Assembly (NCBI RefSeq): GCF_038002225.1
Contig: NZ_JBBOCA010000001.1
Span: forward strand, 6,758,001-6,822,000
Source: Paenibacillus sp. FSL R7-0204
GTDB taxonomy: Bacteria; Bacillota; Bacilli; Paenibacillales; Paenibacillaceae
DNA length: 64,000 bases
Reading direction: 5' to 3'
A model generated the notes under the pieces. It did no database searches, was not told the origin of the DNA, and worked only from the letters and a program-made list of their open reading frames with translations. Positions 1 to 64,000 of this stretch are shown here, piece after piece; the stretch's first letter is position 1, and each line of letters begins with the position of its first letter. The translations under genes were made by a program, and so were the position numbers.

Positions 1-12
1 CAAAAAAAATTT

Positions 13-1908
13 CTAATTCATACTGGAGGCCGGCAATTTAATAAGCACCTCAGTTCCTTCGCCCTTGCGGCTGTGGAACTCAATCGTGCCGTTCATCGCT
101 TCAATAATACGGAAGGTGACCATGAGGCCGAGCCCCGTCCCCTTGGTCTTATTCGAGTAATACGGCTCGCCCAGACGGGCCAGTTCGCTAACCTTCATTC
201 CCACGCCGTTATCCTTCACGCTGATGATTACCCAGTTGCCTGTCCTCCAGGCTGTTACGACAATCTCCCCCTCCTCCTGCAGTGATTCAATGCTGTTCTT
301 GATCAGATTAATGAAGGCCTGCTTGAATTTGGCCGGGCTGCCCGTCACTTGAAGCTCCTGCTGCAGACGCAGCTCTATCGAACCGCCCTGCAGATTAGCC
401 AGCGGCAGCAGGATTCCCGACACATGCTTCAGCTCCCCCGAGACTTCGAATACATCCACGATATCCACGCCCGGCTTCGCAAAGGTAAGGAAATCGGTAA
501 TGATCACCGAGGCCCGGTCCAGCTCTCCCACAGCCATCTTCAGATACTCCTTCTCCTTGTTGCCGGAGCGCTCCCCCAGAATCTGCAGGAACCCGCGTGT
601 GACCTGGAGCGGATTACGCACCTCATGGGCTACCGAGGCGGCCAGCTCACTGATAATCTCCATTTTCTCCGAACGCTGCAGCTCATTATTGAACTTCTCC
701 AGCTCCCTGGCGTATTCCAGCGCCTTCTCATGGCTTCCCGCAAACCGTTTCCCCAGAATAGCAATCAGGGAAAGAATGAATACCACCATGCCCCATTTCC
801 ACCAGTACAGATGATACCTCTCCATTGAAATGAAGTAACGCAGCAGCTCCGCTACGGAGACCAAGGCAAATACTGAGAAGCCGCCAGTGAACAGAATGGC
901 ATCTGAATTGCCCCTGCGGGCATAAGAAAACGCCAAGAACAGCAGGTAGATAAGCTGGGCCATCATTAGTACACCGGTTGCGTTAATAGTCAGAATAGAA
1001 TACAGCGCATCCAGCCGGAAGGACACCGCGGCATTCAGAATAAGCGCTGCGGTACAGAACAGAGAATAGGCCAGCTGAAATTTACGCACCCGGGTAGTGA
1101 ATCCCCGCTTGCCCGGTCCGAATAGCTGCTCAAAATAAAGCGTGAACGCCGGCATAATGGTGAACAGGGCCAAATCGAAGCTGATCTGCCTCAGACGATC
1201 CCCCCGACTTAGAATCAGGGTCAGAAACGGGGAGTACGTCAGCAGCAGCACTCCAAAGGACAGGATGACAAGGGCCAGAAAGAAACCGCTGTAGAAAAAT
1301 TCGGGCTTAAGGAACAGCAGGCAGATCAATAACGCTCCGGCCATGAAGATCATGGCGGCTCCGAGTACAACGTCCACCAGATCCTGCTTCACATAAAAGG
1401 ACAGCAGCTGATTATAGCTGCCAACCCTTATGTCCCCCTCGATTCCAAACTCCCCGCTGCCTGCATTCCACAGATAGAGCGGCTTTGCACTGTCTTGTGC
1501 CGGGAGCGGAATCAGCACCTTGTTGCCGCTATATTCCACATCCCCGCTGGAATCGTAGATTAGCCGGTTGTCTATATATGCTTTCAGGTTGTCGCCAAAT
1601 ACTCTATCGATCAGAATAGCGGGAGCTGCTCCCGCAGGGGGCAAGGTAATCCGCATCCAGGCGGAAGCGGTACCAGGTGGCGAAAGGGGTCTGGCCTCCC
1701 TGGCCCGTACCCATGTCCATCCGGCGGCTGGCCCTGCCATTACAGCTTCTATGCCGCTATTCCCGGCCGTTTCCCACTTCAGCTCCCAGGCCGGAATTTC
1801 CGCTTCGGTATGTGTATCCCATTCTATGGCGATCCCCGCCGGAATGATGGTTATTACAAGCAGCAGCATAATAAAGACTGCGGCTGTTTTGGTTGATGCT
1901 AACTTCAT
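13..1908 (-). CDS. Membrane sensor histidine kinase (7TMR-type input, HisKA-HATPase)
   Basis: The product (631 aa) should autophosphorylate on a histidine in response to an extracytoplasmic signal. Residues 8-26 form a signal anchor, and about 35-165 look like the extracellular ligand domain of 7TMR-DISM receptors. Seven hydrophobic segments span about 178-385, followed by a short coiled coil. The HisKA box carries H428 in VAHEVRNP. The ATPase shows an N box (NLIKNS, about 535-540), DNGVG at 566-570 and GTGLGL at 590-595. The kinase core resembles Bacillus/Paenibacillus sporulation-type kinases, but phosphorelay input is inference. No response regulator is adjacent, so it is an orphan kinase. 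A T-rich stretch lies just after the stop at the window edge. Confidence 0.9.
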   Translation of the reverse strand: MKLASTKTAAVFIMLLLVITIIPAGIAIEWDTHTEAEIPAWELKWETAGNSGIEAVMAGPAAGWTWVRAREARPLSPPGTASAWMRITLPPAGAAPAILIDRVFGDNLKAYIDNRLIYDSSGDVEYSGNKVLIPLPAQDSAKPLYLWNAGSGEFGIEGDIRVGSYNQLLSFYVKQDLVDVVLGAAMIFMAGALLICLLFLKPEFFYSGFFLALVILSFGVLLLTYSPFLTLILSRGDRLRQISFDLALFTIMPAFTLYFEQLFGPGKRGFTTRVRKFQLAYSLFCTAALILNAAVSFRLDALYSILTINATGVLMMAQLIYLLFLAFSYARRGNSDAILFTGGFSVFALVSVAELLRYFISMERYHLYWWKWGMVVFILSLIAILGKRFAGSHEKALEYARELEKFNNELQRSEKMEIISELAASVAHEVRNPLQVTRGFLQILGERSGNKEKEYLKMAVGELDRASVIITDFLTFAKPGVDIVDVFEVSGELKHVSGILLPLANLQGGSIELRLQQELQVTGSPAKFKQAFINLIKNSIESLQEEGEIVVTAWRTGNWVIISVKDNGVGMKVSELARLGEPYYSNKTKGTGLGLMVTFRIIEAMNGTIEFHSRKGEGTEVLIKLPASSMN

Positions 1909-2176
1909 TGTGGCACCTCAGTGAATCCTTAGTTGTATTTATATAGTCCATATGATTCTTATTTTCGACAACGTTTGCACAATACCTGCCATCAGACTGC
2001 AAATAACCTCGAAACGGCCCGTTTAATCCATCTATTCCGGTTATTCTGCCGGAGAAATGACTATATTAATCAGACGGCCAACCTGGATGCCGGACAGATT
2101 CGCCGCCGCTTAAAAGGGTATAGTTTACTATAAGATGAAGTAGACCTACAACAAGGGAAAAGGGAGCTGATTGACG

Positions 2177-2785
2177 ATGGGTAATGAATTCAATAAGACG
2201 GAAGCCGACTTTGCATATGAGCGCTATACCAAAATGGGCGGTGTCTCCCCGGAGCAGGATATCCCGCTGGAAGAATTGCGCCCGCTTGGCACGATTACTG
2301 AGCCAAGCCCCAGTGAGGAAACCGCTGGCGCCGGGAACCGCCCGCTGGAATCTGCACTGGCTAGTCATGACCCTGCTCACTTCACACCGATCGATTTCGA
2401 CGGTGTAGTGGATGACGGCTCTGATCCGGCGCTTGAGAGCGATCCTATTCTTGCAGCCGATATCGGCCTGAATGTGCCGGACGCCGGGCTTGGTCCGCGC
2501 GCAGACCGTCCCGCTCCTGCTTCCGCCACCCCCGGTCCGCAGCGGGATGAGCTGCTGGAGTCGGATGCTATATACACGGCCGGCGCAGCCGGATTGACCG
2601 GCAGCGTCATTGATTATGCGGATACGGAGGAAGAGGGGACAGGAGAAGCGGAGGAAGCCGCTCCGCTGGAGGATGTCCCGGATGCGGATGAGCTGGTTCC
2701 CGGAAGCAGCGTTGACCCGGTCTCCCCGGACCCTGATGCCATGCCCGGTACCGATGTGCTGAATGGCTCTAACGGTGACGAGTAG
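2177..2785 (+). CDS. Acidic hypothetical protein
   Basis: A 202-residue protein very rich in Asp, Glu, Pro and Ala, with no signal peptide or membrane segment. I do not recognise a family. It reads as largely disordered, with a short N-terminal segment (NEFNKTEADFAYERYTKMG) that may be the only structured part. ATG 2177 is preferred over the in-frame TTG at 2171 because AGGGAG at 2161-2166 is 10 nt away from it. It is divergent from the sensor kinase. The codon use (third-position G/C) matches its neighbours, which supports it being a real gene. Confidence 0.7.
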   Translation: MGNEFNKTEADFAYERYTKMGGVSPEQDIPLEELRPLGTITEPSPSEETAGAGNRPLESALASHDPAHFTPIDFDGVVDDGSDPALESDPILAADIGLNVPDAGLGPRADRPAPASATPGPQRDELLESDAIYTAGAAGLTGSVIDYADTEEEGTGEAEEAAPLEDVPDADELVPGSSVDPVSPDPDAMPGTDVLNGSNGDE

Positions 2786-2835
2786 ATACGGCTAAGCGTC
2801 CCTGAAGGAGCGTACACCCACGCTCCAGGTTCATA

Positions 2836-2864
2836 TTGACTTTTGGAGACAATCGGCTTACGAT
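2836..2864 (+). promoter_or_regulatory. SigA-type promoter of the fluoride-riboswitch transcript
   Basis: TTGACT (2836-2841), a 17-nt spacer and TACGAT (2859-2864) place the transcription start just ahead of the riboswitch aptamer. Confidence 0.6.
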
Positions 2865-2879
2865 AGTTTCATTCAATTG

Positions 2880-2960
2880 CGGCGATGGAGTTCGCCATAA
2901 CCGCCCTTCGGGGCTAATGACTCCTACCAGTGGTTAACTACGCTGGTAGGAGTCTGTTTT
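2880..2960 (+). promoter_or_regulatory. Fluoride riboswitch (crcB motif)
   Basis: The conserved aptamer segments are all visible: GGCGATGGAGTTCGCC with the following ATAACCGCC, then GCTAATGACTCCTACC. The 3' part forms a 12-bp hairpin (2919-2930 with 2943-2954) followed by TGTTTT, a terminator that overlaps the aptamer pseudoknot strand. In this family, fluoride binding stabilises the aptamer and prevents termination. It sits 45 nt upstream of a CLC-type exporter, a standard partner of this riboswitch. Confidence 0.93.
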
Positions 2961-3005
2961 GATTTCAGGGTAGTATTGATCTCGGGTCGGGAGGCATTAG
3001 CCATA

Positions 3006-4319
3006 ATGAAGAGGACGTATGAACGGTGGGCAGAGCTTGCAGCGCGCCAGAGCCAGCTTGCGCTCTGGAGTACATTCGTGAAATGGGTGATCCTGGGGGG
3101 AATGGTCGGGCTGCTGGCAGGAAGTGCCTCGGCCTTGTTCCTGGCCAGTCTGAACGCAGTCACCCAGATAAGGCTGGAGCATGCCTGGCTGCTGTTCCTG
3201 CTTCCGGCGGGAGGCGCGCTCGTCAGTGGAATGTATATGCGTTACGGCAAGAGCAGCAGCAAGGGTAATAATCTGATTCTGGAGCAGATCCGCCAGGGCA
3301 ACGAAGCGATTCCGCTGCGCATGGCACCGCTGGTCCTTGGCGGGACGCTGATTACCCATCTCTTCGGCGGGTCAGCCGGACGCGAAGGCACGGCTGTGCA
3401 GATGGGCGGCAGTCTGGCAGACAGCCTCGGCCGCTGGCTCAGAATCAGTCCGCTGGACCGCCGAATCCTGCTGATGTGTGGCATCAGCGGCGGCTTCGGC
3501 TCCATCTTCGGCACCCCGCTGGCCGGTACGGTATTCGGCCTGGAGGTAATCGCCATCGGACTGATCAGCCATAAGGCGCTGCTGCCCTGTTTTGCCGCCA
3601 GCTTCACCGGCGATCTGGTAGCCTCCCGCTTGTGGGGCGTTCACCATATCCACTATCAGGTGGATCTCTTCCCCGCTATGGATGCACTGGTGCTGGTCAA
3701 GGTTATATTCGCCTCCATCCTCTTCGGCCTGTGCAGCCTGCTGTTCAGTGAGCTTACCCATTATCTGAAGCGGACCTTCACCGCCATTATCCGTAATCCT
3801 ATGCTCAAAAGCGCCGCCGGCGGGCTGATCATTATCGCCCTGGTCTACATAGCCGGTTCCCGGGACTATCTGGGGCTGGGCCTTCCGCTGATCAGCAGCT
3901 CCTTCGAAGACGGCGTATCGCCTTTCGCTTTTCTATGGAAGCTGATCTTCACCGCGTTCACTCTGGGGACCGGCTTCCAGGGCGGCGAAGTAACGCCGCT
4001 ATTCGCGATTGGAGCTTCCCTGGGGAGCAGCCTGGCCGGAGTGCTTCATCTATATGGGCCTTTTCTGGCTTCACTTGGCTTCATCGCTGTCTTCTGCGGA
4101 GCAACCAATACACCGCTCGCCTGCTTCATAATGGGCATCGAGCTGTTCGGCTCCGGCGGAGCGGTCTATATGTTCATCGCCTGCGTCATCAGCTATCTAT
4201 TCTCCGGGCACAGCGGAATCTACAGTTCCCAGCTCATCGGTATCTCCAAAAGCGCCTTACTGCCGGTTCCCGAAGGAACGACACTCGCTTCCGCCAAGGA
4301 GCAGCCCGCACCAAAGTAA
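3006..4319 (+). CDS. CLC-F type fluoride/proton antiporter
   Basis: A 437-residue polytopic CLC-family protein expected to expel fluoride in exchange for protons at the cytoplasmic membrane. Numbering from ATG 3006, GNNLI at 87-91 replaces the GSGIP anion filter of chloride transporters and is typical of the CLC-F branch. GREGT at 125-129 carries the gating glutamate E127. No C-terminal CBS domains are present. The in-frame TTG at 2976 is rejected because GGGAGG at 2989-2994 stands 11 nt before ATG 3006. The upstream fluoride riboswitch independently supports the substrate, so fluoride is preferred over chloride. Confidence 0.93.
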   Translation: MKRTYERWAELAARQSQLALWSTFVKWVILGGMVGLLAGSASALFLASLNAVTQIRLEHAWLLFLLPAGGALVSGMYMRYGKSSSKGNNLILEQIRQGNEAIPLRMAPLVLGGTLITHLFGGSAGREGTAVQMGGSLADSLGRWLRISPLDRRILLMCGISGGFGSIFGTPLAGTVFGLEVIAIGLISHKALLPCFAASFTGDLVASRLWGVHHIHYQVDLFPAMDALVLVKVIFASILFGLCSLLFSELTHYLKRTFTAIIRNPMLKSAAGGLIIIALVYIAGSRDYLGLGLPLISSSFEDGVSPFAFLWKLIFTAFTLGTGFQGGEVTPLFAIGASLGSSLAGVLHLYGPFLASLGFIAVFCGATNTPLACFIMGIELFGSGGAVYMFIACVISYLFSGHSGIYSSQLIGISKSALLPVPEGTTLASAKEQPAPK

Positions 4320-4422
4320 CGGAATCCGGCAGGTCGCAGAAGCAGGCTTTGCCAGAAGCAGGACAAAGAAGGTATGATACAGAGGTGAATGCACCAGATT
4401 ATTCAAAAGGAGAGATACTGAA

Positions 4423-5142
4423 GTGAAGTCTATCACAAGAAAACCCGTCATCCTGCTTGCGGTGATGTGCCTGATGCTCGTCATTCTGGCGGGCTGCGGC
4501 AACAAGCCAGTGAATAATAATGCCGCCGGTAATGGTAACAGCAGTACCGGGGCAGGCAGTGAGGCCACAGCAGCACCGCAGGAGAGCACCGCTGCTACAG
4601 AAGGCGTGCCTTCAGCCACAGCCAGTCATCCGGTGGTTACGATTGAGATGGATAACGGTGCTGTAATTAAGGCTGAGCTGTACCCCGAGGTTGCCCCCAA
4701 TACGGTCAACAACTTCATTTCATTGATCAATAAGGGCTTCTACGACGGAACCATCTTCCACAGGGTCATTCCAGGCTTCATGATCCAGGGCGGGGACCCG
4801 GATGGCACAGGAATGGGCGGACCGGACTACAGCATTGCCGGAGAATTCAATAATAACGGCTTCACCAATAATCTGTTGCATACAGAAGGCGTGCTGTCCA
4901 TGGCAAGAAGCCAGGATATGAACTCTGCCGGCTCCCAGTTCTTCATTATGGCCGCAGCTTATCCAAGCCTTGACGGCGATTACGCTGCCTTTGGCAAGGT
5001 TACTGAAGGACTCGAAGCGGTCCAGGCCATCGTCAGTCTGCCGCGTGGCAAGAATGACCGTCCGGATCAGCCGCCGGTAATGAAGAAGGTCACCGTTGAT
5101 ACCCTTGGCGTTACTTATCCCGAGCCGCAGAAAGCTCAATAA
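4423..5142 (+). CDS. Lipoprotein cyclophilin-type peptidyl-prolyl isomerase
   Basis: A 239-residue extracytoplasmic foldase, cis-trans isomerising prolyl bonds in exported proteins. The N-terminus has a signal peptide ending in the lipobox LAGC, followed by a Ser/Thr/Ala/Gly linker (about 27-65) and one cyclophilin domain. Catalytic-loop motifs are clear: FHRVIPGFMIQGGDP, and later MARSQDMNSAGSQFFI. The start is GTG 4423, with AAAAGGAG about 10 nt upstream. It lies 103 nt after the fluoride exporter on the same strand with no clear terminator between them, so read-through is possible. Confidence 0.93.
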   Translation: MKSITRKPVILLAVMCLMLVILAGCGNKPVNNNAAGNGNSSTGAGSEATAAPQESTAATEGVPSATASHPVVTIEMDNGAVIKAELYPEVAPNTVNNFISLINKGFYDGTIFHRVIPGFMIQGGDPDGTGMGGPDYSIAGEFNNNGFTNNLLHTEGVLSMARSQDMNSAGSQFFIMAAAYPSLDGDYAAFGKVTEGLEAVQAIVSLPRGKNDRPDQPPVMKKVTVDTLGVTYPEPQKAQ

Positions 5143-5179
5143 ACAACCTGCAAGCCGGCCTCGCTTCAAGAATCTACAC

Positions 5180-5217
5180 AGAAGAGCCATTCCCCATTAC
5201 CGGAGGATGGCTCTTCT
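5180..5217. terminator. Terminator between convergent genes
   Basis: An 11-bp perfect stem (5180-5190 with 5207-5217) lies between the cyclophilin and the convergent DUF898-like gene. The T-tract on either side is poor, so efficiency is uncertain. Confidence 0.5.
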
Positions 5218-5251
5218 TCGCATCTTGCGTATACTCGAAGCATGCAGCTTC

Positions 5252-5617
5252 TTATTGGAAGTGGGTGTGCTTCGTTCTCCACTGCTCAAGCTTAATGACC
5301 ACCCAGAAGCCGTAGATCCCGAGCGTAATCACTGTCAGCAGGAACCACTTAATCCATTGTCCAAATAGGCTGACGGCTGTACCATCGAACCGCAGGCGCT
5401 GCCCTCCCACCACGGTATGCTCGACCTTCCAGCGGTAGAGCATTACTACTGACCAGGGATAGCAGATACCGAAGGTACAGACCGTAACAAGCCAGCCAGC
5501 GAGGCACCACCCAATGTACTCAATAAGCTTCCCGTCAAAATAAGATTCCCTGCTTCCATAATTCATCGCTGCCGTATTCATGTGCAGTGCTCCCATGGGT
5601 CTCCGCCTTTCATTCAT
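5252..5617 (-). CDS. Small DUF898-like membrane protein
   Basis: Up to 121 residues with two or three hydrophobic segments. The sequence LRFDGTAVSLFGQWIKW followed by a hydrophobic TLGIYGFW stretch matches the pattern of DUF898 (YjgN-like) membrane proteins, but this one is much shorter than full-length members. The function is unknown. The start is uncertain: the first ATG has a weak AGGA upstream, while an internal ATG (5596) is preceded by AAAGGCGGAG. It stands alone between two convergent or tandem neighbours. Confidence 0.7.
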   Translation of the reverse strand: MNERRRPMGALHMNTAAMNYGSRESYFDGKLIEYIGWCLAGWLVTVCTFGICYPWSVVMLYRWKVEHTVVGGQRLRFDGTAVSLFGQWIKWFLLTVITLGIYGFWVVIKLEQWRTKHTHFQ

Positions 5618-5737
5618 GCAAAATTATTCCTGGTTCTATTTTCCTTATTATCCATGGTGAGCACCACTACATATCTCACAATTCTAACTGGAAATGGATA
5701 AAAAGTAGAATAAAGTCGAATTTACTCGTCTGGGGGC

Positions 5738-6832
5738 TTATCTTCGGCTAAGGGCATGCTGTCCGTTCAGCAGGAAGGTGCTGCGGCTGTTGCGCAGCAA
5801 GGATATCCGTTCTTCTGCAAGCTGATCCGCAGCCGCGTAGGCCGGAATCCCCTTCAGGCGGGAGATCTCCAGCACACGGGTGATGCTGTCATAGATTCGG
5901 GCTATCTGCTTATACGCCCGTTCCTTGTGGTAACCGTTCAATTCATCGGCGATATTAATAACGCCCCCGGCGTTAATCACATAATCCGGAGCGTAGACAA
6001 TCCCCATCTTGTGCAGTTCGTCCCCGTGACGCGGCTCCTTGAGCTGATTATTGGCAGCTCCTGCAATCACCTTGGCTCTAAGCCGCGGCAGTGACTCATC
6101 ATTAATGGTGGCACCAAGTGCACATGGCGCATAGATATCACAATCTGCTCCAATAATATCGCCCGGGTCTACGGCGGTTGCGCCATAAGCCTCTACAGCC
6201 CGGTTCACTGCCTCTCGATGAATATCTGCAACCAGCAGGCGTGCGCCTTCTTCATGCAGATATTTGCATAGTGTAAAGGATACATTGCCGACACCCTGCA
6301 CAGCGATGGTTCGGCCTGCCAGGGAATCACTACCGAAAGCAGCCTTCGCTGCGGCCCTCATCCCTTGATATACGCCGAAGGCTGTGGCCGGTGAGGGGTT
6401 GCCGGACGACCCATAGGAAGCCGATATACCAGTAACGAAGTCGGTCTCCTGATGGATAATATCCATATCCTCTTCCGTCGTGCCTACATCCTCTGCTGTA
6501 ATGTAACGGCCGTTCAAGCCTTGTATGTATCTGCCGAAGGCGCGGAACATCGCCTCGTTCTTGTCTGTGTGCGGATCACCGATAATGACCGTCTTGCCGC
6601 CGCCCAGATTCAGTCCGGCCACCGCATTCTTATAGGTCATGCCTTTAGCCAGACGAAGGGCGTCAACTAGCGCCTCCTCCTCCGTTGCATAGGTCCACAT
6701 TCTCGTTCCGCCAAGCGCCGGTCCCAGCGTGGTGTCATGAATTGCAATAATCGCCTTAAGCCCCGATGCCTTATCCTGACAAAACAATACTTCCTCGTAA
6801 TCCTCCCGCTCCATCGCCGCAAACAATTCCAT
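5738..6832 (-). CDS. bcd: Leucine dehydrogenase (Glu/Leu/Phe/Val dehydrogenase family)
   Basis: NAD-dependent oxidative deamination of branched-chain amino acids to 2-oxo acids, cytoplasmic. The 364-residue product has the normal family length. Choosing ATG 6832 rather than the ATG three codons upstream puts the family lysines at K68 and K80, the established numbering for Bacillus leucine dehydrogenase. It also moves the AGGAG ribosome site to a normal distance. Other motifs are [30 protein letters not shown] and the Rossmann GVGNV. The gene is monocistronic with its own promoter. It may feed branched-chain fatty acid precursors. Confidence 0.95.
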
Positions 6833-6882
6833 CCGCTTCATTTCTCCTGTCTTTTCTTATGTACATGTTACGTTTCATAACA

Positions 6883-6911
6883 AAGCTAGTCGTTCTGGAA
6901 CGTATTGTCAA
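6883..6911 (-). promoter_or_regulatory. Promoter of leucine dehydrogenase
   Basis: On the minus strand, TTGACA (6911-6906), a 17-nt spacer and TAGCTT (6888-6883). The -35 is perfect and the -10 is weak. Confidence 0.45.
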
Positions 6912-7014
6912 GTTCATTTGTCCCATTTTCACCTATTTTCATAAAAGCGCATGAAGCAGCAGACCCCGAACCTCACGCCAATTGTTAGCACATGTGGTGG
7001 AGTCTGTGAAGGGA

Positions 7015-7344
7015 TCAGGCCCAGTATTGATCTGGCCGATATTCGATTTCGGATTGTACGGCTATCGTTAAGCGTCTGGAGTCTGCATCATAGGTTACTG
7101 GCTGATCTCCAACGTAGTACCAATGCTTGATGACCGGCCCGTCCGCAGGCTCCTCGAAGCGGAAAACATTAAGCTCCGCCTTCAGCTCCACCACCGCAGC
7201 GCCTTTATCTGCCGCAACATTCGTCAGGGTGATCAAGGTCAGCCCGCCCGGCTCATCGAAGGTATACCCTACTCCCTCCATGCTGTTCACAAGCATGCGC
7301 CCGGTTACCGAATGCTTCACCAGCACTCTTTCCTGTTCTGCCAT
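7015..7344 (-). CDS. Hypothetical protein downstream of pirin gene
   Basis: A 109-residue soluble protein that I do not assign to a family. It is beta-rich, with no signal peptide or membrane helix, and its C-terminal half alternates hydrophobic and charged residues (KHWYYVGDQPVTYDADSR). The start has a textbook AAGGAGGAACGCGA ribosome site. It follows the pirin gene with a 36-nt gap and is probably co-transcribed with it, so a link to the same stress or redox response is possible but unproven. Confidence 0.72.
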   Translation of the reverse strand: MAEQERVLVKHSVTGRMLVNSMEGVGYTFDEPGGLTLITLTNVAADKGAAVVELKAELNVFRFEEPADGPVIKHWYYVGDQPVTYDADSRRLTIAVQSEIEYRPDQYWA

Positions 7345-7380
7345 TCGCGTTCCTCCTTCATGTCTGAATCCCGCCGCTCA

Positions 7381-8082
7381 TTAAGGCAGATCAATCACCA
7401 TGACCAGTATATGCTCATCCGCCTTCAGCTCCAGCTGCGCTATGTCCTCGATTCTAGCCGAATCGCCCGGCTTCAGCACATCCTCCCCGTTCAGGGTAAG
7501 CTGTCCTTCGACCAGATACACAAAGCTGCGCCGCCCCGGCTCCTGACGGAAATCCAGTTGCCCTCCCGACTCGGCCTTCCCCAGATAAATCGTCATATCC
7601 TGGGCAATACCGACAATCTCCTCCGACGCTTCGGCCGCTACTACCGGAAGCAGGCGTCCTTCAAGCTTGGCCGGATCGAAGCGTCCGGTTGCATAGGAGG
7701 GAGCCGTCCCCCGGGCCTTGGGCATGAACCATAGCTGAAGCAGGCGGACCGGCTCACTGTTCGAAGGGTTATGCTCCGTATGAATCGCACCGGTCCCGGC
7801 CGACATCCGCTGGATGCCGCCGAAGGACGTCTGCGCGACATTACCGAGGTTGTCCTCATGACGAAGCACGCCGGACAGCACAATCGAGACAATCTCCATA
7901 TCACTGTGCGGGTGGGCGCCGAAGCCTTTTCCCGGAGCGATCGTATCATCGTTACAGACGCGCATCGGCCCAAAGGCCGTGTTGTCGGGATCATAGAAAT
8001 CCCCGAAGGAGAAGACATGACTGCCCTTCAGCCAGCCGTGATCGAACTGGTGCGCAGACGCAGCAGGGTAGATTTTAATCAA
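7381..8082 (-). CDS. Pirin family protein (bicupin)
   Basis: A 233-residue cupin protein related to YhhW/pirin. The N-terminal cupin carries the metal-site pattern in GFGAHPHSDMEIV (two His), with further His residues in GAIHTEHNPS. The C-terminal cupin is shorter. Bacterial homologues include quercetin 2,3-dioxygenase-like enzymes, but the physiological substrate is unknown. The start is TTG 8082, with CAGGAGGCGG about 6 nt upstream. It is the first gene of a likely two-gene unit with the hypothetical protein at 7015-7344. Confidence 0.9.
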   Translation of the reverse strand: MIKIYPAASAHQFDHGWLKGSHVFSFGDFYDPDNTAFGPMRVCNDDTIAPGKGFGAHPHSDMEIVSIVLSGVLRHEDNLGNVAQTSFGGIQRMSAGTGAIHTEHNPSNSEPVRLLQLWFMPKARGTAPSYATGRFDPAKLEGRLLPVVAAEASEEIVGIAQDMTIYLGKAESGGQLDFRQEPGRRSFVYLVEGQLTLNGEDVLKPGDSARIEDIAQLELKADEHILVMVIDLP

Positions 8083-8103
8083 TGGAACCGCCTCCTGTGC
8101 ATA

Positions 8104-8679
8104 TTATGAAGTGGTCGAGATCTGCAATTCAGAAACGATGAACCATTTCTTGGACGCAGCATCCTTGAAATACACCTGGATCATATAGTTCCCCTTGTCG
8201 GTAACCTTATAATTATACGCTGCCGATTTGAACCAGAAGCTGTCCTTCTTCTCTGTAATCGGCTGGTTATCCACAACATCTGTCTTGCCTGCCGGGTCTG
8301 TAATAGTGATCTTCAGATCGGAGATATCTGTTTTGAGATCATCCACCTGCACCAGGGCAGAGAAGGTATTGCTGGTGTCCATTCGAACTTTGCCGAAAAT
8401 CTTGCCCTGCTCATCCAGCAGCACCGTGTTCACATTAGGCTTGTAGATCTTGACCGTCCCGGCTGAGTCGTCCACAGATACAATCGCCTGCATATTCTCT
8501 GAAAGCTGTTCCACAGGCACATAGACCCCGCCATCCGAGGATAGTGCAGACTGCTTAAGCAGCATATTATTCACATAGAATGAGAGATCTGTTTTGCCGG
8601 CAGCAGCATACAGCAGGCCTCCTCCCGAGACCATCATCAGGCACATTGTTGAAATCGCCAGCTTGCGCATCTTCCCCAT
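8104..8679 (-). CDS. Secreted stalk-domain (copper amine oxidase N-terminal-like) protein
   Basis: A 191-residue exported protein. Residues 1-26 are a signal peptide (KLAISTMCLMMVSGGGLLYAAA). About 28-85 resemble the copper amine oxidase N-terminal-like stalk domain common in Paenibacillus secreted proteins (YVPVEQLSENMQAIVSVDDSAG). The C-terminal 100 residues are an unassigned beta-rich domain. No enzymatic motif is visible, so a wall or extracellular structural role is inferred. The TTG of the pirin gene lies only 21 nt beyond its stop, so the three genes may be one transcript. Confidence 0.75.
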   Translation of the reverse strand: MGKMRKLAISTMCLMMVSGGGLLYAAAGKTDLSFYVNNMLLKQSALSSDGGVYVPVEQLSENMQAIVSVDDSAGTVKIYKPNVNTVLLDEQGKIFGKVRMDTSNTFSALVQVDDLKTDISDLKITITDPAGKTDVVDNQPITEKKDSFWFKSAAYNYKVTDKGNYMIQVYFKDAASKKWFIVSELQISTTS

Positions 8680-8749
8680 TATTCCCGTCCCCCTCTATAA
8701 TGTCCTATGCTGTTTATACCCTTCAGGCGTCAAGGAGTTGCTGTGAATT

Positions 8750-8800
8750 GTAAAATAAAACCGGCTGCACTTTTTTCCTGAGGAAAAGGCACAGCCGGTC
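8750..8800 (-). terminator. Rho-independent terminator after the pyrophosphatase gene
   Basis: CCGGCTG and CAGCCGG arms (8761-8767, 8792-8798) enclose a second A/T stem. On the minus strand the hairpin is followed by TTTTATTTTA. Confidence 0.75.
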
Positions 8801-8842
8801 ACGGGACAACCTTCTTGCTCCGGGTGCACCCGGAAGCAGCAA

Positions 8843-9775
8843 TTACAGCTTGGCGATCGTCTCGGTAAGAACTGGAACAATCTGTGATTTACGGGACACT
8901 ACACCCTTCAGCACAGCCTTGTTATCATCCAGCTTCACATTGTAAGCCTGCTCTACAGCGCCTGCTACGCGGCCCAGGGCGAGACCCACGGAATCGTTGT
9001 TCAGGATATCGGTAACCACGAACAGGAACAGATCAAGTCCCTTGTCATCAATAATCGCGGTAAGCGCTGCTTCCAGCTCCGGTTGCTTGGACAGGACATC
9101 ATTCACGTCCACAGCGTTAACCTGGGCAATCTCCACTTTATATTCACCCATCTTAAATTCCTTGGCATCCAGAGAGATCAGCTGGGCAATGCTCTTGTCG
9201 CTCAGGTCTGCACCGGCTTTGAGCATGTCCAGGCCATAGCTCTCAGCATCTACTCCGGCAATAGCCGCCAGCTCACGCGCAGCAGCCACATCCTGCTCCG
9301 TGCAGGTCGGTGATTTGAACAGCAAGGAATCGGAAATGATAGCGGACAGCATCAGACCGGCGATGTTCTTAGGAATGGCCACGCCATTCTCTTTGTACAG
9401 CTTGTTCAGAATGGTAGCTGTACAGCCGACCGGCTCAGCCCGGTAATACAGCGGATAGGCGGTCTCGAAGTTCGCAATCCGGTGATGATCAATCACCTCA
9501 ACCACACGGACCTGATCGATATCATTCGCACTTTGCTGGCGTTCATTATGGTCAACCAGAATCACTTGCTCAGCTTCTGCAGCAACGTTCTCCACCAGAC
9601 GCGGCGCTTCTACCCCAAAGTGGTCGAGGGCGAACTGAGTCTCTCCGCTGATGTCTCCAAGACGAACCGGCTCGGCATCCCAGCCCAATTCCTTCTTCAG
9701 TGCCGCATAAGCAATGGCTGAGCAGATCGTATCTGTATCCGGGTTTTTGTGACCAAAGATCAAAGTTTTTGTCAT
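8843..9775 (-). CDS. ppaC: Manganese-dependent inorganic pyrophosphatase (DHH family)
   Basis: Family II pyrophosphatase (310 aa) hydrolysing PPi to phosphate in the cytoplasm. Start ATG 9775 is chosen because AAGGAGATT lies just upstream and it places HKNPDTDT at residues 9-16, as in characterised PpaC. The in-frame extension to 9817 has no ribosome site. Metal-ligand motifs follow in order: H9/D13/D15, then DHNE, then DHHR. The C-terminal DHHA2 domain ends in the SRKSQIVP substrate-binding segment. The gene is monocistronic with its own terminator. Confidence 0.95.
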
Positions 9776-9862
9776 TTCCAATCTCCTTACTATGTTTTTG
9801 TGAGAATAATATACCATACATTGATAGAGACCTGCCAGAGACCCGTAAATATCCGGCTGGAA

Positions 9863-10699
9863 TTAACTATTAGTATGCTCCTGACCTGCCTGTACAGGTT
9901 GCCCCCGCTTCGTCTTCGGCAGCGCCTCAGGCACATCCTCCCCGGAGAGCGGCTCGTTATCCGAGAACAGATCCGGGTTCTCTCTGAGCATGCCGCTCAG
10001 GATACGCGTAGTCTCTACCGTGCCGCAGAGCAAAACCGCGGCATCGCCGAAGCTGCCCCTCCGCATCGCCCCGCCGTCTTCCAGCACAGATTCCACCTTC
10101 CAGAAATGCTGCGACCAGGACAGTCCGCAGTGTCTGCGCGAAGGCACCGCAATCTCCTCTCCTGCCGGCGTCACGGTATAGAGCGCCTCATGCCCGTCCG
10201 TCATCCGGCCGGGAATATCCACCCACTCTTCTATGCCGTGAATGAACGTATTCCTCCGCAGATCCACACCGAGCAGCATAATCTCCGCTCCCCGGTCCAG
10301 CAGCTTGCCGTAGACCGATCCGCGCGCACAAGGCGTATCCCAGCGTTCATCTCCGGCTGTGAACACCGCCGCATCCCTGCCTAGCGCCGCTACCGAATGT
10401 GTGGGATGCCAGGAACGGATCACGTTCGGCCGCTTGCGGAACAGCTCCGGCAGAATCCCCACGCAGACGGGCGACTCCAGCACCGAGAAGCGCGGATTCT
10501 GCCCGTCGATATAAGACCAGGTATGGGTGGGCAGGACCAGCAGCCCCTCCTTCATATATTCTGAGAGAACATCCAGTACGGTATCCGCTCCCCCTTCCAC
10601 TTCACCGATGCTTTTGAACGAGGAATGGACCAGCAGTGTCCCCTGCGGATTGATTCCCATCCTCTCCAGCTGCTTCATCAGACTTGTTCTGGTGTGCAT
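9863..10699 (-). CDS. AAC(3)-family aminoglycoside N-acetyltransferase-like protein
   Basis: A 278-residue acetyl-CoA-dependent N-acetyltransferase of the Antibiotic_NAT family (YokD/AAC(3)-like). Recognisable segments are LVHSSFKSIG near the N-terminus, LPTHTWSY, SWHPTHSVAALG with the conserved His, and GVDLRRNTFIHGIEE. Chromosomal members are common in Bacillales, and drug resistance cannot be assumed. ATG 10699 has a GCGGGG site. The longer ORF to 10783 only adds residues translated from a short tandem DNA repeat. C-terminal residues after about 245 are variable and low-complexity. Confidence 0.88.
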   Translation of the reverse strand: MHTRTSLMKQLERMGINPQGTLLVHSSFKSIGEVEGGADTVLDVLSEYMKEGLLVLPTHTWSYIDGQNPRFSVLESPVCVGILPELFRKRPNVIRSWHPTHSVAALGRDAAVFTAGDERWDTPCARGSVYGKLLDRGAEIMLLGVDLRRNTFIHGIEEWVDIPGRMTDGHEALYTVTPAGEEIAVPSRRHCGLSWSQHFWKVESVLEDGGAMRRGSFGDAAVLLCGTVETTRILSGMLRENPDLFSDNEPLSGEDVPEALPKTKRGQPVQAGQEHTNS

Positions 10700-10734
10700 G
10701 ATTAACCCCGCTTTCCTGAATAATAAATACCGTC

Positions 10735-10780
10735 CTTGAAATACATCTTGAAATACACCCTGAAATACATCTTGCAAAAT
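10735..10780. repeat. 12-bp tandem repeat upstream of the acetyltransferase
   Basis: Three near-identical copies of CTTGAAATACA begin at 10735, 10747 and 10759, followed by a degenerate fourth. The spacing is 12 bp. They lie in the 5' leader of the acetyltransferase gene. Confidence 0.7.
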
Positions 10781-10831
10781 CACTCATTTACTATTAAAAT
10801 TATAGTAACTTAATATTAATAAGTAATTTCT

Positions 10832-10856
10832 TTATATAACAATCCAAGTTATATAA
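10832..10856. promoter_or_regulatory. Candidate operator upstream of the ring-cleaving dioxygenase
   Basis: A perfect 9-bp inverted repeat, TTATATAAC (10832-10840) and GTTATATAA (10848-10856), with a 7-nt centre. One identical half-site recurs at 11097-11105, next to the dioxygenase ribosome site. Confidence 0.45.
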
Positions 10857-10910
10857 GAAACACTAAAGAAATTAACAAAAAGCAAAAAGAAGCGGAGGGG
10901 AAATTTGGAA

Positions 10911-11052
10911 CTGTAGGAGCGGAAGCGACCGCCTGAAAGCTTTCCGCAGGAAAGCTCGCTTCGGAAGCATATGCTGTATTTGGATTTCTACCGCGAAGAG
11001 CGGTTCTAATCAGGAAATCCTAATACAACAGCGGCCGGAAGTCCAAATGTTC
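10911..11052. repeat. Fold-back intergenic element, copy 1
   Basis: This gene-free stretch between 10784 and 11129 contains a GC-rich imperfect hairpin. GCTGTAT-TTGGATTTC pairs with GAAATCCTA-ATACAACAGC around a GGTAGAAA/CCGC centre, preceded by GGAGCGGAAGCGACCGCC. Its order of blocks (GGAAGCGACCGCC, GGATTTYTACCG, AACAGCG, then a TTC end) matches the second element at 14941-15048 read on the opposite strand. No ORF is present, so it may be a non-autonomous repeat. Confidence 0.5.
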
Positions 11053-11096
11053 ACCACAGTGACGACCTAGCTTCGAGTTCAACTCTTAAGTGTGTC

Positions 11097-11105
11097 TTAT
11101 ATAAC
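11097..11105. promoter_or_regulatory. Repeated operator half-site near the dioxygenase start
   Basis: TTATATAAC, identical to the arm at 10832-10840 and followed by a similar AACCAA tail, 25 nt before the start codon and just ahead of AGGAGG. Confidence 0.35.
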
Positions 11106-11129
11106 AACCAAACTTCAGGAGGTATTCCC

Positions 11130-12113
11130 ATGAGTTTAACACTAAAAGGGCTTCACCATGTATCCGCCATTACCGCCAAAGCGCCGGAGAACTACAAATT
11201 CTATACAGAAGTGCTCGGACTCCGCTTGATCAAGAAGACCGTCAACCAGGATGACGTATCCGTCTATCACCTGTTCTACGGGGATGAGACCGGGAATCCC
11301 GGCACGGAGCTTACCTTCTTCGAGCTGCCAAACGCAGGGCGTAACCGTGATGGCAACAACAGCATCTCCGCACTCTCCCTGCGTGTTCCCGGGGATGATG
11401 CCCTGCTCTTCTGGACACAGCGCTTCACCGTGTTCGGCGTAGAGCATGAGGGAATCACCGAACGCGGCGGCCGCAAGACGCTGGCCTTCACCGACCATGA
11501 GGGCCAGCGCCTCATCCTCGTCTCGGATGAGCATAACGAGGGCATGCCCGGCGGCAAGCCTTGGGCCAAGAGCCCGGTACCTGCCGAGTATGCCATTGTC
11601 GGACTGGGACCGGCACATCTGACCGTCGAGACTGCTGAGCATACAGCCCTGATTCTGGAGGACCTGCTCGGCTTCCGCCGCGCAGGCAGTTATCCTTCTC
11701 CGGTGGCGGGCCAGCCGGATATTATCGTGTTCGAGACCGGTGAAGGCGGCTCCGGCACGGAGATCCATCTGGAGGAACGCAGCGATCTTCCGCAGGAGCG
11801 CCTGGGACGGGGCGGCGTGCATCATGTAGCCTTCCGCGTTGACAACGAAGAGGAGCTGAAGCAGTGGATTGAACGTATCCGCAGCGTACAGCTTCCGAAC
11901 TCAGGCTTTGTGGACCGCTTCTACTTCCGCTCCCTGTACTTCCGGGAGCCGAACGGTATTCTGTTCGAGCTGGCAACGGACGGACCGGGATTCGCCACGG
12001 ATGAGGAGGTCGAGCATCTGGGTGAGGCGCTGGCCCTGCCGCCGTTCCTGGAAGCAAGGCGTGAACAGATTGAGGCCCACTTGAAGCCGCTGGATACCCG
12101 TCCGCAAGTCTGA
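11130..12113 (+). CDS. mhqO: Ring-cleaving dioxygenase, MhqO/MhqA type (glyoxalase/VOC fold)
   Basis: A 327-residue vicinal-oxygen-chelate enzyme with two glyoxalase modules (about 5-130 and 150-290). It begins LKGLHHVSAITAKAPENY, typical of Bacillus MhqA/MhqE/MhqO proteins, which protect against quinones and aromatic electrophiles. The metal ligands are probably H10 in the first module and the His and Glu of the second (GGVHHVAFRV and the REPNGILFELATD region). AGGAGG precedes ATG 11130. No MarR-type regulator is adjacent, but an inverted repeat upstream could be its operator. The gene is monocistronic with a strong terminator. Confidence 0.9.
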   Translation: MSLTLKGLHHVSAITAKAPENYKFYTEVLGLRLIKKTVNQDDVSVYHLFYGDETGNPGTELTFFELPNAGRNRDGNNSISALSLRVPGDDALLFWTQRFTVFGVEHEGITERGGRKTLAFTDHEGQRLILVSDEHNEGMPGGKPWAKSPVPAEYAIVGLGPAHLTVETAEHTALILEDLLGFRRAGSYPSPVAGQPDIIVFETGEGGSGTEIHLEERSDLPQERLGRGGVHHVAFRVDNEEELKQWIERIRSVQLPNSGFVDRFYFRSLYFREPNGILFELATDGPGFATDEEVEHLGEALALPPFLEARREQIEAHLKPLDTRPQV

Positions 12114-12154
12114 TCATATTACCTTGGTGAATTAGCCTTGGCGAATTGCACATG

Positions 12155-12194
12155 AAGAAACTCCGGCCCACTTACAAGCCGGAGTTTCTTTTTG
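12155..12194 (+). terminator. Rho-independent terminator
   Basis: A 13-bp perfect stem (12155-12167 with 12178-12190) is followed by a T-run. It ends the dioxygenase transcript, with possible activity toward the convergent gene as well. Confidence 0.9.
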
Positions 12195-12236
12195 GGTTAG
12201 CCAAGCCTGTATAACAGCTTAACTTACTGGCTCAGA

Positions 12237-12929
12237 TCAGCTCTCTGACCAGGTGACTGTGAAGAGATTGAAGCCGGGGCGGGCCGTTGAGGCTTTGCCT
12301 GTAATGGATAAAGGACTTGTCCCGCCGAGTCTGCCCGAGACTTTGACATTGCTGGACGATACCGACACTGAGGCATTATCCAGATTTTTAATCCGCGCAT
12401 ATTCACTGTATACGAAGCCCATGGTGTCCAGCGTCTCCTGCGTTGAATATGTGAACGCCACCTTCTTCAGGCCGTTAGCATCCGTATCTAAGGTGATCGC
12501 AATCAAGGCATCCTGAGGAATCGGAAAATCCTTAGGCAGATTAACCGGTCTTGCTGTCCCCTCCACCACTGGAGCAGGAGTTGCATTCCCTCCGCCGGTA
12601 GAGGTTCCCGGAGCAGGAGTCGGAGCAGGAATATCCGCGCTGCCGGCACCAATTCTCACTTTATAGTTGACCGAGTCATAATTGATAGGCACCTTCAGTA
12701 CCGTGGCGATCGATTGGACCGGCAGGTAGGTGAGACCTTCGTAGGTGATCGGTGTCAGGGTTTTGCCATTGCCGTCTTTCATCCAAAAAGGATTACCATC
12801 CACCACAATACCCAGGCTATGGTTCAGATAAGCCTTTATCTGCTGCAGCTTAGTGCCCGCATACACCCCTGCCGAGCCTGTTACCGTCATGCCGGTGACC
12901 ACTGCGGCAATCAGCCATTTTTTTCTCAT
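12237..12929 (-). CDS. Secreted stalk-domain protein
   Basis: A 230-residue exported protein. A signal peptide (1-24) precedes a copper amine oxidase N-terminal-like domain (about 28-92, LTPITYEGLTYLPVQSIATVL). A Pro/Ala/Gly/Thr linker (about 98-125) follows, then an unassigned C-terminal beta domain of about 100 residues. GGGAGAGG precedes ATG 12929. It has no catalytic motif. The overall plan resembles the protein at 8104-8679, although the C-terminal domains are not obviously homologous. Confidence 0.8.
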   Translation of the reverse strand: MRKKWLIAAVVTGMTVTGSAGVYAGTKLQQIKAYLNHSLGIVVDGNPFWMKDGNGKTLTPITYEGLTYLPVQSIATVLKVPINYDSVNYKVRIGAGSADIPAPTPAPGTSTGGGNATPAPVVEGTARPVNLPKDFPIPQDALIAITLDTDANGLKKVAFTYSTQETLDTMGFVYSEYARIKNLDNASVSVSSSNVKVSGRLGGTSPLSITGKASTARPGFNLFTVTWSES

Positions 12930-13034
12930 AATATCCTCTCCCGTATGTTGTTGTTAAAAAAGTATGGACTTAGCGTCTTTATATATTTAACACGGAAGCG
13001 AAACTTTCAATCTGCCTGCCGCCTTTTATTCCGC

Positions 13035-13724
13035 TTACGCACGGTTCACGATCTCCACCAGCTCGTCCAGACTGCGGATTTCATAGGTGGGCACTATCTC
13101 AGAATCACCAGGCTTGTCCAGCGGATTGAACCAGCACGTATCGATGCCGTAATTGTTCCCGCCGCGGATATCCGAGGTCAGGGAGTCTCCGACGATCAGC
13201 ACCTTGCGTCTATCGGACAGATTAAGCTTGGCAAAAGCATAATCAAAAATCCCCGTCTCCGGCTTCTGGTAGCCCGTCTCTTCCGATACAATCACCGCCT
13301 CGAATACCCCGCTAAGCGGGGAGCTCTTAATCCGGGCATGCTGCACATCGCTGATTCCATTCGTAATTACTGCCAGCCTGCACCCGGCAAGCTCGCCGCA
13401 GAGCTCGGCAGCCCCTTGAATCAGGAAGGTGCCCTCCCCGAGGAAGCGCAGGTATGCTTCACTGAATTCCTCCGGCTTGAAGGTGAGCTGACGGGCGGCA
13501 AACAGGCGGTTGAACCGTTCCACCCGCAGGGCGGCAGAGGTGATTAAGCCTTGCTCGAAATCCTTCCATAAGGCATGGTTAATCTCCTGGTAGCTGGCGG
13601 CATACTCCTGCGCGCCTGTCGGCAGCCCGAAGTGGGCGAAGGTATGGCTCAAAGCGTGACTCTCGGCCATTCCATAATCGAACAGTGTATCATCGGCATC
13701 AAATAAGATACATTCGTATTTCAT
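13035..13724 (-). CDS. HAD-superfamily phosphatase, YjjG-like nucleotidase
   Basis: A 229-residue HAD hydrolase of the YjjG/noncanonical pyrimidine nucleotidase type. All four HAD motifs are visible: FDADDTLFDY (nucleophile and acid Asp), VITNGISD (Ser/Thr position), KPETGIFDYA (Lys) and VGDSLTSDIRGG (metal Asp). The cap domain is helical. ATG 13724 is chosen over 13760 because GGAGGACAAG lies directly upstream. It is divergent from tagO, with the promoter of that gene in the gap. The substrate is likely a nucleoside monophosphate, by family only. Confidence 0.88.
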   Translation of the reverse strand: MKYECILFDADDTLFDYGMAESHALSHTFAHFGLPTGAQEYAASYQEINHALWKDFEQGLITSAALRVERFNRLFAARQLTFKPEEFSEAYLRFLGEGTFLIQGAAELCGELAGCRLAVITNGISDVQHARIKSSPLSGVFEAVIVSEETGYQKPETGIFDYAFAKLNLSDRRKVLIVGDSLTSDIRGGNNYGIDTCWFNPLDKPGDSEIVPTYEIRSLDELVEIVNRA

Positions 13725-13750
13725 CTTGTCCTCCATCTCGCTTATGTAGT

Positions 13751-13780
13751 TCGACAACATACATCCTTCTGCGATATAAT
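13751..13780 (+). promoter_or_regulatory. Promoter of tagO
   Basis: A perfect TATAAT at 13775-13780 and TCGACA at 13751-13756 with an 18-nt spacer, about 30 nt before the start codon. Confidence 0.5.
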
Positions 13781-13809
13781 TTGGGATAGGCCTTTAAAAA
13801 AACAACGGG

Positions 13810-14778
13810 GTGATTGTCATTTTATACGGTTTAGCTTTTCTCGTGTCATTTTTTATCGTTTATCTGCTGATTCCTCCTCTGGCCAGGCTGGCTTTCCGGC
13901 TGGATTTCGTGGACAGGCCGAGGGAAGATGTTGAACGCAAAATCCATAGGGAGCCTATCCCGCTAACGGCAAGCTACGCTATATTTGTAGGCTTTTTCAT
14001 TACATATCTGCTCTTCGCACGTGAATTCACCCTGGAGACGCTCGCCCTGTTCATTGGCGGTGTGCTTCTGCTGACTATAGGAACCATCGATGACTGGTAC
14101 AAAACCAAAGGCAAGGATTTCCCGGCTCTGCCCAAATTCATCGTACAGATTGCCGCCGCCGTTCTGGTGTTCTTTTCCGGCAATGCGTTTACCGGCTTCA
14201 TTAATCCGTTCTCAGGTGATTATATCTCACTGCCGTTCATTTTGCAGTTCCTGCTGACGATCATCTGGATCTTCGGGGTCACTACGGTTATTAATTTCTC
14301 GGACGGTATGGACGGTCTGGCCGGCGGACTTACAGCGATCTCGGCAGTTACCCTGTTTGTAGTCGCACTCACGATGGGCCAATCTACTTCTGCCTACATG
14401 GCAATTTCGCTGATCGGGGTTACGCTGGCGTATTTGCGCTTCAACAAGGCTCCGGCCAAAATCTTCATGGGCGATGCCGGCGCCACCTTCCTAGGCTTCA
14501 TTCTGGCGGTGATTGCGCTGGACGGTGCCTTCAAGCAGGCCACGGTGTTATCGCTGTTCATTCCGATTCTCGCGCTGGGCGTGCCGATCTTCGACAATAT
14601 TTTTGTCGTCATCAGACGCTTCCTGAAGGGACAAGCCATCTATCAGGCGGACGCCACTCAGGTTCATTACCGCCTGCTCAAGGCTGGCCTGAACCAGAAA
14701 CAGGTGGTCGGCGTGCTCTATCTTGCCAGCGTTTGCCTCTCCCTGTCATCCATTATCCTGCTGCTGATTCAGACGTAG
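13810..14778 (+). CDS. tagO: UDP-GlcNAc:undecaprenyl-phosphate GlcNAc-1-P transferase (TagO/WecA)
   Basis: A 322-residue membrane enzyme of the MraY/WecA family that loads GlcNAc-1-phosphate onto undecaprenyl phosphate, the first step of wall teichoic acid linkage synthesis. About ten membrane helices are visible. Catalytic motifs are DDWYKTKGKDFPALPKF, NFSDGMDGLAGG, FMGDAGATFLG and the C-terminal HYRLLKAGL His region. The start is GTG 13810, with a weak AACGGGG site. TagA, the second enzyme of the same pathway, is encoded at 58048-58797 in this window but not in the same operon. Confidence 0.93.
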   Translation: MIVILYGLAFLVSFFIVYLLIPPLARLAFRLDFVDRPREDVERKIHREPIPLTASYAIFVGFFITYLLFAREFTLETLALFIGGVLLLTIGTIDDWYKTKGKDFPALPKFIVQIAAAVLVFFSGNAFTGFINPFSGDYISLPFILQFLLTIIWIFGVTTVINFSDGMDGLAGGLTAISAVTLFVVALTMGQSTSAYMAISLIGVTLAYLRFNKAPAKIFMGDAGATFLGFILAVIALDGAFKQATVLSLFIPILALGVPIFDNIFVVIRRFLKGQAIYQADATQVHYRLLKAGLNQKQVVGVLYLASVCLSLSSIILLLIQT

Positions 14779-14940
14779 GCAGGCTGCTATTACGAAGGGC
14801 TGTTCCCAAAAGTCATGAAATGGCTGATGAGGGCAGCCTTTTTGGTTCGGGTTGGTCAGCGTGGGCGCTGCCTGATTACATGGGAGAACCTTTTACTTTT
14901 GAGCAGGATCAACGCGGGCGCTCGGGTGGACGCTCCGCGA

Positions 14941-15048
14941 ACGGAACGTTGCTACAATCGCTGTTGTCTCCAGATTTTATTTATTTCCCTAATCGGTAAA
15001 AATCCGGAGACAAAGGCGACCGCTATCGCTTTTCCGCATTCGTTCCGT
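14941..15048. repeat. Fold-back intergenic element, copy 2
   Basis: In the roughly 510-nt gene-free stretch after tagO, TTGTCTCCAGATTTT (from 14964) pairs with AAAAATCCGGAGACAA (from about 14998) around an A/T-rich centre. Outer arms GAACGGAACG and CGTTCC extend the structure. Read on the minus strand, its blocks (AAGCGATAGCGGTCGCC, GGATTTTTACCG, AACAGCG, TTCCGTTC) line up with the element at 10911-11052. It contains no ORF. Confidence 0.55.
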
Positions 15049-15126
15049 CCTCTCCGCTGTTTAAGCGGGATGCGAAATAAAACCACAAACCCGGCTCTAC
15101 CCAACCTTTCGCCCTCGTATCTGCGC

Positions 15127-15262
15127 ATTGTGTTCGATTTTTCGCATACAATTGGGCTACTTACCTCGCGCCGGAGCATTGTACTCGGTTTTCCGCATAC
15201 ATCAGGCCCGCGAACCCCCATCTGTACCGATAGTATTCGGTTTTTCGCATACATCGAGCCCA
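15127..15262. repeat. 51-nt-period intergenic array (three units)
   Basis: TTCGATTTTTCGCATACA (15133), CTCGGTTTTCCGCATACA (15184) and TTCGGTTTTTCGCATACA (15236) recur at spacings of 51 and 52 nt. The intervening sequence is mostly unrelated apart from a GGGC/GCCC block. The array lies between the convergent tagO and mug genes. Confidence 0.75.
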
Positions 15263-15290
15263 CGCAACCATATGACGCGTTTCTCCGGCC

Positions 15291-15812
15291 TTAAGGCTCC
15301 TGCTCCTCCGTGAAGTCACGCAGCTGTGAGTAGATTCCGATGATCTCCGGCATCGGCATGCGGACCAGGCCGCTGGAGGATGGGGCGACGAACTCCCGGA
15401 CGCCATCCACCACCGGAGCAATGCCTTCCTGGAAGCCCCAGGCGGCTGTAGTTCTGCGGCTGAATTCTGTGTACACGCCCTTGCCGACAAAGCAGGCAAT
15501 CTCCGGGCGGTATTCCTCCAGCTTGGCCCGCAGGAGCTCACGGCCCTTGGCGTACTCCTCCCGGGTGATATCTTCAGCGCCTACGGTGGGGCGGGCGACG
15601 ATGTTGGTGAAGCCGTACCCCAGCTTCAGCAGCTCCCCGTCCTCGAAAGCTTCATATAACCGCGGCGTCAGCCCGGACTTATGCAGTATGCGCCAGAAGT
15701 TATTACGCGGATTGGCATAATGATGACCCAGTTCTCCGGAGCGGATGCTGGGATTGAACCCGATGAAGACAATCTGGAGTCCATGATCCAGATGATCCCG
15801 TACCTCTTCCAT
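15291..15812 (-). CDS. mug: G/U mismatch-specific DNA glycosylase (Mug/TDG type)
   Basis: A 173-residue uracil-DNA glycosylase superfamily member that removes uracil or thymine mispaired with guanine. The catalytic motif GFNPS is at residues 18-22, followed by HHYANPRNNFWRIL, which is characteristic of Mug. The second motif is PSSSGLVRMP near residue 145, less canonical than NPSGLN. ATG 15812 has TTAGGAGGAACAAAC upstream, so the extension to 15839 is rejected. The gene stands alone. Confidence 0.9.
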   Translation of the reverse strand: MEEVRDHLDHGLQIVFIGFNPSIRSGELGHHYANPRNNFWRILHKSGLTPRLYEAFEDGELLKLGYGFTNIVARPTVGAEDITREEYAKGRELLRAKLEEYRPEIACFVGKGVYTEFSRRTTAAWGFQEGIAPVVDGVREFVAPSSSGLVRMPMPEIIGIYSQLRDFTEEQEP

Positions 15813-15976
15813 GTTTGTTCCTCCTAACACTGGCCGCATTATTTTGCAGACCCTAATCTAATATACCCATGCTTTGGACTCAGGTACACCTGAAGCAGAA
15901 GCAGAGAAGATAGCACTACACTGGCACTGGCACTAGCAATGACACAGACACTGGCTCTGACTTCCCGCTTCAACAT

Positions 15977-16018
15977 AAAAATCCCCCCGCACAGGATATG
16001 CATCCGTTAACGGGAGGA
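15977..16018 (-). terminator. Candidate terminator of the YtrA-like ABC operon
   Basis: On the minus strand, CCTCCC pairs with the following G-run around an inner CCGTTAACGG palindrome and is followed by ATTTTT. The rest of 15840-16053 holds only a CACTGGCACT-type simple repeat (about 15910-15955) and no gene. Confidence 0.45.
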
Positions 16019-16053
16019 ACAGACTGTCTAGTTACTGCAATAGATTAAACTGA

Positions 16054-18063
16054 CTAAGGAAGAAGAGCCTTCAGCGCCGGAGACATCTCCTGCTCATCCA
16101 GCGAAATATAACTAGATGAATCATTCTTATATACTATCTTCACCGCATATGCTCCCTCTCTGCGGTTGTAATTGCGGCGATGCTCCAGAATATCGTTAAT
16201 GAGCGTCTTGTCTGTGACCATTACCGCCCGTTTCTCGCTGCGTGCTAACTCCAAACGGGTCTCGGGATCATACATCCGCCCAGGTGGCAGCTTACTGTGA
16301 TTCATATCTATGAACATCTCGGCGGACCGTACGTCCGCTGCGGTAATCCGCACTTTATCCGCATATCCCTTCTGTTCCAGCCAAGCCCCCAATTCATGAT
16401 AGGACGGGTACCATTCATAAGAGAAATGGGCCTGATTACCGTCCTGATCCGGTTTCTGAAGAACGCGGATGGAAGCGCGTGACCGCTGATCCGAGACCCG
16501 ATCTTCGTAAGACATGTTCAGCACTTCACGGGTTAGAATGTCCTTGAACTCCTTCACCTCCTGCGGATCGGAAATACTGAAGGCCTTGTTCAGATTGCTT
16601 ACCCGGATACTCTCTGCGTTCTTGTTCATCTGGGAGATCTGGTATCGCACACGTTTGTAGTCCACATGTCCCATGACTGCCTTAAGCTCCGGCTCGAAGC
16701 CCACTGAGGGAACCAGATAGGTCCGCTTCAGCGTTCCTCCGTTCTTCAGCTGGTATAACAGCGTGAAGCGGTAGCGAGAGGGATATCCATAATCCCACAT
16801 GGTATTGCTCTGTCCCGGCTTCGCCGTTACGACAGCATGATGCAGTGCGGTTACAGCTTCAATATACTTCGGGTCCTTGGAATAGATCTCAGCCTCCTCC
16901 GCAGGTGCAGTGTTCTTAGCGCCGTACGGGCGTTGCGTCAGTTCATCATAATTGCCTCCGGCGAATACCGCATTCACCTTCTCGTTCGCTGGAACCCGGG
17001 TCTCATATCCGGTCAAGCCGGATACAGGAACATAGAGCAGCAAGCCAAGCAGGATACTGTATACTGCCAATTCAAGCGGCAGCTTGCGGTTCAGGATATG
17101 CCAGGTTTTGCGGAGAACCATCTCTACGAGAATATAACCGATGACCCCTCCGGCGGCGACACTGCCGATGATCCAGCCGGTTCCCTGCTTGATACTGCCG
17201 AAGTAGCTGAGCGCAAGCAGCATGCTGCAGAGCATCACCCCGGCTTTGAACAGCGGATTGAAATAGGTGAAGGCCATCGCATGGCTTGCCTTCTCACTGT
17301 GGCGCTTACGGTACAGCACGAAGGACAGCGTTAAAAAGGCTGCGGACAGGAGAGCATAGACCGACAGCTCTGTATGGCTAAAAGGCTTGTAGGACATATC
17401 TACAACCCGCAGCATCGGCGCCCAATCCGTCGTATCTGTCCGTGAACCCATTCCACCCGGGTATCCATACAAATACCTGCTCAGATGCATGCCGATAAAT
17501 TGCAGGATTGCGGCCGGAAGGACTAACAGAATGATGGTCACCACTCCCTGCAGAATGGTCTGTCCCACACATATTCCCACAAACACAGTGAAGGCAAACA
17601 AGAACAGGGTCAGCACAGTAAGGGTCAGGCACCACTGCCAGACCTCCGCTCCCTGATAGATATACATATTGCCCTCCAGCGGGCGGACCAGCACCGTAAC
17701 CACACTTGTAATCCAGATGGGCGGCAACAGCAGAAGCAGACCGCTCAGGGTATAGGAAGACAGCAGATACGAGCGGCGCAGCGGGAGGCTGTGCATCAGA
17801 TCGGAGGAGCCTTTGGACTGCAGATAACGGGACAGGAACAATCCGGTGGTGATCGGAAAAACCAGGAGAAACGGTGCAATATCAGCACCAAGATTGAACA
17901 GATTGTCTATTTCACTCGGCTCCGCTAACGGATCGCCGTTCATGAATATCTGCAGCGGAAGCTGAAACAATAGCGCCAGCGTATACAAAATTCCAATCCA
18001 GCCATACTGGCGCAGGTTCTGGCGGATAATGCTGCTGTTACAGAATAATCGGCTGCGCGTCAT
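16054..18063 (-). CDS. ABC transporter permease (YtrC/YtrD-like, DUF6449-type C-terminus)
   Basis: A 669-residue membrane protein that pairs with the ATPase encoded immediately upstream. Six hydrophobic helices fill about residues 20-250, and further ones lie near 265-355. A large extracellular or cytoplasmic soluble region covers about 360-669. Such GntR-ATPase-permease operons (YtrA family) are induced by cell-wall antibiotics in Bacillus, and the substrate is unknown. ATG 18063 gives a 26-nt overlap with the ATPase gene; the ATG at 18084 would give 47. Confidence 0.85.
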   Translation of the reverse strand: MTRSRLFCNSSIIRQNLRQYGWIGILYTLALLFQLPLQIFMNGDPLAEPSEIDNLFNLGADIAPFLLVFPITTGLFLSRYLQSKGSSDLMHSLPLRRSYLLSSYTLSGLLLLLPPIWITSVVTVLVRPLEGNMYIYQGAEVWQWCLTLTVLTLFLFAFTVFVGICVGQTILQGVVTIILLVLPAAILQFIGMHLSRYLYGYPGGMGSRTDTTDWAPMLRVVDMSYKPFSHTELSVYALLSAAFLTLSFVLYRKRHSEKASHAMAFTYFNPLFKAGVMLCSMLLALSYFGSIKQGTGWIIGSVAAGGVIGYILVEMVLRKTWHILNRKLPLELAVYSILLGLLLYVPVSGLTGYETRVPANEKVNAVFAGGNYDELTQRPYGAKNTAPAEEAEIYSKDPKYIEAVTALHHAVVTAKPGQSNTMWDYGYPSRYRFTLLYQLKNGGTLKRTYLVPSVGFEPELKAVMGHVDYKRVRYQISQMNKNAESIRVSNLNKAFSISDPQEVKEFKDILTREVLNMSYEDRVSDQRSRASIRVLQKPDQDGNQAHFSYEWYPSYHELGAWLEQKGYADKVRITAADVRSAEMFIDMNHSKLPPGRMYDPETRLELARSEKRAVMVTDKTLINDILEHRRNYNRREGAYAVKIVYKNDSSSYISLDEQEMSPALKALLP

Positions 18064-18940
18064 AACCGGCCCCCCCCATTTCATAGATAAAGATTTCCTC
18101 CAGCGTCAGCGGAAGCAGGTCATACACATACGGGTCATAGACATGAAAAGCCTGGCTGATCCGCTCCCGCTCTCCTTTTACAATGTACAGGCTGACGCTT
18201 CCCCGCTGCTCCTGATGAAGAATCTGCAGCTTTGATTCCAGCGCCGCCGCGTGACGTACGTCACGGAAAGCAACCTGAATCTTGTGCGTGTCGGCCTTCA
18301 GATCATCCAGATCCTTCTCCACGAGCATCCGGCCCTCATGCATAATGCCGACATGGTCGCACAGATCCTCAATCTCGCGCAGATTATGCGAGGAGATCAG
18401 CACGGTAAGCTCGCGCTCGGCGACTTCCTGGAACAGCAGATTCTTGATCTGGCGGCGCATCACCGGGTCCAGTCCATCGATCGGCTCGTCCATAATCAGC
18501 GCATCCGGCATGCAGCTAAGCGCCAGCAGGAAGGCGGCCTGCCGCTGCATCCCTTTGGAGAAGCGGCTGAGTCTGCGCCGGGGATCGAGCCGGAACACTG
18601 CAATCAGCTCCTCGTACCTCTTTTGGCTCCACTGTGTATAGATCGAGCGGTAGAATTCCGCCATACTCTTCATCGTGGCCTGCGGGAAGAAGTATGGGCT
18701 ATCCGGCATGAAGAACAAGCTGCGCTTCACCTCCGGTGATTCATAGACAGGCTGCCCGCCCACCTTCACACTCCCTGTATCCGGGCGATAGATGCCCGCA
18801 AGCATCTTCAGGAGCGTGGTTTTACCTGCCCCGTTAGATCCCAGCAATCCGTAGATGGCCCCTTTGGGTACCGTCAGCGAGAGGCCGTTCACAGCCTGTT
18901 CCTCCTGAAAAATCTTGCTCACTCCGCGTATCTCAATCAT
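18038..18940 (-). CDS. ABC transporter ATP-binding protein (YtrB-like)
   Basis: A 300-residue nucleotide-binding subunit. Walker A is GLLGSNGAGKTTLL, the signature is RFSKGMQRQAAFLLAL (SKGM replacing SGGQ, as is common in this subfamily), and Walker B is ALIMDEPIDGLD, with the switch His in LISSHNL. The C-terminal 80 residues are a YtrB-type extension. It overlaps the upstream GntR gene by 8 nt and the permease gene at the 3' end, so the three are translationally coupled. GAGAGGAGAG precedes ATG 18940. Confidence 0.93.
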   Translation of the reverse strand: MIEIRGVSKIFQEEQAVNGLSLTVPKGAIYGLLGSNGAGKTTLLKMLAGIYRPDTGSVKVGGQPVYESPEVKRSLFFMPDSPYFFPQATMKSMAEFYRSIYTQWSQKRYEELIAVFRLDPRRRLSRFSKGMQRQAAFLLALSCMPDALIMDEPIDGLDPVMRRQIKNLLFQEVAERELTVLISSHNLREIEDLCDHVGIMHEGRMLVEKDLDDLKADTHKIQVAFRDVRHAAALESKLQILHQEQRGSVSLYIVKGERERISQAFHVYDPYVYDLLPLTLEEIFIYEMGGAGYDAQPIIL

Positions 18941-19322
18941 GGCTGCTCTCCTCTCTTCTAATATCCAGCGCCTGGCGGTACAGGGAACTGATCTCCGTCT
19001 CCGTGAACCCGAGGTAGACTGCTTCTGCCATCAGCCGCAGCAGCGCTTCCTTCAGCTCTGCCCGTTTGCTCTCACTTTGGCCCTGCTGCAGCGCGGCTAC
19101 GAAGTTCCCCTTGCCCTGCAGCGAATAGATATAACCCTCGCGCTCCAGCTCCCTGTAGGCCTTCTGGATCGTATTGGGATTCACGGTAAGCTGCGAGGAT
19201 AACGCCCGCACCGAAGGCAGCTGTTCATCCGCCCGCAGAATACCATGCATAATCAACTCCTTCACCTTGTCGGTCAGCTGTTCATAGATCGGCTTGCGGC
19301 TGCGTACATCCAACTCGAACAT
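18933..19322 (-). CDS. GntR-family regulator, YtrA subfamily
   Basis: A 129-residue repressor, the short YtrA type. It has a winged helix (about 10-75; QLPSVRALSSQLTVNPNTIQKAYRELEREGYI) and only two C-terminal helices, with no effector domain. ATG 19322 follows GAAGGGAGGACTGTC, so the upstream in-frame extension is rejected. First gene of the ABC operon, it is likely to repress that operon, because inverted repeats overlap the -10 of its promoter (19365-19412). Confidence 0.92.
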   Translation of the reverse strand: MFELDVRSRKPIYEQLTDKVKELIMHGILRADEQLPSVRALSSQLTVNPNTIQKAYRELEREGYIYSLQGKGNFVAALQQGQSESKRAELKEALLRLMAEAVYLGFTETEISSLYRQALDIRREESSHD

Positions 19323-19364
19323 GACAGTCCTCCCTTCTTCGGATCTGTGATCCGGCTGTTTAAG

Positions 19365-19412
19365 TGTATTAACTGTACTACTATTATTAATACAGTTGAG
19401 CATTAATGTCAA
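19365..19412 (-). promoter_or_regulatory. Promoter and candidate operator of the YtrA-like operon
   Basis: On the minus strand, TTGACA (19412-19407), a 17-nt spacer and TAATAA (19389-19384). Nested inverted repeats TGTATTAA (19365-19372)/TTAATACA (19387-19394) and AACTGTA/TACAGTT (19371-19377/19391-19397) cover the -10 and start region, consistent with autorepression. Confidence 0.7.
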
Positions 19413-19510
19413 TCATTAACTTTTAGCCGATCTATTCTCAGCATGTCACGCAAATAACCCCCGCCTGCCTGTTGGACAGATGGAGGTTATGATTCCTTAG
19501 CGGGATTGTT

Positions 19511-20959
19511 CTATTGAACATGAACACTGCTGCTCCGCCGCTGTCTGCATTCATCGCTGAACAGGGCAGCGCCGATACCCGGGAGCAGCAGGTAGCCTGC
19601 GAACTTATAGGTCTGACTGAACGCATCCACAGCCGCCTGCTGCTGTCTTATTACCCCGGCCCCCGCCTCTGTGCCTGCGGAATTCGCCGCGCTCAGCTCC
19701 CGGGTTGTATTGTGCTGGAGCACAGTGACGATGATGGCCACACCGAGCACACTTCCCAGCGCCTTCGCCATATTCGTCACCCCCGAGGCGATGCCGACCT
19801 TGTCTTCAGGAACAACCCGGATCGCCGATGACATCACAGGCGGCATCGAGAGTCCCACGCCGAAGCCGGTCGCCGCAAGCCGGAGCATCACCGCACCCAG
19901 CGTAGAATCGGCCTCAAGTCCGCTCATGGAATAGGTTGCACCGCCAACCAGCACCATTCCCGCTGCGGCGAACAGACTGCTGCCGTATTTCGCAGAGAGC
20001 GGTCCGGATACAGCCGAGCTGGCGATGGAGCCTAAGGCCATAGTTGAGAGGACCAGCCCTGCCTTCAGCTCCGATACCCCCATCACCCGGGTCAGATAAA
20101 AGGAGGTCAGCAGCGAAATATTCATCAGCGCCGCCCCCAGCACGATCATTGATACCGAGGTACTGTTGAAGGCTCTGATCTTCAGCAGGGATAGGGGCAG
20201 CATCGGCTCCTTCCCCTTAGACTGCGTAAGAAAAAAGAACACCACAAACAACACCCCCGCAACCATCAATCCCAGGAACGGGCGCGAGCTCCAGCCGTAG
20301 TCCTGCACTTTTATCAAGGCATATGTAATGCAGAACATCCCTCCTGTAATCCCCAGCATTCCGCCATAGTCTATGGACCTTCCTGCTGAATCATCCCGTG
20401 ACTCCTGAATGAACATAGCGGTCAGCCCTATACTCAACAGCCCAAGCGGTACGTTCACAAAAAAAATCCACTCCCAGCTCAGCTTCTGTGTCAGTATTCC
20501 GCCAAGCGCCGGACCGCTTGCCGCAGCCACTCCCGAGACGGCCCCCCATATGCCTATAATCAATCCGTGCATTTCTTTGGGAAAGGTGGTGGTGCTTAGC
20601 GGAATGGTAACCGGCACAATAATGGCTCCCGCCAAGCCTTGAATGACCCTGAACAGAATCAGCATGCCTAGGGAAGTGGAGAGTCCGGCCAGCAGAGAGC
20701 TCAGTGTGAACATCCCCACGCCAATGAGAAATACCTTCTTCCGTCCGAACTGATCGGCCAGACGCGAGGCAGTCAGGATAAACACGGCAAATGCCAGGTT
20801 ATAGCCGTTCATCACCCAGGATACCTGCGACACACTCCCCCCGAACTGGCGGGTCATCTCCGGCAGGGCAATATTAATAATGGTCGTATCCAGCAGCGCC
20901 ATGAAAAATCCCAGCACAATCGCCGTAAAGGATAAAGCTCTGCGCATTCCAATCCCCAT
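19511..20959 (-). CDS. MFS multidrug efflux transporter (DHA2 type)
   Basis: A 482-residue proton-driven drug exporter in the cytoplasmic membrane, with about 13-14 hydrophobic segments as in the DHA2 family. Motifs include LDTTIINIALPEM in helix 1, the loop motif ADQFGRKKVFLIG after helix 2, and GPALGGILTQKLSWEWIFFVN at the antiporter motif. ATG 20959 is preferred, with GGGAG 9 nt upstream; the ATG at 20968 would abut that site. It is divergent from a TetR gene with shared operators, so drug- or lipid-induced derepression is likely. Confidence 0.92.
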   Translation of the reverse strand: MGIGMRRALSFTAIVLGFFMALLDTTIINIALPEMTRQFGGSVSQVSWVMNGYNLAFAVFILTASRLADQFGRKKVFLIGVGMFTLSSLLAGLSTSLGMLILFRVIQGLAGAIIVPVTIPLSTTTFPKEMHGLIIGIWGAVSGVAAASGPALGGILTQKLSWEWIFFVNVPLGLLSIGLTAMFIQESRDDSAGRSIDYGGMLGITGGMFCITYALIKVQDYGWSSRPFLGLMVAGVLFVVFFFLTQSKGKEPMLPLSLLKIRAFNSTSVSMIVLGAALMNISLLTSFYLTRVMGVSELKAGLVLSTMALGSIASSAVSGPLSAKYGSSLFAAAGMVLVGGATYSMSGLEADSTLGAVMLRLAATGFGVGLSMPPVMSSAIRVVPEDKVGIASGVTNMAKALGSVLGVAIIVTVLQHNTTRELSAANSAGTEAGAGVIRQQQAAVDAFSQTYKFAGYLLLPGIGAALFSDECRQRRSSSVHVQ

Positions 20960-20976
20960 TTTGTTCATCTCCCGAA

Positions 20977-21052
20977 ATATGAAATATAGTTCATATTCAG
21001 ATTATATGAACCCAAGTTCATATTTGTCAATCAGAAAATGAACTAGGGTTCA
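20977..21052. promoter_or_regulatory. Three TetR-type operators in the divergent intergenic region
   Basis: Inverted repeats share the half-site (AT)ATGAAC/GTTCAT(AT). Site A is at 20977-20996 (imperfect), site B at 21004-21023 (perfect 8-bp arms, centre CCAA) and site C at 21039-21052 (TGAAC/GTTCA, centre TAGG). Site B fills the spacer of the efflux promoter, and site C lies just upstream of the tetR -35. Confidence 0.8.
21001..21030 (-). promoter_or_regulatory. Promoter of the MFS efflux gene
   Basis: A perfect TTGACA (21030-21025) and a perfect TATAAT (21006-21001) on the minus strand, with an 18-nt spacer occupied by operator B. Confidence 0.85.
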
Positions 21053-21059
21053 CCTTTTA

Positions 21060-21088
21060 TTGACAGCGTAAAACCGCTCCACTACAAT
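21060..21088 (+). promoter_or_regulatory. Promoter of the tetR gene
   Basis: TTGACA (21060-21065), a 17-nt spacer and TACAAT (21083-21088). It is followed by a GAGGGGG ribosome site and ATG 21115. Confidence 0.85.
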
Positions 21089-21114
21089 TTGTACTATGAG
21101 GGGGACCTTACGAT

Positions 21115-21732
21115 ATGGGTGAAACAGAGGACAAGATTAGAACTCCGCAGCAGGAGCGCAGTATACGAACGAAGGAAGCCATTATCCGGGCCGCGATGCA
21201 GCTGTTCTCGGACAAGGGCTTCTATCAGACGAACACAAAGGAGATTGCAGCAGCAGCCGGGGTCTCGACCGGGAGCTTCTACTCCTATTTTGTGGATAAA
21301 AGGGCCGTATTCATTGAAGTGCTCCACAAATACGGGGATGAGCTGATGGCCGAGGTCGAGCGGTCGATGGCAGAGATTAATTTCAATACGATCGAACGTA
21401 CGGAGCTGATCCTGCATCTGATAGACACGCTTCTGCTCTCGCATAAAGCTTTTATCGGGTATCACAAGGATCTTAACATTATGTATCACAGTGATGAAGC
21501 CATCAAGCAGTTGATGGATGCCCAGTACGAGTCCGGCCGGCTCAAGACGCTGTCCTATCTTCAGATGGGGCAGGATGAACTGAAGACTGCGGATATGGAG
21601 GCAGCTTCGATCATTGTGTTTGAGTCCGTGAGTGCTATTGTTGACTTCATTTCCTTCTCGCCGCAGCGGATCGCTGTGGACCGGCTGAAGTCAGAGCTGG
21701 TTCATATGCTGGTGCAATATCTGTACAAGTAA
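21115..21732 (+). CDS. TetR/AcrR-family repressor
   Basis: A 205-residue regulator. The N-terminal TetR_N domain (about 15-65) contains the helix-turn-helix TKEIAAAAGVSTGSFYSYFVDK, and the remaining helical domain binds an unknown ligand. It is divergent from the DHA2 efflux pump, with three matching inverted repeats between them. This strongly suggests that it represses the pump and probably itself. No terminator clearly its own is visible; the hairpin at 21761-21802 favours the opposite strand. Confidence 0.93.
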   Translation: MGETEDKIRTPQQERSIRTKEAIIRAAMQLFSDKGFYQTNTKEIAAAAGVSTGSFYSYFVDKRAVFIEVLHKYGDELMAEVERSMAEINFNTIERTELILHLIDTLLLSHKAFIGYHKDLNIMYHSDEAIKQLMDAQYESGRLKTLSYLQMGQDELKTADMEAASIIVFESVSAIVDFISFSPQRIAVDRLKSELVHMLVQYLYK

Positions 21733-21760
21733 CAGCAGTGTTTTCTCTATAGATTCCCGC

Positions 21761-21802
21761 AAAAAAAAGAGCAAGCCCGCAGGGTACCCCGCAGCTTGCT
21801 CT
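21761..21802 (-). terminator. Terminator of the polysaccharide deacetylase gene
   Basis: AGAGCAAGC (21768-21776) pairs with GCTTGCTCT (21794-21802). On the minus strand the hairpin is followed by eight T residues (21768-21761). Confidence 0.88.
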
Positions 21803-21822
21803 CCTCTATTGACCCTTACGGA

Positions 21823-22977
21823 TCAGCGTTTATCCTTCCAGAAATTGAGCGGCTCCATATCCTTCGTAATGAGCTTGAAGGTATAGCCTTCCTTCTTCAG
21901 CTTCTCCAGAATACGCGGCAGCACCTTGAGTGTAGCCTTCTGGTCATGCATCAGAATTACCGGGTTGGTCTTGGACGCCTTCAGCTTATTTACCTGATCC
22001 ATCACGGTGTTATAGATTCTGTCGCTGTTTTGCTTGTATTTCCAGTCATAGGAATCCACGTTCCAGTCCCAGAGATGATATCCCTGCGTCAGAACTTTAT
22101 CACGGAAGGACTTGGTGAAATAAGGCTTGCTTCCGTATGGCGTACGGATCAGTGTGGTGCTTACTCCCGTCAGCTTCTTCAAAGTTGCATTGGCCCCCGA
22201 CATCTCGGCAAGCGCCGCTGCAGGAGAGGCATAGAACTTCTCCTTACGGTGGGTCACGCCATGCAGCGCTAAGCCATAACCTTCCTTCGCAATCCGCTTC
22301 ACCTGGGCGGGATGCTCATTCATGTTGTTCCCCAGCATGAAGAAGGTCGCCTGTACGTCATATTTACGCAGGATATCCAGCAGCTCGCCAGTCGTTGCCG
22401 ACGGGCCGTCGTCGAAGGTCAGGTATACGGTCCGGCCCGGCTTGCCCGTCTCAGTGGGTGTAACCGGAGTAGCAGGAGTCGTTGGAGCCACTGGAGCCTT
22501 CGGCTTCAAGTCGGCAGCATATTTATCGGTAAACGCTGCATCGGTAAGCTGCGCCGAGCCGTCCTTCACACGAAGTAAATATTTATCTCCCGCATAGGAA
22601 ATGCTATACCCGAGGTACCCGCTGACCTTCAGCGGAGCCATGAGCTTGCCGTCCTGTACAAAAGTGCTCATAGGCACGGTCGTGCCGTCCTTCAGCACCG
22701 CACCCCCGTCCTTGCTTAGCAAGGTAAGCGAACCAGTCCCGCCGGCTACGTGAATCCCTTCCGTCAGGCCGGTAAGGGTCCATTTCAGTTCATCCGCAAG
22801 CGCACGCAGCGGTACATAATAAGTGCCTTTAACGGATACAGCTTCAACCTTACTTAATTTATCGTTGACTCCGAGTTTAAGAATAGTGCTATCACCTTTA
22901 GCGTTAGCCGGGACCTGCACAAGCCCCATAATTAGGAATAAAGACATGAATAAGAGCAGAATTTTCTTGATGCGCAC
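21823..22977 (-). CDS. Secreted polysaccharide deacetylase with stalk domain
   Basis: A 384-residue exported enzyme of carbohydrate esterase family 4, probably deacetylating wall peptidoglycan or another N-acetylated glycan. A signal peptide leads into a copper amine oxidase N-terminal-like domain (about 30-150) and a Pro/Thr linker, then the NodB domain. Motifs are TFDDGP (metal and base Asp), the metal-binding HGVTH, RTPYGSKPY, DWNVDSYDW and ILMHD. GTG 22977 is preferred because GGAG lies 9 nt upstream. The TTG at 22992 overlaps that site. Confidence 0.88.
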   Translation of the reverse strand: MRIKKILLLFMSLFLIMGLVQVPANAKGDSTILKLGVNDKLSKVEAVSVKGTYYVPLRALADELKWTLTGLTEGIHVAGGTGSLTLLSKDGGAVLKDGTTVPMSTFVQDGKLMAPLKVSGYLGYSISYAGDKYLLRVKDGSAQLTDAAFTDKYAADLKPKAPVAPTTPATPVTPTETGKPGRTVYLTFDDGPSATTGELLDILRKYDVQATFFMLGNNMNEHPAQVKRIAKEGYGLALHGVTHRKEKFYASPAAALAEMSGANATLKKLTGVSTTLIRTPYGSKPYFTKSFRDKVLTQGYHLWDWNVDSYDWKYKQNSDRIYNTVMDQVNKLKASKTNPVILMHDQKATLKVLPRILEKLKKEGYTFKLITKDMEPLNFWKDKR

Positions 22978-23365
22978 AGCAGCAGTCTCCAATCTATGTA
23001 TATTTGTCTATCACTTTATCATATATACTTTCAACGTAATTTGAGAGATTGTAACCGCAAGCTAAGAAATTGTTACTCTTATGCAATGATAAATGAGGGT
23101 TCGCCATTATTTTCAGAAAGCACGCAATTCTCGTCGAATGCTGTCACAGCAGGCGTTACACGGTTAAATCAGCGGTTTTTGGCACAGAATAATTGTGACA
23201 AATTTAATAACAATATCGGAATTTTGAACAAAAATTGAACAACCTTAAAATTAGCTAAAGTGCGCCACTACAGTGATCTTTATCATACCCTTAGGGAGTT
23301 GTAACAATTTGATCACACATATTTAACTTGTTCGCCATTTTTAAGGTCTATTTTATATAATTATA

Positions 23366-23407
23366 CAAAATATGTATTTTGCATTATGGGTAAGTAGTTC
23401 TTACTAT
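23366..23407 (+). promoter_or_regulatory. Candidate qox promoter with 16-bp palindrome
   Basis: TTGCAT (23379-23384), a 17-nt spacer and TACTAT (23402-23407). A palindrome CAAAATA-TG-TATTTTG (23366-23381) overlaps the -35. The rest of 22978-23365 is A/T-rich with no gene or convincing motif. Confidence 0.4.
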
Positions 23408-23476
23408 AGATACAGATCAATGTACTTCCGTTAATGAACGGCGAATGAAAAGTAGTATTGAAGGAAGGAGTTCTAT

Positions 23477-24493
23477 ATGAAAAAAAAGGGACCGTTATAC
23501 GCTCTGTTTCTAAGCCTGATCCTTCTCCTGCCGGGATGCAGCTCAATCGCTGTTCTGAACCCGAAGGGGCCGTCTGCCAGAACGTTATCTGACACCATTA
23601 TCCTCTCAATTATTGTAATGCTTGGTGTTCTGGCAGTTGTCTACATCCTATACATCTTTGTATTGGTGAAATACCGTGCGAAGAAGAGTAATGAGGGTTA
23701 CATTCCAAAGCACGAGGAAGGCAATGTAGTCCTTGAGGCGATCTGGATTATTATCCCGATCATTATCGTAGCCTTCCTGTCTGTTGTAACCGTCAAGACG
23801 ACAAACGAAGTGGAGAATGTGGCTGCGGATTATAAAGATCAGACTCCGCTGGTCATCTATGCGTCCTCCTCCAACTGGAAATGGCATTTCAGTTATCCGG
23901 AAGAAGGCATTGAAACAGTTAACTACGTGAATATGCCGGTACACCGTGCAGTTGAATTCAGAATGTACTCATTCGGCACCATTACCAGTCTCTGGATTCC
24001 ACAGCTTGCCGGTCAAAAGTACGCCATGAGCGACATGCTGACAACGCTTCATCTCTCCGCTGATACAGAAGGCTCTTATATCGGAAAGAATGCTAACTTC
24101 AGCGGTAAAGGCTTCGCCCACATGGAATTCGAAGCCCTTGTCCTGAGCAACAAGGGTTACGAGGACTGGGTGAAGGAAGTGAAGGAAACCGCACCTAAGC
24201 TGACTGAGGAAGAATTCAAGGGCCTGCTGGCCACGGATTACCTCGGACGCAAAACGTATTCCTCCACCCATCTGGAGTTCAGTCCGCCTCCTGGAGACCA
24301 CGGCGAGCATATGAGCGGCGGCGGCAAAGAGATGGATATGGACAACGGCAATCAGGAGCACCAGGATAACAAGGAAATTCATCCGTCTCCCGAGCCGTCC
24401 AGCGGCACAGAATTTGACAGCAAGCCTGATCCGGAAGTCGATCAGCCGCTGCCAAGCTCCCCTGTGGATGAAAGCACACATGAAGGACACTAG
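23477..24493 (+). CDS. qoxA: Cytochrome aa3 quinol oxidase subunit II
   Basis: A 338-residue lipoprotein subunit of the haem-copper quinol oxidase. Signal peptide with lipobox LLPGC, two transmembrane hairpin helices (about 38-62 and 88-108), and an extracytoplasmic cupredoxin domain (SNWKWHFSYPEEGIETVN). The CuA cysteines found in cytochrome c oxidases are absent, as expected for a quinol oxidase. The tail after about 265 is His/Asp/Glu/Pro-rich and longer than in Bacillus QoxA. GAAGGAAGGAG precedes ATG 23477. First gene of the qoxABCD operon. Confidence 0.94.
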   Translation: MKKKGPLYALFLSLILLLPGCSSIAVLNPKGPSARTLSDTIILSIIVMLGVLAVVYILYIFVLVKYRAKKSNEGYIPKHEEGNVVLEAIWIIIPIIIVAFLSVVTVKTTNEVENVAADYKDQTPLVIYASSSNWKWHFSYPEEGIETVNYVNMPVHRAVEFRMYSFGTITSLWIPQLAGQKYAMSDMLTTLHLSADTEGSYIGKNANFSGKGFAHMEFEALVLSNKGYEDWVKEVKETAPKLTEEEFKGLLATDYLGRKTYSSTHLEFSPPPGDHGEHMSGGGKEMDMDNGNQEHQDNKEIHPSPEPSSGTEFDSKPDPEVDQPLPSSPVDESTHEGH

Positions 24494-24537
24494 CTCTCTG
24501 AAGAGCTTAATGCAACACACTGAAAGGAGCTACCCTA

Positions 24538-26487
24538 ATGGATTTGGACAAATTTAAGGTTCACGGCGAACCCTTGATATACGGGGCCATGATCAGTATT
24601 GCACTGGCAACCATCGGGATTCTCGTAGGGCTTACCTATTTCAAGAAATGGGGCTATCTGTGGCGCGAATGGCTGACCACGGTTGACCACAAAAAAATCG
24701 GGATCATGTACATCCTCGCGGCGCTGCTGATGCTGTTCCGCGGCGGTGTAGATGCGATGATGATGCGTCTGCAGACGGCTGCGCCGGAAATGAAATTCCT
24801 CGATGCGCAGCATTACAATGAGGTCTTCACCACCCATGGTCTGATCATGATTCTCTTCATGGCCATGCCGTTCATCATCGGTCTGATGAACGTAATCATT
24901 CCGCTGCAGATCGGCGCACGGGACGTTGCCTTCCCGCGGCTGAACGCCGTCAGCTTCTGGCTCTTCTTCATGGGCGCCATGCTGCTGAACATTTCCTTCG
25001 TCATCGGCGGCTCGCCGGATGCAGGCTGGTCAGCTTACTTCCCGCTGGCGAGTCTTGAATTCAGCCCGACCGTAGGGAACAACTACTACTCTCTGGCTCT
25101 GCAAATATCCGGTATCGGTACGCTGATCACCGGGGTTAACTTTATTGTAACGATTCTTAAGATGCGTGCACCAGGCATGACGCTGATGAAGATGCCGATG
25201 TTCACCTGGTCCGTACTGATCACCAACGTTATTATTGTCTTCGCCTTCCCGGTTCTGACCGTAGCGCTGGCGATGATGATGTTCGACCGCCTCTTCGGCT
25301 CCCAGTTCTTCACGATGGCCAACGGCGGGATGGATATGCTTTGGGCCAACCTGTTCTGGGTCTGGGGACATCCGGAGGTCTATATCGTAATCCTTCCGGC
25401 CTTCGGTATTTATAGTGAGATTATCGCTACCTTCTCGAAGAAGAACCTGTACGGCTATACCTCCATGGTATTCAGTATGCTGATCATCTCGCTCTTGTCC
25501 TTCCTCGTATGGGCGCACCATTTCTATACGATGGGTCAAGGTGCCATGGTCAACAGCTTCTTCTCGATTACAACGATGGCCATAGCAGTACCTACCGGGG
25601 TCAAAATATTCAACTGGCTATTCACCCTGCGAAAGGGCAGGATTACCTTCACGACCCCGATGCTGTATACATTGGCCTTTATCCCGATCTTTACGATCGG
25701 GGGGGTAACGGGCGTCATGCTGGCGATGGCCAGCGCCGATTACCAGTATCACAACACGATGTTCCTGGTTGCGCATTTCCACTACGTGCTGATTCCGGGC
25801 GCTGTGTTCGCCGTTATCGCCGGGTTCCACTATTGGTTCCCTAAAGTGTTCGGCTTCCGCCTGAACGAACGGCTGGGCAAGCATGCCTTCTGGTGGATCA
25901 TCATTTCCTTTAACGTTACCTTCTTCCCAATGTTCTTCCTGGGACTGATGGGAATGACACGCCGTCTGTATACCTACTCTAAGGAATCAGGCTTCGGTCC
26001 GCTCAATATGCTAAGCTTCGTCGGGGCTGTCGGGCTCGCCATCGGCTTCGTGATCCTGGTCTACAATATTTACTGGAGTACCCGCTACATGCCAAGAGAT
26101 ACAACCAACGATCCTTGGGATGGCCGGACGCTCGAATGGGCTACGCACAGCCCAATCCCGCTCTACAACTTTGCGATTGTGCCTAAGGTTGAGACGCGTG
26201 ATGCTCTATGGTCTGCGAAGCAGGAGAATATCCCGCTGTATACAGACACCAAATACACCAAGATTCATATGCCAAGCAATACCGGCAAGCCGTTCATACT
26301 CGGTGTAGTCTTCTTCTTCCTTGGCTTCTTCCTGGTATTCAGCATGTGGATTCCGGCGATTGTCGCAGGGATTGGAATCCTGGTCGTGCTGGCCTTCATG
26401 TCCTTCGATAAGGACCAGGGCTACTACATTCCTGTAGAAGAGGTTATAGCTACAGAAAAGAAACTGATGCGGGGTGAGACTGTATGA
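24538..26487 (+). CDS. qoxB: Cytochrome aa3 quinol oxidase subunit I
   Basis: The 649-residue catalytic subunit reduces O2 to water and pumps protons. Haem and copper ligands are visible: THGLIMILFMAMPF (low-spin haem His), WVWGHPEVYIVILP (CuB His and the cross-linked Tyr), WAHHFYT (CuB His pair) and VAHFHYVLIPG (haem a3 and low-spin haem His). About 14-15 membrane helices. It lies 44 nt after qoxA and overlaps qoxC by 4 nt (ATGA), so B and C are translationally coupled. Confidence 0.97.
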   Translation: MDLDKFKVHGEPLIYGAMISIALATIGILVGLTYFKKWGYLWREWLTTVDHKKIGIMYILAALLMLFRGGVDAMMMRLQTAAPEMKFLDAQHYNEVFTTHGLIMILFMAMPFIIGLMNVIIPLQIGARDVAFPRLNAVSFWLFFMGAMLLNISFVIGGSPDAGWSAYFPLASLEFSPTVGNNYYSLALQISGIGTLITGVNFIVTILKMRAPGMTLMKMPMFTWSVLITNVIIVFAFPVLTVALAMMMFDRLFGSQFFTMANGGMDMLWANLFWVWGHPEVYIVILPAFGIYSEIIATFSKKNLYGYTSMVFSMLIISLLSFLVWAHHFYTMGQGAMVNSFFSITTMAIAVPTGVKIFNWLFTLRKGRITFTTPMLYTLAFIPIFTIGGVTGVMLAMASADYQYHNTMFLVAHFHYVLIPGAVFAVIAGFHYWFPKVFGFRLNERLGKHAFWWIIISFNVTFFPMFFLGLMGMTRRLYTYSKESGFGPLNMLSFVGAVGLAIGFVILVYNIYWSTRYMPRDTTNDPWDGRTLEWATHSPIPLYNFAIVPKVETRDALWSAKQENIPLYTDTKYTKIHMPSNTGKPFILGVVFFFLGFFLVFSMWIPAIVAGIGILVVLAFMSFDKDQGYYIPVEEVIATEKKLMRGETV

Positions 26488-27080
26488 AAATAGATGCGTC
26501 CAAGCCGCTCGAATATTCAACGGAAGAGAACAGTAACAAGATCTTCGGCTTCTGGGTCTTTCTCGGAGCCGAAATCCCTCTCTTCGCTACGCTATTCACT
26601 GTATATTTCGTAATGGTTAACCGCTATGCCAGCGGACCGAGCGGCAGCGAGCTGTTCGAGATCGGCCCGGTGCTGATGGAGACCTTCCTCCTGCTGTCGA
26701 GTTCCTTCACCATCGGCCTTGCTGTCCATGCTATGCGGCACGGCTACAAGAAAGCCATGATGGTCTTCATGGCGATTACGCTGGTGATGGGTCTGGCTTT
26801 TGTCGGTATCGAAATCGACGAGTTCTTCACTTACGTGCATGAAGGAGCTACGCTGCAGACCAGCGGCTTCCTCTCCAGTCTGTTCATACTACTGGGAACG
26901 CATGGTCTTCACGTCAGCTTCGGTCTGCTGTGGGGAATTGGTATTATGATTCAGCTGTGGAAGCGCGGCATTACTCCCGCTACCGCCAACAAAACGTTCA
27001 TCTTCTCCTTGTTCTGGCACTTCTTAGACGTGGTCTGGATCTTTATCTTCAGCTTCGTCTACCTGAAAGGACTGATGTGA
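26484..27080 (+). CDS. qoxC: Cytochrome aa3 quinol oxidase subunit III
   Basis: A 198-residue membrane subunit with five helices. It is recognised by FGFWVFLGAEIPLFATLF near the N-terminus and by GTHGLHVSFGLLWGI plus FSLFWHFLDVVWIFIF near the C-terminus, all standard for haem-copper oxidase subunit III. Its start overlaps the qoxB stop. It stabilises the catalytic subunit and the proton-uptake path. Confidence 0.96.
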   Translation: MKIDASKPLEYSTEENSNKIFGFWVFLGAEIPLFATLFTVYFVMVNRYASGPSGSELFEIGPVLMETFLLLSSSFTIGLAVHAMRHGYKKAMMVFMAITLVMGLAFVGIEIDEFFTYVHEGATLQTSGFLSSLFILLGTHGLHVSFGLLWGIGIMIQLWKRGITPATANKTFIFSLFWHFLDVVWIFIFSFVYLKGLM

Positions 27081-27081
27081 C

Positions 27082-27375
27082 ATGATGAAGCAACTATTCC
27101 CAATTAAGCATGTGATGGGTTATGTAGCCTCTCTGGTCCTCTCTGCCGCTGCACTGATTGTTATTTATGGAGACCTGTCCTCCAGTGCCAATATGGCGGT
27201 GCTGCTAATCACAGCGCTGATCCAGGCTTCCTTGCAGCTGTTTGTGTTCATGCACATCGGAGAATCGGCCGATTCCAAAAAAGAACTGTATATCAACATC
27301 GCATACGCCATGTTCGTGGCTCTGGTCACGATCTTCGGCACCCTGTTCATCTTCGTATGGGGCTGGTATGCTTAG
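27082..27375 (+). CDS. qoxD: Cytochrome aa3 quinol oxidase subunit IV
   Basis: A 97-residue protein with three membrane helices, expected for CyoD/QoxD assembly subunits. The central helix pair carries QASLQLFVFMHIGE, the family signature. It starts one nucleotide after the qoxC stop codon with AAAGGA upstream, and ends the operon ahead of a strong bidirectional terminator. Confidence 0.95.
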   Translation: MMKQLFPIKHVMGYVASLVLSAAALIVIYGDLSSSANMAVLLITALIQASLQLFVFMHIGESADSKKELYINIAYAMFVALVTIFGTLFIFVWGWYA

Positions 27376-27420
27376 CCTGTAAGAAACAGAGGAGCGTTAT
27401 GCTCCTTCTAGTAATCTATA

Positions 27421-27470
27421 AAAAAAGCGGTCCGTATCCGGTAGATTTACCGGTACGGACCGCTTTTTTT
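27421..27470. terminator. Bidirectional terminator
   Basis: AAAAAAGCGGTCCGT and ACGGACCGCTTTTTTT form a long stem with A/T tails on both sides. It ends qoxABCD on the plus strand and the TolB-like lipoprotein gene on the minus strand. Confidence 0.93.
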
Positions 27471-27501
27471 GAATTTTAAAGTTTACCATCATGATAATGT
27501 T

Positions 27502-28629
27502 CTACTTTAACTGAACTATACTGCTGCTGCTGCCGCTGTCGTCCCGCTCCGTATACGCGAGCTGCTTGCCCGAGGGACTCCACGAGGTGGTCATCGTCCC
27601 TTTGCTCTCCGCTATCTGGACGGACTTGTCAGAAGACAGATCGTAGACATATAAGGTATTATTCGTTGTACCGTTCTCCTCAATAGTTACACTATAGGCG
27701 ACCAGACGTTGGTCTGGAGACCAGGAGACGGCCCCAAGCTCGGCGCCTTCCACCAGGGTCCGCGGATTCTTACCGTCAGTGCCGCTGAGCAGCAGCGCCT
27801 GGGTATTCTCCTTATACTGCAGGATCAGCATTTGTTCTTCGTCAGGTGAAGGGATTACGCTGCTGGTACCCGGAATATTCAAGTCAGCCTTCGCCTTAGT
27901 ATTCAGGTCCAGGGTGTGCAGCGAGTCCTTCGAATTACTGGTGTAATAGATCTTATCCTTGATTTGTCTTACAACAATCAGTCCTTCCCCGCCCAGTCCT
28001 TCCACCGGTGCGATCTTCATTGAGGTAGTCGCTGTATAAGCACCCCCGCTGTATGCAGGACCCACTACCGTATCCTTATCCGCCCAATCGGCTCCCATTG
28101 CCCCGGCAATGTTATCGCCCTTGATGGTGAACGTCTTCTTGGACCCCAGGTCCATTACATTGTAGACTGGATCACCCAGGGAGAATTCACTATAGAGCAG
28201 AAATAACTGATCGGCGGACAGCTTGGCATCCCCCAGCATCATGTTCGCCTTCTCTGTAATCAAATCGTATTGGCCGGTATCCAGATGGAAGAAATACAGG
28301 CTCTGCGGATAGGAACCCTTCAGCTCTCCTGAGCTGATCGGCCCCAGCTTATCGTTCTGCTTGGACACGACAACGGTTCTATCGTCCTTCCAGTCGGAAA
28401 TTGCTATTTTCTCATACTGTTTACTTTCCCCTACCGTTACCCCAGCAGCTACAGCAGGTGCCGGTGTAACCTTTGGCCCTTCCGCAGGCTGGGCAGAGGC
28501 TTCTACAGGAGCCGCTGTTGGCTGTGCGCTGGGGCTAACCGCCGGAGCACTAGCCTGATTCGAGCTACAAGCTGCAAGTGTCATTAACAAGGCTGGAACT
28601 ACCGCCAGCTTCCATGTTCGGGTGTTCAT
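27502..28629 (-). CDS. TolB-like beta-propeller lipoprotein
   Basis: A 375-residue surface lipoprotein. The signal peptide ends in a lipobox (LAAC), a Ser/Ala/Pro linker runs to about residue 65, and then repeated propeller blades follow. The blades SWSPDQRLVAYS and SWSPSGKQLAYTE are typical PD40/TolB repeats. No enzymatic motif is visible; a binding or scaffold role is inferred. ATG 28629 has CAAGGAGGCGG, so the 34-residue upstream extension is rejected. It lies 122 nt downstream of the chemotaxis receptor gene and may be co-transcribed with it. Confidence 0.82.
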   Translation of the reverse strand: MNTRTWKLAVVPALLMTLAACSSNQASAPAVSPSAQPTAAPVEASAQPAEGPKVTPAPAVAAGVTVGESKQYEKIAISDWKDDRTVVVSKQNDKLGPISSGELKGSYPQSLYFFHLDTGQYDLITEKANMMLGDAKLSADQLFLLYSEFSLGDPVYNVMDLGSKKTFTIKGDNIAGAMGADWADKDTVVGPAYSGGAYTATTSMKIAPVEGLGGEGLIVVRQIKDKIYYTSNSKDSLHTLDLNTKAKADLNIPGTSSVIPSPDEEQMLILQYKENTQALLLSGTDGKNPRTLVEGAELGAVSWSPDQRLVAYSVTIEENGTTNNTLYVYDLSSDKSVQIAESKGTMTTSWSPSGKQLAYTERDDSGSSSSIVQLK

Positions 28630-28751
28630 TATAGAGACCGCCTCCTTGAGGTTAATTATAATACGTTCAAAAGCCCGGCTCCGGTGAGGATGCCCGCGAA
28701 TCTCCAGGGTTCCTCGGCCGAATCGGGCCAAGCTTGTGTCTATTATAGCAG

Positions 28752-30461
28752 TTACAGCCGGAACCTAGCCAGATGCTTCTGCAGGTCCTCGGCCAGGGTA
28801 GCCAGATACTGTGCGGAAGAGGACATCTCTCCCATCGCTGTCAGTTGCTCCAGGCTTGCTTCGCTGGTGTCCTGAACGTCTGCGGCGCCTTTGCGCGAGA
28901 TTTCATTCACCGTCGACATAGACTTGGCTACTTCCTCCGATTCTTGCGCGACATGGCCGATAACCTCTGTAATCTGCTCTGTCTGCTCACTGGCCGCCTG
29001 AATGGAAGTCTGGATCGCTGTAAAGGCTTCCGATACCACTTCACTCTGTGCTACGCCATGAGAGACAATCCCGGAGCCCTGCTCCATAGATTCAACGGCA
29101 CTGGCGGTCTGCTGACGGATATGGTTAATGATCTCCGTAATCTGCAGCGAGCTTGTTCCGGTAGCCTCCGCCAGCTTCCGGATCTCACCGGCAACTACTG
29201 CGAAGCCACGGCCATGCTCACCCGCCCGTGCCGCCTCGATGGAAGCATTCAGAGACAACAGATTGGTCTGGGTCGCAATCTCATTGATGGTTGTAATAAT
29301 CGTATTAATCTCTTCGGACAGGCTGCCCAGGTTGCCCACAATCAGCCGGCTCGCCGAGACACTGGAGTCAATCTCCCGCATCTGGGCCAGAATCTGCTCT
29401 ACTGCGTACACACCGCGTTCCGTGGAGGAGGCAGCCTGTTCCATCAGGCGGGTCATTTCATTGCCGCTATGCCGGGCTTCGGCAATCTCATAGGACATCG
29501 TCCGTACAGACTGCGTAGTAAGGGTAATGCTCTCTGCCTGCACATCGAATCCGGCCGCGATCTCGCCTGAGGTCTCAGCGATCATCTGTGAGGCGTGTGC
29601 GGTCTGGTCGGCACTGGCGCTCATCTGCTGGGAGGAAGCCGAGAGAATCTCGGCGCTCTCCGAGACGCCGCGCATCATATTTTTCAAGCCGTCCAGCATG
29701 GTGTTAAACGAAGTATTGATCTGGCCGATCTCATCCTTGGACCGGTAAGCGGCGGAGGCCGTCAGATCCCCTTCTTCCGCACGCTTCATCAGCCCCTGCA
29801 ACTCCTTCAGCGGTCTCGTAATCAACCGTGTGATGATCACACTTAGGACAATACTGAGCAGCAAGGCCAGCGCAATCAGAATGCAGCTAAGTGTAACAGA
29901 GCTCTTGGCACTGTCAGCCGTCCGTGTATTATGGGCAGAAGCATCCTGAATGAATAACGTCGCTGTCTCTTCAAGCAGCCGGACCATTTTGTCACGCAGC
30001 TCGTTAAAAGTCTTGCCCGTGAACACCTGATACCCTTCATCGTTAAGATCGTTATCGGCCAGATGGATAATATTATCACGCTGTGAGCGGTAATCCGGCA
30101 GCAGCAGGGTATATTCGTTCACATAGGCTGCAATCTTGTCATTGTTGAATTCAATCTTTTTCAGTTCGGCCATCAGCTCATTGTTCGTCTGGATGTTCTC
30201 CTGAATTCTCGCCTTCAGCTCCTGCTTCTTGGCGTCATCCGTGGTAATCAGATCCTCCAGCAGAAAAGACTCAATCGCCCGGTTATTCCCGCGGATCTCC
30301 GTTACGAAATAAATCGGCTGCAGGTTCTGCCTGTACGTCTCTTCAGACCTGTCCGCCATTCCGGTTGTCGTCAGAATACCTGTTGTTCCAATCCCGATCA
30401 GCAGCAGGATAACCACCGCTATCAGTACAATCATTTTATGCTTAATCTTCAGATGTCTCAT
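28752..30461 (-). CDS. Methyl-accepting chemotaxis protein
   Basis: A 569-residue receptor. TM1 is at about 12-30, a four-helix-bundle type extracellular sensor spans 31-185, TM2 about 188-208, and HAMP about 208-262. The cytoplasmic signalling domain contains the invariant tip [20 protein letters not shown] followed by [14 protein letters not shown]. The ligand is unknown. No other chemotaxis genes are nearby. A sigma-D-like CCGATAAAT lies upstream at 30501-30509 without a good -35, so flagellar-regulon control is only suggested. Confidence 0.93.
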
Positions 30462-30609
30462 TTCCCGTTATCCCGCCTTCTCGAATCTAGCTGTAACCTT
30501 ATTTATCGGAGAATAACATCGAATAGTTGATGGCCTTGCTAAGAAATTTGTCGAAATATGAAGAAAATTATCGTTTTAGTAGAGCGCTATCCCTTAATTA
30601 TAATTCCAT

Positions 30610-31296
30610 TCACTCTTGAAGCAAGCCATATTTCTTGCGGAATCTCTGCAGCACCTTGGTCCACCCTCCGGCCAGCACCGCTAAGAAGAATACATTCGAC
30701 AAGGCATGGGCCAGATCGAAATAAAAGCTTGCGGCAAACGTAACGGCAACCAGCCGCCAGCTAAAGGCATCCGGCAGACTGAGCAGGACCCAGATATTCA
30801 TAATCCAGCCGAACAGGAACCCCCAGATGAAGCCAAAAATCAGCAGCCCGGCCCGCCGGCACAATAGCCAGCTCCTCCGTAGCCACCCGGCTGTAAGTCC
30901 GGTCATGCCCCAGGCAAACATCTGCCATGGTGTCCAGGGTCCCTGCCCGAAGTAAATATTAGAGACCAGCGCAGCGATTGCACCGATGACGAATCCCGCC
31001 TCTGCCCCGAAGACATAAGCGGAGAGGATGACAACGGCTGACACAGGCTTTACCCCCGGCAATGCGGCAAAAGGAATCCGGCTGACCGCAGCAATAGCGG
31101 ACAACACAGCCAGCAGCACGAGTTCACGGGACTTGCGCGGGCGGCGCTCCAGCCGGATGAACAGCGGCAGGAGAGCGGCCAGCAGCAGCACTACGCTAAG
31201 CAACACATAATGCCTGTCAGTGAATGCTGCGGTAAGCGCAAGCCCGGCGATGAAGAGTCCCAGGGCAATTAGCAGCGGTATGCGGAAGCGGGCCAT
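30610..31296 (-). CDS. ECF transporter S component, probable cobalamin specificity
   Basis: A 228-residue integral membrane substrate-binding subunit with six or seven helices. The motif region AAVSRIPFAALPGVKPVSAV followed by GAEAGFVIGAIAALVSN is typical of ECF S components. It overlaps the fused ATPase gene by 28 nt and ends an operon led by a cobalamin riboswitch, which with the DUF4430 proteins points to vitamin B12 or a corrinoid as substrate (inference from context). CbrT-type S components of other Firmicutes are the likely relatives. Confidence 0.85.
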   Translation of the reverse strand: MARFRIPLLIALGLFIAGLALTAAFTDRHYVLLSVVLLLAALLPLFIRLERRPRKSRELVLLAVLSAIAAVSRIPFAALPGVKPVSAVVILSAYVFGAEAGFVIGAIAALVSNIYFGQGPWTPWQMFAWGMTGLTAGWLRRSWLLCRRAGLLIFGFIWGFLFGWIMNIWVLLSLPDAFSWRLVAVTFAASFYFDLAHALSNVFFLAVLAGGWTKVLQRFRKKYGLLQE

Positions 31297-32933
31297 GTGC
31301 GAATCACATCCTCTATTGTCAATGCCTGTGGCAGCCAGTCCCGCACCATCCGGTTGACTGCCGTGGTATAGAAGTAATTGCTGCTGAAGAACTCAGCCGG
31401 TGTGCCCTCTGCCGTAATCCCCCCATCAAACAAGAGTGCACAGCGTGTTGCATGCTTAGCCGCGAACTCTACATCATGCGTTACGATAAGAATACTGATT
31501 CCCTGCCCGCGTAATTGCTGAAGCAGGCCAGCCAGCCTGTCTTTGGCGGCCGGATCAAGCCCCTTGGTCGGCTCATCCAGCAGCAGAATATCCGGCTTCA
31601 TGAGCAGCATCATGGCAAGCGCGGTCTGTTGCTGCTGCCCGCCGCTGAGATCATGCGGATGACTCTGCAGCACCTCACGGAGCTGAAACACTTCGAGCAA
31701 AGCCTCAATCCGGCTTGCTGCTGCCTCAGGGGATAACCCGGCGTAGCTGCCCATATGCTGCAACTCCTCAGCCACCGTATCATAACTGAAATAGAGCAGC
31801 GGATTCTGCGCCAGCAGGCCGGTAGTCTTGCCCTTAGCCAGCTCTATCTTGCCGCGCTGCGGCTTCATCAGCCCGTTCAGCACATGCAGCAAGGTGGACT
31901 TGCCTGCGCCGTTCCCGCCCATGACTGCCAGGAGCTCTCCCTGCTTAAGTGTCAGCGAGAGCTTCCTCAGGACCTCCCGGCCCTCCTTCTCATACCGGAA
32001 GCTCACTTCGCGGCAGGTGAGCAGAGACGCTGCGGCCCTATTCAAGTTATTAACCAGTTCAGCGCCTGCGGCAGCGTCCGTTCCTGCCATCAGGGAATGC
32101 AGCCAGCGTCTCCCCTCACGCACGGTCAGCGGAATATTCTCCGGCGCAGCCGAATCCGCTTCCGGGGACAGAGACAAATAGAGCCGTGAGGCGGCTGGCA
32201 AGTAACGCCCAGCCGAGGTTAAGGCCCCGCTGCCGGTCTGCCGGGCGAACAGACGGGGAGCGGCATCTGCCAGCAGCTTGCCGTCTTCCAGCATCAGCAC
32301 ACGATCAGCCAGCGGCAGCACCTCCTCCAGCCTGTGCTCGCTGATGATCACCGTGACCGCCATTTCCTCGTTAAGCCGCTGCAGCGCCATAATGAATTCC
32401 CGCGCAGCAACAGGATCAAGCTGGGAGGTTGGTTCATCCAGCAGCAGCACCTTGGGCTGAAGAAGCAGTACTGAAGCCAGGTTCATGAGCTGCTTTTGTC
32501 CGCCTGACAGCTCATGTACCGGACGGTAGAGCAGCGGCTCCAGCCCGAACAAGCCGCAGATCTCCGCCAGCCGGGTCCGCATGACAGCAGGCGGTAGCCC
32601 CAGGTTCTCCATGGAGAAGGCCAGTTCATGCCAGACCGTATCCATCACTATCTGTGCATCCGGGTTCTGGAAGACCATCCCGATCTCCCCGGCGGCCACC
32701 GCTGCCGGAAGCCCGGACAACGGCTGCCCTTTGTAGGTCAAGGTTCCGCTGGATGAACCTACCGGGGCGAGTTCCCGCTTCAGATGGCGCAGCAGGGTGG
32801 TCTTGCCGCTGCCGGACGGGCCGCAGAGCACGACAAATTCACCCTCTTCTATAACGAACGATAGCTCATGGAGTGTGTCCCTGTCTTCTTCAGGGTATCG
32901 GAAGGATAATTGCTGTGCTTTGAGGATCTCCAT
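31269..32933 (-). CDS. Fused ECF transporter ATPase (EcfA1-EcfA2)
   Basis: A 554-residue protein with two complete ABC ATPase domains (about 1-255 and 300-554) instead of two separate subunits. Walker A motifs are GPSGSGKTTLL and GGNGAGKSTLL, signatures LSGGQKQLMNLA and LSGGQQQQTALA, and Walker B motifs VLLLDEPTSQLDP and ILLLDEPTKGLDP, so both sites look competent. ATG 32933 places AAAGGAG at a normal distance; the ATG at 32939 is too close. The start lies 85 nt inside the 3' end of the EcfT gene in another frame. Confidence 0.94.
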   Translation of the reverse strand: MEILKAQQLSFRYPEEDRDTLHELSFVIEEGEFVVLCGPSGSGKTTLLRHLKRELAPVGSSSGTLTYKGQPLSGLPAAVAAGEIGMVFQNPDAQIVMDTVWHELAFSMENLGLPPAVMRTRLAEICGLFGLEPLLYRPVHELSGGQKQLMNLASVLLLQPKVLLLDEPTSQLDPVAAREFIMALQRLNEEMAVTVIISEHRLEEVLPLADRVLMLEDGKLLADAAPRLFARQTGSGALTSAGRYLPAASRLYLSLSPEADSAAPENIPLTVREGRRWLHSLMAGTDAAAGAELVNNLNRAAASLLTCREVSFRYEKEGREVLRKLSLTLKQGELLAVMGGNGAGKSTLLHVLNGLMKPQRGKIELAKGKTTGLLAQNPLLYFSYDTVAEELQHMGSYAGLSPEAAASRIEALLEVFQLREVLQSHPHDLSGGQQQQTALAMMLLMKPDILLLDEPTKGLDPAAKDRLAGLLQQLRGQGISILIVTHDVEFAAKHATRCALLFDGGITAEGTPAEFFSSNYFYTTAVNRMVRDWLPQALTIEDVIRTWPASAYRC

Positions 32934-33793
32934 AACCATTTCTCCTTTCCTTCCAGCCCGGCGGGAATGAGCACGAACAGGCAGAAGCTGCCGTACATGA
33001 CGGCCTCCTGCCAGCCGAAGTCCGCCGGTCTCATCCGGGGATAGATCTCCAGCTTGCCGTAGCCCTGCACCCAGAACAGCAGCGTAACCACACCGCTAAC
33101 GGTTAACAGCAGCATCACCAGCTTATCCTGCAAATCGGCCTTGTATATCGTGTAAGTGCTGCGTTTGGTGCTGCCGTAGCCGCGGGCTGTCATGGAGTCT
33201 CCAGTCTGGAGGGCTTCCTCCAGAGACCAGGTCAGCAGCACTTTGAGCAGCGTCATTCCGTCTGTCATTCTTTTCTTAAGGCTTCCCGTACCGGTATCTA
33301 CCCCGCGCAGACGCTGGATAAGGGTAATCTGGCGCAGCCGCCGCTGGAACAACGGCACGAACCGGATGGCCATCAGCGTCAGCAGCGCCGTTCTCGGCGC
33401 AGCCGCCGCGAACAGGTACATGAATTTATCAGTGGTTACCGTGTAATTGTAGGATATAAACCAGATAAAAATAGTAAGCAGCATTGTCATCATCATGAGT
33501 CCATACAGCACAGCTTCCAGTGTAATAGGCTGATCCAGCCAGTAGAACAAAATATGCGCACCTCTATGCGAGAACAGCGGGTTCAGCAAGGCCACGGAAG
33601 CTGCCATCAGCAGCATAAAAGGCAAGCCGCGCACCAACCTCCGCCCTTGTCCCTGTAAGAGCAGCAGCGCCAACAGTCCGGCTATCTCTGTAGCCAGAAA
33701 TAACGGATGGAAGACCAGCAGGGCGAATAGCAGCAGCCCTGCATAATACAGCAGGGCTACTACCGGATGCATGGAACGGAAGCCGCTGCTCAT
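32849..33793 (-). CDS. ecfT: ECF transporter transmembrane component EcfT
   Basis: A 314-residue membrane protein with five or six helices coupling the ATPases to the S component. The cytoplasmic coupling region contains the EcfT motif SMTARGYG (about residue 205) and a helical stretch before it. The C-terminal 28 residues (after GLEGKEKW) are polar and encoded by DNA that also encodes the N-terminus of the fused ATPase. The start overlaps the stop of the lipoprotein gene by 4 nt. Confidence 0.92.
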   Translation of the reverse strand: MSSGFRSMHPVVALLYYAGLLLFALLVFHPLFLATEIAGLLALLLLQGQGRRLVRGLPFMLLMAASVALLNPLFSHRGAHILFYWLDQPITLEAVLYGLMMMTMLLTIFIWFISYNYTVTTDKFMYLFAAAAPRTALLTLMAIRFVPLFQRRLRQITLIQRLRGVDTGTGSLKKRMTDGMTLLKVLLTWSLEEALQTGDSMTARGYGSTKRSTYTIYKADLQDKLVMLLLTVSGVVTLLFWVQGYGKLEIYPRMRPADFGWQEAVMYGSFCLFVLIPAGLEGKEKWLWRSSKHSNYPSDTLKKTGTHSMSYRSL

Positions 33794-34596
33794 GGTGCTT
33801 TGGCCCCCAGGTCTTTGCCTAGATCAAGCGTATACAGCCACTCGATGGTATCCCCGGGCTCGACGATCCAGCTGCCCGCAGCCTTGGACGGAAATTCTCC
33901 ATTGACCTTGTACATCCAGCCGCTCTCTGCCCCGTGGTCACTCTCGTACAAATTATCTATACCTTCCACGTAAGCAAATGCCTTGCTGCCCTGATATTCC
34001 ATCTGAATCTTCTGCCCCCGTGTAATCCGCTTCAGCAGGTCCAGCACACTCTCACCCTTCTTGATCTCGTACTGGGCGGCGGCCAGAATCACGCCATGCT
34101 CCTCATCTCCGGTGATGGAGAGGGTGACCACGTTGTCCGGCTTGGGCGTGGCCGCCGGAGAGCGCGTAGCGGCTGGCGGCTTAGCCGTGGCCGCTGGCAC
34201 GGGCTTGGGGGTCGGCGGCTTGGGTGTGGCCGCCGGCTTGGCGGGCTCGCTCGCGCCCGCCGAAGGCTGCGTCGCCGCTGCGCCTGGCGACGCCGGGGAC
34301 TTGGCGGGCTTGCTCGCGCCCGCCGGTGGCTGCGTCGCCGCTGCGCCTGGCGACGCTGGAGCTGCCGTACCATCCGCAGGGGCGGATGGTACGGCAGTGC
34401 CCTCAGCGGCTCCCGGCAGCGGAGCCGCTTCGTCTCCAGGCCGCGGCGTCTGCGCGGCCGGGGTCCCGGCGGGCGGCTGCGTGCCGCTGCCTGCCTGATC
34501 CGGCTGCGCAGAGGAGCAGCCGGGGAGCAGCAATACCATCAGCAGGAGAAGCAGCGGAGCCAGCCTTCCCAGGCCAATTTTAAATTGATTGAACAT
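33790..34596 (-). CDS. DUF4430 (transcobalamin C-terminal-like) lipoprotein
   Basis: A 268-residue membrane-anchored lipoprotein. Lipobox LLPGC has Cys at 27. A long Pro/Ala/Thr/Lys linker (28-155) contains a direct duplication of about 20 residues (GAAATQPPAGASKPAKSPAS and its copy). The C-terminal DUF4430 domain (about 158-268) ends with GWMYKVNGEFP and EPGDTIEWLY. DUF4430 corresponds to the C-terminal cobalamin-contacting domain of transcobalamin and intrinsic factor. GGAGGTG precedes ATG 34596. Its position before EcfT suggests it passes the vitamin to the transporter (inference). Confidence 0.88.
   Translation of the reverse strand: MFNQFKIGLGRLAPLLLLLMVLLLPGCSSAQPDQAGSGTQPPAGTPAAQTPRPGDEAAPLPGAAEGTAVPSAPADGTAAPASPGAAATQPPAGASKPAKSPASPGAAATQPSAGASEPAKPAATPKPPTPKPVPAATAKPPAATRSPAATPKPDNVVTLSITGDEEHGVILAAAQYEIKKGESVLDLLKRITRGQKIQMEYQGSKAFAYVEGIDNLYESDHGAESGWMYKVNGEFPSKAAGSWIVEPGDTIEWLYTLDLGKDLGAKAP
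34226..34362. repeat. In-frame duplication in the lipoprotein linker
   Basis: Two adjacent copies of about 63 bp encode the Ala/Gly/Pro linker (GAAATQP.AGAS.PAK). The copies differ at a few positions, so the duplication is not very recent. Confidence 0.65.
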
Positions 34597-34781
34597 TACC
34601 TGCACACCTCCACAAAAAGGGGAAAGAACGGGGGCAGTCAGCCTGTTCCCCGTTCCTTCATACACCTTATGCTTACTTTTCAACACATATCCAAACGAAT
34701 TCCAAGTAAATCCGTCACTCTGACGAGCCTTCAGCGCTTCGGCAACCCTATACGCCTCAACGGCTCATCGGCACGAATACT

Positions 34782-35022
34782 TTAGTTGGATTTTCTACAC
34801 TTCATTATCCTGATTACGCATCTATACAGAAATTAGTTGGATTTACAGCATCTAATTCTGCCCACAACCCATCATACGGGAGCTTCGAGCGTGAATAAGT
34901 GTTGTTTTTCCAACTAACTCCCGCTTTGCAGCAAATCCTGCCAGATTAGATGTCATTTATCCACTTATTGTCCGCCCCAGCGTACAGCACCCATCCTGCA
35001 GCGGAATGGAAATTCCAACTAA
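34782..35022. repeat. 51-nt-period array inside the B12 operon
   Basis: TTAGTTGGATTT occurs at 34782 and 34833 (51 nt apart). The opposite orientation, CCAACTAA or the degenerate CCACTTAT, occurs at 34910, 34961 and 35015 (spacings 51 and 54). The direct and inverted halves could pair. It fills the otherwise gene-free gap between the SLH protein and the lipoprotein. Confidence 0.7.
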
Positions 35023-35049
35023 ACTATACCATCCCCTACTCTTACTCAA

Positions 35050-37215
35050 CTATGGCAATCTAACCGCTACAGCAGCAGCCATCTCACGGGTTACGACAGC
35101 AGTAGGCTCGAATGCGCCACCGGTGCCGCTCATATATCCAAGTCCCGTTACCGTACGGACAGCGGATATTGCGTAGTCACTAATCTTATCTTCGTCGCTG
35201 AACTTACCAGCGCCTGCTCCTGCTCCAGCTGCATCCAGCTTAAAAGCTCTAACCATCATCACAGCCATGTCCTGGCGCGTAACCAGCCCGTCCGGTTTGA
35301 ACGTTTTGGCCGTCACGCCGCTGATGATTCCAAGCTCCTTCGCCCGGTTCACTGTTCCATAATACCATGTACCGGCCTTAACATCACTGAAGGCCCCAGC
35401 GGAAGCCGCCGCAGACGGCTCGTTCCCGGTTAAGCGCAGCAGCAGCGCTGCAAATTCAGCACGGGTAATATTCTTTTTCGGTGCAAACAGCAGACTGCCC
35501 TCACTCACACCATTCATCAGCTTGCGGTCATACGCCGTGTATACCGACTCCAGCGCCCAAGGCGAGATCGACTTCACATCGGCAAAATCCGGACGGTCCG
35601 CCGCCGCAGAAGCCACCGTTACCGGGACTGTATGACGCACGATGGCCGGGGTTTTATCCTTAAGATATCCTGTAACCGTCAGAGTGTATTTATTCGCTGG
35701 AAGACCACCAGCCACAACAGCCAGGCCCGCAGCATCTGTAACTGCCGTTTTGCCGCCGATGGTTACCTGTACGCCTGCTGACGGTGAAGTTACCGGATCG
35801 GAGGTGAAGGTCGCCTCATTCCAGACCCATTGCTTCTGGGTTACCTGCACCTTCAGATCTTGTCCAGGCTGCGGCTGTGCGGGAGTCACAGTTACAGCAT
35901 CAACCACCTGCGTGTTGTCCCCGCCATAATAGACCACAATGCGGTCATTCTCCTCCAGCGCGAAGTCTCCCATCCCTACACTTGGATAGATCCATGCTCC
36001 GCCGCGTGCGACTACATACATCCAGCCATCATATCCGCCAAAAGTACCCGCAACCACGCCGCCGATCCCCGTCACATAATTGCCTGCTTCATTGACCAGG
36101 GCCAGGCGCTTGGCTGCTGCTGTCTTTTCCAGTGCCTTAAGCACATTTCCGGCGTACACGCTGCCCTCAGCCAACGTTCCATTCGGACCTTCAACTGTAA
36201 CCGAGACACTTACCTGAGGATTCTTCACTGGTGTGCCGCTAAAATCAAAGAGCTTACCGCCTGTTCCAAACAGCTTGTACGCTACCAAAGCCTCCAGTGC
36301 CTGCTCCGTTGAGAGCGGATTGGAGCTGCCGCCCGCAGTGTGGACAAATCCGCCATCTGCTGCGCTGAAGCTCAGCAGCTTGCTGACCAGATTAATCTGG
36401 CCTTTCGTATACTCTGCTCCCGCCGGATCAATGCCGAAGGCAGACAGACCGATAATGGCCTGAGCTACACTCTCACTGCTCTCGCCATATCCGCCGTTCT
36501 TGTCCTGTGCCTTAGCCAGCCAGGCAGCCGCCCGCTGACCGGCAGTATTCACTGCTGCTTCCTGCTTATGTCCAGCCAGTGCGGTCAGCACCATCGCTGT
36601 CATATCCGGATCACTCGCACCCGTGGTCAGGGTGAAGCCGCCGTCCGGGTTCTGCTTCGCCAGAATCTCTGCCAGCAGCTTAGACTGTGTCCATTTCGCA
36701 TTTGCCGGGATTGTATAACTGCCGGAATCCAATGCAAGCAGGGCATAGACCGGATTATTCAGCGTCTGGCCGGTAATTGCTTCGTGATTGTAGAGCTTCT
36801 CGATCAGGTTATAGCCTGCCACATTCGCCGGGTCGCCGCCCAGTGCCTTAACGGCAAGCGTGATCCGGGCATAGTCCGTAGCTCTGGCAAAAACCCCCTT
36901 AGCCTCAGCCACCTTACCCTCAAGCGCCTTCAGATAGCTGGCTGGAACCTTGTAGCCTGCTTGCGCAAGGCCAATCGCCTGCCAGTCCGACTGGACTCCG
37001 TTCTTCAGCATGAATTCTGCAGTAGCATAGACCGCAGCGGTTACGCTGGCTGCCTCACTTGCGGGCAGAGCGGATACCGCAGGTGCGGAAGTCACGCCTG
37101 CCTGTGCAGCAGCAGCTTGTCCTGCCGGGGCTACAGCTGCTCCAAGCAGTGCAAACAGCATAATGACAGCAAGTCCCAGCCGTGTGAACCTGGATGATAG
37201 AGAATGGTTTTTCAT
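35050..37215 (-). CDS. SLH-anchored transcobalamin-like surface protein
   Basis: A 721-residue exported protein. Signal peptide 1-38. Residues about 55-325 are helical repeats of the prenyltransferase/squalene-cyclase type, with NPDGGF (189-194), DPDMTAMVLTAL (202-213), NGGYGESSESVAQAIIGL (240-257) and ADGGFVHT (286-293). Residues 330-432 are a DUF4430 domain (YDGWMYVV, GDFALEENDRIVVYYGG). An Ig-like domain follows (about 440-535), then three SLH motifs (about 542-595, 606-660, 671-721) for wall attachment. Barrel followed by DUF4430 is the architecture of intrinsic factor and transcobalamin. With the upstream cobalamin riboswitch this implies surface capture of cobalamin. AAAGAGG precedes ATG 37215. 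Confidence 0.88.
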   Translation of the reverse strand: MKNHSLSSRFTRLGLAVIMLFALLGAAVAPAGQAAAAQAGVTSAPAVSALPASEAASVTAAVYATAEFMLKNGVQSDWQAIGLAQAGYKVPASYLKALEGKVAEAKGVFARATDYARITLAVKALGGDPANVAGYNLIEKLYNHEAITGQTLNNPVYALLALDSGSYTIPANAKWTQSKLLAEILAKQNPDGGFTLTTGASDPDMTAMVLTALAGHKQEAAVNTAGQRAAAWLAKAQDKNGGYGESSESVAQAIIGLSAFGIDPAGAEYTKGQINLVSKLLSFSAADGGFVHTAGGSSNPLSTEQALEALVAYKLFGTGGKLFDFSGTPVKNPQVSVSVTVEGPNGTLAEGSVYAGNVLKALEKTAAAKRLALVNEAGNYVTGIGGVVAGTFGGYDGWMYVVARGGAWIYPSVGMGDFALEENDRIVVYYGGDNTQVVDAVTVTPAQPQPGQDLKVQVTQKQWVWNEATFTSDPVTSPSAGVQVTIGGKTAVTDAAGLAVVAGGLPANKYTLTVTGYLKDKTPAIVRHTVPVTVASAAADRPDFADVKSISPWALESVYTAYDRKLMNGVSEGSLLFAPKKNITRAEFAALLLRLTGNEPSAAASAGAFSDVKAGTWYYGTVNRAKELGIISGVTAKTFKPDGLVTRQDMAVMMVRAFKLDAAGAGAGAGKFSDEDKISDYAISAVRTVTGLGYMSGTGGAFEPTAVVTREMAAAVAVRLP

Positions 37216-37285
37216 AACTAACCTCTTTCCTGAAATAGAATGGATAAATCCTGCTTCCTCCGCAAAGAGAGCAGCAACCTAAAGA

Positions 37286-37330
37286 CCGCCCTGTGCAGGG
37301 CGGCCGGGGAAGAACTTTCGCACAGGGCGG
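37286..37330 (-). promoter_or_regulatory. Competing hairpins in the B12 leader
   Basis: On the minus strand CCGCCCTG occurs twice and its complement CAGGGCGG is shared, allowing either a tight hairpin (37286-37303) or a wider one using 37320-37330. They lie between the aptamer and the start codon and may form the expression platform. Confidence 0.45.
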
Positions 37331-37435
37331 CTGAAGGGAGCGATTGCTCTCCCACATTACATATAGCGTATACAGCCCTCGCCAATATCAGCATCTGCTC
37401 CACATTCTTACCCCCGAAGAATAGAAACAACATCA

Positions 37436-37605
37436 AAAAAGGCAGATCTCCTGGCTCATACTTCACCGCTTCCCCCGCCTTCCCATCCGAATTAGCAGAC
37501 AGTGGCTCCTCAGGAGTTGCTCCGTATTTACAGTGGCGGGACCGCGCCGGACTCGCACCGGGCTTCCCTTTTAAGCAGATTCCTCTGTTAGACATAGCCC
37601 TGCCA
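37436..37605 (-). promoter_or_regulatory. Cobalamin riboswitch
   Basis: Conserved segments are present on the minus strand in order: AAAAGGGAAGCCCGGTG with the following CGAGTCC, GCGGTCCCGCCACTGTAA, GGAGCAACTCC-type stems, and the B12 box GAGCCAGGAGATCTGCC (37441-37457). A T6 run follows the last stem (37440-37435). In this family coenzyme B12 binding shuts off transport genes. It is about 220 nt upstream of the SLH surface protein and would control the whole downstream operon. Confidence 0.95.
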
Positions 37606-37893
37606 GCTTCTGCTAGCGACAGCACGCGGTCTCTAAGGCAATCTGCACCTTTTCCTCAAGCTTATTAAATTTTAATATTCTCAAACCATCATATCGACTA
37701 TCCCCCTGTATGTCTATAGACAAGCTATATCTATTCCAACTCCCCCAAGGCTCAGCCCATTCCGCACAAAAATCCTGAACAGCACATGCCCGCTCCCCCG
37801 GCACACCGTACTATTCAGGACTATAAAAAGTTACTCTTCTGCTGCTAATCAACACGTTGGCGGTACTAGCGGAGACAGCGGCAGCTGGCGATT

Positions 37894-38068
37894 GTATTAT
37901 GTACATTAGAATTCGTGTAAAAGCAGCCGATAACGCATTCTGCTGCATTTCATACAATCGATTGTGGCAAATAACCCTCCGCCGGGCCAAATTCCCAAAA
38001 TCTAATGTACCGAATACAACAGAACACCATATAAGGCTCGATATGCCTCATTCTAGTGTACAAAGTGC
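37894..38068. repeat. 51-nt-period array, direct then inverted units
   Basis: GTATTATGTACATTAGA (37894) and GCATTTCATACAATCGA (37945) are 51 nt apart. TCTAATGTACCGAATAC (38001) and TCTAGTGTACAAAGTGC (38052), their reverse complements in type, are also 51 nt apart. The 37606-38196 gap otherwise holds no gene; part of it must contain the B12 leader promoter, which I could not locate. Confidence 0.75.
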
Positions 38069-38196
38069 AATCGAGCAGCTTCTTTCGGACATCAGCGTAC
38101 CATTAGGCTACAATTCACATATGTCGATTGAATTACTCTGAGCACTACCCGATCGCGTTAGTTAAAAGCTTACGCAGCCTGCTTATGGCCGCTGTG

Positions 38197-39006
38197 TTAT
38201 TCCGCATCCGTGTCCGCTTCCGGGCTTGCGGAAGCGGATGGCTCCGCACTAGGCGCGGCTGTAGCTGTAGCTTCCGGAGCGCTGCCCGGATCTGCCGCCA
38301 GCTTCAGCGAGTATCTTCCGGCGGTGATCATATCGCCTGCCGCCAGCATCGCGCCTGCTGATAGCTCCACCGTAACCTCGTATACGCGTGACGGAGGAGT
38401 TCCCGCCGCCGCTGGAGAGGCGGCGGCTCCACTGTCCGCATCGCCGTCCGCTCCGGCTACTGCTTCACCCTTCGCATCACCGTCTGCTCCGGCACCTGCC
38501 TTACCGCTCGCATCACCGTCTGCTCCAGCACCTGCCTTACCGCTCGCATCGCCGTCCGCTCCGGCACCTGCCTCAGCCTTGGCATCGCCGTCCACTCCGG
38601 CACCTGCCTCAGCCTTGGCACCGCCGTCCACTCCGGCTCCTGCTTCACTCTTCGCATCGCCGTCCACTCCGGCGCCTGCTTCACCCTTCGCATCGCCGTC
38701 CACTCCGGCGCCTGCTTCACCCTTCGCATCGCCATCTGCTCCGGCACCTGCTGCAACCTGGCAACTGCTAACCGTTGCCTTAACCTCGTAGTCCGTAACG
38801 CCGCTGGCGGACTCCACGCCGATTCGCTCCGGCTTGAAGGCGGAGCATTCCGCCGCATCAGTGAAGCTGAACAACAGCTTCACGCCGTTATTCTTACCCG
38901 CTTCTCCGCTTCCCGCGACACCGCCGTTATTCCCGCCAGTCCCTACATCGGCACCGCTATTCCCGCCAATAAGCCGGACAGAGACCGGGGCCGCTACAGC
39001 GGCCCC
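38197..39006 (-). CDS. Repeat-rich extension of the GAP1-N2 protein (frame-shifted continuation) or separate secreted protein
   Basis: An open frame of 269 residues in the -1 frame relative to the GAP1-N2 gene, joining it at a six-G tract (39003-39008). It has no convincing start codon or ribosome site of its own. It continues the Ala/Pro/Gly-rich sequence after the membrane helix smoothly (VSVRLIGGNSGADVG, then a beta-rich segment KLLFSFTDAAECSAFKPERI). Nine copies of a 12-residue Gly/Ala/Asp/Lys repeat follow, then a second beta-rich segment (YEVTVELSAGAMLAAGD). The likely reading is one long protein interrupted by an indel or by slippage at the G tract. Otherwise it is a separate gene with an unusual start. 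Confidence 0.6.
   Translation of the reverse strand, partial: GAAVAAPVSVRLIGGNSGADVGTGGNNGGVAGSGEAGKNNGVKLLFSFTDAAECSAFKPERIGVESASGVTDYEVKATVSSCQVAAGAGADGDAKGEAGAGVDGDAKGEAGAGVDGDAKSEAGAGVDGGAKAEAGAGVDGDAKAEAGAGADGDASGKAGAGADGDASGKAGAGADGDAKGEAVAGADGDADSGAAASPAAAGTPPSRVYEVTVELSAGAMLAAGDMITAGRYSLKLAADPGSAPEATATAAPSAEPSASASPEADTDAE
38425..38748. repeat. 36-bp coding tandem repeat (nine copies)
   Basis: Nine tandem 36-bp units encode variants of GAGVDGDAKGEA. Units differ by a few substitutions. They lie inside the repeat-rich frame and leave long open frames on both strands. Confidence 0.85.
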
Positions 39007-41438
39007 CCGGTCACTGCCGGAAGCGGGCTGGGGCTGACCACCGGCGCGGCTGTATCCTTGCCGCGTCCCCCTAGCTGGCTCAGCAGGATAACCGCCGCAA
39101 TCAGAATGATCCCGAGGATGCTCCCTGAGATCAGGATTTGAAATCGGCTGCGGCTGACCCACCGCGCCAGCGGCGAAGCCAGCTGGGCGCGGGCTTCATT
39201 GTAGACAGTCTGCATAGCAGGCGTTGCTGTGTCGAGATGGTTTTTGCGGAATTCCCGGTTCTTGAACGCCTCGCGGTCGCTCTTCAGGAAATATCTCAGC
39301 ACAGCCCGCTTGTAATTCGGCCACAGCTTCTTGCCAGAGCTTGCGAACAGCCAGCTATGCTGCGACCAGTCCAGGAACCGGTACACCGTCTCCTTGTCAT
39401 TGCCCGCCTTGCGGACCACCAGATCCAGCAGCGCATCATAATCCAGCGGCCCGCCTTCACGTTCACTGCTGTGATAGAAGGCCAGCGGCAGCCGGTCGAA
39501 CGGCTCAAGGCTCCGCGCTTCCTTCAGCCACCGCGCGCCGAGCAGCTGTACATCGTCCAGCTCACGCGGCGTCAGTCCGGCAAAAATCTCCTCGTCCGGC
39601 GACTCCTCCCCGAACCAGCGGTAGGCTGCACGAAGCGCATTCGCTTTGCGCTTCGCAATCGCATCGAGCGGCGGCTGCCAGTCTGCCGTATCCCGGTAAC
39701 GCAGGAACGAGATCTCCAGCAGCTGCTCCATCGTCAGCTCGTCCAGCGAGATCCGGTTCAGCAGGAAGCGGTCAGCAACCGTGCCGAGCTCCTCCATAAC
39801 GGACAAGGCCTCCGGGTATACGCCACCTCTGCGGCGCTGCTTCTCTGCCTGCTGGACCGCTTCATGAACAGCCGTTACCGCCGCTACCGGATCGGATTCC
39901 CGCTGCAGCTTCTCCAGCAGATATTCCTTGAAGGTATCCCGTACCGCTGCCTGCTGAAGCACCTCCGGAAGACTCCGGCCAAAGTGGCCCACGAGGCGGA
40001 GGATATCCGCAGTTCCGGCAGCGGCTGCCAGCCGGGATTCCAGATACGGCTCGAACAGCGCTCTGCGGAAGAGAGATTGGGACAGCACTTTTTTGAAGAA
40101 CGCCTCACTAAGCTCCGCATCGCTCTCAATAATCCCGTAAGCCGCCGCCAGCACATCCTCCCGGCCCCCGGACTGGCAGTTCAGCATCCCGTTGATGAAG
40201 TAATCGACGATCTTTACCCGGTAATTATGGCCCGGCAGCGCGTAATACGCCTTGAACTGTTCCAGGATCTCCGTTGACGGAATCCCCTTCTTGCGGATCA
40301 GATCATATTCGCGGTCGAACCGCTCCAGGAACATATCATTCAGCCGCACCCGCGAGTCCAGCTTCCCCTCCGGCTTCAGATAGGACAACAGGCCGCCGAG
40401 TATAGCGTTCTTGTTATCTGTATATAAGGCTTCGTTGCCTTGCTCAATTTCATAAAAGACCGCCAGCTCATTGTAGAGCGCCAGCGACAGCTTACGGTCC
40501 GCACTCTCCCCGAGCAGCAGGCTGTCGGCAAACTTAGCGAAATCACGGAGGCTTCCGCCCTTCTCCACCAGCGTCTTCCAGGCCAAATCGGCATAGATCT
40601 GCCGCGACTCGCCGAAGTCGGTATTCAGGAACCTTGCCCCTGCCAGATCGAAGATATAATCCTTCTCGATATTCCGGTCACCCGGACGCAGAGAGCCCTT
40701 CTCCACGAAGGTCAGGTGAATATATTTGCGGCTCTGCGGCTCCTTGGCATACGTGATCACTCCCAGCCTGCGGCGGAAGTCATACGGCAGCGCAGCGAAG
40801 ATGACCTCCGTCAGCCGGGCCGCACGCTGCGACAGCTCACTGATGGGTACATCCAGCGCTACATAGATTTTCTTCTTCCCGGCTACGGACAGCATCACTG
40901 CCTGCAGCAGGGCTTTGAACAGCTCTTCTGTGAAGCCTAGACCGGACAACACGCTGCGCGGGTCTGACGGCTCGTCCAGCGGACGTGTTGCCTCAGGAAT
41001 CGAATCCAGTTCAGGCAGTGTCCCACCAGGCTCCCCTTCATAGCTCCGGGCAAACCCCGCATGCAGCCAGTCCCCGTACCCCTCGACAATCTCTTCGGAG
41101 CGGATAGGCGGCACCACGAAATTATGGGCAAAAAAAGCGCTCCGCTGCCCCGTAAAATCCGCCGCCAGATAACGGCTCTCTCCGATCACAGTCTCGTTGC
41201 TCTCCGTATGGAACAGGTGCAGCGCAGGAGGATACAGCTCCTCATCCTTCTCGCCGCGTGCCGTAAGCTCAGCCGGGGCATCGTAGAGGCAGAAGGGATG
41301 CAGGATTTTTTTGACAAAATTATTATCGAGACTCTCCGATTTCGCTACCGTATCGAAGCCCTCTGTCGACCGGTATACGCCACGGCGCTCGCGGGTATAC
41401 ATCTGCTGGGTGATCATGGACCCTGACAATCTGTTCAC
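38994..41438 (-). CDS. GTPase-associated protein 1, GAP1-N2 type, with C-terminal membrane helix
   Basis: An 814-residue protein. The N-terminal 250 residues match the GAP1-N2 pattern I recall from GTPase-associated operons (TQQMYTRERRGVYRSTEG, ILHPFCLYDAP, HNFVVPP). The middle is helical (about 260-760), a single membrane helix follows (ILISGSILGIILIAAVILLSQ, about 768-788), then a Pro/Ser tail and stop. The start is GTG 41438, overlapping the GTPase stop by 4 nt, so the two are coupled. The last codons contain a six-G tract after which another frame continues the protein plausibly. No biochemical function is known to me. Confidence 0.85.
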   Translation of the reverse strand: MNRLSGSMITQQMYTRERRGVYRSTEGFDTVAKSESLDNNFVKKILHPFCLYDAPAELTARGEKDEELYPPALHLFHTESNETVIGESRYLAADFTGQRSAFFAHNFVVPPIRSEEIVEGYGDWLHAGFARSYEGEPGGTLPELDSIPEATRPLDEPSDPRSVLSGLGFTEELFKALLQAVMLSVAGKKKIYVALDVPISELSQRAARLTEVIFAALPYDFRRRLGVITYAKEPQSRKYIHLTFVEKGSLRPGDRNIEKDYIFDLAGARFLNTDFGESRQIYADLAWKTLVEKGGSLRDFAKFADSLLLGESADRKLSLALYNELAVFYEIEQGNEALYTDNKNAILGGLLSYLKPEGKLDSRVRLNDMFLERFDREYDLIRKKGIPSTEILEQFKAYYALPGHNYRVKIVDYFINGMLNCQSGGREDVLAAAYGIIESDAELSEAFFKKVLSQSLFRRALFEPYLESRLAAAAGTADILRLVGHFGRSLPEVLQQAAVRDTFKEYLLEKLQRESDPVAAVTAVHEAVQQAEKQRRRGGVYPEALSVMEELGTVADRFLLNRISLDELTMEQLLEISFLRYRDTADWQPPLDAIAKRKANALRAAYRWFGEESPDEEIFAGLTPRELDDVQLLGARWLKEARSLEPFDRLPLAFYHSSEREGGPLDYDALLDLVVRKAGNDKETVYRFLDWSQHSWLFASSGKKLWPNYKRAVLRYFLKSDREAFKNREFRKNHLDTATPAMQTVYNEARAQLASPLARWVSRSRFQILISGSILGIILIAAVILLSQLGGRGKDTAAPVVSPSPLPAVTGGPL

Positions 41439-42697
41439 GGCCCGTCGCTCCCCTCAATATAATTCAGCTTGTGCAGCAGCCAGATGAACGGCTCATCCAC
41501 CCGGATCGGGCTGACTACGCCTTCCACCTTCTGATTGACTGGATTGCTGCCCAGCGCAGACACGGCGAAATACCCGGTATTGGCAAAATACACATCCATC
41601 GTATCCTTGAACGGACGGTCCACCTTCTCAATGAAGCGCCGGATTTCACCGTCGATGTTGTGGAACTCGTCCAGGTTCAGCGTTTTGCGGTGCACATAGT
41701 TGTTGAACACATTGCTGTTCGACTTGATATAGTCGCCATCCTCATCCTTGAGGGAGTGGAGCATATCGCTTTTGGCCAGGACGACTGCGGTCGGAATCTC
41801 GGTCTTGCTCTTCTCCTGATATGCGATGAAATCACCGAACATGGTCAGCACCACATCACGCGGCTCATCATACTGCGATACCCACTCCCCCGGGCGGTCA
41901 CCGAAGTTAATGCGGATCTTCTCCCGGACCGAACGGATCTGCAGCGGATCGACCATGAACAGAATCCCTGCGGAGTTCTTGATATGCTGGCCGTGCAGGC
42001 CCAGATAATCCTGATCGACCATGCCTTCACCGGCCACATCGAAGAACACCAGCGTCAGCGGGGGCTTGGACTCATCCTTGAACACGAACTGGAAAATAAA
42101 CGGCTCCTGCATCTTCTCCTTCTGGGTAGACGCCAGCAGATCCCCCCGCTCGAACAGCGGCTCCTCATACAGGGTGCGGAATTTGCGGCTGATCTCGGCA
42201 TTCAGCGGCATACAGGCTGCGTCGAAATGTCCTGCCGTTGTATGCTGGAGCGTATGGATCAGCGAGGTCATATAGACAGACTTCCCGACCTGGGAAGCTC
42301 CGATAATCGAGATAATATTGCTAGGCACCTTGCCGGCTGTTACAGGCAGCTCGTTATGGCAGGACGGACAGAGCCGTCTGCGGGTCATCACCCCATAGCG
42401 GTCGGTGAGCCCGGTCAGCACGTTGTCGGTATAATGATGGTACTCCTCCGGGATATCCGCCGGCTGCAGAACCGCTTCCATATCATCCACCGTATCGAGG
42501 CCGAAGCGCTCCCGGTATTTATTCAGCAGATCATCCTCACCGAGCGCATAATTCTCATCATCCTCACGGCTGTGCATGGCCCGGAACACCACTTCCTCCG
42601 GCTCAAAGCGCGTGAAGCAGAACGGGCAGACAATATCGTAATACAGCGGCCTCGCTGCGGGCTGATTCTTCTTCATGAAACGGCTAAAAAAAGACAT
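41435..42697 (-). CDS. Zinc-ribbon TRAFAC GTPase (DO-GTPase2-like)
   Basis: A 420-residue cytoplasmic GTPase. A zinc ribbon is split around an insertion (C24/C27 and C110/C113). The G domain has the P-loop GASQVGKS (133-140), switch II DVAG (220-223) and the guanine-specificity motif AKSD (308-311). The layout fits the Double-GTPase 2 family of conflict or signalling operons, normally encoded with GAP1 proteins as here. GAGGAGGATGAGAG precedes ATG 42697. It is probably a regulated switch recruiting GAP1 to the membrane (inference). Confidence 0.88.
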   Translation of the reverse strand: MSFFSRFMKKNQPAARPLYYDIVCPFCFTRFEPEEVVFRAMHSREDDENYALGEDDLLNKYRERFGLDTVDDMEAVLQPADIPEEYHHYTDNVLTGLTDRYGVMTRRRLCPSCHNELPVTAGKVPSNIISIIGASQVGKSVYMTSLIHTLQHTTAGHFDAACMPLNAEISRKFRTLYEEPLFERGDLLASTQKEKMQEPFIFQFVFKDESKPPLTLVFFDVAGEGMVDQDYLGLHGQHIKNSAGILFMVDPLQIRSVREKIRINFGDRPGEWVSQYDEPRDVVLTMFGDFIAYQEKSKTEIPTAVVLAKSDMLHSLKDEDGDYIKSNSNVFNNYVHRKTLNLDEFHNIDGEIRRFIEKVDRPFKDTMDVYFANTGYFAVSALGSNPVNQKVEGVVSPIRVDEPFIWLLHKLNYIEGSDGP

Positions 42698-42745
42698 CTC
42701 TCATCCTCCTCAGGGTTGTGTCAGCACCCGGTATGCTGCTCCCGC

Positions 42746-43381
42746 TCACTCGGGAACCAGCTCATAATAAGTCCCGTATTTAGGCCCATCGGTGAAAAAA
42801 ACACGGATGAAGTCGTCCTTGCCGACCTCAATCGGCGGGAGCTGGTTGCGCCCGGGAGCGAAGTCCTGGACGAACGGGAACCTTGCACCGTCCTCCTTGG
42901 AGGATGGATGCGCATCCCGCTTTTTGACGTAGCAGAGCACTTCCTTCGGCACCGGCACCTCGGCAGTGATCGTCATCTGCACGGTTTTCAGCTTACTGAA
43001 CAACCCTTTTTTGTGCTGGACCGCGTAGTAGATCCTCGCTTTGCCCGCGCTGACAAGCGCCCGGTTCCCGCCATCCTGCTGGCGGACCAGCAGCGTCTCC
43101 CCATTCTCACTGAGCCGTACGTAAATGGTATAAGCCACCATCCCGATCTCGTCCAGCCGGTCCCGGTACCCGTTATTCGCTTTGTATTCTTCACGCGTGT
43201 AGAGCTTCATGCCCGGAGGCGGATGCTCATGACTGTCCGGCGCCTCCGCAGAGGCCTTATGAATATACACCGCCTGTACACCGTCCGGCCAGCGCCAGCG
43301 CAGCGTACAGAACCGGTCCTCCACTCTGGATACAACTTCGGTAATCACCGGTGCTCCAGCGTCTGCCTCGGCGTACTTCAT
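42746..43381 (-). CDS. Beta-rich protein of the GTPase/vWA cluster
   Basis: A 211-residue soluble protein without signal or membrane segment. Its alternating pattern (ITEVVSRVEDRFCTLRWRWP, YTIYVRLSENGETLLV, TVQMTITAEVPVP) suggests two Ig or fibronectin-like beta-sandwiches. I do not recognise a named family. ATG 43381 is preferred, with AAGGGGAAGG upstream, over 43405, which has no site. It sits between the vWA and GTPase genes with short gaps (30 and 48 nt) and is therefore probably part of the same operon and complex. Confidence 0.78.
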   Translation of the reverse strand: MKYAEADAGAPVITEVVSRVEDRFCTLRWRWPDGVQAVYIHKASAEAPDSHEHPPPGMKLYTREEYKANNGYRDRLDEIGMVAYTIYVRLSENGETLLVRQQDGGNRALVSAGKARIYYAVQHKKGLFSKLKTVQMTITAEVPVPKEVLCYVKKRDAHPSSKEDGARFPFVQDFAPGRNQLPPIEVGKDDFIRVFFTDGPKYGTYYELVPE

Positions 43382-43411
43382 GGCAACCTTCCCCTTTCCC
43401 TGCATCTGGCT

Positions 43412-44683
43412 TTAGAACCCTTTACTGCCGCGGTTACGGCGGGGTGAATGAATACTGTCCGCAGGCGCATTAGCAGCCCCCGCAGCTCTTCCCCGGCGCG
43501 ACAAGCGCCCTTCCCCTACAGGCACGATATATGTGAACAAGGTGAGAATAGCCGCCAGAACGAGCAGCGCCAGCAGCCGGGTCATAGGGTCCCAGAGCGT
43601 GTCGCCGTTCAGGCCGGATTCCAGAATCAGCCCCGCAATAAGTCCCGATACCGCGCCCCCGATGCTGAAGCTCCGGGCCAGATGGCGGTTATCGAACACA
43701 ATGCCAAGGCCCAGACCCAGCGCCGTGCCGAGCAGCATCAATGCAAGCACACGCACCACAGCATAATAAGGGCTGTCCGCCGTCTGGTCGCTGCGCTCGG
43801 TCAGCAGTGTCCGGTCGCCCAGACGGTCATAAATCTGCTGGAATACATCGCCCAGCCGGTTCGCATCGGCCACATCATAATACTGTCCGCCGGTGCTGCT
43901 GGCGATATTCTGGAGCAGACTTGCGCCGGACGGATCATCCAGGGCCAGCCCGATCGTATTTACTTTAATTCCCCGGGCCACATAGTCTGTCAGCTCCGTT
44001 GCGGTATTGAACTGGCTGACACCGTCGGATAAAAGAATAACCATCGCCCCGCGGTCCGCGCCGTCTTCATGAATCACCTTCATCGCTTCGGCCAGCGCGC
44101 CGCTGATATTCGTTCCGCCTTCGGTCGTCTTCAGGCTGCTGATGACCTCCATGACCTTCTCGCGGTTCGCCGCTTTGGAGAGCGGGAGCAGCGGCTGGAC
44201 GACGGAAGCCTTGTTGCTGAAGGTGACTACAGCGACTTTGTTGTCTTTTTTGAGCTGCTGCACCAGATTCTTGGCCGCCGCGTAGCGCCGGTCTGACGGG
44301 TCGCTCTGCGACATGCTGCCGGAATCGTCAATCACCATGACGACATTCTTAACCGGCTTGCTGCCGCCGAAGTTCAGCTCATACACGAACTCGGTCAGCG
44401 TGCCCACGCCAAGCAGCAGCACGACCATGAGCGGGAACATTTTCCATGAGGTGCCCAGATAACGCAGCTTCCAGGACTGTCCGTTCAGCCTCGGTGAGAT
44501 CGTCTCTGCGACCAGAGCGCCTATTCCAACACATAAGGCCACAATGGCAAAATAAATACCGACCAGCACCATCTGAGGTAAATCATACGGCCTGCGGTCC
44601 AGCAGCAGCTCACCGAGCACAAACGCTACACCCGCGCCGAGCAGACTGAACAGCAGCAGGAGCAGATTGATTTTTCGCTGCAT
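43412..44683 (-). CDS. Membrane vWA-domain protein
   Basis: A 423-residue protein. Three N-terminal helices (about 5-25, 37-58, 82-102) precede a von Willebrand A domain (about 112-300), and two or three helices follow (about 313-335, 340-355, 368-388). The metal-ion-dependent adhesion site is intact: D119/S121/S123 in DDSGS, T191 in GGTN and D220 in LSDG. The vWA lies between membrane segments, as in BatA-like proteins. AAAGGATG precedes ATG 44683. First gene after the repeat arrays, so this part of the cluster may have its own promoter. Confidence 0.9.
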   Translation of the reverse strand: MQRKINLLLLLFSLLGAGVAFVLGELLLDRRPYDLPQMVLVGIYFAIVALCVGIGALVAETISPRLNGQSWKLRYLGTSWKMFPLMVVLLLGVGTLTEFVYELNFGGSKPVKNVVMVIDDSGSMSQSDPSDRRYAAAKNLVQQLKKDNKVAVVTFSNKASVVQPLLPLSKAANREKVMEVISSLKTTEGGTNISGALAEAMKVIHEDGADRGAMVILLSDGVSQFNTATELTDYVARGIKVNTIGLALDDPSGASLLQNIASSTGGQYYDVADANRLGDVFQQIYDRLGDRTLLTERSDQTADSPYYAVVRVLALMLLGTALGLGLGIVFDNRHLARSFSIGGAVSGLIAGLILESGLNGDTLWDPMTRLLALLVLAAILTLFTYIVPVGEGRLSRRGRAAGAANAPADSIHSPRRNRGSKGF

Positions 44684-44784
44684 TGCATTTCATCCTTTCC
44701 GGGAAAAGCTTGATCATCACACGCTTCCCCATTCCATTCTATTGCACATCCGGCAGTGGAATGAATGAGAATTGTCCTACAGAT

Positions 44785-45065
44785 GCACTTGTGCTCCTCA
44801 TTTGGTGGGTTAGCGCGCTTTGGCTGAATTTAGGTGCACTAATGCTCTTCATTTGGTGGTTTGGCCAACTTTCGCTAAATTCAGGTGCACTATTGCTCCT
44901 CATTTGGTGATTTAGCACACGTTCGGCGAATTCAGGGGCACTTTTGCCCCTCATTTGCTCGTTTAGCATGCGTCCGGCGAATTCAGGGGCACTTTTGCCC
45001 CTCATTTGCTCGTTTAGCGCGCGCCCGGCGAACTCAGGAGCACTTTTGCCTACACTCACCAGCAT
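44785..45065. repeat. 51-nt-period array, first block (six units)
   Basis: Units starting with GCAC begin at 44785, 44836, 44887, 44938, 44989 and 45040, exactly 51 nt apart. Each carries a CCTCATTTG(G/C)T core, a TTTAGC block and a GAATTCAGG-like block. Identity rises toward the right-hand units. Confidence 0.92.
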
Positions 45066-45068
45066 CAG

Positions 45069-45274
45069 AGGGATTTATCCCTCTCTTTCCGCCATCCGGC
45101 CTACTTTCAGCAGCATTAAAGGGATTTATCCCTCTCCTTCCGCCATCCGGCCTACTTTCAGCAGCATTAAAGGGATTTATCCCTCTCTTTCCCGCCATCC
45201 GGCCCACTTTCAGCAACAGTAAAGGGATTTATCCCTCTCGTTCCTCCATCCGGCCCACTTTCAGCAGCCCATGG
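45069..45274. repeat. 51-nt-period array, second block (four units)
   Basis: Units start at 45069, 45120, 45171 and 45223 (spacings 51, 51, 52). Each contains the palindrome AGGGATTTATCCCT, then CGCCATCCGG and CTTTCAGCAGCA-like blocks. The sequence is unrelated to the adjoining first block although the period is the same. From 45275 to 45435 I see only ATCTCATC-type simple sequence. Confidence 0.92.
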
Positions 45275-45435
45275 TCAGCCGCCGAACTCATGTGGACTAT
45301 AGATCCAGCGGCTATAGCAGCCTGACCATGAATGATATTTTGTCATAGCACTCTATCATCTCATCTCCGCTCATCTGCCCAGCACAGCACTCATCCCGTC
45401 TCCGCTCATCAGCACTAATCACATCTGATCGCCAC

Positions 45436-47862
45436 TTATCTCATCTCCGGCAGCAGTTCTTCTTCCAGACCGTGGAGCTGGTATCCGTTGCCGGCATAAG
45501 TCTCGTAATAGACCTTACCGTTGCGGTAGTAGAGCAGGTCTTCCAAGTGGAAGCCGCCCATCAGATTCAGCTTCTCCACGCCGCTGCGGCGCTGCTCATG
45601 GACGAAGCCGAGCCGGTAGATGCGGGTGGTCTCGTCTGCACTGAAGGCATAACGCAAGAATTCGGAGGAGCTGTCGCCGAAGAAGTACTTCTCCTCATGC
45701 CGGTGCTCCTGCGTATACTCGAACAGGCGGACATTCATTGCCGCCTCCTCCTCCAGACTGCGGTAGAGCTGCTTGAACAGCTCCTCCTTGGAGACGATGT
45801 CCCGGTTCTCGTAAGCGGCTGCAACATTGGCGCGCCGCAGCAGCTCCTCCTCGAACGGAAGCGTGAACGGCCCCGCCGTCAGCAGCTCCCGGCGGCACAG
45901 CTCGATTAGCCGCTCGGCCACCGCCTGGCCGCCTCCGTTCACCAGCAGCCCGGAGAGACTGCCCAGGAACCGCTCGCTGAAGAAGATTCCCGCGCCGCGC
46001 CGAGTCTCAATATCCTTCATCACCTCATCCGTCACACTGCGGTAATACTCCATGATGTTCTGATCCACCGTCTCCTTGCTGCGGCCGATGCTAGCGAGGG
46101 CCACGTTGTGCAGCTCCTCCTCCAATGCGTCCATCGCCGCAACCTTCGTTCTGCTGTCTGCGTGCAGCTGCTCCAGTGCAGCGTCATAGCGGAGACAGAG
46201 GGCCAGCTCGCTCTCCAGCAGCAGAAGCTCATACTTCTTGCCGTAGACGGACTCGAACAGGTAATGAATGAAATTGCGCACCGTCCGTTTGTCCAGCAGC
46301 GGCACCCGCTGGAACGGCTGGCGCTCCACGCTCTCTGCATAGAGACGCTCCAGCTCCTCCTGACCGGAGAGCAGGGCGGAACGCAGGCCGCCCATATGCT
46401 GGCGCAAGGCCTGTAGAACGCTGCCTCCCTCCCCTGTCTTCTCACTGGTCCATTCCGCCAGCTGGTAGAAGGTGACCGGGGAGGCTCCTGCTTCCCCGGC
46501 AGCCAGTACTCCGGCCCACTCCCGGGCCGGGTCGATGCCCGCCGCCCTTCTCACTGACACCTCCGCAAAATTACTGCGGAAGTAAGCCTGCGCCCCTTCC
46601 CCAAAGAGCAGCTCCTCAGCCTCGCGCAGCGAGAGCATCCGAAGCTGTGAATAGGACGGACGTCCATGGCTCATCAGCCCGGTCATCTCGGCAAGAGCGG
46701 ACTGCTCCGGCAGCAATTCCGCCGCGCGGTCCCGCAGGGTATCCGCTCCAAGGCCAAGCATCGCCTGCCGCTCCTTCAGACTCCGGGGTTGGCCTGCACG
46801 CAGCCGCCCGGCCAGATAATGCAGCGCATGGTACAGCACCGCCAGCGCAATCTGGCGGTTCGGCCGCCGCACCGCCGAGAAGCCGGCAGACGCGTAGCCT
46901 TGTCTGCCTGTGCTGCCGCGGATGCCGCTTTTGAACGTCATATTATTGTAGCCGCCATGCCCCGAGGCCTGGTCGGCCGCAGGCCGGACCCGGTTCTTCA
47001 GCAGGCTGATGTGGGCGATAATCTCGTAATTGTCGTCCATGCCATGGACCGACATCAGTCCGCGCTCGTTCTTGTCGGAGAGCAGATAGACCAGATCGAA
47101 CAGCGGAGAAGGGCCATGCGTCACGGGAATGGACAGCCCCTCCTCCGTCACCAGCAGGGGAGCACTTAAGGCATAATCTGCCGCCTGCATCCCATCCAGC
47201 TCACGCAGACAAGCCAGCCCGACCGAGCTGGAATAGCCGAAGTTATCCCCCTGCTCCCGTTCGTTAATCAGCGCGTACAGATCAATCTGTACCGATTTGA
47301 ACGACTGGCTGAGAATCGCACGGGCCAGCAGCACGATCTCCGGCAACAGCACATTCTGCGGGTCATCGACCCGTGTAATGACAGACAGATGGATGACGTC
47401 AAAAGAAGAATACAGCCGCCCGTAATCCGCTATGCTGTTGCTTAACTGACGCAGCGTGCGGTTCATTCCGGCCAAATACTCGCTATCCTCATGAAATTCG
47501 CGGTACAGCTCACGCCGGACCGTACGCGGATCACGCCCTGCCGTATCCGGCAGGGTCATGTGCATCACGCGTTCATGGACGCTGCTGTTTCCGCTGCCGA
47601 TCCGCCCCTTGACTCCCTCCTTCTCCTGCGTACTGCCGCTGCCGTTATGCGAACCGGCATGCAGTGCCATAACGCCGCCTGCATTGTCCCATTTGCGCTG
47701 GCAGCGTTCCAGCACGGGGCTGATGGCCGGGGTCACCTTATCGCCCAGGAACAGGAACAGTGCAGGGTAATGGATACTGCTGCGCCCATCCCCCTTATGA
47801 TGTTGTGCTTCCTCCTGGGCAGCGTATTGCTCCGCATATTGTAAGGCCTGATCTCTGATCAT
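45436..47862 (-). CDS. Tubulin-like paralogue lacking the GTP-binding loop
   Basis: An 808-residue cytoplasmic protein translated 4 nt after the tubulin-like GTPase. The order of segments parallels that protein. A first strand-turn (ALFLFLGDKVTPAISPVLE) stands where GLGGTG would be. Then comes HLSVITRVDDPQNVLLPEIV where LLTGLSGGTGSG would be, and then SSSVGLACLRELDGM and LFDLVYLLSDKNERGLMS, equivalent to the KNGYAALKELDYW and FNLCHLISATNTEGK regions. The glycine-rich nucleotide loops are absent, so it is probably a non-GTP-binding partner. The C-terminal 500 residues are helical. Homology is inferred by eye; I know no family name. Confidence 0.72.
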   Translation of the reverse strand: MIRDQALQYAEQYAAQEEAQHHKGDGRSSIHYPALFLFLGDKVTPAISPVLERCQRKWDNAGGVMALHAGSHNGSGSTQEKEGVKGRIGSGNSSVHERVMHMTLPDTAGRDPRTVRRELYREFHEDSEYLAGMNRTLRQLSNSIADYGRLYSSFDVIHLSVITRVDDPQNVLLPEIVLLARAILSQSFKSVQIDLYALINEREQGDNFGYSSSVGLACLRELDGMQAADYALSAPLLVTEEGLSIPVTHGPSPLFDLVYLLSDKNERGLMSVHGMDDNYEIIAHISLLKNRVRPAADQASGHGGYNNMTFKSGIRGSTGRQGYASAGFSAVRRPNRQIALAVLYHALHYLAGRLRAGQPRSLKERQAMLGLGADTLRDRAAELLPEQSALAEMTGLMSHGRPSYSQLRMLSLREAEELLFGEGAQAYFRSNFAEVSVRRAAGIDPAREWAGVLAAGEAGASPVTFYQLAEWTSEKTGEGGSVLQALRQHMGGLRSALLSGQEELERLYAESVERQPFQRVPLLDKRTVRNFIHYLFESVYGKKYELLLLESELALCLRYDAALEQLHADSRTKVAAMDALEEELHNVALASIGRSKETVDQNIMEYYRSVTDEVMKDIETRRGAGIFFSERFLGSLSGLLVNGGGQAVAERLIELCRRELLTAGPFTLPFEEELLRRANVAAAYENRDIVSKEELFKQLYRSLEEEAAMNVRLFEYTQEHRHEEKYFFGDSSSEFLRYAFSADETTRIYRLGFVHEQRRSGVEKLNLMGGFHLEDLLYYRNGKVYYETYAGNGYQLHGLEEELLPEMR

Positions 47863-47866
47863 AGGC

Positions 47867-50800
47867 CTACTTCAGCTTTCTGCGGATGCTGCCAAGCTTG
47901 CCGGTCAGGCTCTTGTAGAAGCCGTACATTTCATCTCCGTTGGCATGCTCTACCCGCTCATATTCCAGAGCGTCACGCGCTTCCAGGAATGAGACATACA
48001 TTCCTTCCAGCTTATACAGCAGCGGAGTTACATCTTCAGCTGCGGTCATTTCTCCGGCCCGGCGCGCTGCCTTGCGGAGCAGGAGACTGCGGCTTTTTTC
48101 ATCCAGCTCACGGAAATGGCGGTAGACGGCATACTCCACATAGCTGCGTTCCTTCATCAGATTCGCGAACGGCTCCCAGGCATCCTCGTCCTCGTCGCGA
48201 TCGTAGACATAGAGCGCACCTTTTTTGGTGATGGTATCGGTGTATAGCGCTTCGATGAACTGGTCCAGCCATTTGTCTTCATCCAGATGCTGATGCACCA
48301 GTGCTTCCAATTCCGCAGATTTGGCTGCCAGCGCATCGTATTTCGCCAGCTCCTCACGGACACGGGCAATGAGCTGCGGGGAACGGATCAGGTTCTCCTG
48401 GGCCAGCTCCAGATTAATGCTGCCGAAGATATCCTTCACGGCTTCGCGTTCAAGACCTCCTGTGCGGAGCGCTTTGAGCTCCTCAGCAGCCTTGCGTACT
48501 TCACCAAGATTCGGGCGCGGCGCATCCAACTGCAGATCATAAGCGCCCAGCAGCTTGCCCAGATCCAGCGGCTTCGTGAAAATTACGGAGAAGCGGCTGC
48601 TCGTGTTCTCATCTACACCCTTCTCGATAATCACACCAGACTCCAGCGCCCGGCCGAAATCTGCCCGCACTCTGGCATTGTACTCACGAACCCGTGGATT
48701 CGCATACGTATCACCCCAAGACTTCTCCGGGATCGGCGAAGGCAGATAGGTCCAGTTGTCCTTATCGGTCATCACCAGATGGCGGCCGATGCCTTCCTTG
48801 TCAAGAATGGTCCGCTCGTAGTTCTCCTCGTACACCCGCAGCGGCGTATATACGAACAGCGGCACCCCGTTGCGTGTATTCAGCCAGAAAATCCGGTTCT
48901 TGACCTCGCTCTCCTTGATCGTGAACTGCGATTTGCCCAGCGCATTGTTCTGATAATTCCGCACACCCTTCAGAATCCCCGGCGCCTTCACCGGCACAGA
49001 GACGAAGCCCCAGGATGGGAAGTGCAGACTGCCCGAACTGTTGCTGAGGTGGAAAATCGGCACCGCATCCTCATCCAGACGTCCGGCAATGATCCGCTCC
49101 ACGAACTTATCCAGCGGCTCCTCACGCCCGTATTTCATCACCAGGAAGTCCTCCATTGAACGGGTAATGAGGTCCCCGAACTTGTCGCTGAGGAACTCGG
49201 ATATGGAGCGGACAATATCAATCTCCTGCTCTCTAACCCAGCGCCCGGAATGCTTCAGCATCTCGCGTGTGAAGTCACGGATCAGATCATCGCCGTCCTT
49301 CTGGTCCATGATTTTGGAGATGGTCGCCGAGATATCCGGCACATTGACGATATTCCAGTAGTAGGTTTTGTTGCCCTTGTGGTCTGCCTGCTCTTCGCCG
49401 TTAATCAGAATATCGCCGTTCTTCTCGAAGATCGAGCTGAGCGCGGTCAGAATCTCGGTGAACACACCGTAGATCCGGCTGTTCTCTTCATTCAGCAGCT
49501 CATACAGATCTTCATAGAACTGGATCATCTGTTCGGTGCGCTCCACATCGGCATGCAGCCAGTATTCATTGATTTTGGCTTCAATATAGGCGTTCTTCTT
49601 CTTCTCCTTGGACACAAAAGCGCTTCGCGCATCGCCCAGCTTATCCTCTGCACTCTCCTGTGCGGTCTCAATATCACGCGGCAGGCGCAAGAGACTCTCG
49701 CGCAGCGCTTCAATATAAGACTGGATCAGCTTCAGGATGCAGAAGCCCTTCTCTGTGTACAGCAGCCGCGACACATAGAACGGCCCCTGCTCAGGATGCA
49801 GGAAGATGCGCTCCAGCTCTTCGCCGAAGCGTCCGGCAATCTCGCCGGGAAGCTGCTTCTTGGATTTGATATATTCCTCACGCGCACGGGCCAGGAAGTT
49901 CTGCTCCAGCTCCGTATCCATGCTGACGACCTGATTCTTGACCACGTTCGCATGGCTGAGACGCTCGCTGTTCTGATAGCCCGGCAGCGGCTCCGGCACA
50001 CGGGACTCGAACGTTTTGATCATCGTATCGAGATCAATGCCGAGCTTGCGCGCCATCTTCTCCACATCCTCCTGATTCGGGGCGTGATGGAACATCTTGT
50101 CCATTTTGTCGAAGAGGCGGTAGGCCAGGTATGTTGTCATTTCCTCAATCGGCAGCACGGCCGAGGATGCCCCGATAATGTTGTATTCATAGTTGGCAGG
50201 ATAAGTCTTGTTCATCTGGGCAATGTTCGTGCGGATGTTGCTGATATAGTCATGGATGGCGAATTCCTCGCCGGAGGCCTTCTCTTCACTGGCCATGAAG
50301 TTGGTGATGTTCTCAGCCGTCACGTTCATGCAGTAATCGTAGGCATTCTCCAGCAGCTTGCCCTCCGTATTGGTTGCGGAGATGAGATGACAGAGATTGA
50401 ACGGCGGGAGCGGCGAGTTAACGCTCAGAATATTGCCGTACTTCTGGCGGAAGCGTTCGCCCCGGCTGTCCACGTTCATCCAGTAGTCCAGCTCTTTGAG
50501 CGCGGCATACCCGTTCTTGCGGATATACTCGCGGGTATGCTCACTGAGGCTCTTGTTCGACAGATTGACGTCCGGTGTGAACAGATAGCCCAGCGTATTG
50601 ACACGGTCTATCCCGGCTGCGCCGTAGTCACGTTCAATGATGCCGCGCACGATGTAGGCTATATCCAGAAACGCCCCGCTGCCTGTGCCGCCGGACAGAC
50701 CGGTAAGCAGGAAGACCATGAGCTTCTTGCTGGTGCCGACAGACAGCGTCTTGATCTTCTTGTCGATGGCGGCAACCACCTGGTTGATCTTCGTGAACAG

Positions 50801-51256
50801 CAGCAGGCGTCCGGCCTGGCGCACCCCGGCAGCTCCGTTCATGCCGTCTGTGATGCTCAGCTCCGGCGACAGCCAGTCTGTAATGTAAGAATCCAGGATG
50901 CTGCGGTTCTGCAGCAGTCCGCCGATCTCTGCATTGGCCAGCAGCACGAATTCATTCTGCGGGTCGAGGCCGATGCCCTTGTATTTTTTGCCGCGGTCCT
51001 GTTCATTGGTCTCGAACGCCAGGAATTCCACGTTATCGGGCTTATCCCGCTTCTTCTTGGACAACGGATCTTCAGGCAGCTTGAAGCGGCGGTTAATCTG
51101 GTATTTGAGCCGCAGCAGGGCATCAATGCCCGTGCCGCCAAGCCCGATAATGAGGATCGGGTTATCGATGGTATCCACTCTGATCTTGTCGCTGACGATC
51201 CCTCCGCCAAGCGATACATCCAGCTGTTGAATATGTTCTCTTACTACCGGTTTCAT
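47867..51256 (-). CDS. Large tubulin-like GTPase (Tubulin_2 type)
   Basis: A 1129-residue cytoplasmic protein. The tubulin/FtsZ-like core covers about the first 450 residues: ILIIGLGGTGIDALLRLK (GLGGTG 38-43) and the signature loop GGTGSG at 189-194 (LTGLSGGTGSGAFLDIAY). About 680 further residues, mostly helical and coiled coil, follow. This is far longer than FtsZ or TubZ. A GGGGGAAAA site precedes ATG 51256. It lies between a vWA gene and the tubulin-like paralogue, so polymerisation at or near the membrane is a reasonable but untested idea. Confidence 0.88.
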   Translation of the reverse strand: MKPVVREHIQQLDVSLGGGIVSDKIRVDTIDNPILIIGLGGTGIDALLRLKYQINRRFKLPEDPLSKKKRDKPDNVEFLAFETNEQDRGKKYKGIGLDPQNEFVLLANAEIGGLLQNRSILDSYITDWLSPELSITDGMNGAAGVRQAGRLLLFTKINQVVAAIDKKIKTLSVGTSKKLMVFLLTGLSGGTGSGAFLDIAYIVRGIIERDYGAAGIDRVNTLGYLFTPDVNLSNKSLSEHTREYIRKNGYAALKELDYWMNVDSRGERFRQKYGNILSVNSPLPPFNLCHLISATNTEGKLLENAYDYCMNVTAENITNFMASEEKASGEEFAIHDYISNIRTNIAQMNKTYPANYEYNIIGASSAVLPIEEMTTYLAYRLFDKMDKMFHHAPNQEDVEKMARKLGIDLDTMIKTFESRVPEPLPGYQNSERLSHANVVKNQVVSMDTELEQNFLARAREEYIKSKKQLPGEIAGRFGEELERIFLHPEQGPFYVSRLLYTEKGFCILKLIQSYIEALRESLLRLPRDIETAQESAEDKLGDARSAFVSKEKKKNAYIEAKINEYWLHADVERTEQMIQFYEDLYELLNEENSRIYGVFTEILTALSSIFEKNGDILINGEEQADHKGNKTYYWNIVNVPDISATISKIMDQKDGDDLIRDFTREMLKHSGRWVREQEIDIVRSISEFLSDKFGDLITRSMEDFLVMKYGREEPLDKFVERIIAGRLDEDAVPIFHLSNSSGSLHFPSWGFVSVPVKAPGILKGVRNYQNNALGKSQFTIKESEVKNRIFWLNTRNGVPLFVYTPLRVYEENYERTILDKEGIGRHLVMTDKDNWTYLPSPIPEKSWGDTYANPRVREYNARVRADFGRALESGVIIEKGVDENTSSRFSVIFTKPLDLGKLLGAYDLQLDAPRPNLGEVRKAAEELKALRTGGLEREAVKDIFGSINLELAQENLIRSPQLIARVREELAKYDALAAKSAELEALVHQHLDEDKWLDQFIEALYTDTITKKGALYVYDRDEDEDAWEPFANLMKERSYVEYAVYRHFRELDEKSRSLLLRKAARRAGEMTAAEDVTPLLYKLEGMYVSFLEARDALEYERVEHANGDEMYGFYKSLTGKLGSIRRKLK

Positions 51257-51341
51257 AGGTTTTCCCCCAAAAGTTGTGATAGCCTACGCATCCCGAATCA
51301 CTTCGCATGATTGCTTTGGGAGCGTACGCTTAGCCTGCTTA

Positions 51342-53162
51342 TCAGATCAGATATTCCAGAGAAATCGTCTTGTCTACCGTCTGCAGAGAGACCGTCACCC
51401 GGTCCCCGCTCTTCATCTCCAGGCCCCGCGAGGTATCAGCAGCACGCCCTGAGCGTTCTACAGTAATGCCCTCGCCGCTGCGCAGCAGCAGGCGGTCATT
51501 CGTTCCCGGCGTGAAGACCAGCTTCTCGCTCTCCTTCAGCTCCGGGGCCAGCTGCAGCAGCTGATGAAGCGTGAACTTGCCGCGGAAGCCGGAGAGCTTC
51601 TTGTACTGCGGATAGGTTTTCTCCCCGGTATTGGTATCCAGCACCTCCACCACCATCTGTCCGACGAACCCTCTGTTTGCCTTACTCCGCAGCAGCCAGA
51701 ATGCGGCAGCCGCAGCCAGCAGCAGCACAATGCCGCCGATGATATAGTACAGCGTGTTCGAGGTCTCTTCAGCGGCTGGCTCTTCGCCCGCAGGAGTGCC
51801 TGCTGACGGCGGGGTGGTCGCCACCGTTCCGGTCTTGGCATTGATGGTCAGCACATCGCTCTCCCGATAGAAGCTGCTCTCTTCGGCCCGGACCTTCAGT
51901 TCGTATTCATGATTATCCTTGATTTCAAAAGCACCCTTGAACTCGGCACCCGAGTTATCCAGCGGAATCTCCTGCACCTGGCCGGTGTCCTTATCTGTAG
52001 CCAGCAGCACAGCCTTCATCTCCTGATACAGGCTGCCTTCCGTTACCTCCGCCCCGTTGCTGTACAGATGGGAAGAGATCTCAACCTTGTCGCCTTTGCC
52101 GTAAGACTTGGCGGGCAGGGCATCCAGCTTCAGCTCCAGATCGTAGTTGAATACCAGATTAATATCGATCTTATCCTTCGGCACGCCCTTGACCTGGAGC
52201 TTCCAGTCCCCCTGCTCCGGCGAGAGCAGCTTGATCAGGGTGTAGGTGGACGACTTCGACAGCAGCACCTTATCCGAGGGAATAGCAACTTCCTTGCCGG
52301 AAGGATCGCTCAGCTTCGCCGTCACCGGCTTCGAGGACATAATGGAGATATTCGCTTCCAGCACACTGCTGTTCGGCACGTTCACCGTTACGTCCTGATA
52401 ATCGCCGTTTGCCGTAATGGATGGCACCGGCACCACCTTCAGCTTCAAATGGCTGGCAAAAATCTCGCTGAGAATCTGCGGCAGATCATCGGCGGAATTG
52501 GTAGTGAATGCCTTACCGCCTGTCTCACTGGACAGCCCGGCCAGAATATTCTTGTTCAGCTTGCCGTCTGCATTCAGCCCTATGGTATATACGGGATACC
52601 CCTTCTGCTTGGCAGCCTCTACTGCCGCCTTCAGCTCCTTGTCGGAATCGGACTGCTTCCGGCCGCTGGCTTCATTCAGGTCATTGTTGCCGTCCGCCAG
52701 CATGACGATCATTGGCTCATGGCCGGGATCGCTGCCGTTCTCCAGCACCTTTACCGCCTCTTCCATCCCGACCGCAAGGTCCGTGTAGGGTCCGCGGCTA
52801 AGCCCGTCGATGAAATTCTTCAGATCCTCCTTGTCGCCGGCGGATTTGATGCCGAGCAGCGCCTTCTCGCGCTGCACCTTATCGGTGTAAGCTACAATGC
52901 CTACCTTATCGCCTTGAGTGGACAGCATATCTATGAACATCTTCATCGCTTCATTGGCAATCTTGTTCTTGTCGCTCTTGTTCATCGAGTTGCTGACATC
53001 GATCAGCAGCACAGCGTCGATATGTGAGGGTGCGGCCGAAGCCGCGCTGGCTCGCGAAGCAGCATATGGAGATACAGTGATGCATAAGATCATAAGCAAT
53101 ACAGGCAATATGCGCTGCAGTCTATTCTTGGCCTTGCTGAAATTACGTTCGTTACGAAGCAT
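51342..53162 (-). CDS. Secreted/membrane vWA protein with cytoplasmic tail
   Basis: A 606-residue protein. A signal peptide (about 18-44) precedes an extracellular vWA domain (46-240) with an intact metal site (D55/S57/S59 in DVSNS, T127, D157 in LADGNND). Two beta-rich domains (about 240-465) follow, then a Pro/Thr/Glu linker and a membrane helix (about 474-494). The cytoplasmic beta domain (500-606, LLLRSGEGITVER) may be FHA-like. It could transmit an outside signal to the tubulin-like proteins encoded downstream. GAGGAG precedes ATG 53162. First gene of the minus-strand unit. Confidence 0.88.
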   Translation of the reverse strand: MLRNERNFSKAKNRLQRILPVLLMILCITVSPYAASRASAASAAPSHIDAVLLIDVSNSMNKSDKNKIANEAMKMFIDMLSTQGDKVGIVAYTDKVQREKALLGIKSAGDKEDLKNFIDGLSRGPYTDLAVGMEEAVKVLENGSDPGHEPMIVMLADGNNDLNEASGRKQSDSDKELKAAVEAAKQKGYPVYTIGLNADGKLNKNILAGLSSETGGKAFTTNSADDLPQILSEIFASHLKLKVVPVPSITANGDYQDVTVNVPNSSVLEANISIMSSKPVTAKLSDPSGKEVAIPSDKVLLSKSSTYTLIKLLSPEQGDWKLQVKGVPKDKIDINLVFNYDLELKLDALPAKSYGKGDKVEISSHLYSNGAEVTEGSLYQEMKAVLLATDKDTGQVQEIPLDNSGAEFKGAFEIKDNHEYELKVRAEESSFYRESDVLTINAKTGTVATTPPSAGTPAGEEPAAEETSNTLYYIIGGIVLLLAAAAAFWLLRSKANRGFVGQMVVEVLDTNTGEKTYPQYKKLSGFRGKFTLHQLLQLAPELKESEKLVFTPGTNDRLLLRSGEGITVERSGRAADTSRGLEMKSGDRVTVSLQTVDKTISLEYLI

Positions 53163-53225
53163 AAATAGGGCTCCTCTTGTGTGAAATTAGGCGGATATGG
53201 CAGATCCGTAACGCATAGCTAAATT

Positions 53226-53254
53226 CTGTCAATAGCATGCCATTATGATATAAT
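53226..53254 (+). promoter_or_regulatory. Promoter of the plus-strand part of the GTPase/vWA cluster
   Basis: CTGTCA (53226-53231), a 17-nt spacer and a perfect TATAAT (53249-53254) with an extended TG at 53246-53247. A TTGACA on the minus strand overlaps it (53232-53227) but lacks a good -10 for the divergent gene. Confidence 0.55.
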
Positions 53255-53406
53255 TAAACCTTGTAAACTTCAACATAGTGACCGCTGGACCGGCACTTCC
53301 GCTAGTAACAATCGCCATCCTGAGCCGGATAGACTATTCTAAGTATACGCCGCATTCCTGAATATTTGATTAAAAGACCGTAACCAGAGCAGAAAGGAAG
53401 AGTTCC

Positions 53407-53559
53407 ATGATTACATACGCCATACTCGGGATAACGTTTCTCTATGCTGTGATTCAGATCATTCTATATGCTTCCCGCCAGCGGAAGCCGCTCACCCGTG
53501 AGGATATCGACGAGCGCCTGCTGGCTGCATTGAACGGAGGAGATACGGCCCGTGAGTAA
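53407..53559 (+). CDS. Single-pass membrane microprotein
   Basis: A 50-residue protein with one N-terminal membrane helix (ITYAILGITFLYAVIQIILY) and a charged cytoplasmic tail (REDIDERLLAALNGGD). GGAAGAG lies 7-8 nt before ATG 53407, and its stop overlaps the start of the zinc-ribbon gene by 8 nt, so it is translationally coupled to it. I know no homologue. The charged tail may dock to a partner of the same operon. Confidence 0.75.
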   Translation: MITYAILGITFLYAVIQIILYASRQRKPLTREDIDERLLAALNGGDTARE

Positions 53560-54475
53560 AAAGAAACCGGTGATCTTCCGTCCCTTCAAGGCTCCCCGTT
53601 ACGCCTTCGAAAAGCTGCGCATCTGCCGCCGCTGTCACCGTTACACCGCGCTGGGCGAGGAACGCTGCACCCACTGCGGCCGTGCCTCGCTGGCTCCGGT
53701 AGAGAAGCATGCTGCTTCCTTAGCCGGGCGCAGGGTACAGACCCGGCTGCTCGTTATTCTCCTGCTGACCCTGGCCGGAATCTATTTCGGACAGAATCTG
53801 CTGCAGATGGTATTGTGCGGCGCAGGCGGTCTTGTATTAGCCGGACTGGTCTACTATACGCAGCGAAAAGTTCGGCAGAACGAAAATCTGTATGCGCTGA
53901 ACAAACTGCTTGGCCGTAATATTATCAGCATCAAGGAAGATCTGGAGCTGAACCGCCAGGAAGCCGTGACGGTACTGCGCGAGAATGATGTGCTCGCTTA
54001 TGAGAAGCTGCGCGAGATCTCCGTGCTGCTGCGCGGAGACCGGATCTCCCGCCAGCGCGTCGCCCTGCTGCACGGCTTCCAGCTGCGCAAGGACATGACG
54101 CTGGAGTTGGAGCAGCTGCTGCTGAAGGACTTCGAGCCGCTGCTGGCTGAATATATCGGCGAGATCGCCAGGGTCCGTCCCGAGCTGATCAAAGACCGCA
54201 CTCTGCGCTATGTCAAGAATTACGAGGTGCAGATTCTCGAAATGGATGAGGGATTGGTCATTATGACCGCCGTTGCCAGTGCTGCGGTCCGCATGAAGCG
54301 ATACGCACTGCTCTACTCCGGCATGATCGGCCGCTATGTGCAGGAGCTGCCTAAGGACCGGTTCCTGCGCTTATCCAAACTGATTGCCGCAAATCCCTAT
54401 GAGCCGTGGAACGGCCTGGATGCCAAGGTGGAGGAGATCCGTGAGCTTAAGTACCGCTGGGACCCTGAAGTATAA
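53552..54475 (+). CDS. Zinc-ribbon membrane protein of the GTPase/vWA cluster
   Basis: A 307-residue protein starting at GTG 53552 with GGAGG upstream. A four-cysteine zinc ribbon (CRRC at about 25-28 and CTHC at about 39-42) is followed by two adjacent membrane helices (about 64-82 and 84-102) and a 200-residue helical cytoplasmic domain (NKLLGRNIISIKEDLELNRQ and onward). The DO-GTPase2-like protein in the divergent operon also has a zinc ribbon. I do not recognise a family, and the context suggests a membrane scaffold. Confidence 0.8.
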   Translation: MSKKKPVIFRPFKAPRYAFEKLRICRRCHRYTALGEERCTHCGRASLAPVEKHAASLAGRRVQTRLLVILLLTLAGIYFGQNLLQMVLCGAGGLVLAGLVYYTQRKVRQNENLYALNKLLGRNIISIKEDLELNRQEAVTVLRENDVLAYEKLREISVLLRGDRISRQRVALLHGFQLRKDMTLELEQLLLKDFEPLLAEYIGEIARVRPELIKDRTLRYVKNYEVQILEMDEGLVIMTAVASAAVRMKRYALLYSGMIGRYVQELPKDRFLRLSKLIAANPYEPWNGLDAKVEEIRELKYRWDPEV

Positions 54476-54532
54476 GGTTAGAAGCATACTGCCGCTCTAA
54501 ACCTTATCTATGAAATAAAGGGGCTATATTAT

Positions 54533-56335
54533 ATGACGATCATGCGGGCTATAACCCTGCGGAATATTATGATTATTCTGTGTATTTTGATGCTGCTCCC
54601 GCTGGGACAGAAGGCGCTGGGGATTAAGAATAAGCTGCAGGATGTACAAGAAGCCGGAAAACTGTACGCTGCCGGGGAGCTTATCGCTGCCGAGAACCGG
54701 TACCGCCAAGCAGCGGCCAATCACGCGATTTCCTATAAAGAAGAAGAAATTAATGCAAGACTGGCAGAGCTGGCTCCCATCACGGGCATCCGCAGCAGTC
54801 TAAGCAGACTGTCCTTAACACTTGCGGACCAGCTGACTGTGAAGGATTTCGCAGGGATGATGGAGAGCTATGCTTCACTGCTCAGCCTGAAGAGAAAGTA
54901 TATGACGCCGGGCGGTCCCTATGAAGCCTATTATCGCCAGCTCTCGGCGGATTCAGGCGTCTCAGACAAGATGACCGCCGGGTTCCGGCAGTTCAAGGAT
55001 GAGTATCTGGCCGGACTTGCCGCAGGTTCGTCTAAGGAGTCAGATTCGGGGACGGGCAGCGGCAGTACGGACAGTCTCAAATGGAGCCTGTTGCAGATTC
55101 CGGCAGACTATTACGGGGGAGCCGCCGCCAAGGATAAGCTGCTCGCTGCGAGCTTCAAGGCTCATGATACCGCGAGGCTCAAGGCTCTGGCCGCAGCCGG
55201 AAGCTTCGGGCCTATGCTGGAGAGCGCCCTCTCTATGGAAGAAGCTTATAAGAATCATAGTTATACCGCGCCCTGGCTTAACAAGCAGGTTCAGGAGAGC
55301 GCTTCGCTCATCCTGAACAAGGATCTGGACGGTGACAACACCGCAGCCTTCGCCGGACATGCCGCCCGCTACCGCAGCTATGCGGCATCCGCCGGCATCA
55401 CCAGTTCCAAGGCGCTGAAGCTGATCGATAACAGCATTGCCCGGCTGCTCCGCGAGGGCACGCGCCATGTGCGCGGCGGCCAGTATGCGGATGCCATCAG
55501 GCTCTATGCGGAGCTGGCTCCAGTGCAGGATACCTCCAAGGAGACCGCTGCCGCAACGCTGGCCTGGAACCTGGCCGAGCCGCTCCGGCTGCTGCCGGGC
55601 GGCGAAGTGCAGGGCAGCTACTCCCTTACAGCCTCCGTCACTGATAAGTACGGTGCCAAGGTGGCCGTAGCCGGAGTAGACACTGGCGGCAAGCTGGTCT
55701 ACGCCGAGATGAGCGGGGACGGCACGGTCTCCACCCGGACCGGGGAGGTGATCCCGGGTTCGGGGATGCTGAGCGCTCTTTCTTTTGACGAAGCGTTGTC
55801 TGCTTACTCCGAAGTTCCAGTAGTTGTAGCTAACAGCGGTGAGACTGACGGACGCAGCACCTTCACAGGCTATGCCATCCGGCCGGAGGGAATCTCCCTG
55901 CTGTTCAGCTTCACAGGCAGCAGCTATGAGCTGATGGCGGAGGATGGCTCCATCCGCGTAATGAACACCGATCTGGCCGATGGTGCCGCCGGCAGGACGG
56001 CTATCTTCCGCCAGGTGAACGGGATATATGAATTCTCGGAACTCTATCAGGAGTTCACTTACACGCCTATAGATGCTACACAACTTGAGCTGTTTCCTTA
56101 TGAGAAGGTGATGCTGACCTGCGAGATCTCGATTGACGCTGCCGGAAGAGCCGTCGCCCGTTCGAACGGCCGCTATCTGCTGCTTCAAGGCGAGATAAGC
56201 CAGATTACCGGACTCACCGCAGTCAGCGGCCAGTTCGAGAATGGATACGGCACGGTGGTGACGGAGCTTGGCGAGGAGTCTGTCCCTGTGTTTGTAGTCG
56301 ATTCGATGGGGAGCTTAAGCTTGACGCCGCCTTGA
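54533..56335 (+). CDS. Membrane-anchored protein with helical-repeat and beta-rich domains
   Basis: A 600-residue protein. One N-terminal membrane helix (about 9-28) leads into an extracellular region. About 30-345 are helical and TPR-like in places (AGKLYAAGELIAAENRYRQA), with a Ser/Gly/Thr linker near 165-180. About 355-600 are beta-rich with propeller-like spacing (AVAGVDTGGKLVYAEMSGDG, TFTGYAIRPEGISLLFSF). No family is recognised. AAAGGGG precedes ATG 54533. Last gene of the plus-strand unit, it faces the same compartment as the vWA domains and could be their ligand (inference). Confidence 0.78.
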   Translation: MTIMRAITLRNIMIILCILMLLPLGQKALGIKNKLQDVQEAGKLYAAGELIAAENRYRQAAANHAISYKEEEINARLAELAPITGIRSSLSRLSLTLADQLTVKDFAGMMESYASLLSLKRKYMTPGGPYEAYYRQLSADSGVSDKMTAGFRQFKDEYLAGLAAGSSKESDSGTGSGSTDSLKWSLLQIPADYYGGAAAKDKLLAASFKAHDTARLKALAAAGSFGPMLESALSMEEAYKNHSYTAPWLNKQVQESASLILNKDLDGDNTAAFAGHAARYRSYAASAGITSSKALKLIDNSIARLLREGTRHVRGGQYADAIRLYAELAPVQDTSKETAAATLAWNLAEPLRLLPGGEVQGSYSLTASVTDKYGAKVAVAGVDTGGKLVYAEMSGDGTVSTRTGEVIPGSGMLSALSFDEALSAYSEVPVVVANSGETDGRSTFTGYAIRPEGISLLFSFTGSSYELMAEDGSIRVMNTDLADGAAGRTAIFRQVNGIYEFSELYQEFTYTPIDATQLELFPYEKVMLTCEISIDAAGRAVARSNGRYLLLQGEISQITGLTAVSGQFENGYGTVVTELGEESVPVFVVDSMGSLSLTPP

Positions 56336-56377
56336 TGTGCGGAAACGGCCCTTCAGTCCGCATGGACCGGAATACCA

Positions 56378-56430
56378 AAAACGCAAGAGCCACACGGTAC
56401 GGATGCCGCATGACTCTTGCGTTTTCTTTT
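56378..56430. terminator. Bidirectional terminator
   Basis: A 12-bp perfect stem (56378-56389 with 56414-56425) is flanked by A and T runs. It separates the plus-strand cluster from the convergent coiled-coil gene. Confidence 0.88.
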
Positions 56431-56468
56431 GGCGCGTGGAATATGTCCCAGCACAAGTGGGGTGTAGA

Positions 56469-56801
56469 TTACAAACGGAGGGCCTTGGCGGTTTGCGGTT
56501 TTCTTTTGCGGCTGAACAGTCTTAGATATCGCTTCCTCTTGTACAGCACCTCCGCCGATGCGCTCAGCGTCTCCTTCACCTCACCGAGCACCTCCTGAGT
56601 ATCCTTGACCGACTTTTTCATCCGCCCAAGCTCCGACTTCACCCCGTCACTCCGCAGCTTTGCCGACTCCACCGTCTCCTGCATATTCGCTTTGAACTCC
56701 TCGACCGGAGCCTTCAGTCCATCGACTGACTGCTTCACTCCATCCAGTGACTGCTTCAGCCCATCGATGCTGTTCTTGAATTCCTTCAGCGGGTTACCCA
56801 T
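56469..56801 (-). CDS. Coiled-coil hypothetical protein
   Basis: A 110-residue protein made almost wholly of one long amphipathic helix. Seven- or eleven-residue repeats (FKNSIDGLKQSLDGVKQSVDGLKAP) cover residues 8-85, followed by a basic C-terminal tail (YKRKRYLRLFSRKRKPQ). It has no signal or membrane segment. TTAGGAGGGACGAAC precedes ATG 56801. The basic end could bind nucleic acid or the membrane surface; this is speculation. Confidence 0.75.
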   Translation of the reverse strand: MGNPLKEFKNSIDGLKQSLDGVKQSVDGLKAPVEEFKANMQETVESAKLRSDGVKSELGRMKKSVKDTQEVLGEVKETLSASAEVLYKRKRYLRLFSRKRKPQTAKALRL

Positions 56802-56863
56802 GTTCGTCCCTCCTAAGCTCTCTTTCTCTATATTACCCTGAATGGAGGGATGCGGATTCAGCT

Positions 56864-58006
56864 TCAGCTCCCACGAATCTCCTCCAGCAGCTCCATGACC
56901 TCCGATTCTTCAACCGGAACCGAATAAGAGCCGTCTGCGAAAAGCTTCATCCTCCCGATACCGTCCTGGAAGACGAAGCGGATGCGGCCGCTGCGCACTT
57001 TTTTGTCCGTGTACATCTTGTTCACTAACGCCCGGTTTGAAATGTACTCCGGAAGCTCTGTTGGCAGACCCGCCTTCTTCAGCAAAGCCACTACCCGGTT
57101 AGCCTCTTCCTCCGTCATATAACCAAACTTCACACCCAGCTTCGCCTGGATGACCAGCCCCACGGCAACGGCTTCACCATGCAGCAAGCGGTAACCGCTG
57201 AGCGCCTCAAGCGCCCGGCCTGCCGTATGCCCCAGATTCAGAATCTGCCGCAGATTATGCTCATGCTCGTCCTGCTCCACCACTTCATATTTGATCCGGC
57301 AATTCGTCAGCGCAATATGCTCGCACACCTGGGCATCGAGGATCAGCTCCCCTTGCTCCGTAATGATTCTGTCCATGTTCGCTTCCAGGTAACCGAAGAA
57401 CTGCTCATCGCCCAGACAGGCATGCTTGATGGTCTCGGCCAGACCGCTTCTGAACTCACGGGACGGAAGTGTGCGCCAGGCAGCCAAGTCTATGTATACT
57501 TTACGGGGCTGGTGAAATACGCCGATCAGGTTGGTGGCGACGGGTGTGTTCACGCCTGTTTTGCCGCCAACGGAGGCATCTGCTGCTGCCAGCAAGGTGG
57601 TAGCATAATTCAGAGAAGGTACTCCCCGGCCAAAGGTTCCTGCCAAAAAGCCCGCCAGATCCGTCACCGCTCCGCCCCCCACCGCAATGATGCAGCAATC
57701 CCTTCCATAAGCATGGCTTAGCAATTGGTCCTCCAGTATTGCCTTCGTCTCCCGGGTCTTCGAGCCCTCTCCCGCCGGAAAGGAGAACAATTCCGCCTGG
57801 AATCCCTCGCGCTGCAGCAGCTCCAGTAAGGGACGGCCATATAACGGCTCCACCGTAGAGTCTGTGATAATAGCAAATTTACTAATCCCCGTAAGCAGCC
57901 CCTGCTGCAAATCGCGAACTAATGAGGCAAACAGATGCTCACCGATTTCAATAGAGTAAGAGTGGTCGACTACTTTTTGGAGTGTTACTTCAAAGCTCTT
58001 GGACAT
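56864..58006 (-). CDS. aroB: 3-Dehydroquinate synthase
   Basis: A 380-residue NAD- and metal-dependent enzyme converting DAHP to 3-dehydroquinate in the shikimate pathway. Family motifs are clear: the NAD-binding VGGGAVTDLAGFLAGTFGRG, the metal-site AETIKHACLGD, and NLGHTAGRALE with LLHGEAVAVG. ATG 58006 follows AAAGGGGC, so the N-terminal extension to 58156 is rejected. It follows tagA with a 41-nt gap. No other shikimate genes are nearby, so this may be an isolated or second AroB. Confidence 0.92.
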   Translation of the reverse strand: MSKSFEVTLQKVVDHSYSIEIGEHLFASLVRDLQQGLLTGISKFAIITDSTVEPLYGRPLLELLQREGFQAELFSFPAGEGSKTRETKAILEDQLLSHAYGRDCCIIAVGGGAVTDLAGFLAGTFGRGVPSLNYATTLLAAADASVGGKTGVNTPVATNLIGVFHQPRKVYIDLAAWRTLPSREFRSGLAETIKHACLGDEQFFGYLEANMDRIITEQGELILDAQVCEHIALTNCRIKYEVVEQDEHEHNLRQILNLGHTAGRALEALSGYRLLHGEAVAVGLVIQAKLGVKFGYMTEEEANRVVALLKKAGLPTELPEYISNRALVNKMYTDKKVRSGRIRFVFQDGIGRMKLFADGSYSVPVEESEVMELLEEIRGS

Positions 58007-58047
58007 GGGTTTAGCCCCTTTCTCTATAAGACTATTGCTTGTAGATT

Positions 58048-58797
58048 TCATTTTCGGATCATTGTCTGGTAGACGAACTTCGGCAGCGCAGATTGTCTGC
58101 GCCAGCGTGACTTCTGGCCTTTGGCGACGGGTGAGAACAACAGTCTGTGCGCCCACTCCAGATTCATTTTTTTCCAGATGGCCGGTGCCGGTCGTACTTT
58201 CCCGGAGATCACATCCAGACTTCCGCCCACGCCAAAAACAAGCTTAATCCTCTGTAATTCTTCCTTGTGCTTATACAGCCATTTATCTGAGTACGGAGCA
58301 CCCAGGGCAAGAATGAGCACATCCGGCTTGGACTGCTGAATACTGGCGATAATCCCTGGCTCTTCGTCAGGTGCAAAGAACCCGTGATGCCTCCCGGCAA
58401 TCTTCACCTGCGGATAGCGCAGATTAATCTGCTCCACCGCCAGTCTGCTAGTAGACTCATCTGTACCCAGAAAATAAAAACTCCAGCCCCGTTCATTTCC
58501 CTTCGCAAGTAAACTCAGCAGCAGATCGTAGCCGGTCACCCGCTCCGCAATAGGATTGCCTTGTCTTCGCGCCGCCATCACAATGCCGATCCCGTCAGGG
58601 ACAATCAGATCTGCCGAGTCGATGATCTCCTGCAGCTGTTCGTCCGTTTGACTCGCCAGGGTAATCTCCGGATTCGCCGTAATGAGATGAAACAGCCCTC
58701 CCTGCCCGTCCATGATCTGCTCGTCCAGCAGCGAAGTCGTCTGTTCCAGCGTCAATTTGGAGAAGGGGACTCCCAGAATACACACCTTGTCCTTCAT
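58048..58797 (-). CDS. tagA: WecG/TagA-family glycosyltransferase
   Basis: A 249-residue GT26 enzyme, expected to add ManNAc to the undecaprenyl-linked GlcNAc made by TagO and so complete the teichoic acid linkage disaccharide. Family motifs are HLITANPEI (with the active-site Thr/Asn region), DGIGIVMAAR, YFLGTDE, LALGAPYSDKW and FGVGGSLDVISGKVRPAP. The basic C-terminus mediates membrane association in this family. AGAGGTG precedes ATG 58797. It is 31 nt downstream of the nucleotidyltransferase gene. Confidence 0.92.
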   Translation of the reverse strand: MKDKVCILGVPFSKLTLEQTTSLLDEQIMDGQGGLFHLITANPEITLASQTDEQLQEIIDSADLIVPDGIGIVMAARRQGNPIAERVTGYDLLLSLLAKGNERGWSFYFLGTDESTSRLAVEQINLRYPQVKIAGRHHGFFAPDEEPGIIASIQQSKPDVLILALGAPYSDKWLYKHKEELQRIKLVFGVGGSLDVISGKVRPAPAIWKKMNLEWAHRLLFSPVAKGQKSRWRRQSALPKFVYQTMIRK

Positions 58798-58828
58798 CTT
58801 TTCACCTCTCCCATTTATCTAACTCCAT

Positions 58829-59713
58829 TTAATCCTCTAAGTACTTCCACCATTCCACCAGCCAAGGCTCATCTACGCCGCGTAGGCGGAATTCCTCCAG
58901 CAGCACCTGACGGACCCGCTTCTCCATCTTCACAAAGCTGTTATCTTCCTGGTACATTGGCGCGTAGGACAGATCTTCTGATAGGTAGAGCCGGAAGTCC
59001 TTCATACAGTCAAGCACCCTTTTCCCTACTGGAAGCTGCTCTGCTACCTGTACAAGCCATTTGTCATACGGGTACGGGTAGCCCTCCACCGTGATGGCAC
59101 AGCGTAAGGCCTGTTTGAACACCTCCACCGCCTGAAAAAGAATCGGAAAAGCGTCTCCCCGGCGCACGGGATTATCCAGGCTTTTGGCAGCACTCCGAAG
59201 GTCTATGTAGGTCTTCTTCCGCAGGCTCATCAGAAGATCTGAAGACAGCGGAACCGCTTTCGCGAACAACGCTTTCAGGTCCAGCGGATCATGATAGAGA
59301 CAGGAGACGGATGCATTCCACAGCCAGTCCAGTTGCCCCTTCCCCAGAGCCTGCTCCAGCTCCGATAATGTGAGCAGGGTGTAATGTCCTGTTTTGCCGC
59401 TGGGCAGATGCACATCGACAAATAAGCTGCTGCTCTCCGGGATCAGCCCTGCCCGTTCAAACCGGCTCGTAATCGGCTCATATTGTTCATTCCGGCAGAC
59501 CAGAATCAGATCGATATCCGAGCTGTCGTCCACAATCCCCAAGGCCGTTGATCCATCAAGCAGGATGCTGATATGCCCGCAATCTTCCGCAAGCAGCGGA
59601 TGATTCAGAATATGAGTGCTTATATAGCTGGCGATTTCCTGAAGTAATTCGCTGTGCCGCTGCCGGTTGTCCGGCTTCAGCAGCAGATTGGATAGACTTG
59701 CCGTCCATAGCAC
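58829..59713 (-). CDS. Nucleotidyltransferase-fold protein
   Basis: A 294-residue protein. The N-terminal polymerase-beta type domain (about 35-120) has the motif GSTALGIVDDSSDIDLIL: the GS pair and two metal-binding Asp are present, so it may be active. The C-terminal half is helical (about 150-290) and may bind substrate. The target is unknown; relatives modify antibiotics, nucleotides or proteins. GTG 59713 has AAGGAGGGAAGCGT. First gene of a likely three-gene unit with tagA and aroB. Confidence 0.82.
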   Translation of the reverse strand: MLWTASLSNLLLKPDNRQRHSELLQEIASYISTHILNHPLLAEDCGHISILLDGSTALGIVDDSSDIDLILVCRNEQYEPITSRFERAGLIPESSSLFVDVHLPSGKTGHYTLLTLSELEQALGKGQLDWLWNASVSCLYHDPLDLKALFAKAVPLSSDLLMSLRKKTYIDLRSAAKSLDNPVRRGDAFPILFQAVEVFKQALRCAITVEGYPYPYDKWLVQVAEQLPVGKRVLDCMKDFRLYLSEDLSYAPMYQEDNSFVKMEKRVRQVLLEEFRLRGVDEPWLVEWWKYLED

Positions 59714-59874
59714 ACGCTTCCCTCCTTCTCATAGAATTTCCGCTCCCTGCAACCAACCGCACAGAACGTATTCCCGGAATATTATAACATAATTTAGGAG
59801 AGTCACTATCTGGATTGTCTCATAGTGTACATTCGGTTTGCCGCATGATGATGAGAAGGGAGACTGTGATAAGA

Positions 59875-60576
59875 ATGGCAGAGGAAACGATTTATAGCCA
59901 TGAGGACACGCTGAGGATGCTGGACTCCCTTTTCCGGGACGAGGGGGAGTGGTGGAATGGGTTCTATGCGGATAAGGAGAAGGGCATTCCTTTTTTCCGG
60001 GATTGTCCCGATGAGAATCTGGTGGAATCCTTCAGCAGCGGGGTGCTTACCCCGGGCAGGGTGCTTGAGCTAGGCTGCGGAGGCGGCAGAAATGCGGTGT
60101 ACATGGCGCAGCAGGGCTGTAAGGTAGACGCTGTGGATATCTCTCAGGCAGCGGTCGATTGGGGAATGGAGCGTGCGGCGGCACACCGGGTAGAGGTTAG
60201 TTTTACTTGCGGGAATATCTTTGACCTGGAACTGGCGCCCGGGAGCTATGACCTGATCTATGACAGCGGATGCTTCCATCACATCTATCCCCACCGCAGA
60301 GCCAGTTATCTGGAGCTGCTGAACCGGACGCTCACGCCCGGCGGTTATTTCGGCTTGACCTGCTTCGCAGCGGGCTCCATGGGTGCAGAGATTACCGATT
60401 GGGAGGTCTACCGTCAACGGCGGATGAGAGGTGGATTAGGGTTGACGGAGGAGCAGCTTAAGATGTTCTTCAGCGGGTTCGAGAATGTGAAGTTCCGGCG
60501 GATGCGCCAGACGGAGCAGAGTGAGAACCTGTTTGGTGAAGCTTTTCTGTGGACGGCCTTGTTCCGAAAAAGATAA
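59875..60576 (+). CDS. Class I SAM-dependent methyltransferase
   Basis: A 233-residue Rossmann methyltransferase. Motif I is VLELGCGGGRNAVYMA, the acidic ribose-binding end of the second strand is VDAVDIS, and motif IV is YDLIYDSGCFHHIYPHRR. The C-terminal strand region ends in FLWTALFRK. The family includes small-molecule and protein methyltransferases; the substrate is unknown. ATG 59875 has GGGAGA upstream and is preferred to the upstream ATG codons at 59815 and 59842-59851. It is divergent from the nucleotidyltransferase gene. Confidence 0.88.
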   Translation: MAEETIYSHEDTLRMLDSLFRDEGEWWNGFYADKEKGIPFFRDCPDENLVESFSSGVLTPGRVLELGCGGGRNAVYMAQQGCKVDAVDISQAAVDWGMERAAAHRVEVSFTCGNIFDLELAPGSYDLIYDSGCFHHIYPHRRASYLELLNRTLTPGGYFGLTCFAAGSMGAEITDWEVYRQRRMRGGLGLTEEQLKMFFSGFENVKFRRMRQTEQSENLFGEAFLWTALFRKR

Positions 60577-60658
60577 GGAGTAGAGCATCAGAGCTATAAC
60601 AAACCAGCGCCTACAGGAGCAGTTATTCGGATGCTGTGGGCGCTGGAACTGTGGTAAC

Positions 60659-61111
60659 TGTATTTTGTACAATGGAATGCTGTCAAAAAGGCTACGAAAT
60701 AGAATCTACTGTATTCGGTGCAATTGAATGTTGAATAAAGGCCATTTTCCGCCCAAAACGCAACATTCCGCTGCACGAAATACAATAGAATCTCATTTCA
60801 TGGTCAAATATGAGTTTTCTAATGCAGGAAATACAATCAGCTACTTTCAAATCAGCGTAGAAGTCGGCGATGGGTGCAGAATCTGCCTAAGATCATCATT
60901 CATGCCCCCATTAAGTCACAAGCGATTAGTTAAGTGCATTCTGTACAACTAAAACGACTGATGTACCATCGAATCGCAGTTTAGCTGTATTCCGTACATC
61001 TAAAATACCTCCATGCCCCGGTTCTCGACCACTCGGGTAAATTTAGTTGTACAGACTACAGTTAGGAGAGGAAAGCTTACCATTTCGCGGTTTTTAATTG
61101 TACAGAATACA
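60659..61111. repeat. 51-nt-period array (about nine units)
   Basis: Variants of TGTATTCNGTACAATTAGA occur at 60659 and 60710; at 60772, 60823 and 60875; at 60935 and 60986; and in reverse orientation (TTAGTTGTACAGACTACA) at 61043 and 61094. Within each group the spacing is 51, once 52. The shifts between groups are 62, 60 and 57. It fills the gap between convergent genes, and no gene is visible. Confidence 0.85.
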
Positions 61112-61219
61112 CTTATCTCTGAATGTCTCCTCCAAACGCAGATTCACACATTATAGCGTTAACGCAATGAACCAACTTCAATAGTTCACATGCGAAACTC
61201 CGCATGTCCTGCACTGCAC

Positions 61220-61267
61220 AACAAACAGGCGGGGCACCCTGTAACCCATGCGCCCCGCCTGTTTGTT
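61220..61267 (-). terminator. Terminator after the ADP-ribosylglycohydrolase gene
   Basis: A 16-bp perfect stem (61220-61235 with 61252-61267) of high GC content, 29 nt after the minus-strand stop. The T-tract is interrupted (CTGTTTGTTGTG). Confidence 0.75.
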
Positions 61268-61295
61268 GCAGCTTAACTACCTCCGCTTACTCCGC

Positions 61296-62219
61296 CTATT
61301 GCACCCGCTCCGTAAACAGCCGCCCCGCGTAGTCGCTGATCAGCTCACGCATTGCCAGCTTGCGGCTCCATCCCGCTGGAATGCCGCTGAGCCCATAGTA
61401 TGCCCCGGCAATCTGGCCGTATATGGCACCAGTGGTGTCGGCGTCATTGCCGAGATTCACGGCGAGCAGCGCGCCCTCTGCGAAGCTGTCCGACTTATGG
61501 AATGCCCATAATGCCGCTTCCAGCGACTCCACGACATAACCCGAGCCTTGAATCTGCGGCGGCTCCTTCAGCTTGTAGGAGCCTTGCTTGATGTTCAGCG
61601 TATGCGGCGTCAGCGAATCTTCATCCAGCCATTCATGGAAAGCCTCCGGCGCCAGCATCTCCTGCTTGCTCCAGCCGTGCAGCCCGGCGAGAATATATGC
61701 CGCAAGCAGGCGGCAGGCAGCAAGACACTCGGCGGCCCCGTGCGTGGTTCTTGAGCTCATTGCTGCATAGCGGATCGCCTCAGCGGGCTGCTCCGCGTAG
61801 TACATCACCACCGGAGCCAGACGCATAATTGAGCCGTTCCCGGCCGAGAACGGGTCCTCTGAACCGCTGTACGCCTCCCCGCTTGCTTCAAACCGGTGCA
61901 GCGCTTCGCGCGTTGCGTTACCGATATCAAAGCACCGGCCGGTGCTGCTGAGTGCTCCTTCGCGGTACCATTTCACATAACGCTGCATCTGATCTGCCGG
62001 ATCGAAACCCTGCATGGCAAGCAGACTCTCCGCAAGGCTGAGAGCCATGGAGGTATCATCCGTCCACTGACCCGGCTGGAGGGCGAATACCCCGCCGCCG
62101 ACAATATCTGTCATTGGCTTGAAGGTGCCCGGCGCTTGGAACTCTACAGTTGTTCCCAGTGCATCTCCGGCGGCCAGCCCCTGCAGGCAGCCCTGATAAC
62201 GGTCCATTGTCAATGTCAC
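61296..62219 (-). CDS. ADP-ribosylglycohydrolase family protein
   Basis: A 307-residue DraG-type hydrolase removing ADP-ribose from proteins or small molecules. Metal-ligand motifs are DALGTTVEF, TDDTSMALSLAESL, AGNGSIMRLAPV and GNDADTTGAIYGQIAGAYYG, all standard. The start is GTG 62219 with GGGGGAGACCAA upstream. It lies 36 nt after the oxidoreductase gene on the same strand and is probably co-transcribed with it. No ADP-ribosyltransferase partner is visible. Confidence 0.92.
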   Translation of the reverse strand: MTLTMDRYQGCLQGLAAGDALGTTVEFQAPGTFKPMTDIVGGGVFALQPGQWTDDTSMALSLAESLLAMQGFDPADQMQRYVKWYREGALSSTGRCFDIGNATREALHRFEASGEAYSGSEDPFSAGNGSIMRLAPVVMYYAEQPAEAIRYAAMSSRTTHGAAECLAACRLLAAYILAGLHGWSKQEMLAPEAFHEWLDEDSLTPHTLNIKQGSYKLKEPPQIQGSGYVVESLEAALWAFHKSDSFAEGALLAVNLGNDADTTGAIYGQIAGAYYGLSGIPAGWSRKLAMRELISDYAGRLFTERVQ

Positions 62220-62255
62220 TTGGTCTCCCCCTTTCCAGAAGCCTCATGCCGGCGG

Positions 62256-63254
62256 TTATTCGCCAGGGTATTTCAGCCCCCATTGTGCCCGGACAGTATC
62301 CAGCAGCTTCATTATGGCTAAGGATTCATCCAGGGTCATTACCGGACTCTCAATAAGCCCCGCTTGAAGGCAGCGGCCCACCTCTTCCGCCTCGAAGGCA
62401 TAGCCTACCGAAGCACGGTCATCTTCGAACTTCTCCGCTAATTCGCCGTTCACGTAGAGCTCGGCCGATTTCGGATTAACCAGGGTGCCATTAACCACAA
62501 TACGGCCTTCCGCTCCATAGATATAGGCTTCATCGTCCAGATTCAGGCGGATGCCGGCATTCAGTGAAGCAGATACGCCATTCCCGTAGGATAACAGCAG
62601 CGAGAAGTGCTCATCCACGCCGGTCTCCCCAATATGAACGGTACTGGCGATCGATTCTGGATGAGGTCCAAGAACCATTGAGGTAAAGGAGACCGGATAG
62701 ATGCCGACATCCAGCAACGCACCGCCGCCAAGGGCCGGATTCAATAGGCGTCCCTCCGGCTTCCAGTCGGAGCGGAACCCAAGGTCCGCCTTCACCAGCT
62801 TCACCTCGCCAATCCGCCCGGCGGCCAGCCATTCCCGCACCTTCACATGCGCCGGGATATACCGGCTCCACATCGCTTCCATGAGGAACAGCTTATGCTC
62901 CCGGGCATAGGCCACGACTTCCTCCAGCTCACCACTGTTCACGGTAAAAGGCTTCTCGCACAGCACAGCCTTACCTGCACGCAGCGCGAGCAGCGCGTTC
63001 TCACGGTGGAACGGATGCGGCGTTCCAATATAGATGGCGTCCACTTCAGGATCGCTAACCAGCTCTTCGTAGGTGGCGTATGCGACAGGAATGCCGTGAT
63101 CGGCGGCGAACTTATCCGCGCTCTCCTGCGAGCGCGAGCCGACCGCATAGGCCACCCCATTGCTGGCGTGGGCCAGATCCGTGGCGAACTGATGGGCGAT
63201 CCAGCCTGTGCTGAGAATGCCCCATTTTATCGTGTAAGCGTTATCTTCTGCCAT
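62256..63254 (-). CDS. Gfo/Idh/MocA-family oxidoreductase
   Basis: A 332-residue NAD(P)-dependent sugar or cyclitol dehydrogenase. The N-terminal Rossmann fold begins WGILSTGWIAHQFATDL. The family motif EKPF is in CEKPFTVNSGE. The C-terminal beta-sheet domain includes GGGALLDVGIYPVSF, with the catalytic Asp and Tyr-equivalent region. GAGGAGGAGATT precedes ATG 63254. The substrate cannot be told from sequence. Confidence 0.92.
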   Translation of the reverse strand: MAEDNAYTIKWGILSTGWIAHQFATDLAHASNGVAYAVGSRSQESADKFAADHGIPVAYATYEELVSDPEVDAIYIGTPHPFHRENALLALRAGKAVLCEKPFTVNSGELEEVVAYAREHKLFLMEAMWSRYIPAHVKVREWLAAGRIGEVKLVKADLGFRSDWKPEGRLLNPALGGGALLDVGIYPVSFTSMVLGPHPESIASTVHIGETGVDEHFSLLLSYGNGVSASLNAGIRLNLDDEAYIYGAEGRIVVNGTLVNPKSAELYVNGELAEKFEDDRASVGYAFEAEEVGRCLQAGLIESPVMTLDESLAIMKLLDTVRAQWGLKYPGE

Positions 63255-63365
63255 AGTAATCTCCTCCTCTTAATGAAGCTCAGGTCCCTCTGATTCTATC
63301 AAAATCTCCCTGGTGTGTACATGTCCGCCTCCCGGCAGGACCCTCCAGCTCCAGACAAGTGTGTA

Positions 63366-64000
63366 TTACAGCCCGAACAACAGATTCAGGCGTTCCTCCG
63401 AATAACCGTCCTCACCGCGCCAGTTAGCTACAGCGTTGAAGTCATTGTCTCCGCCCCGTCCCTGGCGCGGCTCCTCCTGCGGAACCAGAATGCCAGCATA
63501 TCCCCAGATCTCCATCACCACATCCCGCTCATACTGATTAGAAGGGAAAATATTCTTCCAGTGCTTCTCCAGCTTCCGTGCCCCGTCCTTGCTGCCGCAT
63601 TGCTTAACGGCCTCGGCCATGTCCTGCAAAAAACGAAGATCCTGCGGAGTTGCCTCCACCTCCTCTTCCCGGCTAAACAGCTCCAGATCCAGCCAGCAAT
63701 ACAGCAGCTTATTGAGGCGGATGCCGCCCCATTTGACCCGCTCGAAATTGAGCACATTCAGATCCACAGCGTTGTACTGCTGATCAGACATCAAGTGTCT
63801 GGCATCACAGGCCGCACAGCTGCTATACCTTGGCTGCTCAGCGGGGGGCTGGGCGTAGGTATGTGCAGCCAGCTCCGAGGTCAAAGCCCAACTGGACAAG
63901 GCGCTCCGCAGATGAACCTTCCGGGTAGACAGGCTATGCAGGAAGGCAGCCGCCACCTTGTCCCGGGTCACACTTCTGCTGTGCAGCACCCGTAGCTTCT
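63366..64000 (-). CDS. Hypothetical protein, 5' end beyond the window
   Basis: An open frame that is not closed at the window edge, so the true start probably lies further right; at least 210 residues are visible. A CxxC pair (CAAC) occurs in the N-terminal third. The C-terminal part is helical and acidic (SREEEVEATPQDLRFLQDMAEAV). No family is recognised. No close terminator is obvious before the oxidoreductase gene. Confidence 0.65.
   Translation of the reverse strand, partial: KLRVLHSRSVTRDKVAAAFLHSLSTRKVHLRSALSSWALTSELAAHTYAQPPAEQPRYSSCAACDARHLMSDQQYNAVDLNVLNFERVKWGGIRLNKLLYCWLDLELFSREEEVEATPQDLRFLQDMAEAVKQCGSKDGARKLEKHWKNIFPSNQYERDVVMEIWGYAGILVPQEEPRQGRGGDNDFNAVANWRGEDGYSEERLNLLFGL

Follow-up and report, generated by a model that had tools for sequence, protein, structure and literature searches.

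We describe a cluster of about ten neighboring genes, organized as two divergent operons, at positions 38197-56335 of the window, i.e., the whole stretch of 64,000 nucleotides analyzed from the chromosome of the soil bacterium Paenibacillus sp. FSL R7-0204. We tentatively propose that this cluster encodes a resident chromosomal envelope machine, in which a GTP-switched, membrane-tethered tubulin-like scaffold would be coupled to vWA proteins on the outside, rather than a phage defence. The FtsZl1/Tubulin_2 family was described in 2010 and the complete gene set in 2020, and the published guesses for its function differ: membrane remodeling (Makarova and Koonin, 2010; PMC2875224) vs. immunity (Kaur et al., 2020; PMC7159879). 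Our analysis adds the loss of the nucleotide loops in one tubulin-like paralogue (TUB2), the constant length of the other (TUB1), purifying selection, the absence of TUB1 from plasmid and phage records and a pair of overlapping promoter-like sites.

A sequence-only reading of the same DNA had seen a divergent multi-gene machine that could span the envelope and include a cytoskeletal element. The anatomy agrees with this description, and the genes it named are present according to Pfam and hydropathy. Its statement that no function had been demonstrated still holds in the literature searched, where no experimental study of the cluster was found (subscription journals mostly, and bioRxiv wholly, lay outside the scope), but the gene combination itself had already been predicted in print.

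Gene Set and Predicted Anatomy

The minus-strand operon has the order VWA1-TUB1-TUB2-VWA2-FN-GTPase-GAP1, and the plus-strand operon encodes a 50-aa membrane protein (STM), ZNR and BET (Table 1).

Table 1. Features of the cluster, with positions in the window.
Feature	Positions	Strand	Basis or description
ORF with GAP1 tail, in another frame, after the TM helix	38197..39162	-	comparison with relatives
36-bp tandem repeat, 9 copies, in GAP1 tail	38437..38759		repeat scan
GAP1	38994..41438	-	GAP1-N2 + GAP1-M (Pfam); long C-terminal part
DO-GTPase	41435..42697	-	DO-GTPase2 (Pfam), motif scan
FN, 219 aa	42746..43405	-	position and gene order
VWA2	43412..44683	-	vWA (Pfam), hydropathy, motif scan
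TUB2, tubulin-like paralogue, long helical middle part	45436..47862	-	Pfam, motif scan
TUB1, tubulin-like FtsZl1/Tubulin_2	47867..51256	-	Pfam
VWA1	51342..53162	-	vWA (Pfam), hydropathy, conservation
Promoter-like site, plus operon	53226..53254	+	CTGTCA-17-TATAAT, TG before it, 10/12 (scan, alignment)
Promoter-like site, VWA1-to-GAP1 operon	53245..53273	-	TTGAAG-17-TATCAT, 9/12 (scan)
STM, 50-aa single-TM protein, tenth gene	53407..53559	+	tblastn
ZNR	53552..54475	+	hydropathy
BET	54533..56335	+	hydropathy

TUB1 matches Tubulin_2 with 252.5 bits (Pfam) and consists of a GTPase domain (approximately residues 32-366) followed by long helices and a mostly helical C-terminal part. TUB2 stays under the Pfam cut-off (17.5 vs. 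27 bits), and profile comparison shows weak homology between both proteins (hhalign E 0.0045, probability 7.7). All of 66 TUB1 sequences carry the motifs GxGG[TAS]G and GGTG[SAT]G, vs. 0/70 TUB2 sequences, in which the T1 and T4 loops are absent, in agreement with the paralogue without nucleotide loops read earlier. Residues D336 and N311 of TUB1 are invariant in all 66 sequences; since the model is poor in that region, no claim is made that these conserved columns, inspected by eye, mark the T7 catalytic loop. The structure models are modest for both TUB1 (pLDDT 67.3, pTM 0.38) and TUB2 (pLDDT 70.2, pTM 0.52). Foldseek with TUB2 alone gave no match below E 0.001. The fold search with the TUB1 region after residue 366, taken from the full-chain model, gave no clear family, which is not evidence for a new fold. 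Candidates for a TUB2 relative that retains the loops were rejected: the genes following TUB1 in loci L156 and L158 have no Tubulin_2 match in Pfam, and an 830-aa ORF in L155 matches a clostripain peptidase. Many database records label TUB2 homologues 'transcription initiation factor TFIID'.

The DO-GTPase scores 28.3 bits against DO-GTPase2 (cut-off 27), a family that matches 19/19 aligned GTPase sequences including that of the window (E up to 0.01). It carries two CxxC pairs (C24/C27 and C110/C113), a P loop GASQVGKS at residue 133 and AKSD at residue 308. The four N-terminal cysteines and P-loop residues G138, K139 and S140 are invariant in these 19 sequences, in line with the zinc-ribbon GTPase proposed earlier. 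GAP1 has a GAP1-N2 (141.8 bits) and a GAP1-M domain (91.2 bits; Pfam cut-offs 24), and a single TM helix by hydropathy (residues 768-786) near the protein end. Its frame counts 819 aa here vs. 976-1095 aa in 26/26 other same-genus genomes sampled, and in 10/12 relatives compared it continues as a single ORF through the TM helix into a highly polar C-terminal extension, which is out of frame in this genome. A run of G lies near the frame break. Because the GAP1 frames of relatives run through into such a tail, the ORF behind the break, previously taken as a separate gene, is better read as the out-of-frame GAP1 tail. The split falls after the TM helix and thus leaves the recognized GAP1 domains intact; two distant relatives (L056 and L057) have a GAP1 without tail, ending near the window's split point.

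VWA1 comprises a signal/TM segment, a vWA domain with a DVSNS MIDAS-type motif, a TM helix (residues 473-491) and a predicted cytoplasmic tail of ~115 aa that shares 50% identity with L057 and 15% with L156. One region weakly resembles hemicentin/MG2 beta domains in Pfam: at E up to 1, GBD_Hemicentin matches 20/20 VWA1 sequences (best 8e-7; 20.7 bits for the window, below the cut-off of 27) and MG2 matches 13/20 (best 3.5e-5). YtkA is absent among the 11 families for the window VWA1 and among the best 25 of 47 over the 20 sequences. VWA2 has three TM helices, a vWA domain with a DDSGS MIDAS-type motif and two further TM helices. Both vWA genes named earlier are present (Pfam); the TM helices and the predicted outside position of the VWA2 vWA domain come from hydropathy only. 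FN is taken to occupy the place of the FNIII component of Kaur et al.; the protein is in the expected place, and none of 31 sequences shows an FnIII match (Pfam, E up to 1). Profile searches against PDB sequences yielded two matches for TUB1 (E 0.15 or worse), three for BET (E 0.17 or worse), one for the GTPase (E 0.0067) and none for FN, and those of VWA1 were confined to its vWA part.

In the plus operon the end of STM overlaps the start of ZNR. STM has a tblastn match in 68/80 named loci and is undetected in 12/80; once it is counted, the "three plus-strand membrane proteins" of the sequence-only reading are correct. ZNR contains N-terminal CxxC pairs with a weak DZR_2 match for the protein (15.2 bits vs. 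a cut-off of 27), two TM helices and a C-terminal region, and is present in 57/58 loci. BET, which has a single TM helix at its N-terminus and is predicted to lie largely outside the cell, is an accessory component undetected in 53/139 loci, a few of which are truncated upstream. The operons are preceded by opposing promoter-like sites whose -10 elements overlap, and the core of the minus site, TTTAATTATATCAT, occurs in 24/25 same-genus loci. An ORF of 108 aa at 44739-45065 is not counted as a gene because it lies within a tandem-repeat array and is matched in 4/58 loci. The upstream aroB and wecG and a downstream SLH gene were excluded since they are not constant neighbors among loci.

Distribution, Selection and Shared History

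Gene order and orientation are the same in 57/58 fetched loci of relatives; the remaining locus is truncated, and BET is often missing. Among 198 genomes of the order, Tubulin_2 occurs in 106, GAP1-N2 in 105 and both in 104, where ~56 joint genomes would be expected under independence (genome lists compared by eye, relatedness ignored). Given this excess and the fixed order, the association of the genes exceeds chance, which confirms the earlier observation. The sequence-only reading had named a gene-neighborhood search across Firmicutes as its check and a lack of co-occurrence in other genomes as its refutation. The genes do co-occur in other genomes, yet within one order: the wider range was too generous, with Tubulin_2 in 14/398 genomes of a phylum sample, 7 of them from the window's own family.

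TUB1 is found in 90/96 sampled members of the genus, six being without it, and is broken in two of the 90. It is divided into two ORFs in L045, as are TUB2 and GAP1 in L049. Across the order Tubulin_2 is patchy (15/43 genera), and neither a GTPase nor GAP1 is detectable in two distant relatives that do carry VWA1 and TUB1. Gene content within the order is constant except for BET, and no highly variable effector was seen between close relatives; apart from BET loss, the loci with undetected STM and an insertion in two loci, no gene exchange was seen. The genes flanking the cluster differ between species groups. TUB1 had zero matches in 72,556 plasmid and in 50,697 phage records, which argues against a plasmid or phage element. 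A defence island was rejected after a scan of nine cluster proteins (VWA1, TUB1, TUB2, VWA2, FN, GTPase, GAP1, ZNR and BET), 9/9 of which matched 0 families of PADLOC-DB 2.0.0 at E up to 0.01.

All nine large genes, FN among them (dN/dS 0.070-0.140), are under gene-wide purifying selection, with values of 0.02-0.05 for TUB1, whose aligned length stays at 1129-1131 aa down to 59% identity; GAP1 and BET are the fastest-evolving genes. The gene trees of the cluster are concordant with each other. Of 24-30 supported splits, 6-9 disagree with the RpoB tree and 4-9 with that of UvrB, the reference being a conflict of 4/20 between UvrB and RpoB. Cluster trees recover 3-5 of 8-9 genera, vs. 8 of 9 for RpoB and 6 of 9 for UvrB, and g26 and g36 are missed by all six cluster trees. 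These conflicts and missed genera suggest that the cluster has moved between genera in some cases.

Proposed Function and Alternatives

In the envelope machine that we propose, TUB1 would bind GTP inside the cell via its intact tubulin loops and, together with the loop-less TUB2, might build a membrane-associated scaffold or polymer. The zinc-ribbon DO-GTPase and GAP1, the latter with its membrane helix near the end, would constitute the switch by which this assembly is allowed or terminated. VWA1 and VWA2 would display their metal-dependent (MIDAS) vWA domains outside and link to the inner scaffold through their TM helices and, for VWA1, the cytoplasmic tail, while STM and ZNR, joined by BET in those species that have it, would complete the membrane complex. 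Signaling would presumably run inwards: a ligand in the wall, S-layer or matrix would be recognized outside, and the inner scaffold would assemble locally in response, with surface organization or adhesion as the putative output and not the killing or blocking of phage. Several observations speak against such a machine, i.e., the patchiness, the varying flanks, the tree conflict, the low identity of the VWA1 tail to L156, the hemicentin-like match below cut-off, the modest models, the absent, broken or split genes in some relatives and the two distant relatives with undetectable GTPase and GAP1.

Kaur, Burroughs, Iyer and Aravind (2020; PMC7159879) classed the Firmicutes GAP1-N2 set as a conflict system on comparative grounds. 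In their proposal, vWA and FNIII proteins would sense an invader, DO-GTPase/GAP1 would serve as a threshold switch and the tubulins would form an assembly able to arrest either the invader or the cell. The patchy distribution, the flanks that change between species groups, the suggested transfer between genera, the fast evolution of GAP1 and BET and the restriction of BET to some species all fit an immune role. We nevertheless regard it as rather doubtful, given the negative PADLOC scan, the absence of TUB1 from plasmid and phage records, the scarcity of gene exchange and the gene-wide purifying selection. The presence in 90/96 genus members, the content constant except for BET and the strong constraint shift the odds somewhat away from immunity, and the lack of variable effectors lowers the designation as conflict system, not the membership in the gene set. 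The defence assembly considered in the sequence-only reading retains the varying flanks and the tree-hinted transfer in its favor, with little support from PADLOC, the plasmid and phage searches, genus spread or selection.

Makarova and Koonin (2010; PMC2875224), who named the tubulin family FtsZl1 and noted its association with vWA and GTPase genes, suggested instead a machine for membrane remodeling or vesicles, in which TUB1 filaments would bend or cut the membrane under regulation by the vWA and GTPase proteins. TUB1 is indeed FtsZl1-like, with its long helices and mostly helical C-terminus, and the operon has the vWA and GTPase genes they described; however, no membrane-bending part is recognized by Pfam. 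A referee objection printed with their paper, that vWA proteins are outside and FtsZl1 inside, fits trans-membrane coupling equally well, and we consider remodeling unlikely. That the genes are unrelated and merely adjacent, or a non-functional relic as the frame-split GAP1 might indicate, is highly improbable: co-occurrence, fixed order, concordant trees and low dN/dS contradict it, the GAP1 domains remain intact, the GAP1 of L056 and L057 ends near the same point, and TUB1 and the GTPase, expected to be broken in a relic, are open here. The function is now testable in a culturable genus, and the asymmetric pair of TUB1 with and TUB2 without GTP loops predicts a specific biochemical experiment.

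Comparison With Known Systems

The Firmicutes form of Kaur et al. (PMC7159879) combines a ZnR DO-GTPase and a GAP1 bearing a polar C-terminal extension with tubulins and vWA proteins, two of each. One vWA protein of that form has several TM helices, the other is fused to YtkA, and an FNIII-repeat protein belongs to the set. The cluster has the same zinc-ribbon DO-GTPase, a GAP1-N2/M protein with such an extension in relatives, two tubulin-domain proteins with C-terminal coiled coil (TUB1 and TUB2), two vWA proteins, one of them multi-TM and with a vWA domain predicted outside, and FN in the FNIII place. It differs in that VWA1 shows the weak hemicentin/MG2-like matches and no YtkA among the families listed, FN has no FnIII match and no variable effector was seen. 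The STM-ZNR-BET operon, the shared promoter region and the loop loss in TUB2 are unmentioned in the text passages compared. The FtsZl1 description (Tubulin_2, PF13809; PMC2875224) of an FtsZ-like N-terminal domain with GTP loop, a coiled coil and a mostly helical C-terminus applies to TUB1, while TUB2 lacks the GTP loop. As in FtsZl1 operons, vWA and P-loop GTPase genes accompany it, in some cases with a Cys-rich domain; unlike those, the cluster has no OmpA-like or protein-kinase domain among its Pfam matches and possesses a second, loop-less paralogue.

Since Paenibacillus sp. NAIST15-1 carries the cluster (L112), its CmoA was considered as a component. CmoA is described as a 1,064-aa vWA plus IPT/TIG protein needed for colony movement in that strain (PMC5072692). 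No cluster protein has this size and make-up, and CmoA was rejected.

Tubulins occur in pairs in BtubA/BtubB and alpha/beta tubulin. TUB1 and TUB2 are likewise tubulin-fold proteins encoded side by side and may function as a pair, but TUB2 lacks both loops and each protein has hundreds of extra residues. Integrin-type adhesion complexes join an outside MIDAS vWA domain, a membrane helix, an inner cytoskeletal protein and a small GTPase switch. The cluster would work like these complexes without being a member, homology being claimed for the widespread vWA domain only. By analogy, and with quite low probability, it could represent their convergent counterpart, in which vWA/MIDAS receptors outside the cell would be linked through the membrane to a tubulin-like scaffold controlled by a GTPase/GAP1 switch, one scaffold subunit binding GTP and the other being GTP-blind. 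In that case, Paenibacillus and its relatives would possess a resident organ for attaching to surfaces or sensing the wall.

Organization and conservation of the gene block

Sequence searches place the relatives of the window in Paenibacillus; the genome carrying it is 7.7 Mb, and the closest named record, P. silagei, has its TUB1 listed at 100%. Two divergent units comprise nine large open reading frames (ORFs) and one small ORF. Among the Pfam assignments are GAP1-N2/GAP1-M, two vWA domains (VWA1 and VWA2), Tubulin_2, which is strong in TUB1 and below threshold in TUB2, and a DO-GTPase2 match barely above cut-off; FN, ZNR and BET gave no Pfam family match above cut-off. In NCBI and UniRef, many records of TUB2 homologues bear the name 'transcription initiation factor TFIID', which looks like a propagated mis-annotation, since both the model and the gene context indicate a tubulin-like protein.

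Genes of the two divergent units, in window coordinates
Gene	Coordinates	Strand	Description
VWA1	51342-53162	minus	vWA protein; first in reading order
TUB1	47867-51256	minus	tubulin-like protein with GTP loops; second
TUB2	45436-47862	minus	tubulin-like paralogue without them; third
VWA2	43412-44683	minus	vWA protein; fourth
FN	42746-43405	minus	protein presumed to hold the FNIII place of Kaur et al.; fifth
DO-GTPase	41435-42697	minus	zinc-ribbon GTPase; sixth
GAP1	38994-41438	minus	GAP1-N2 + GAP1-M protein; last; tail in ORF 38197-39162
STM	53407-53559	plus	50-aa single-TM protein
ZNR	53552-54475	plus
BET	54533-56335	plus

The multi-gene unit suggested by the sequence-only reading is borne out by its neighbourhoods within the order. 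Across 198 genomes of the order, Tubulin_2 occurs in 106, GAP1-N2 in 105 and both in 104, each being patchy by genus (15 of 43 genera). Tubulin_2 without GAP1-N2 is partial or weak (G033, G174), and the one GAP1-N2 without Tubulin_2 (G135) stands at a differently arranged locus, L060. This locus of the same order lacks tubulins; its GAP1 is accompanied by a GTPase and by a further GTPase-like protein that has five TM helices. In 57 of the 58 20-kb loci taken from relatives having TUB1, (BET)-ZNR on one strand is followed by VWA1-TUB1-TUB2-VWA2-FN-GTPase-GAP1 on the other; the remaining locus (L053) runs into a contig edge. The arrangement is identical in 76 of 80 named loci, which overlap in part with those of the 58 relatives, the other four being cut at contig ends. 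STM is matched in 68 of these 80 (E 1e-3), and a candidate short ORF is present in 53 of 59 loci (58 relatives and the window). BET is accessory: over 139 loci (58 relatives, 80 named and the window) its ORF is present in 46 and a BET HMM recovers a further 40, while the ORF and HMM searches detected no BET in the other 53, a few of them ending too early upstream. Broken copies occur in L045 (TUB1 split over two ORFs) and L049 (TUB2 and GAP1 each split over two ORFs). The cluster genes are one unit.

Several features were observed around these loci. L116 and L147 carry two additional ORFs between BET and ZNR, an insertion within an otherwise constant plus-strand operon. Downstream of the cluster, 35050-37215 encodes a protein that has an SLH domain and weakly matches squalene-cyclase-like and DUF4430 families; its own family comes after GAP1 in 9 of 59 compared loci, window included. 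Also beside the cluster (56864-58797), a dehydroquinate-synthase-like gene and one for a WecG/TagA-type glycosyltransferase overlap. A clostripain-family peptidase gene (L155, 12486-14975) lies close to a distant TUB1 relative. One TUB1 relative is filed as Yersinia pestis (P0231, 25.6-kb contig) among Paenibacillus sequences, a record that is most likely contaminated or mislabelled.

Constraint, putative shared control region and GAP1 tail

TUB1 is found in 90 of 96 genus members, and 87 of these copies align over aa 1-1129 as a single segment; that of G220 aligns in two segments in one frame, and those of G236 and G246 are broken. Of 66 aligned sequences, 55 are 1129 aa long, 10 are 1130 aa and one is 1131 aa, at 59-88% identity to the window copy. 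Gene-wide dN/dS of seven relatives against the window copy, a measure that does not cover local positive selection, is 0.019-0.048 for TUB1, 0.032-0.106 for VWA1, 0.044-0.140 for VWA2, 0.064-0.139 for TUB2, 0.077-0.164 for ZNR, 0.083-0.222 for GAP1 and 0.154-0.251 for BET; five of the seven gave 0-0.047 for the GTPase and 0.070-0.140 for FN. Median protein distances (40 to 52 sequences each) are 0.24 for TUB1, 0.29 for the GTPase, 0.45 for VWA1, 0.52 for FN, 0.53 for VWA2, 0.58 for TUB2, 0.62 for ZNR, 0.68 for GAP1 and 0.72 for BET, and 0.11 for RpoB.

Within the VWA1-ZNR gap of 389 bp, a plus-strand promoter-like site (53226-53254) and a minus-strand one (53273-53245) have overlapping -10 elements in a head-to-head arrangement; the region scanned has 3 such sites vs a mean of 0.5 in shuffles. 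A single copy of the core TTTAATTATATCAT occurs in the window and in L038 as well as in 24 of the 25 same-genus loci; the remaining 33 loci examined lack it.

The GAP1 frame spans 819 aa in the window; the order sample includes 26 further genomes of the genus, and in every one of them the frame spans 976-1095 aa. In relatives it continues past the TM helix into a tail that is polar and rich in repeats, whereas in the window it ends soon past the helix and the tail, in which a 36-bp repeat is present nine times, resumes in another frame. The split may be genuine, may reflect phase variation at a G run or may stem from an assembly error. Such a G run lies near the frame break (38197-39162), and tail length varies among close relatives. 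GAP1 also stops near the TM helix in L056 and L057, so the tail is dispensable on their time scale. Two arrays of 51-bp tandem repeats separate TUB2 and VWA2 (44780-45268), one containing the hairpin AGAGGGATAAATCCCT; this exact 16-mer has 20 copies at six places in the genome, mostly at 51-bp spacing.

History of the block

Trees of 46 taxa were compared for TUB1, TUB2, VWA1, VWA2, GAP1 and ZNR and for the markers RpoB and UvrB. Among themselves, the six cluster genes have 27-32 of 43 splits in common with 0-5 supported splits in conflict. Against RpoB, 15-18 splits are common, with conflict in 6-9 of 24-30, and against UvrB 16-18, with conflict in 4-9; the control comparison of UvrB with RpoB gave 19 common splits and conflict in 4 of 20. 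Genera with at least two members are recovered as groups in 8/9 cases by RpoB, 6/9 by UvrB, 5/9 each by TUB1, TUB2 and GAP1, 4/9 by VWA2 and 3/8 each by VWA1 and ZNR; two genera (g26, g36) recovered by both markers are missed by all six cluster genes. Based on these splits and recoveries, the block on both strands has one history, agreement within it being partly expected from linkage, and this history is further from RpoB and UvrB than those two are from each other; the block has therefore probably passed between genera at times. The flanking genes on both sides vary between species groups.

Membrane topology and relation to known systems

By hydropathy, the vWA domain of VWA1 follows an N-terminal signal/TM helix; beyond it come beta-rich stretches, a single TM helix and a tail of 115 aa. 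This tail is conserved within the order (mean column identity 0.67), yet shares 15% identity with L156. In VWA2 the vWA domain is preceded by three TM helices and followed by two, and is predicted outside, provided that the N-terminus is inside. Both vWA domains keep DxSxS. Hydropathy further indicates one TM helix close to the GAP1 end, two in ZNR and one in BET; STM was judged single-TM by eye. GBD_Hemicentin is matched in 20 of 20 VWA1 sequences (best 8e-7) and MG2 in 13 of 20 (best 3.5e-5), at E up to 1. A matrix-like reading of VWA1 is a lead, since in the window protein GBD_Hemicentin, at 20.7 bits, does not reach its cut-off of 27 and MG2 is not among the matches listed.

In our judgement, a resident envelope machine fits best: the vWA receptors VWA1 and VWA2 would face the outside of the cell, and a GTP-switched tubulin-like scaffold would lie inside. 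We infer complex formation, a ligand and an output for this machine. An immunity role, in which the cluster is a biological-conflict system, predicts variable effectors, mobility and patchiness. The patchy distribution over genera, the moving flanks and the probable transfer between genera agree with it; the constant gene set, the gene-wide purifying selection and the occurrence in 90 of the 96 members of the genus speak against it, and on balance make immunity less likely. Of the initial proposal of an 'envelope-spanning signalling or defence assembly', the envelope part agrees with the anatomy of the cluster, and defence is the less likely option.

The cluster belongs to a kind of gene set that is already known; no experiment on the cluster was found in the literature searched. 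A 2023 FtsZ/tubulin phylogeny left Tubulin_2 aside as divergent (PMC9871819). In the passages of Kaur et al. (2020; PMC7159879) on the Firmicutes set, this is presented as a GAP1-N2 system that includes two tubulins along with two vWA proteins, and a role in biological conflict is proposed. FtsZl1 is defined in Makarova and Koonin (2010; PMC2875224), where its operons are stated to contain vWA and GTPase genes and sometimes a Cys-rich domain, and where membrane remodelling is proposed as its role. A referee's objection printed there concerns location, with FtsZl1 inside and the vWA proteins outside. As VWA1, VWA2, GAP1, STM and ZNR have membrane helices, the present gene set offers a possible route across the membrane that would meet this objection.
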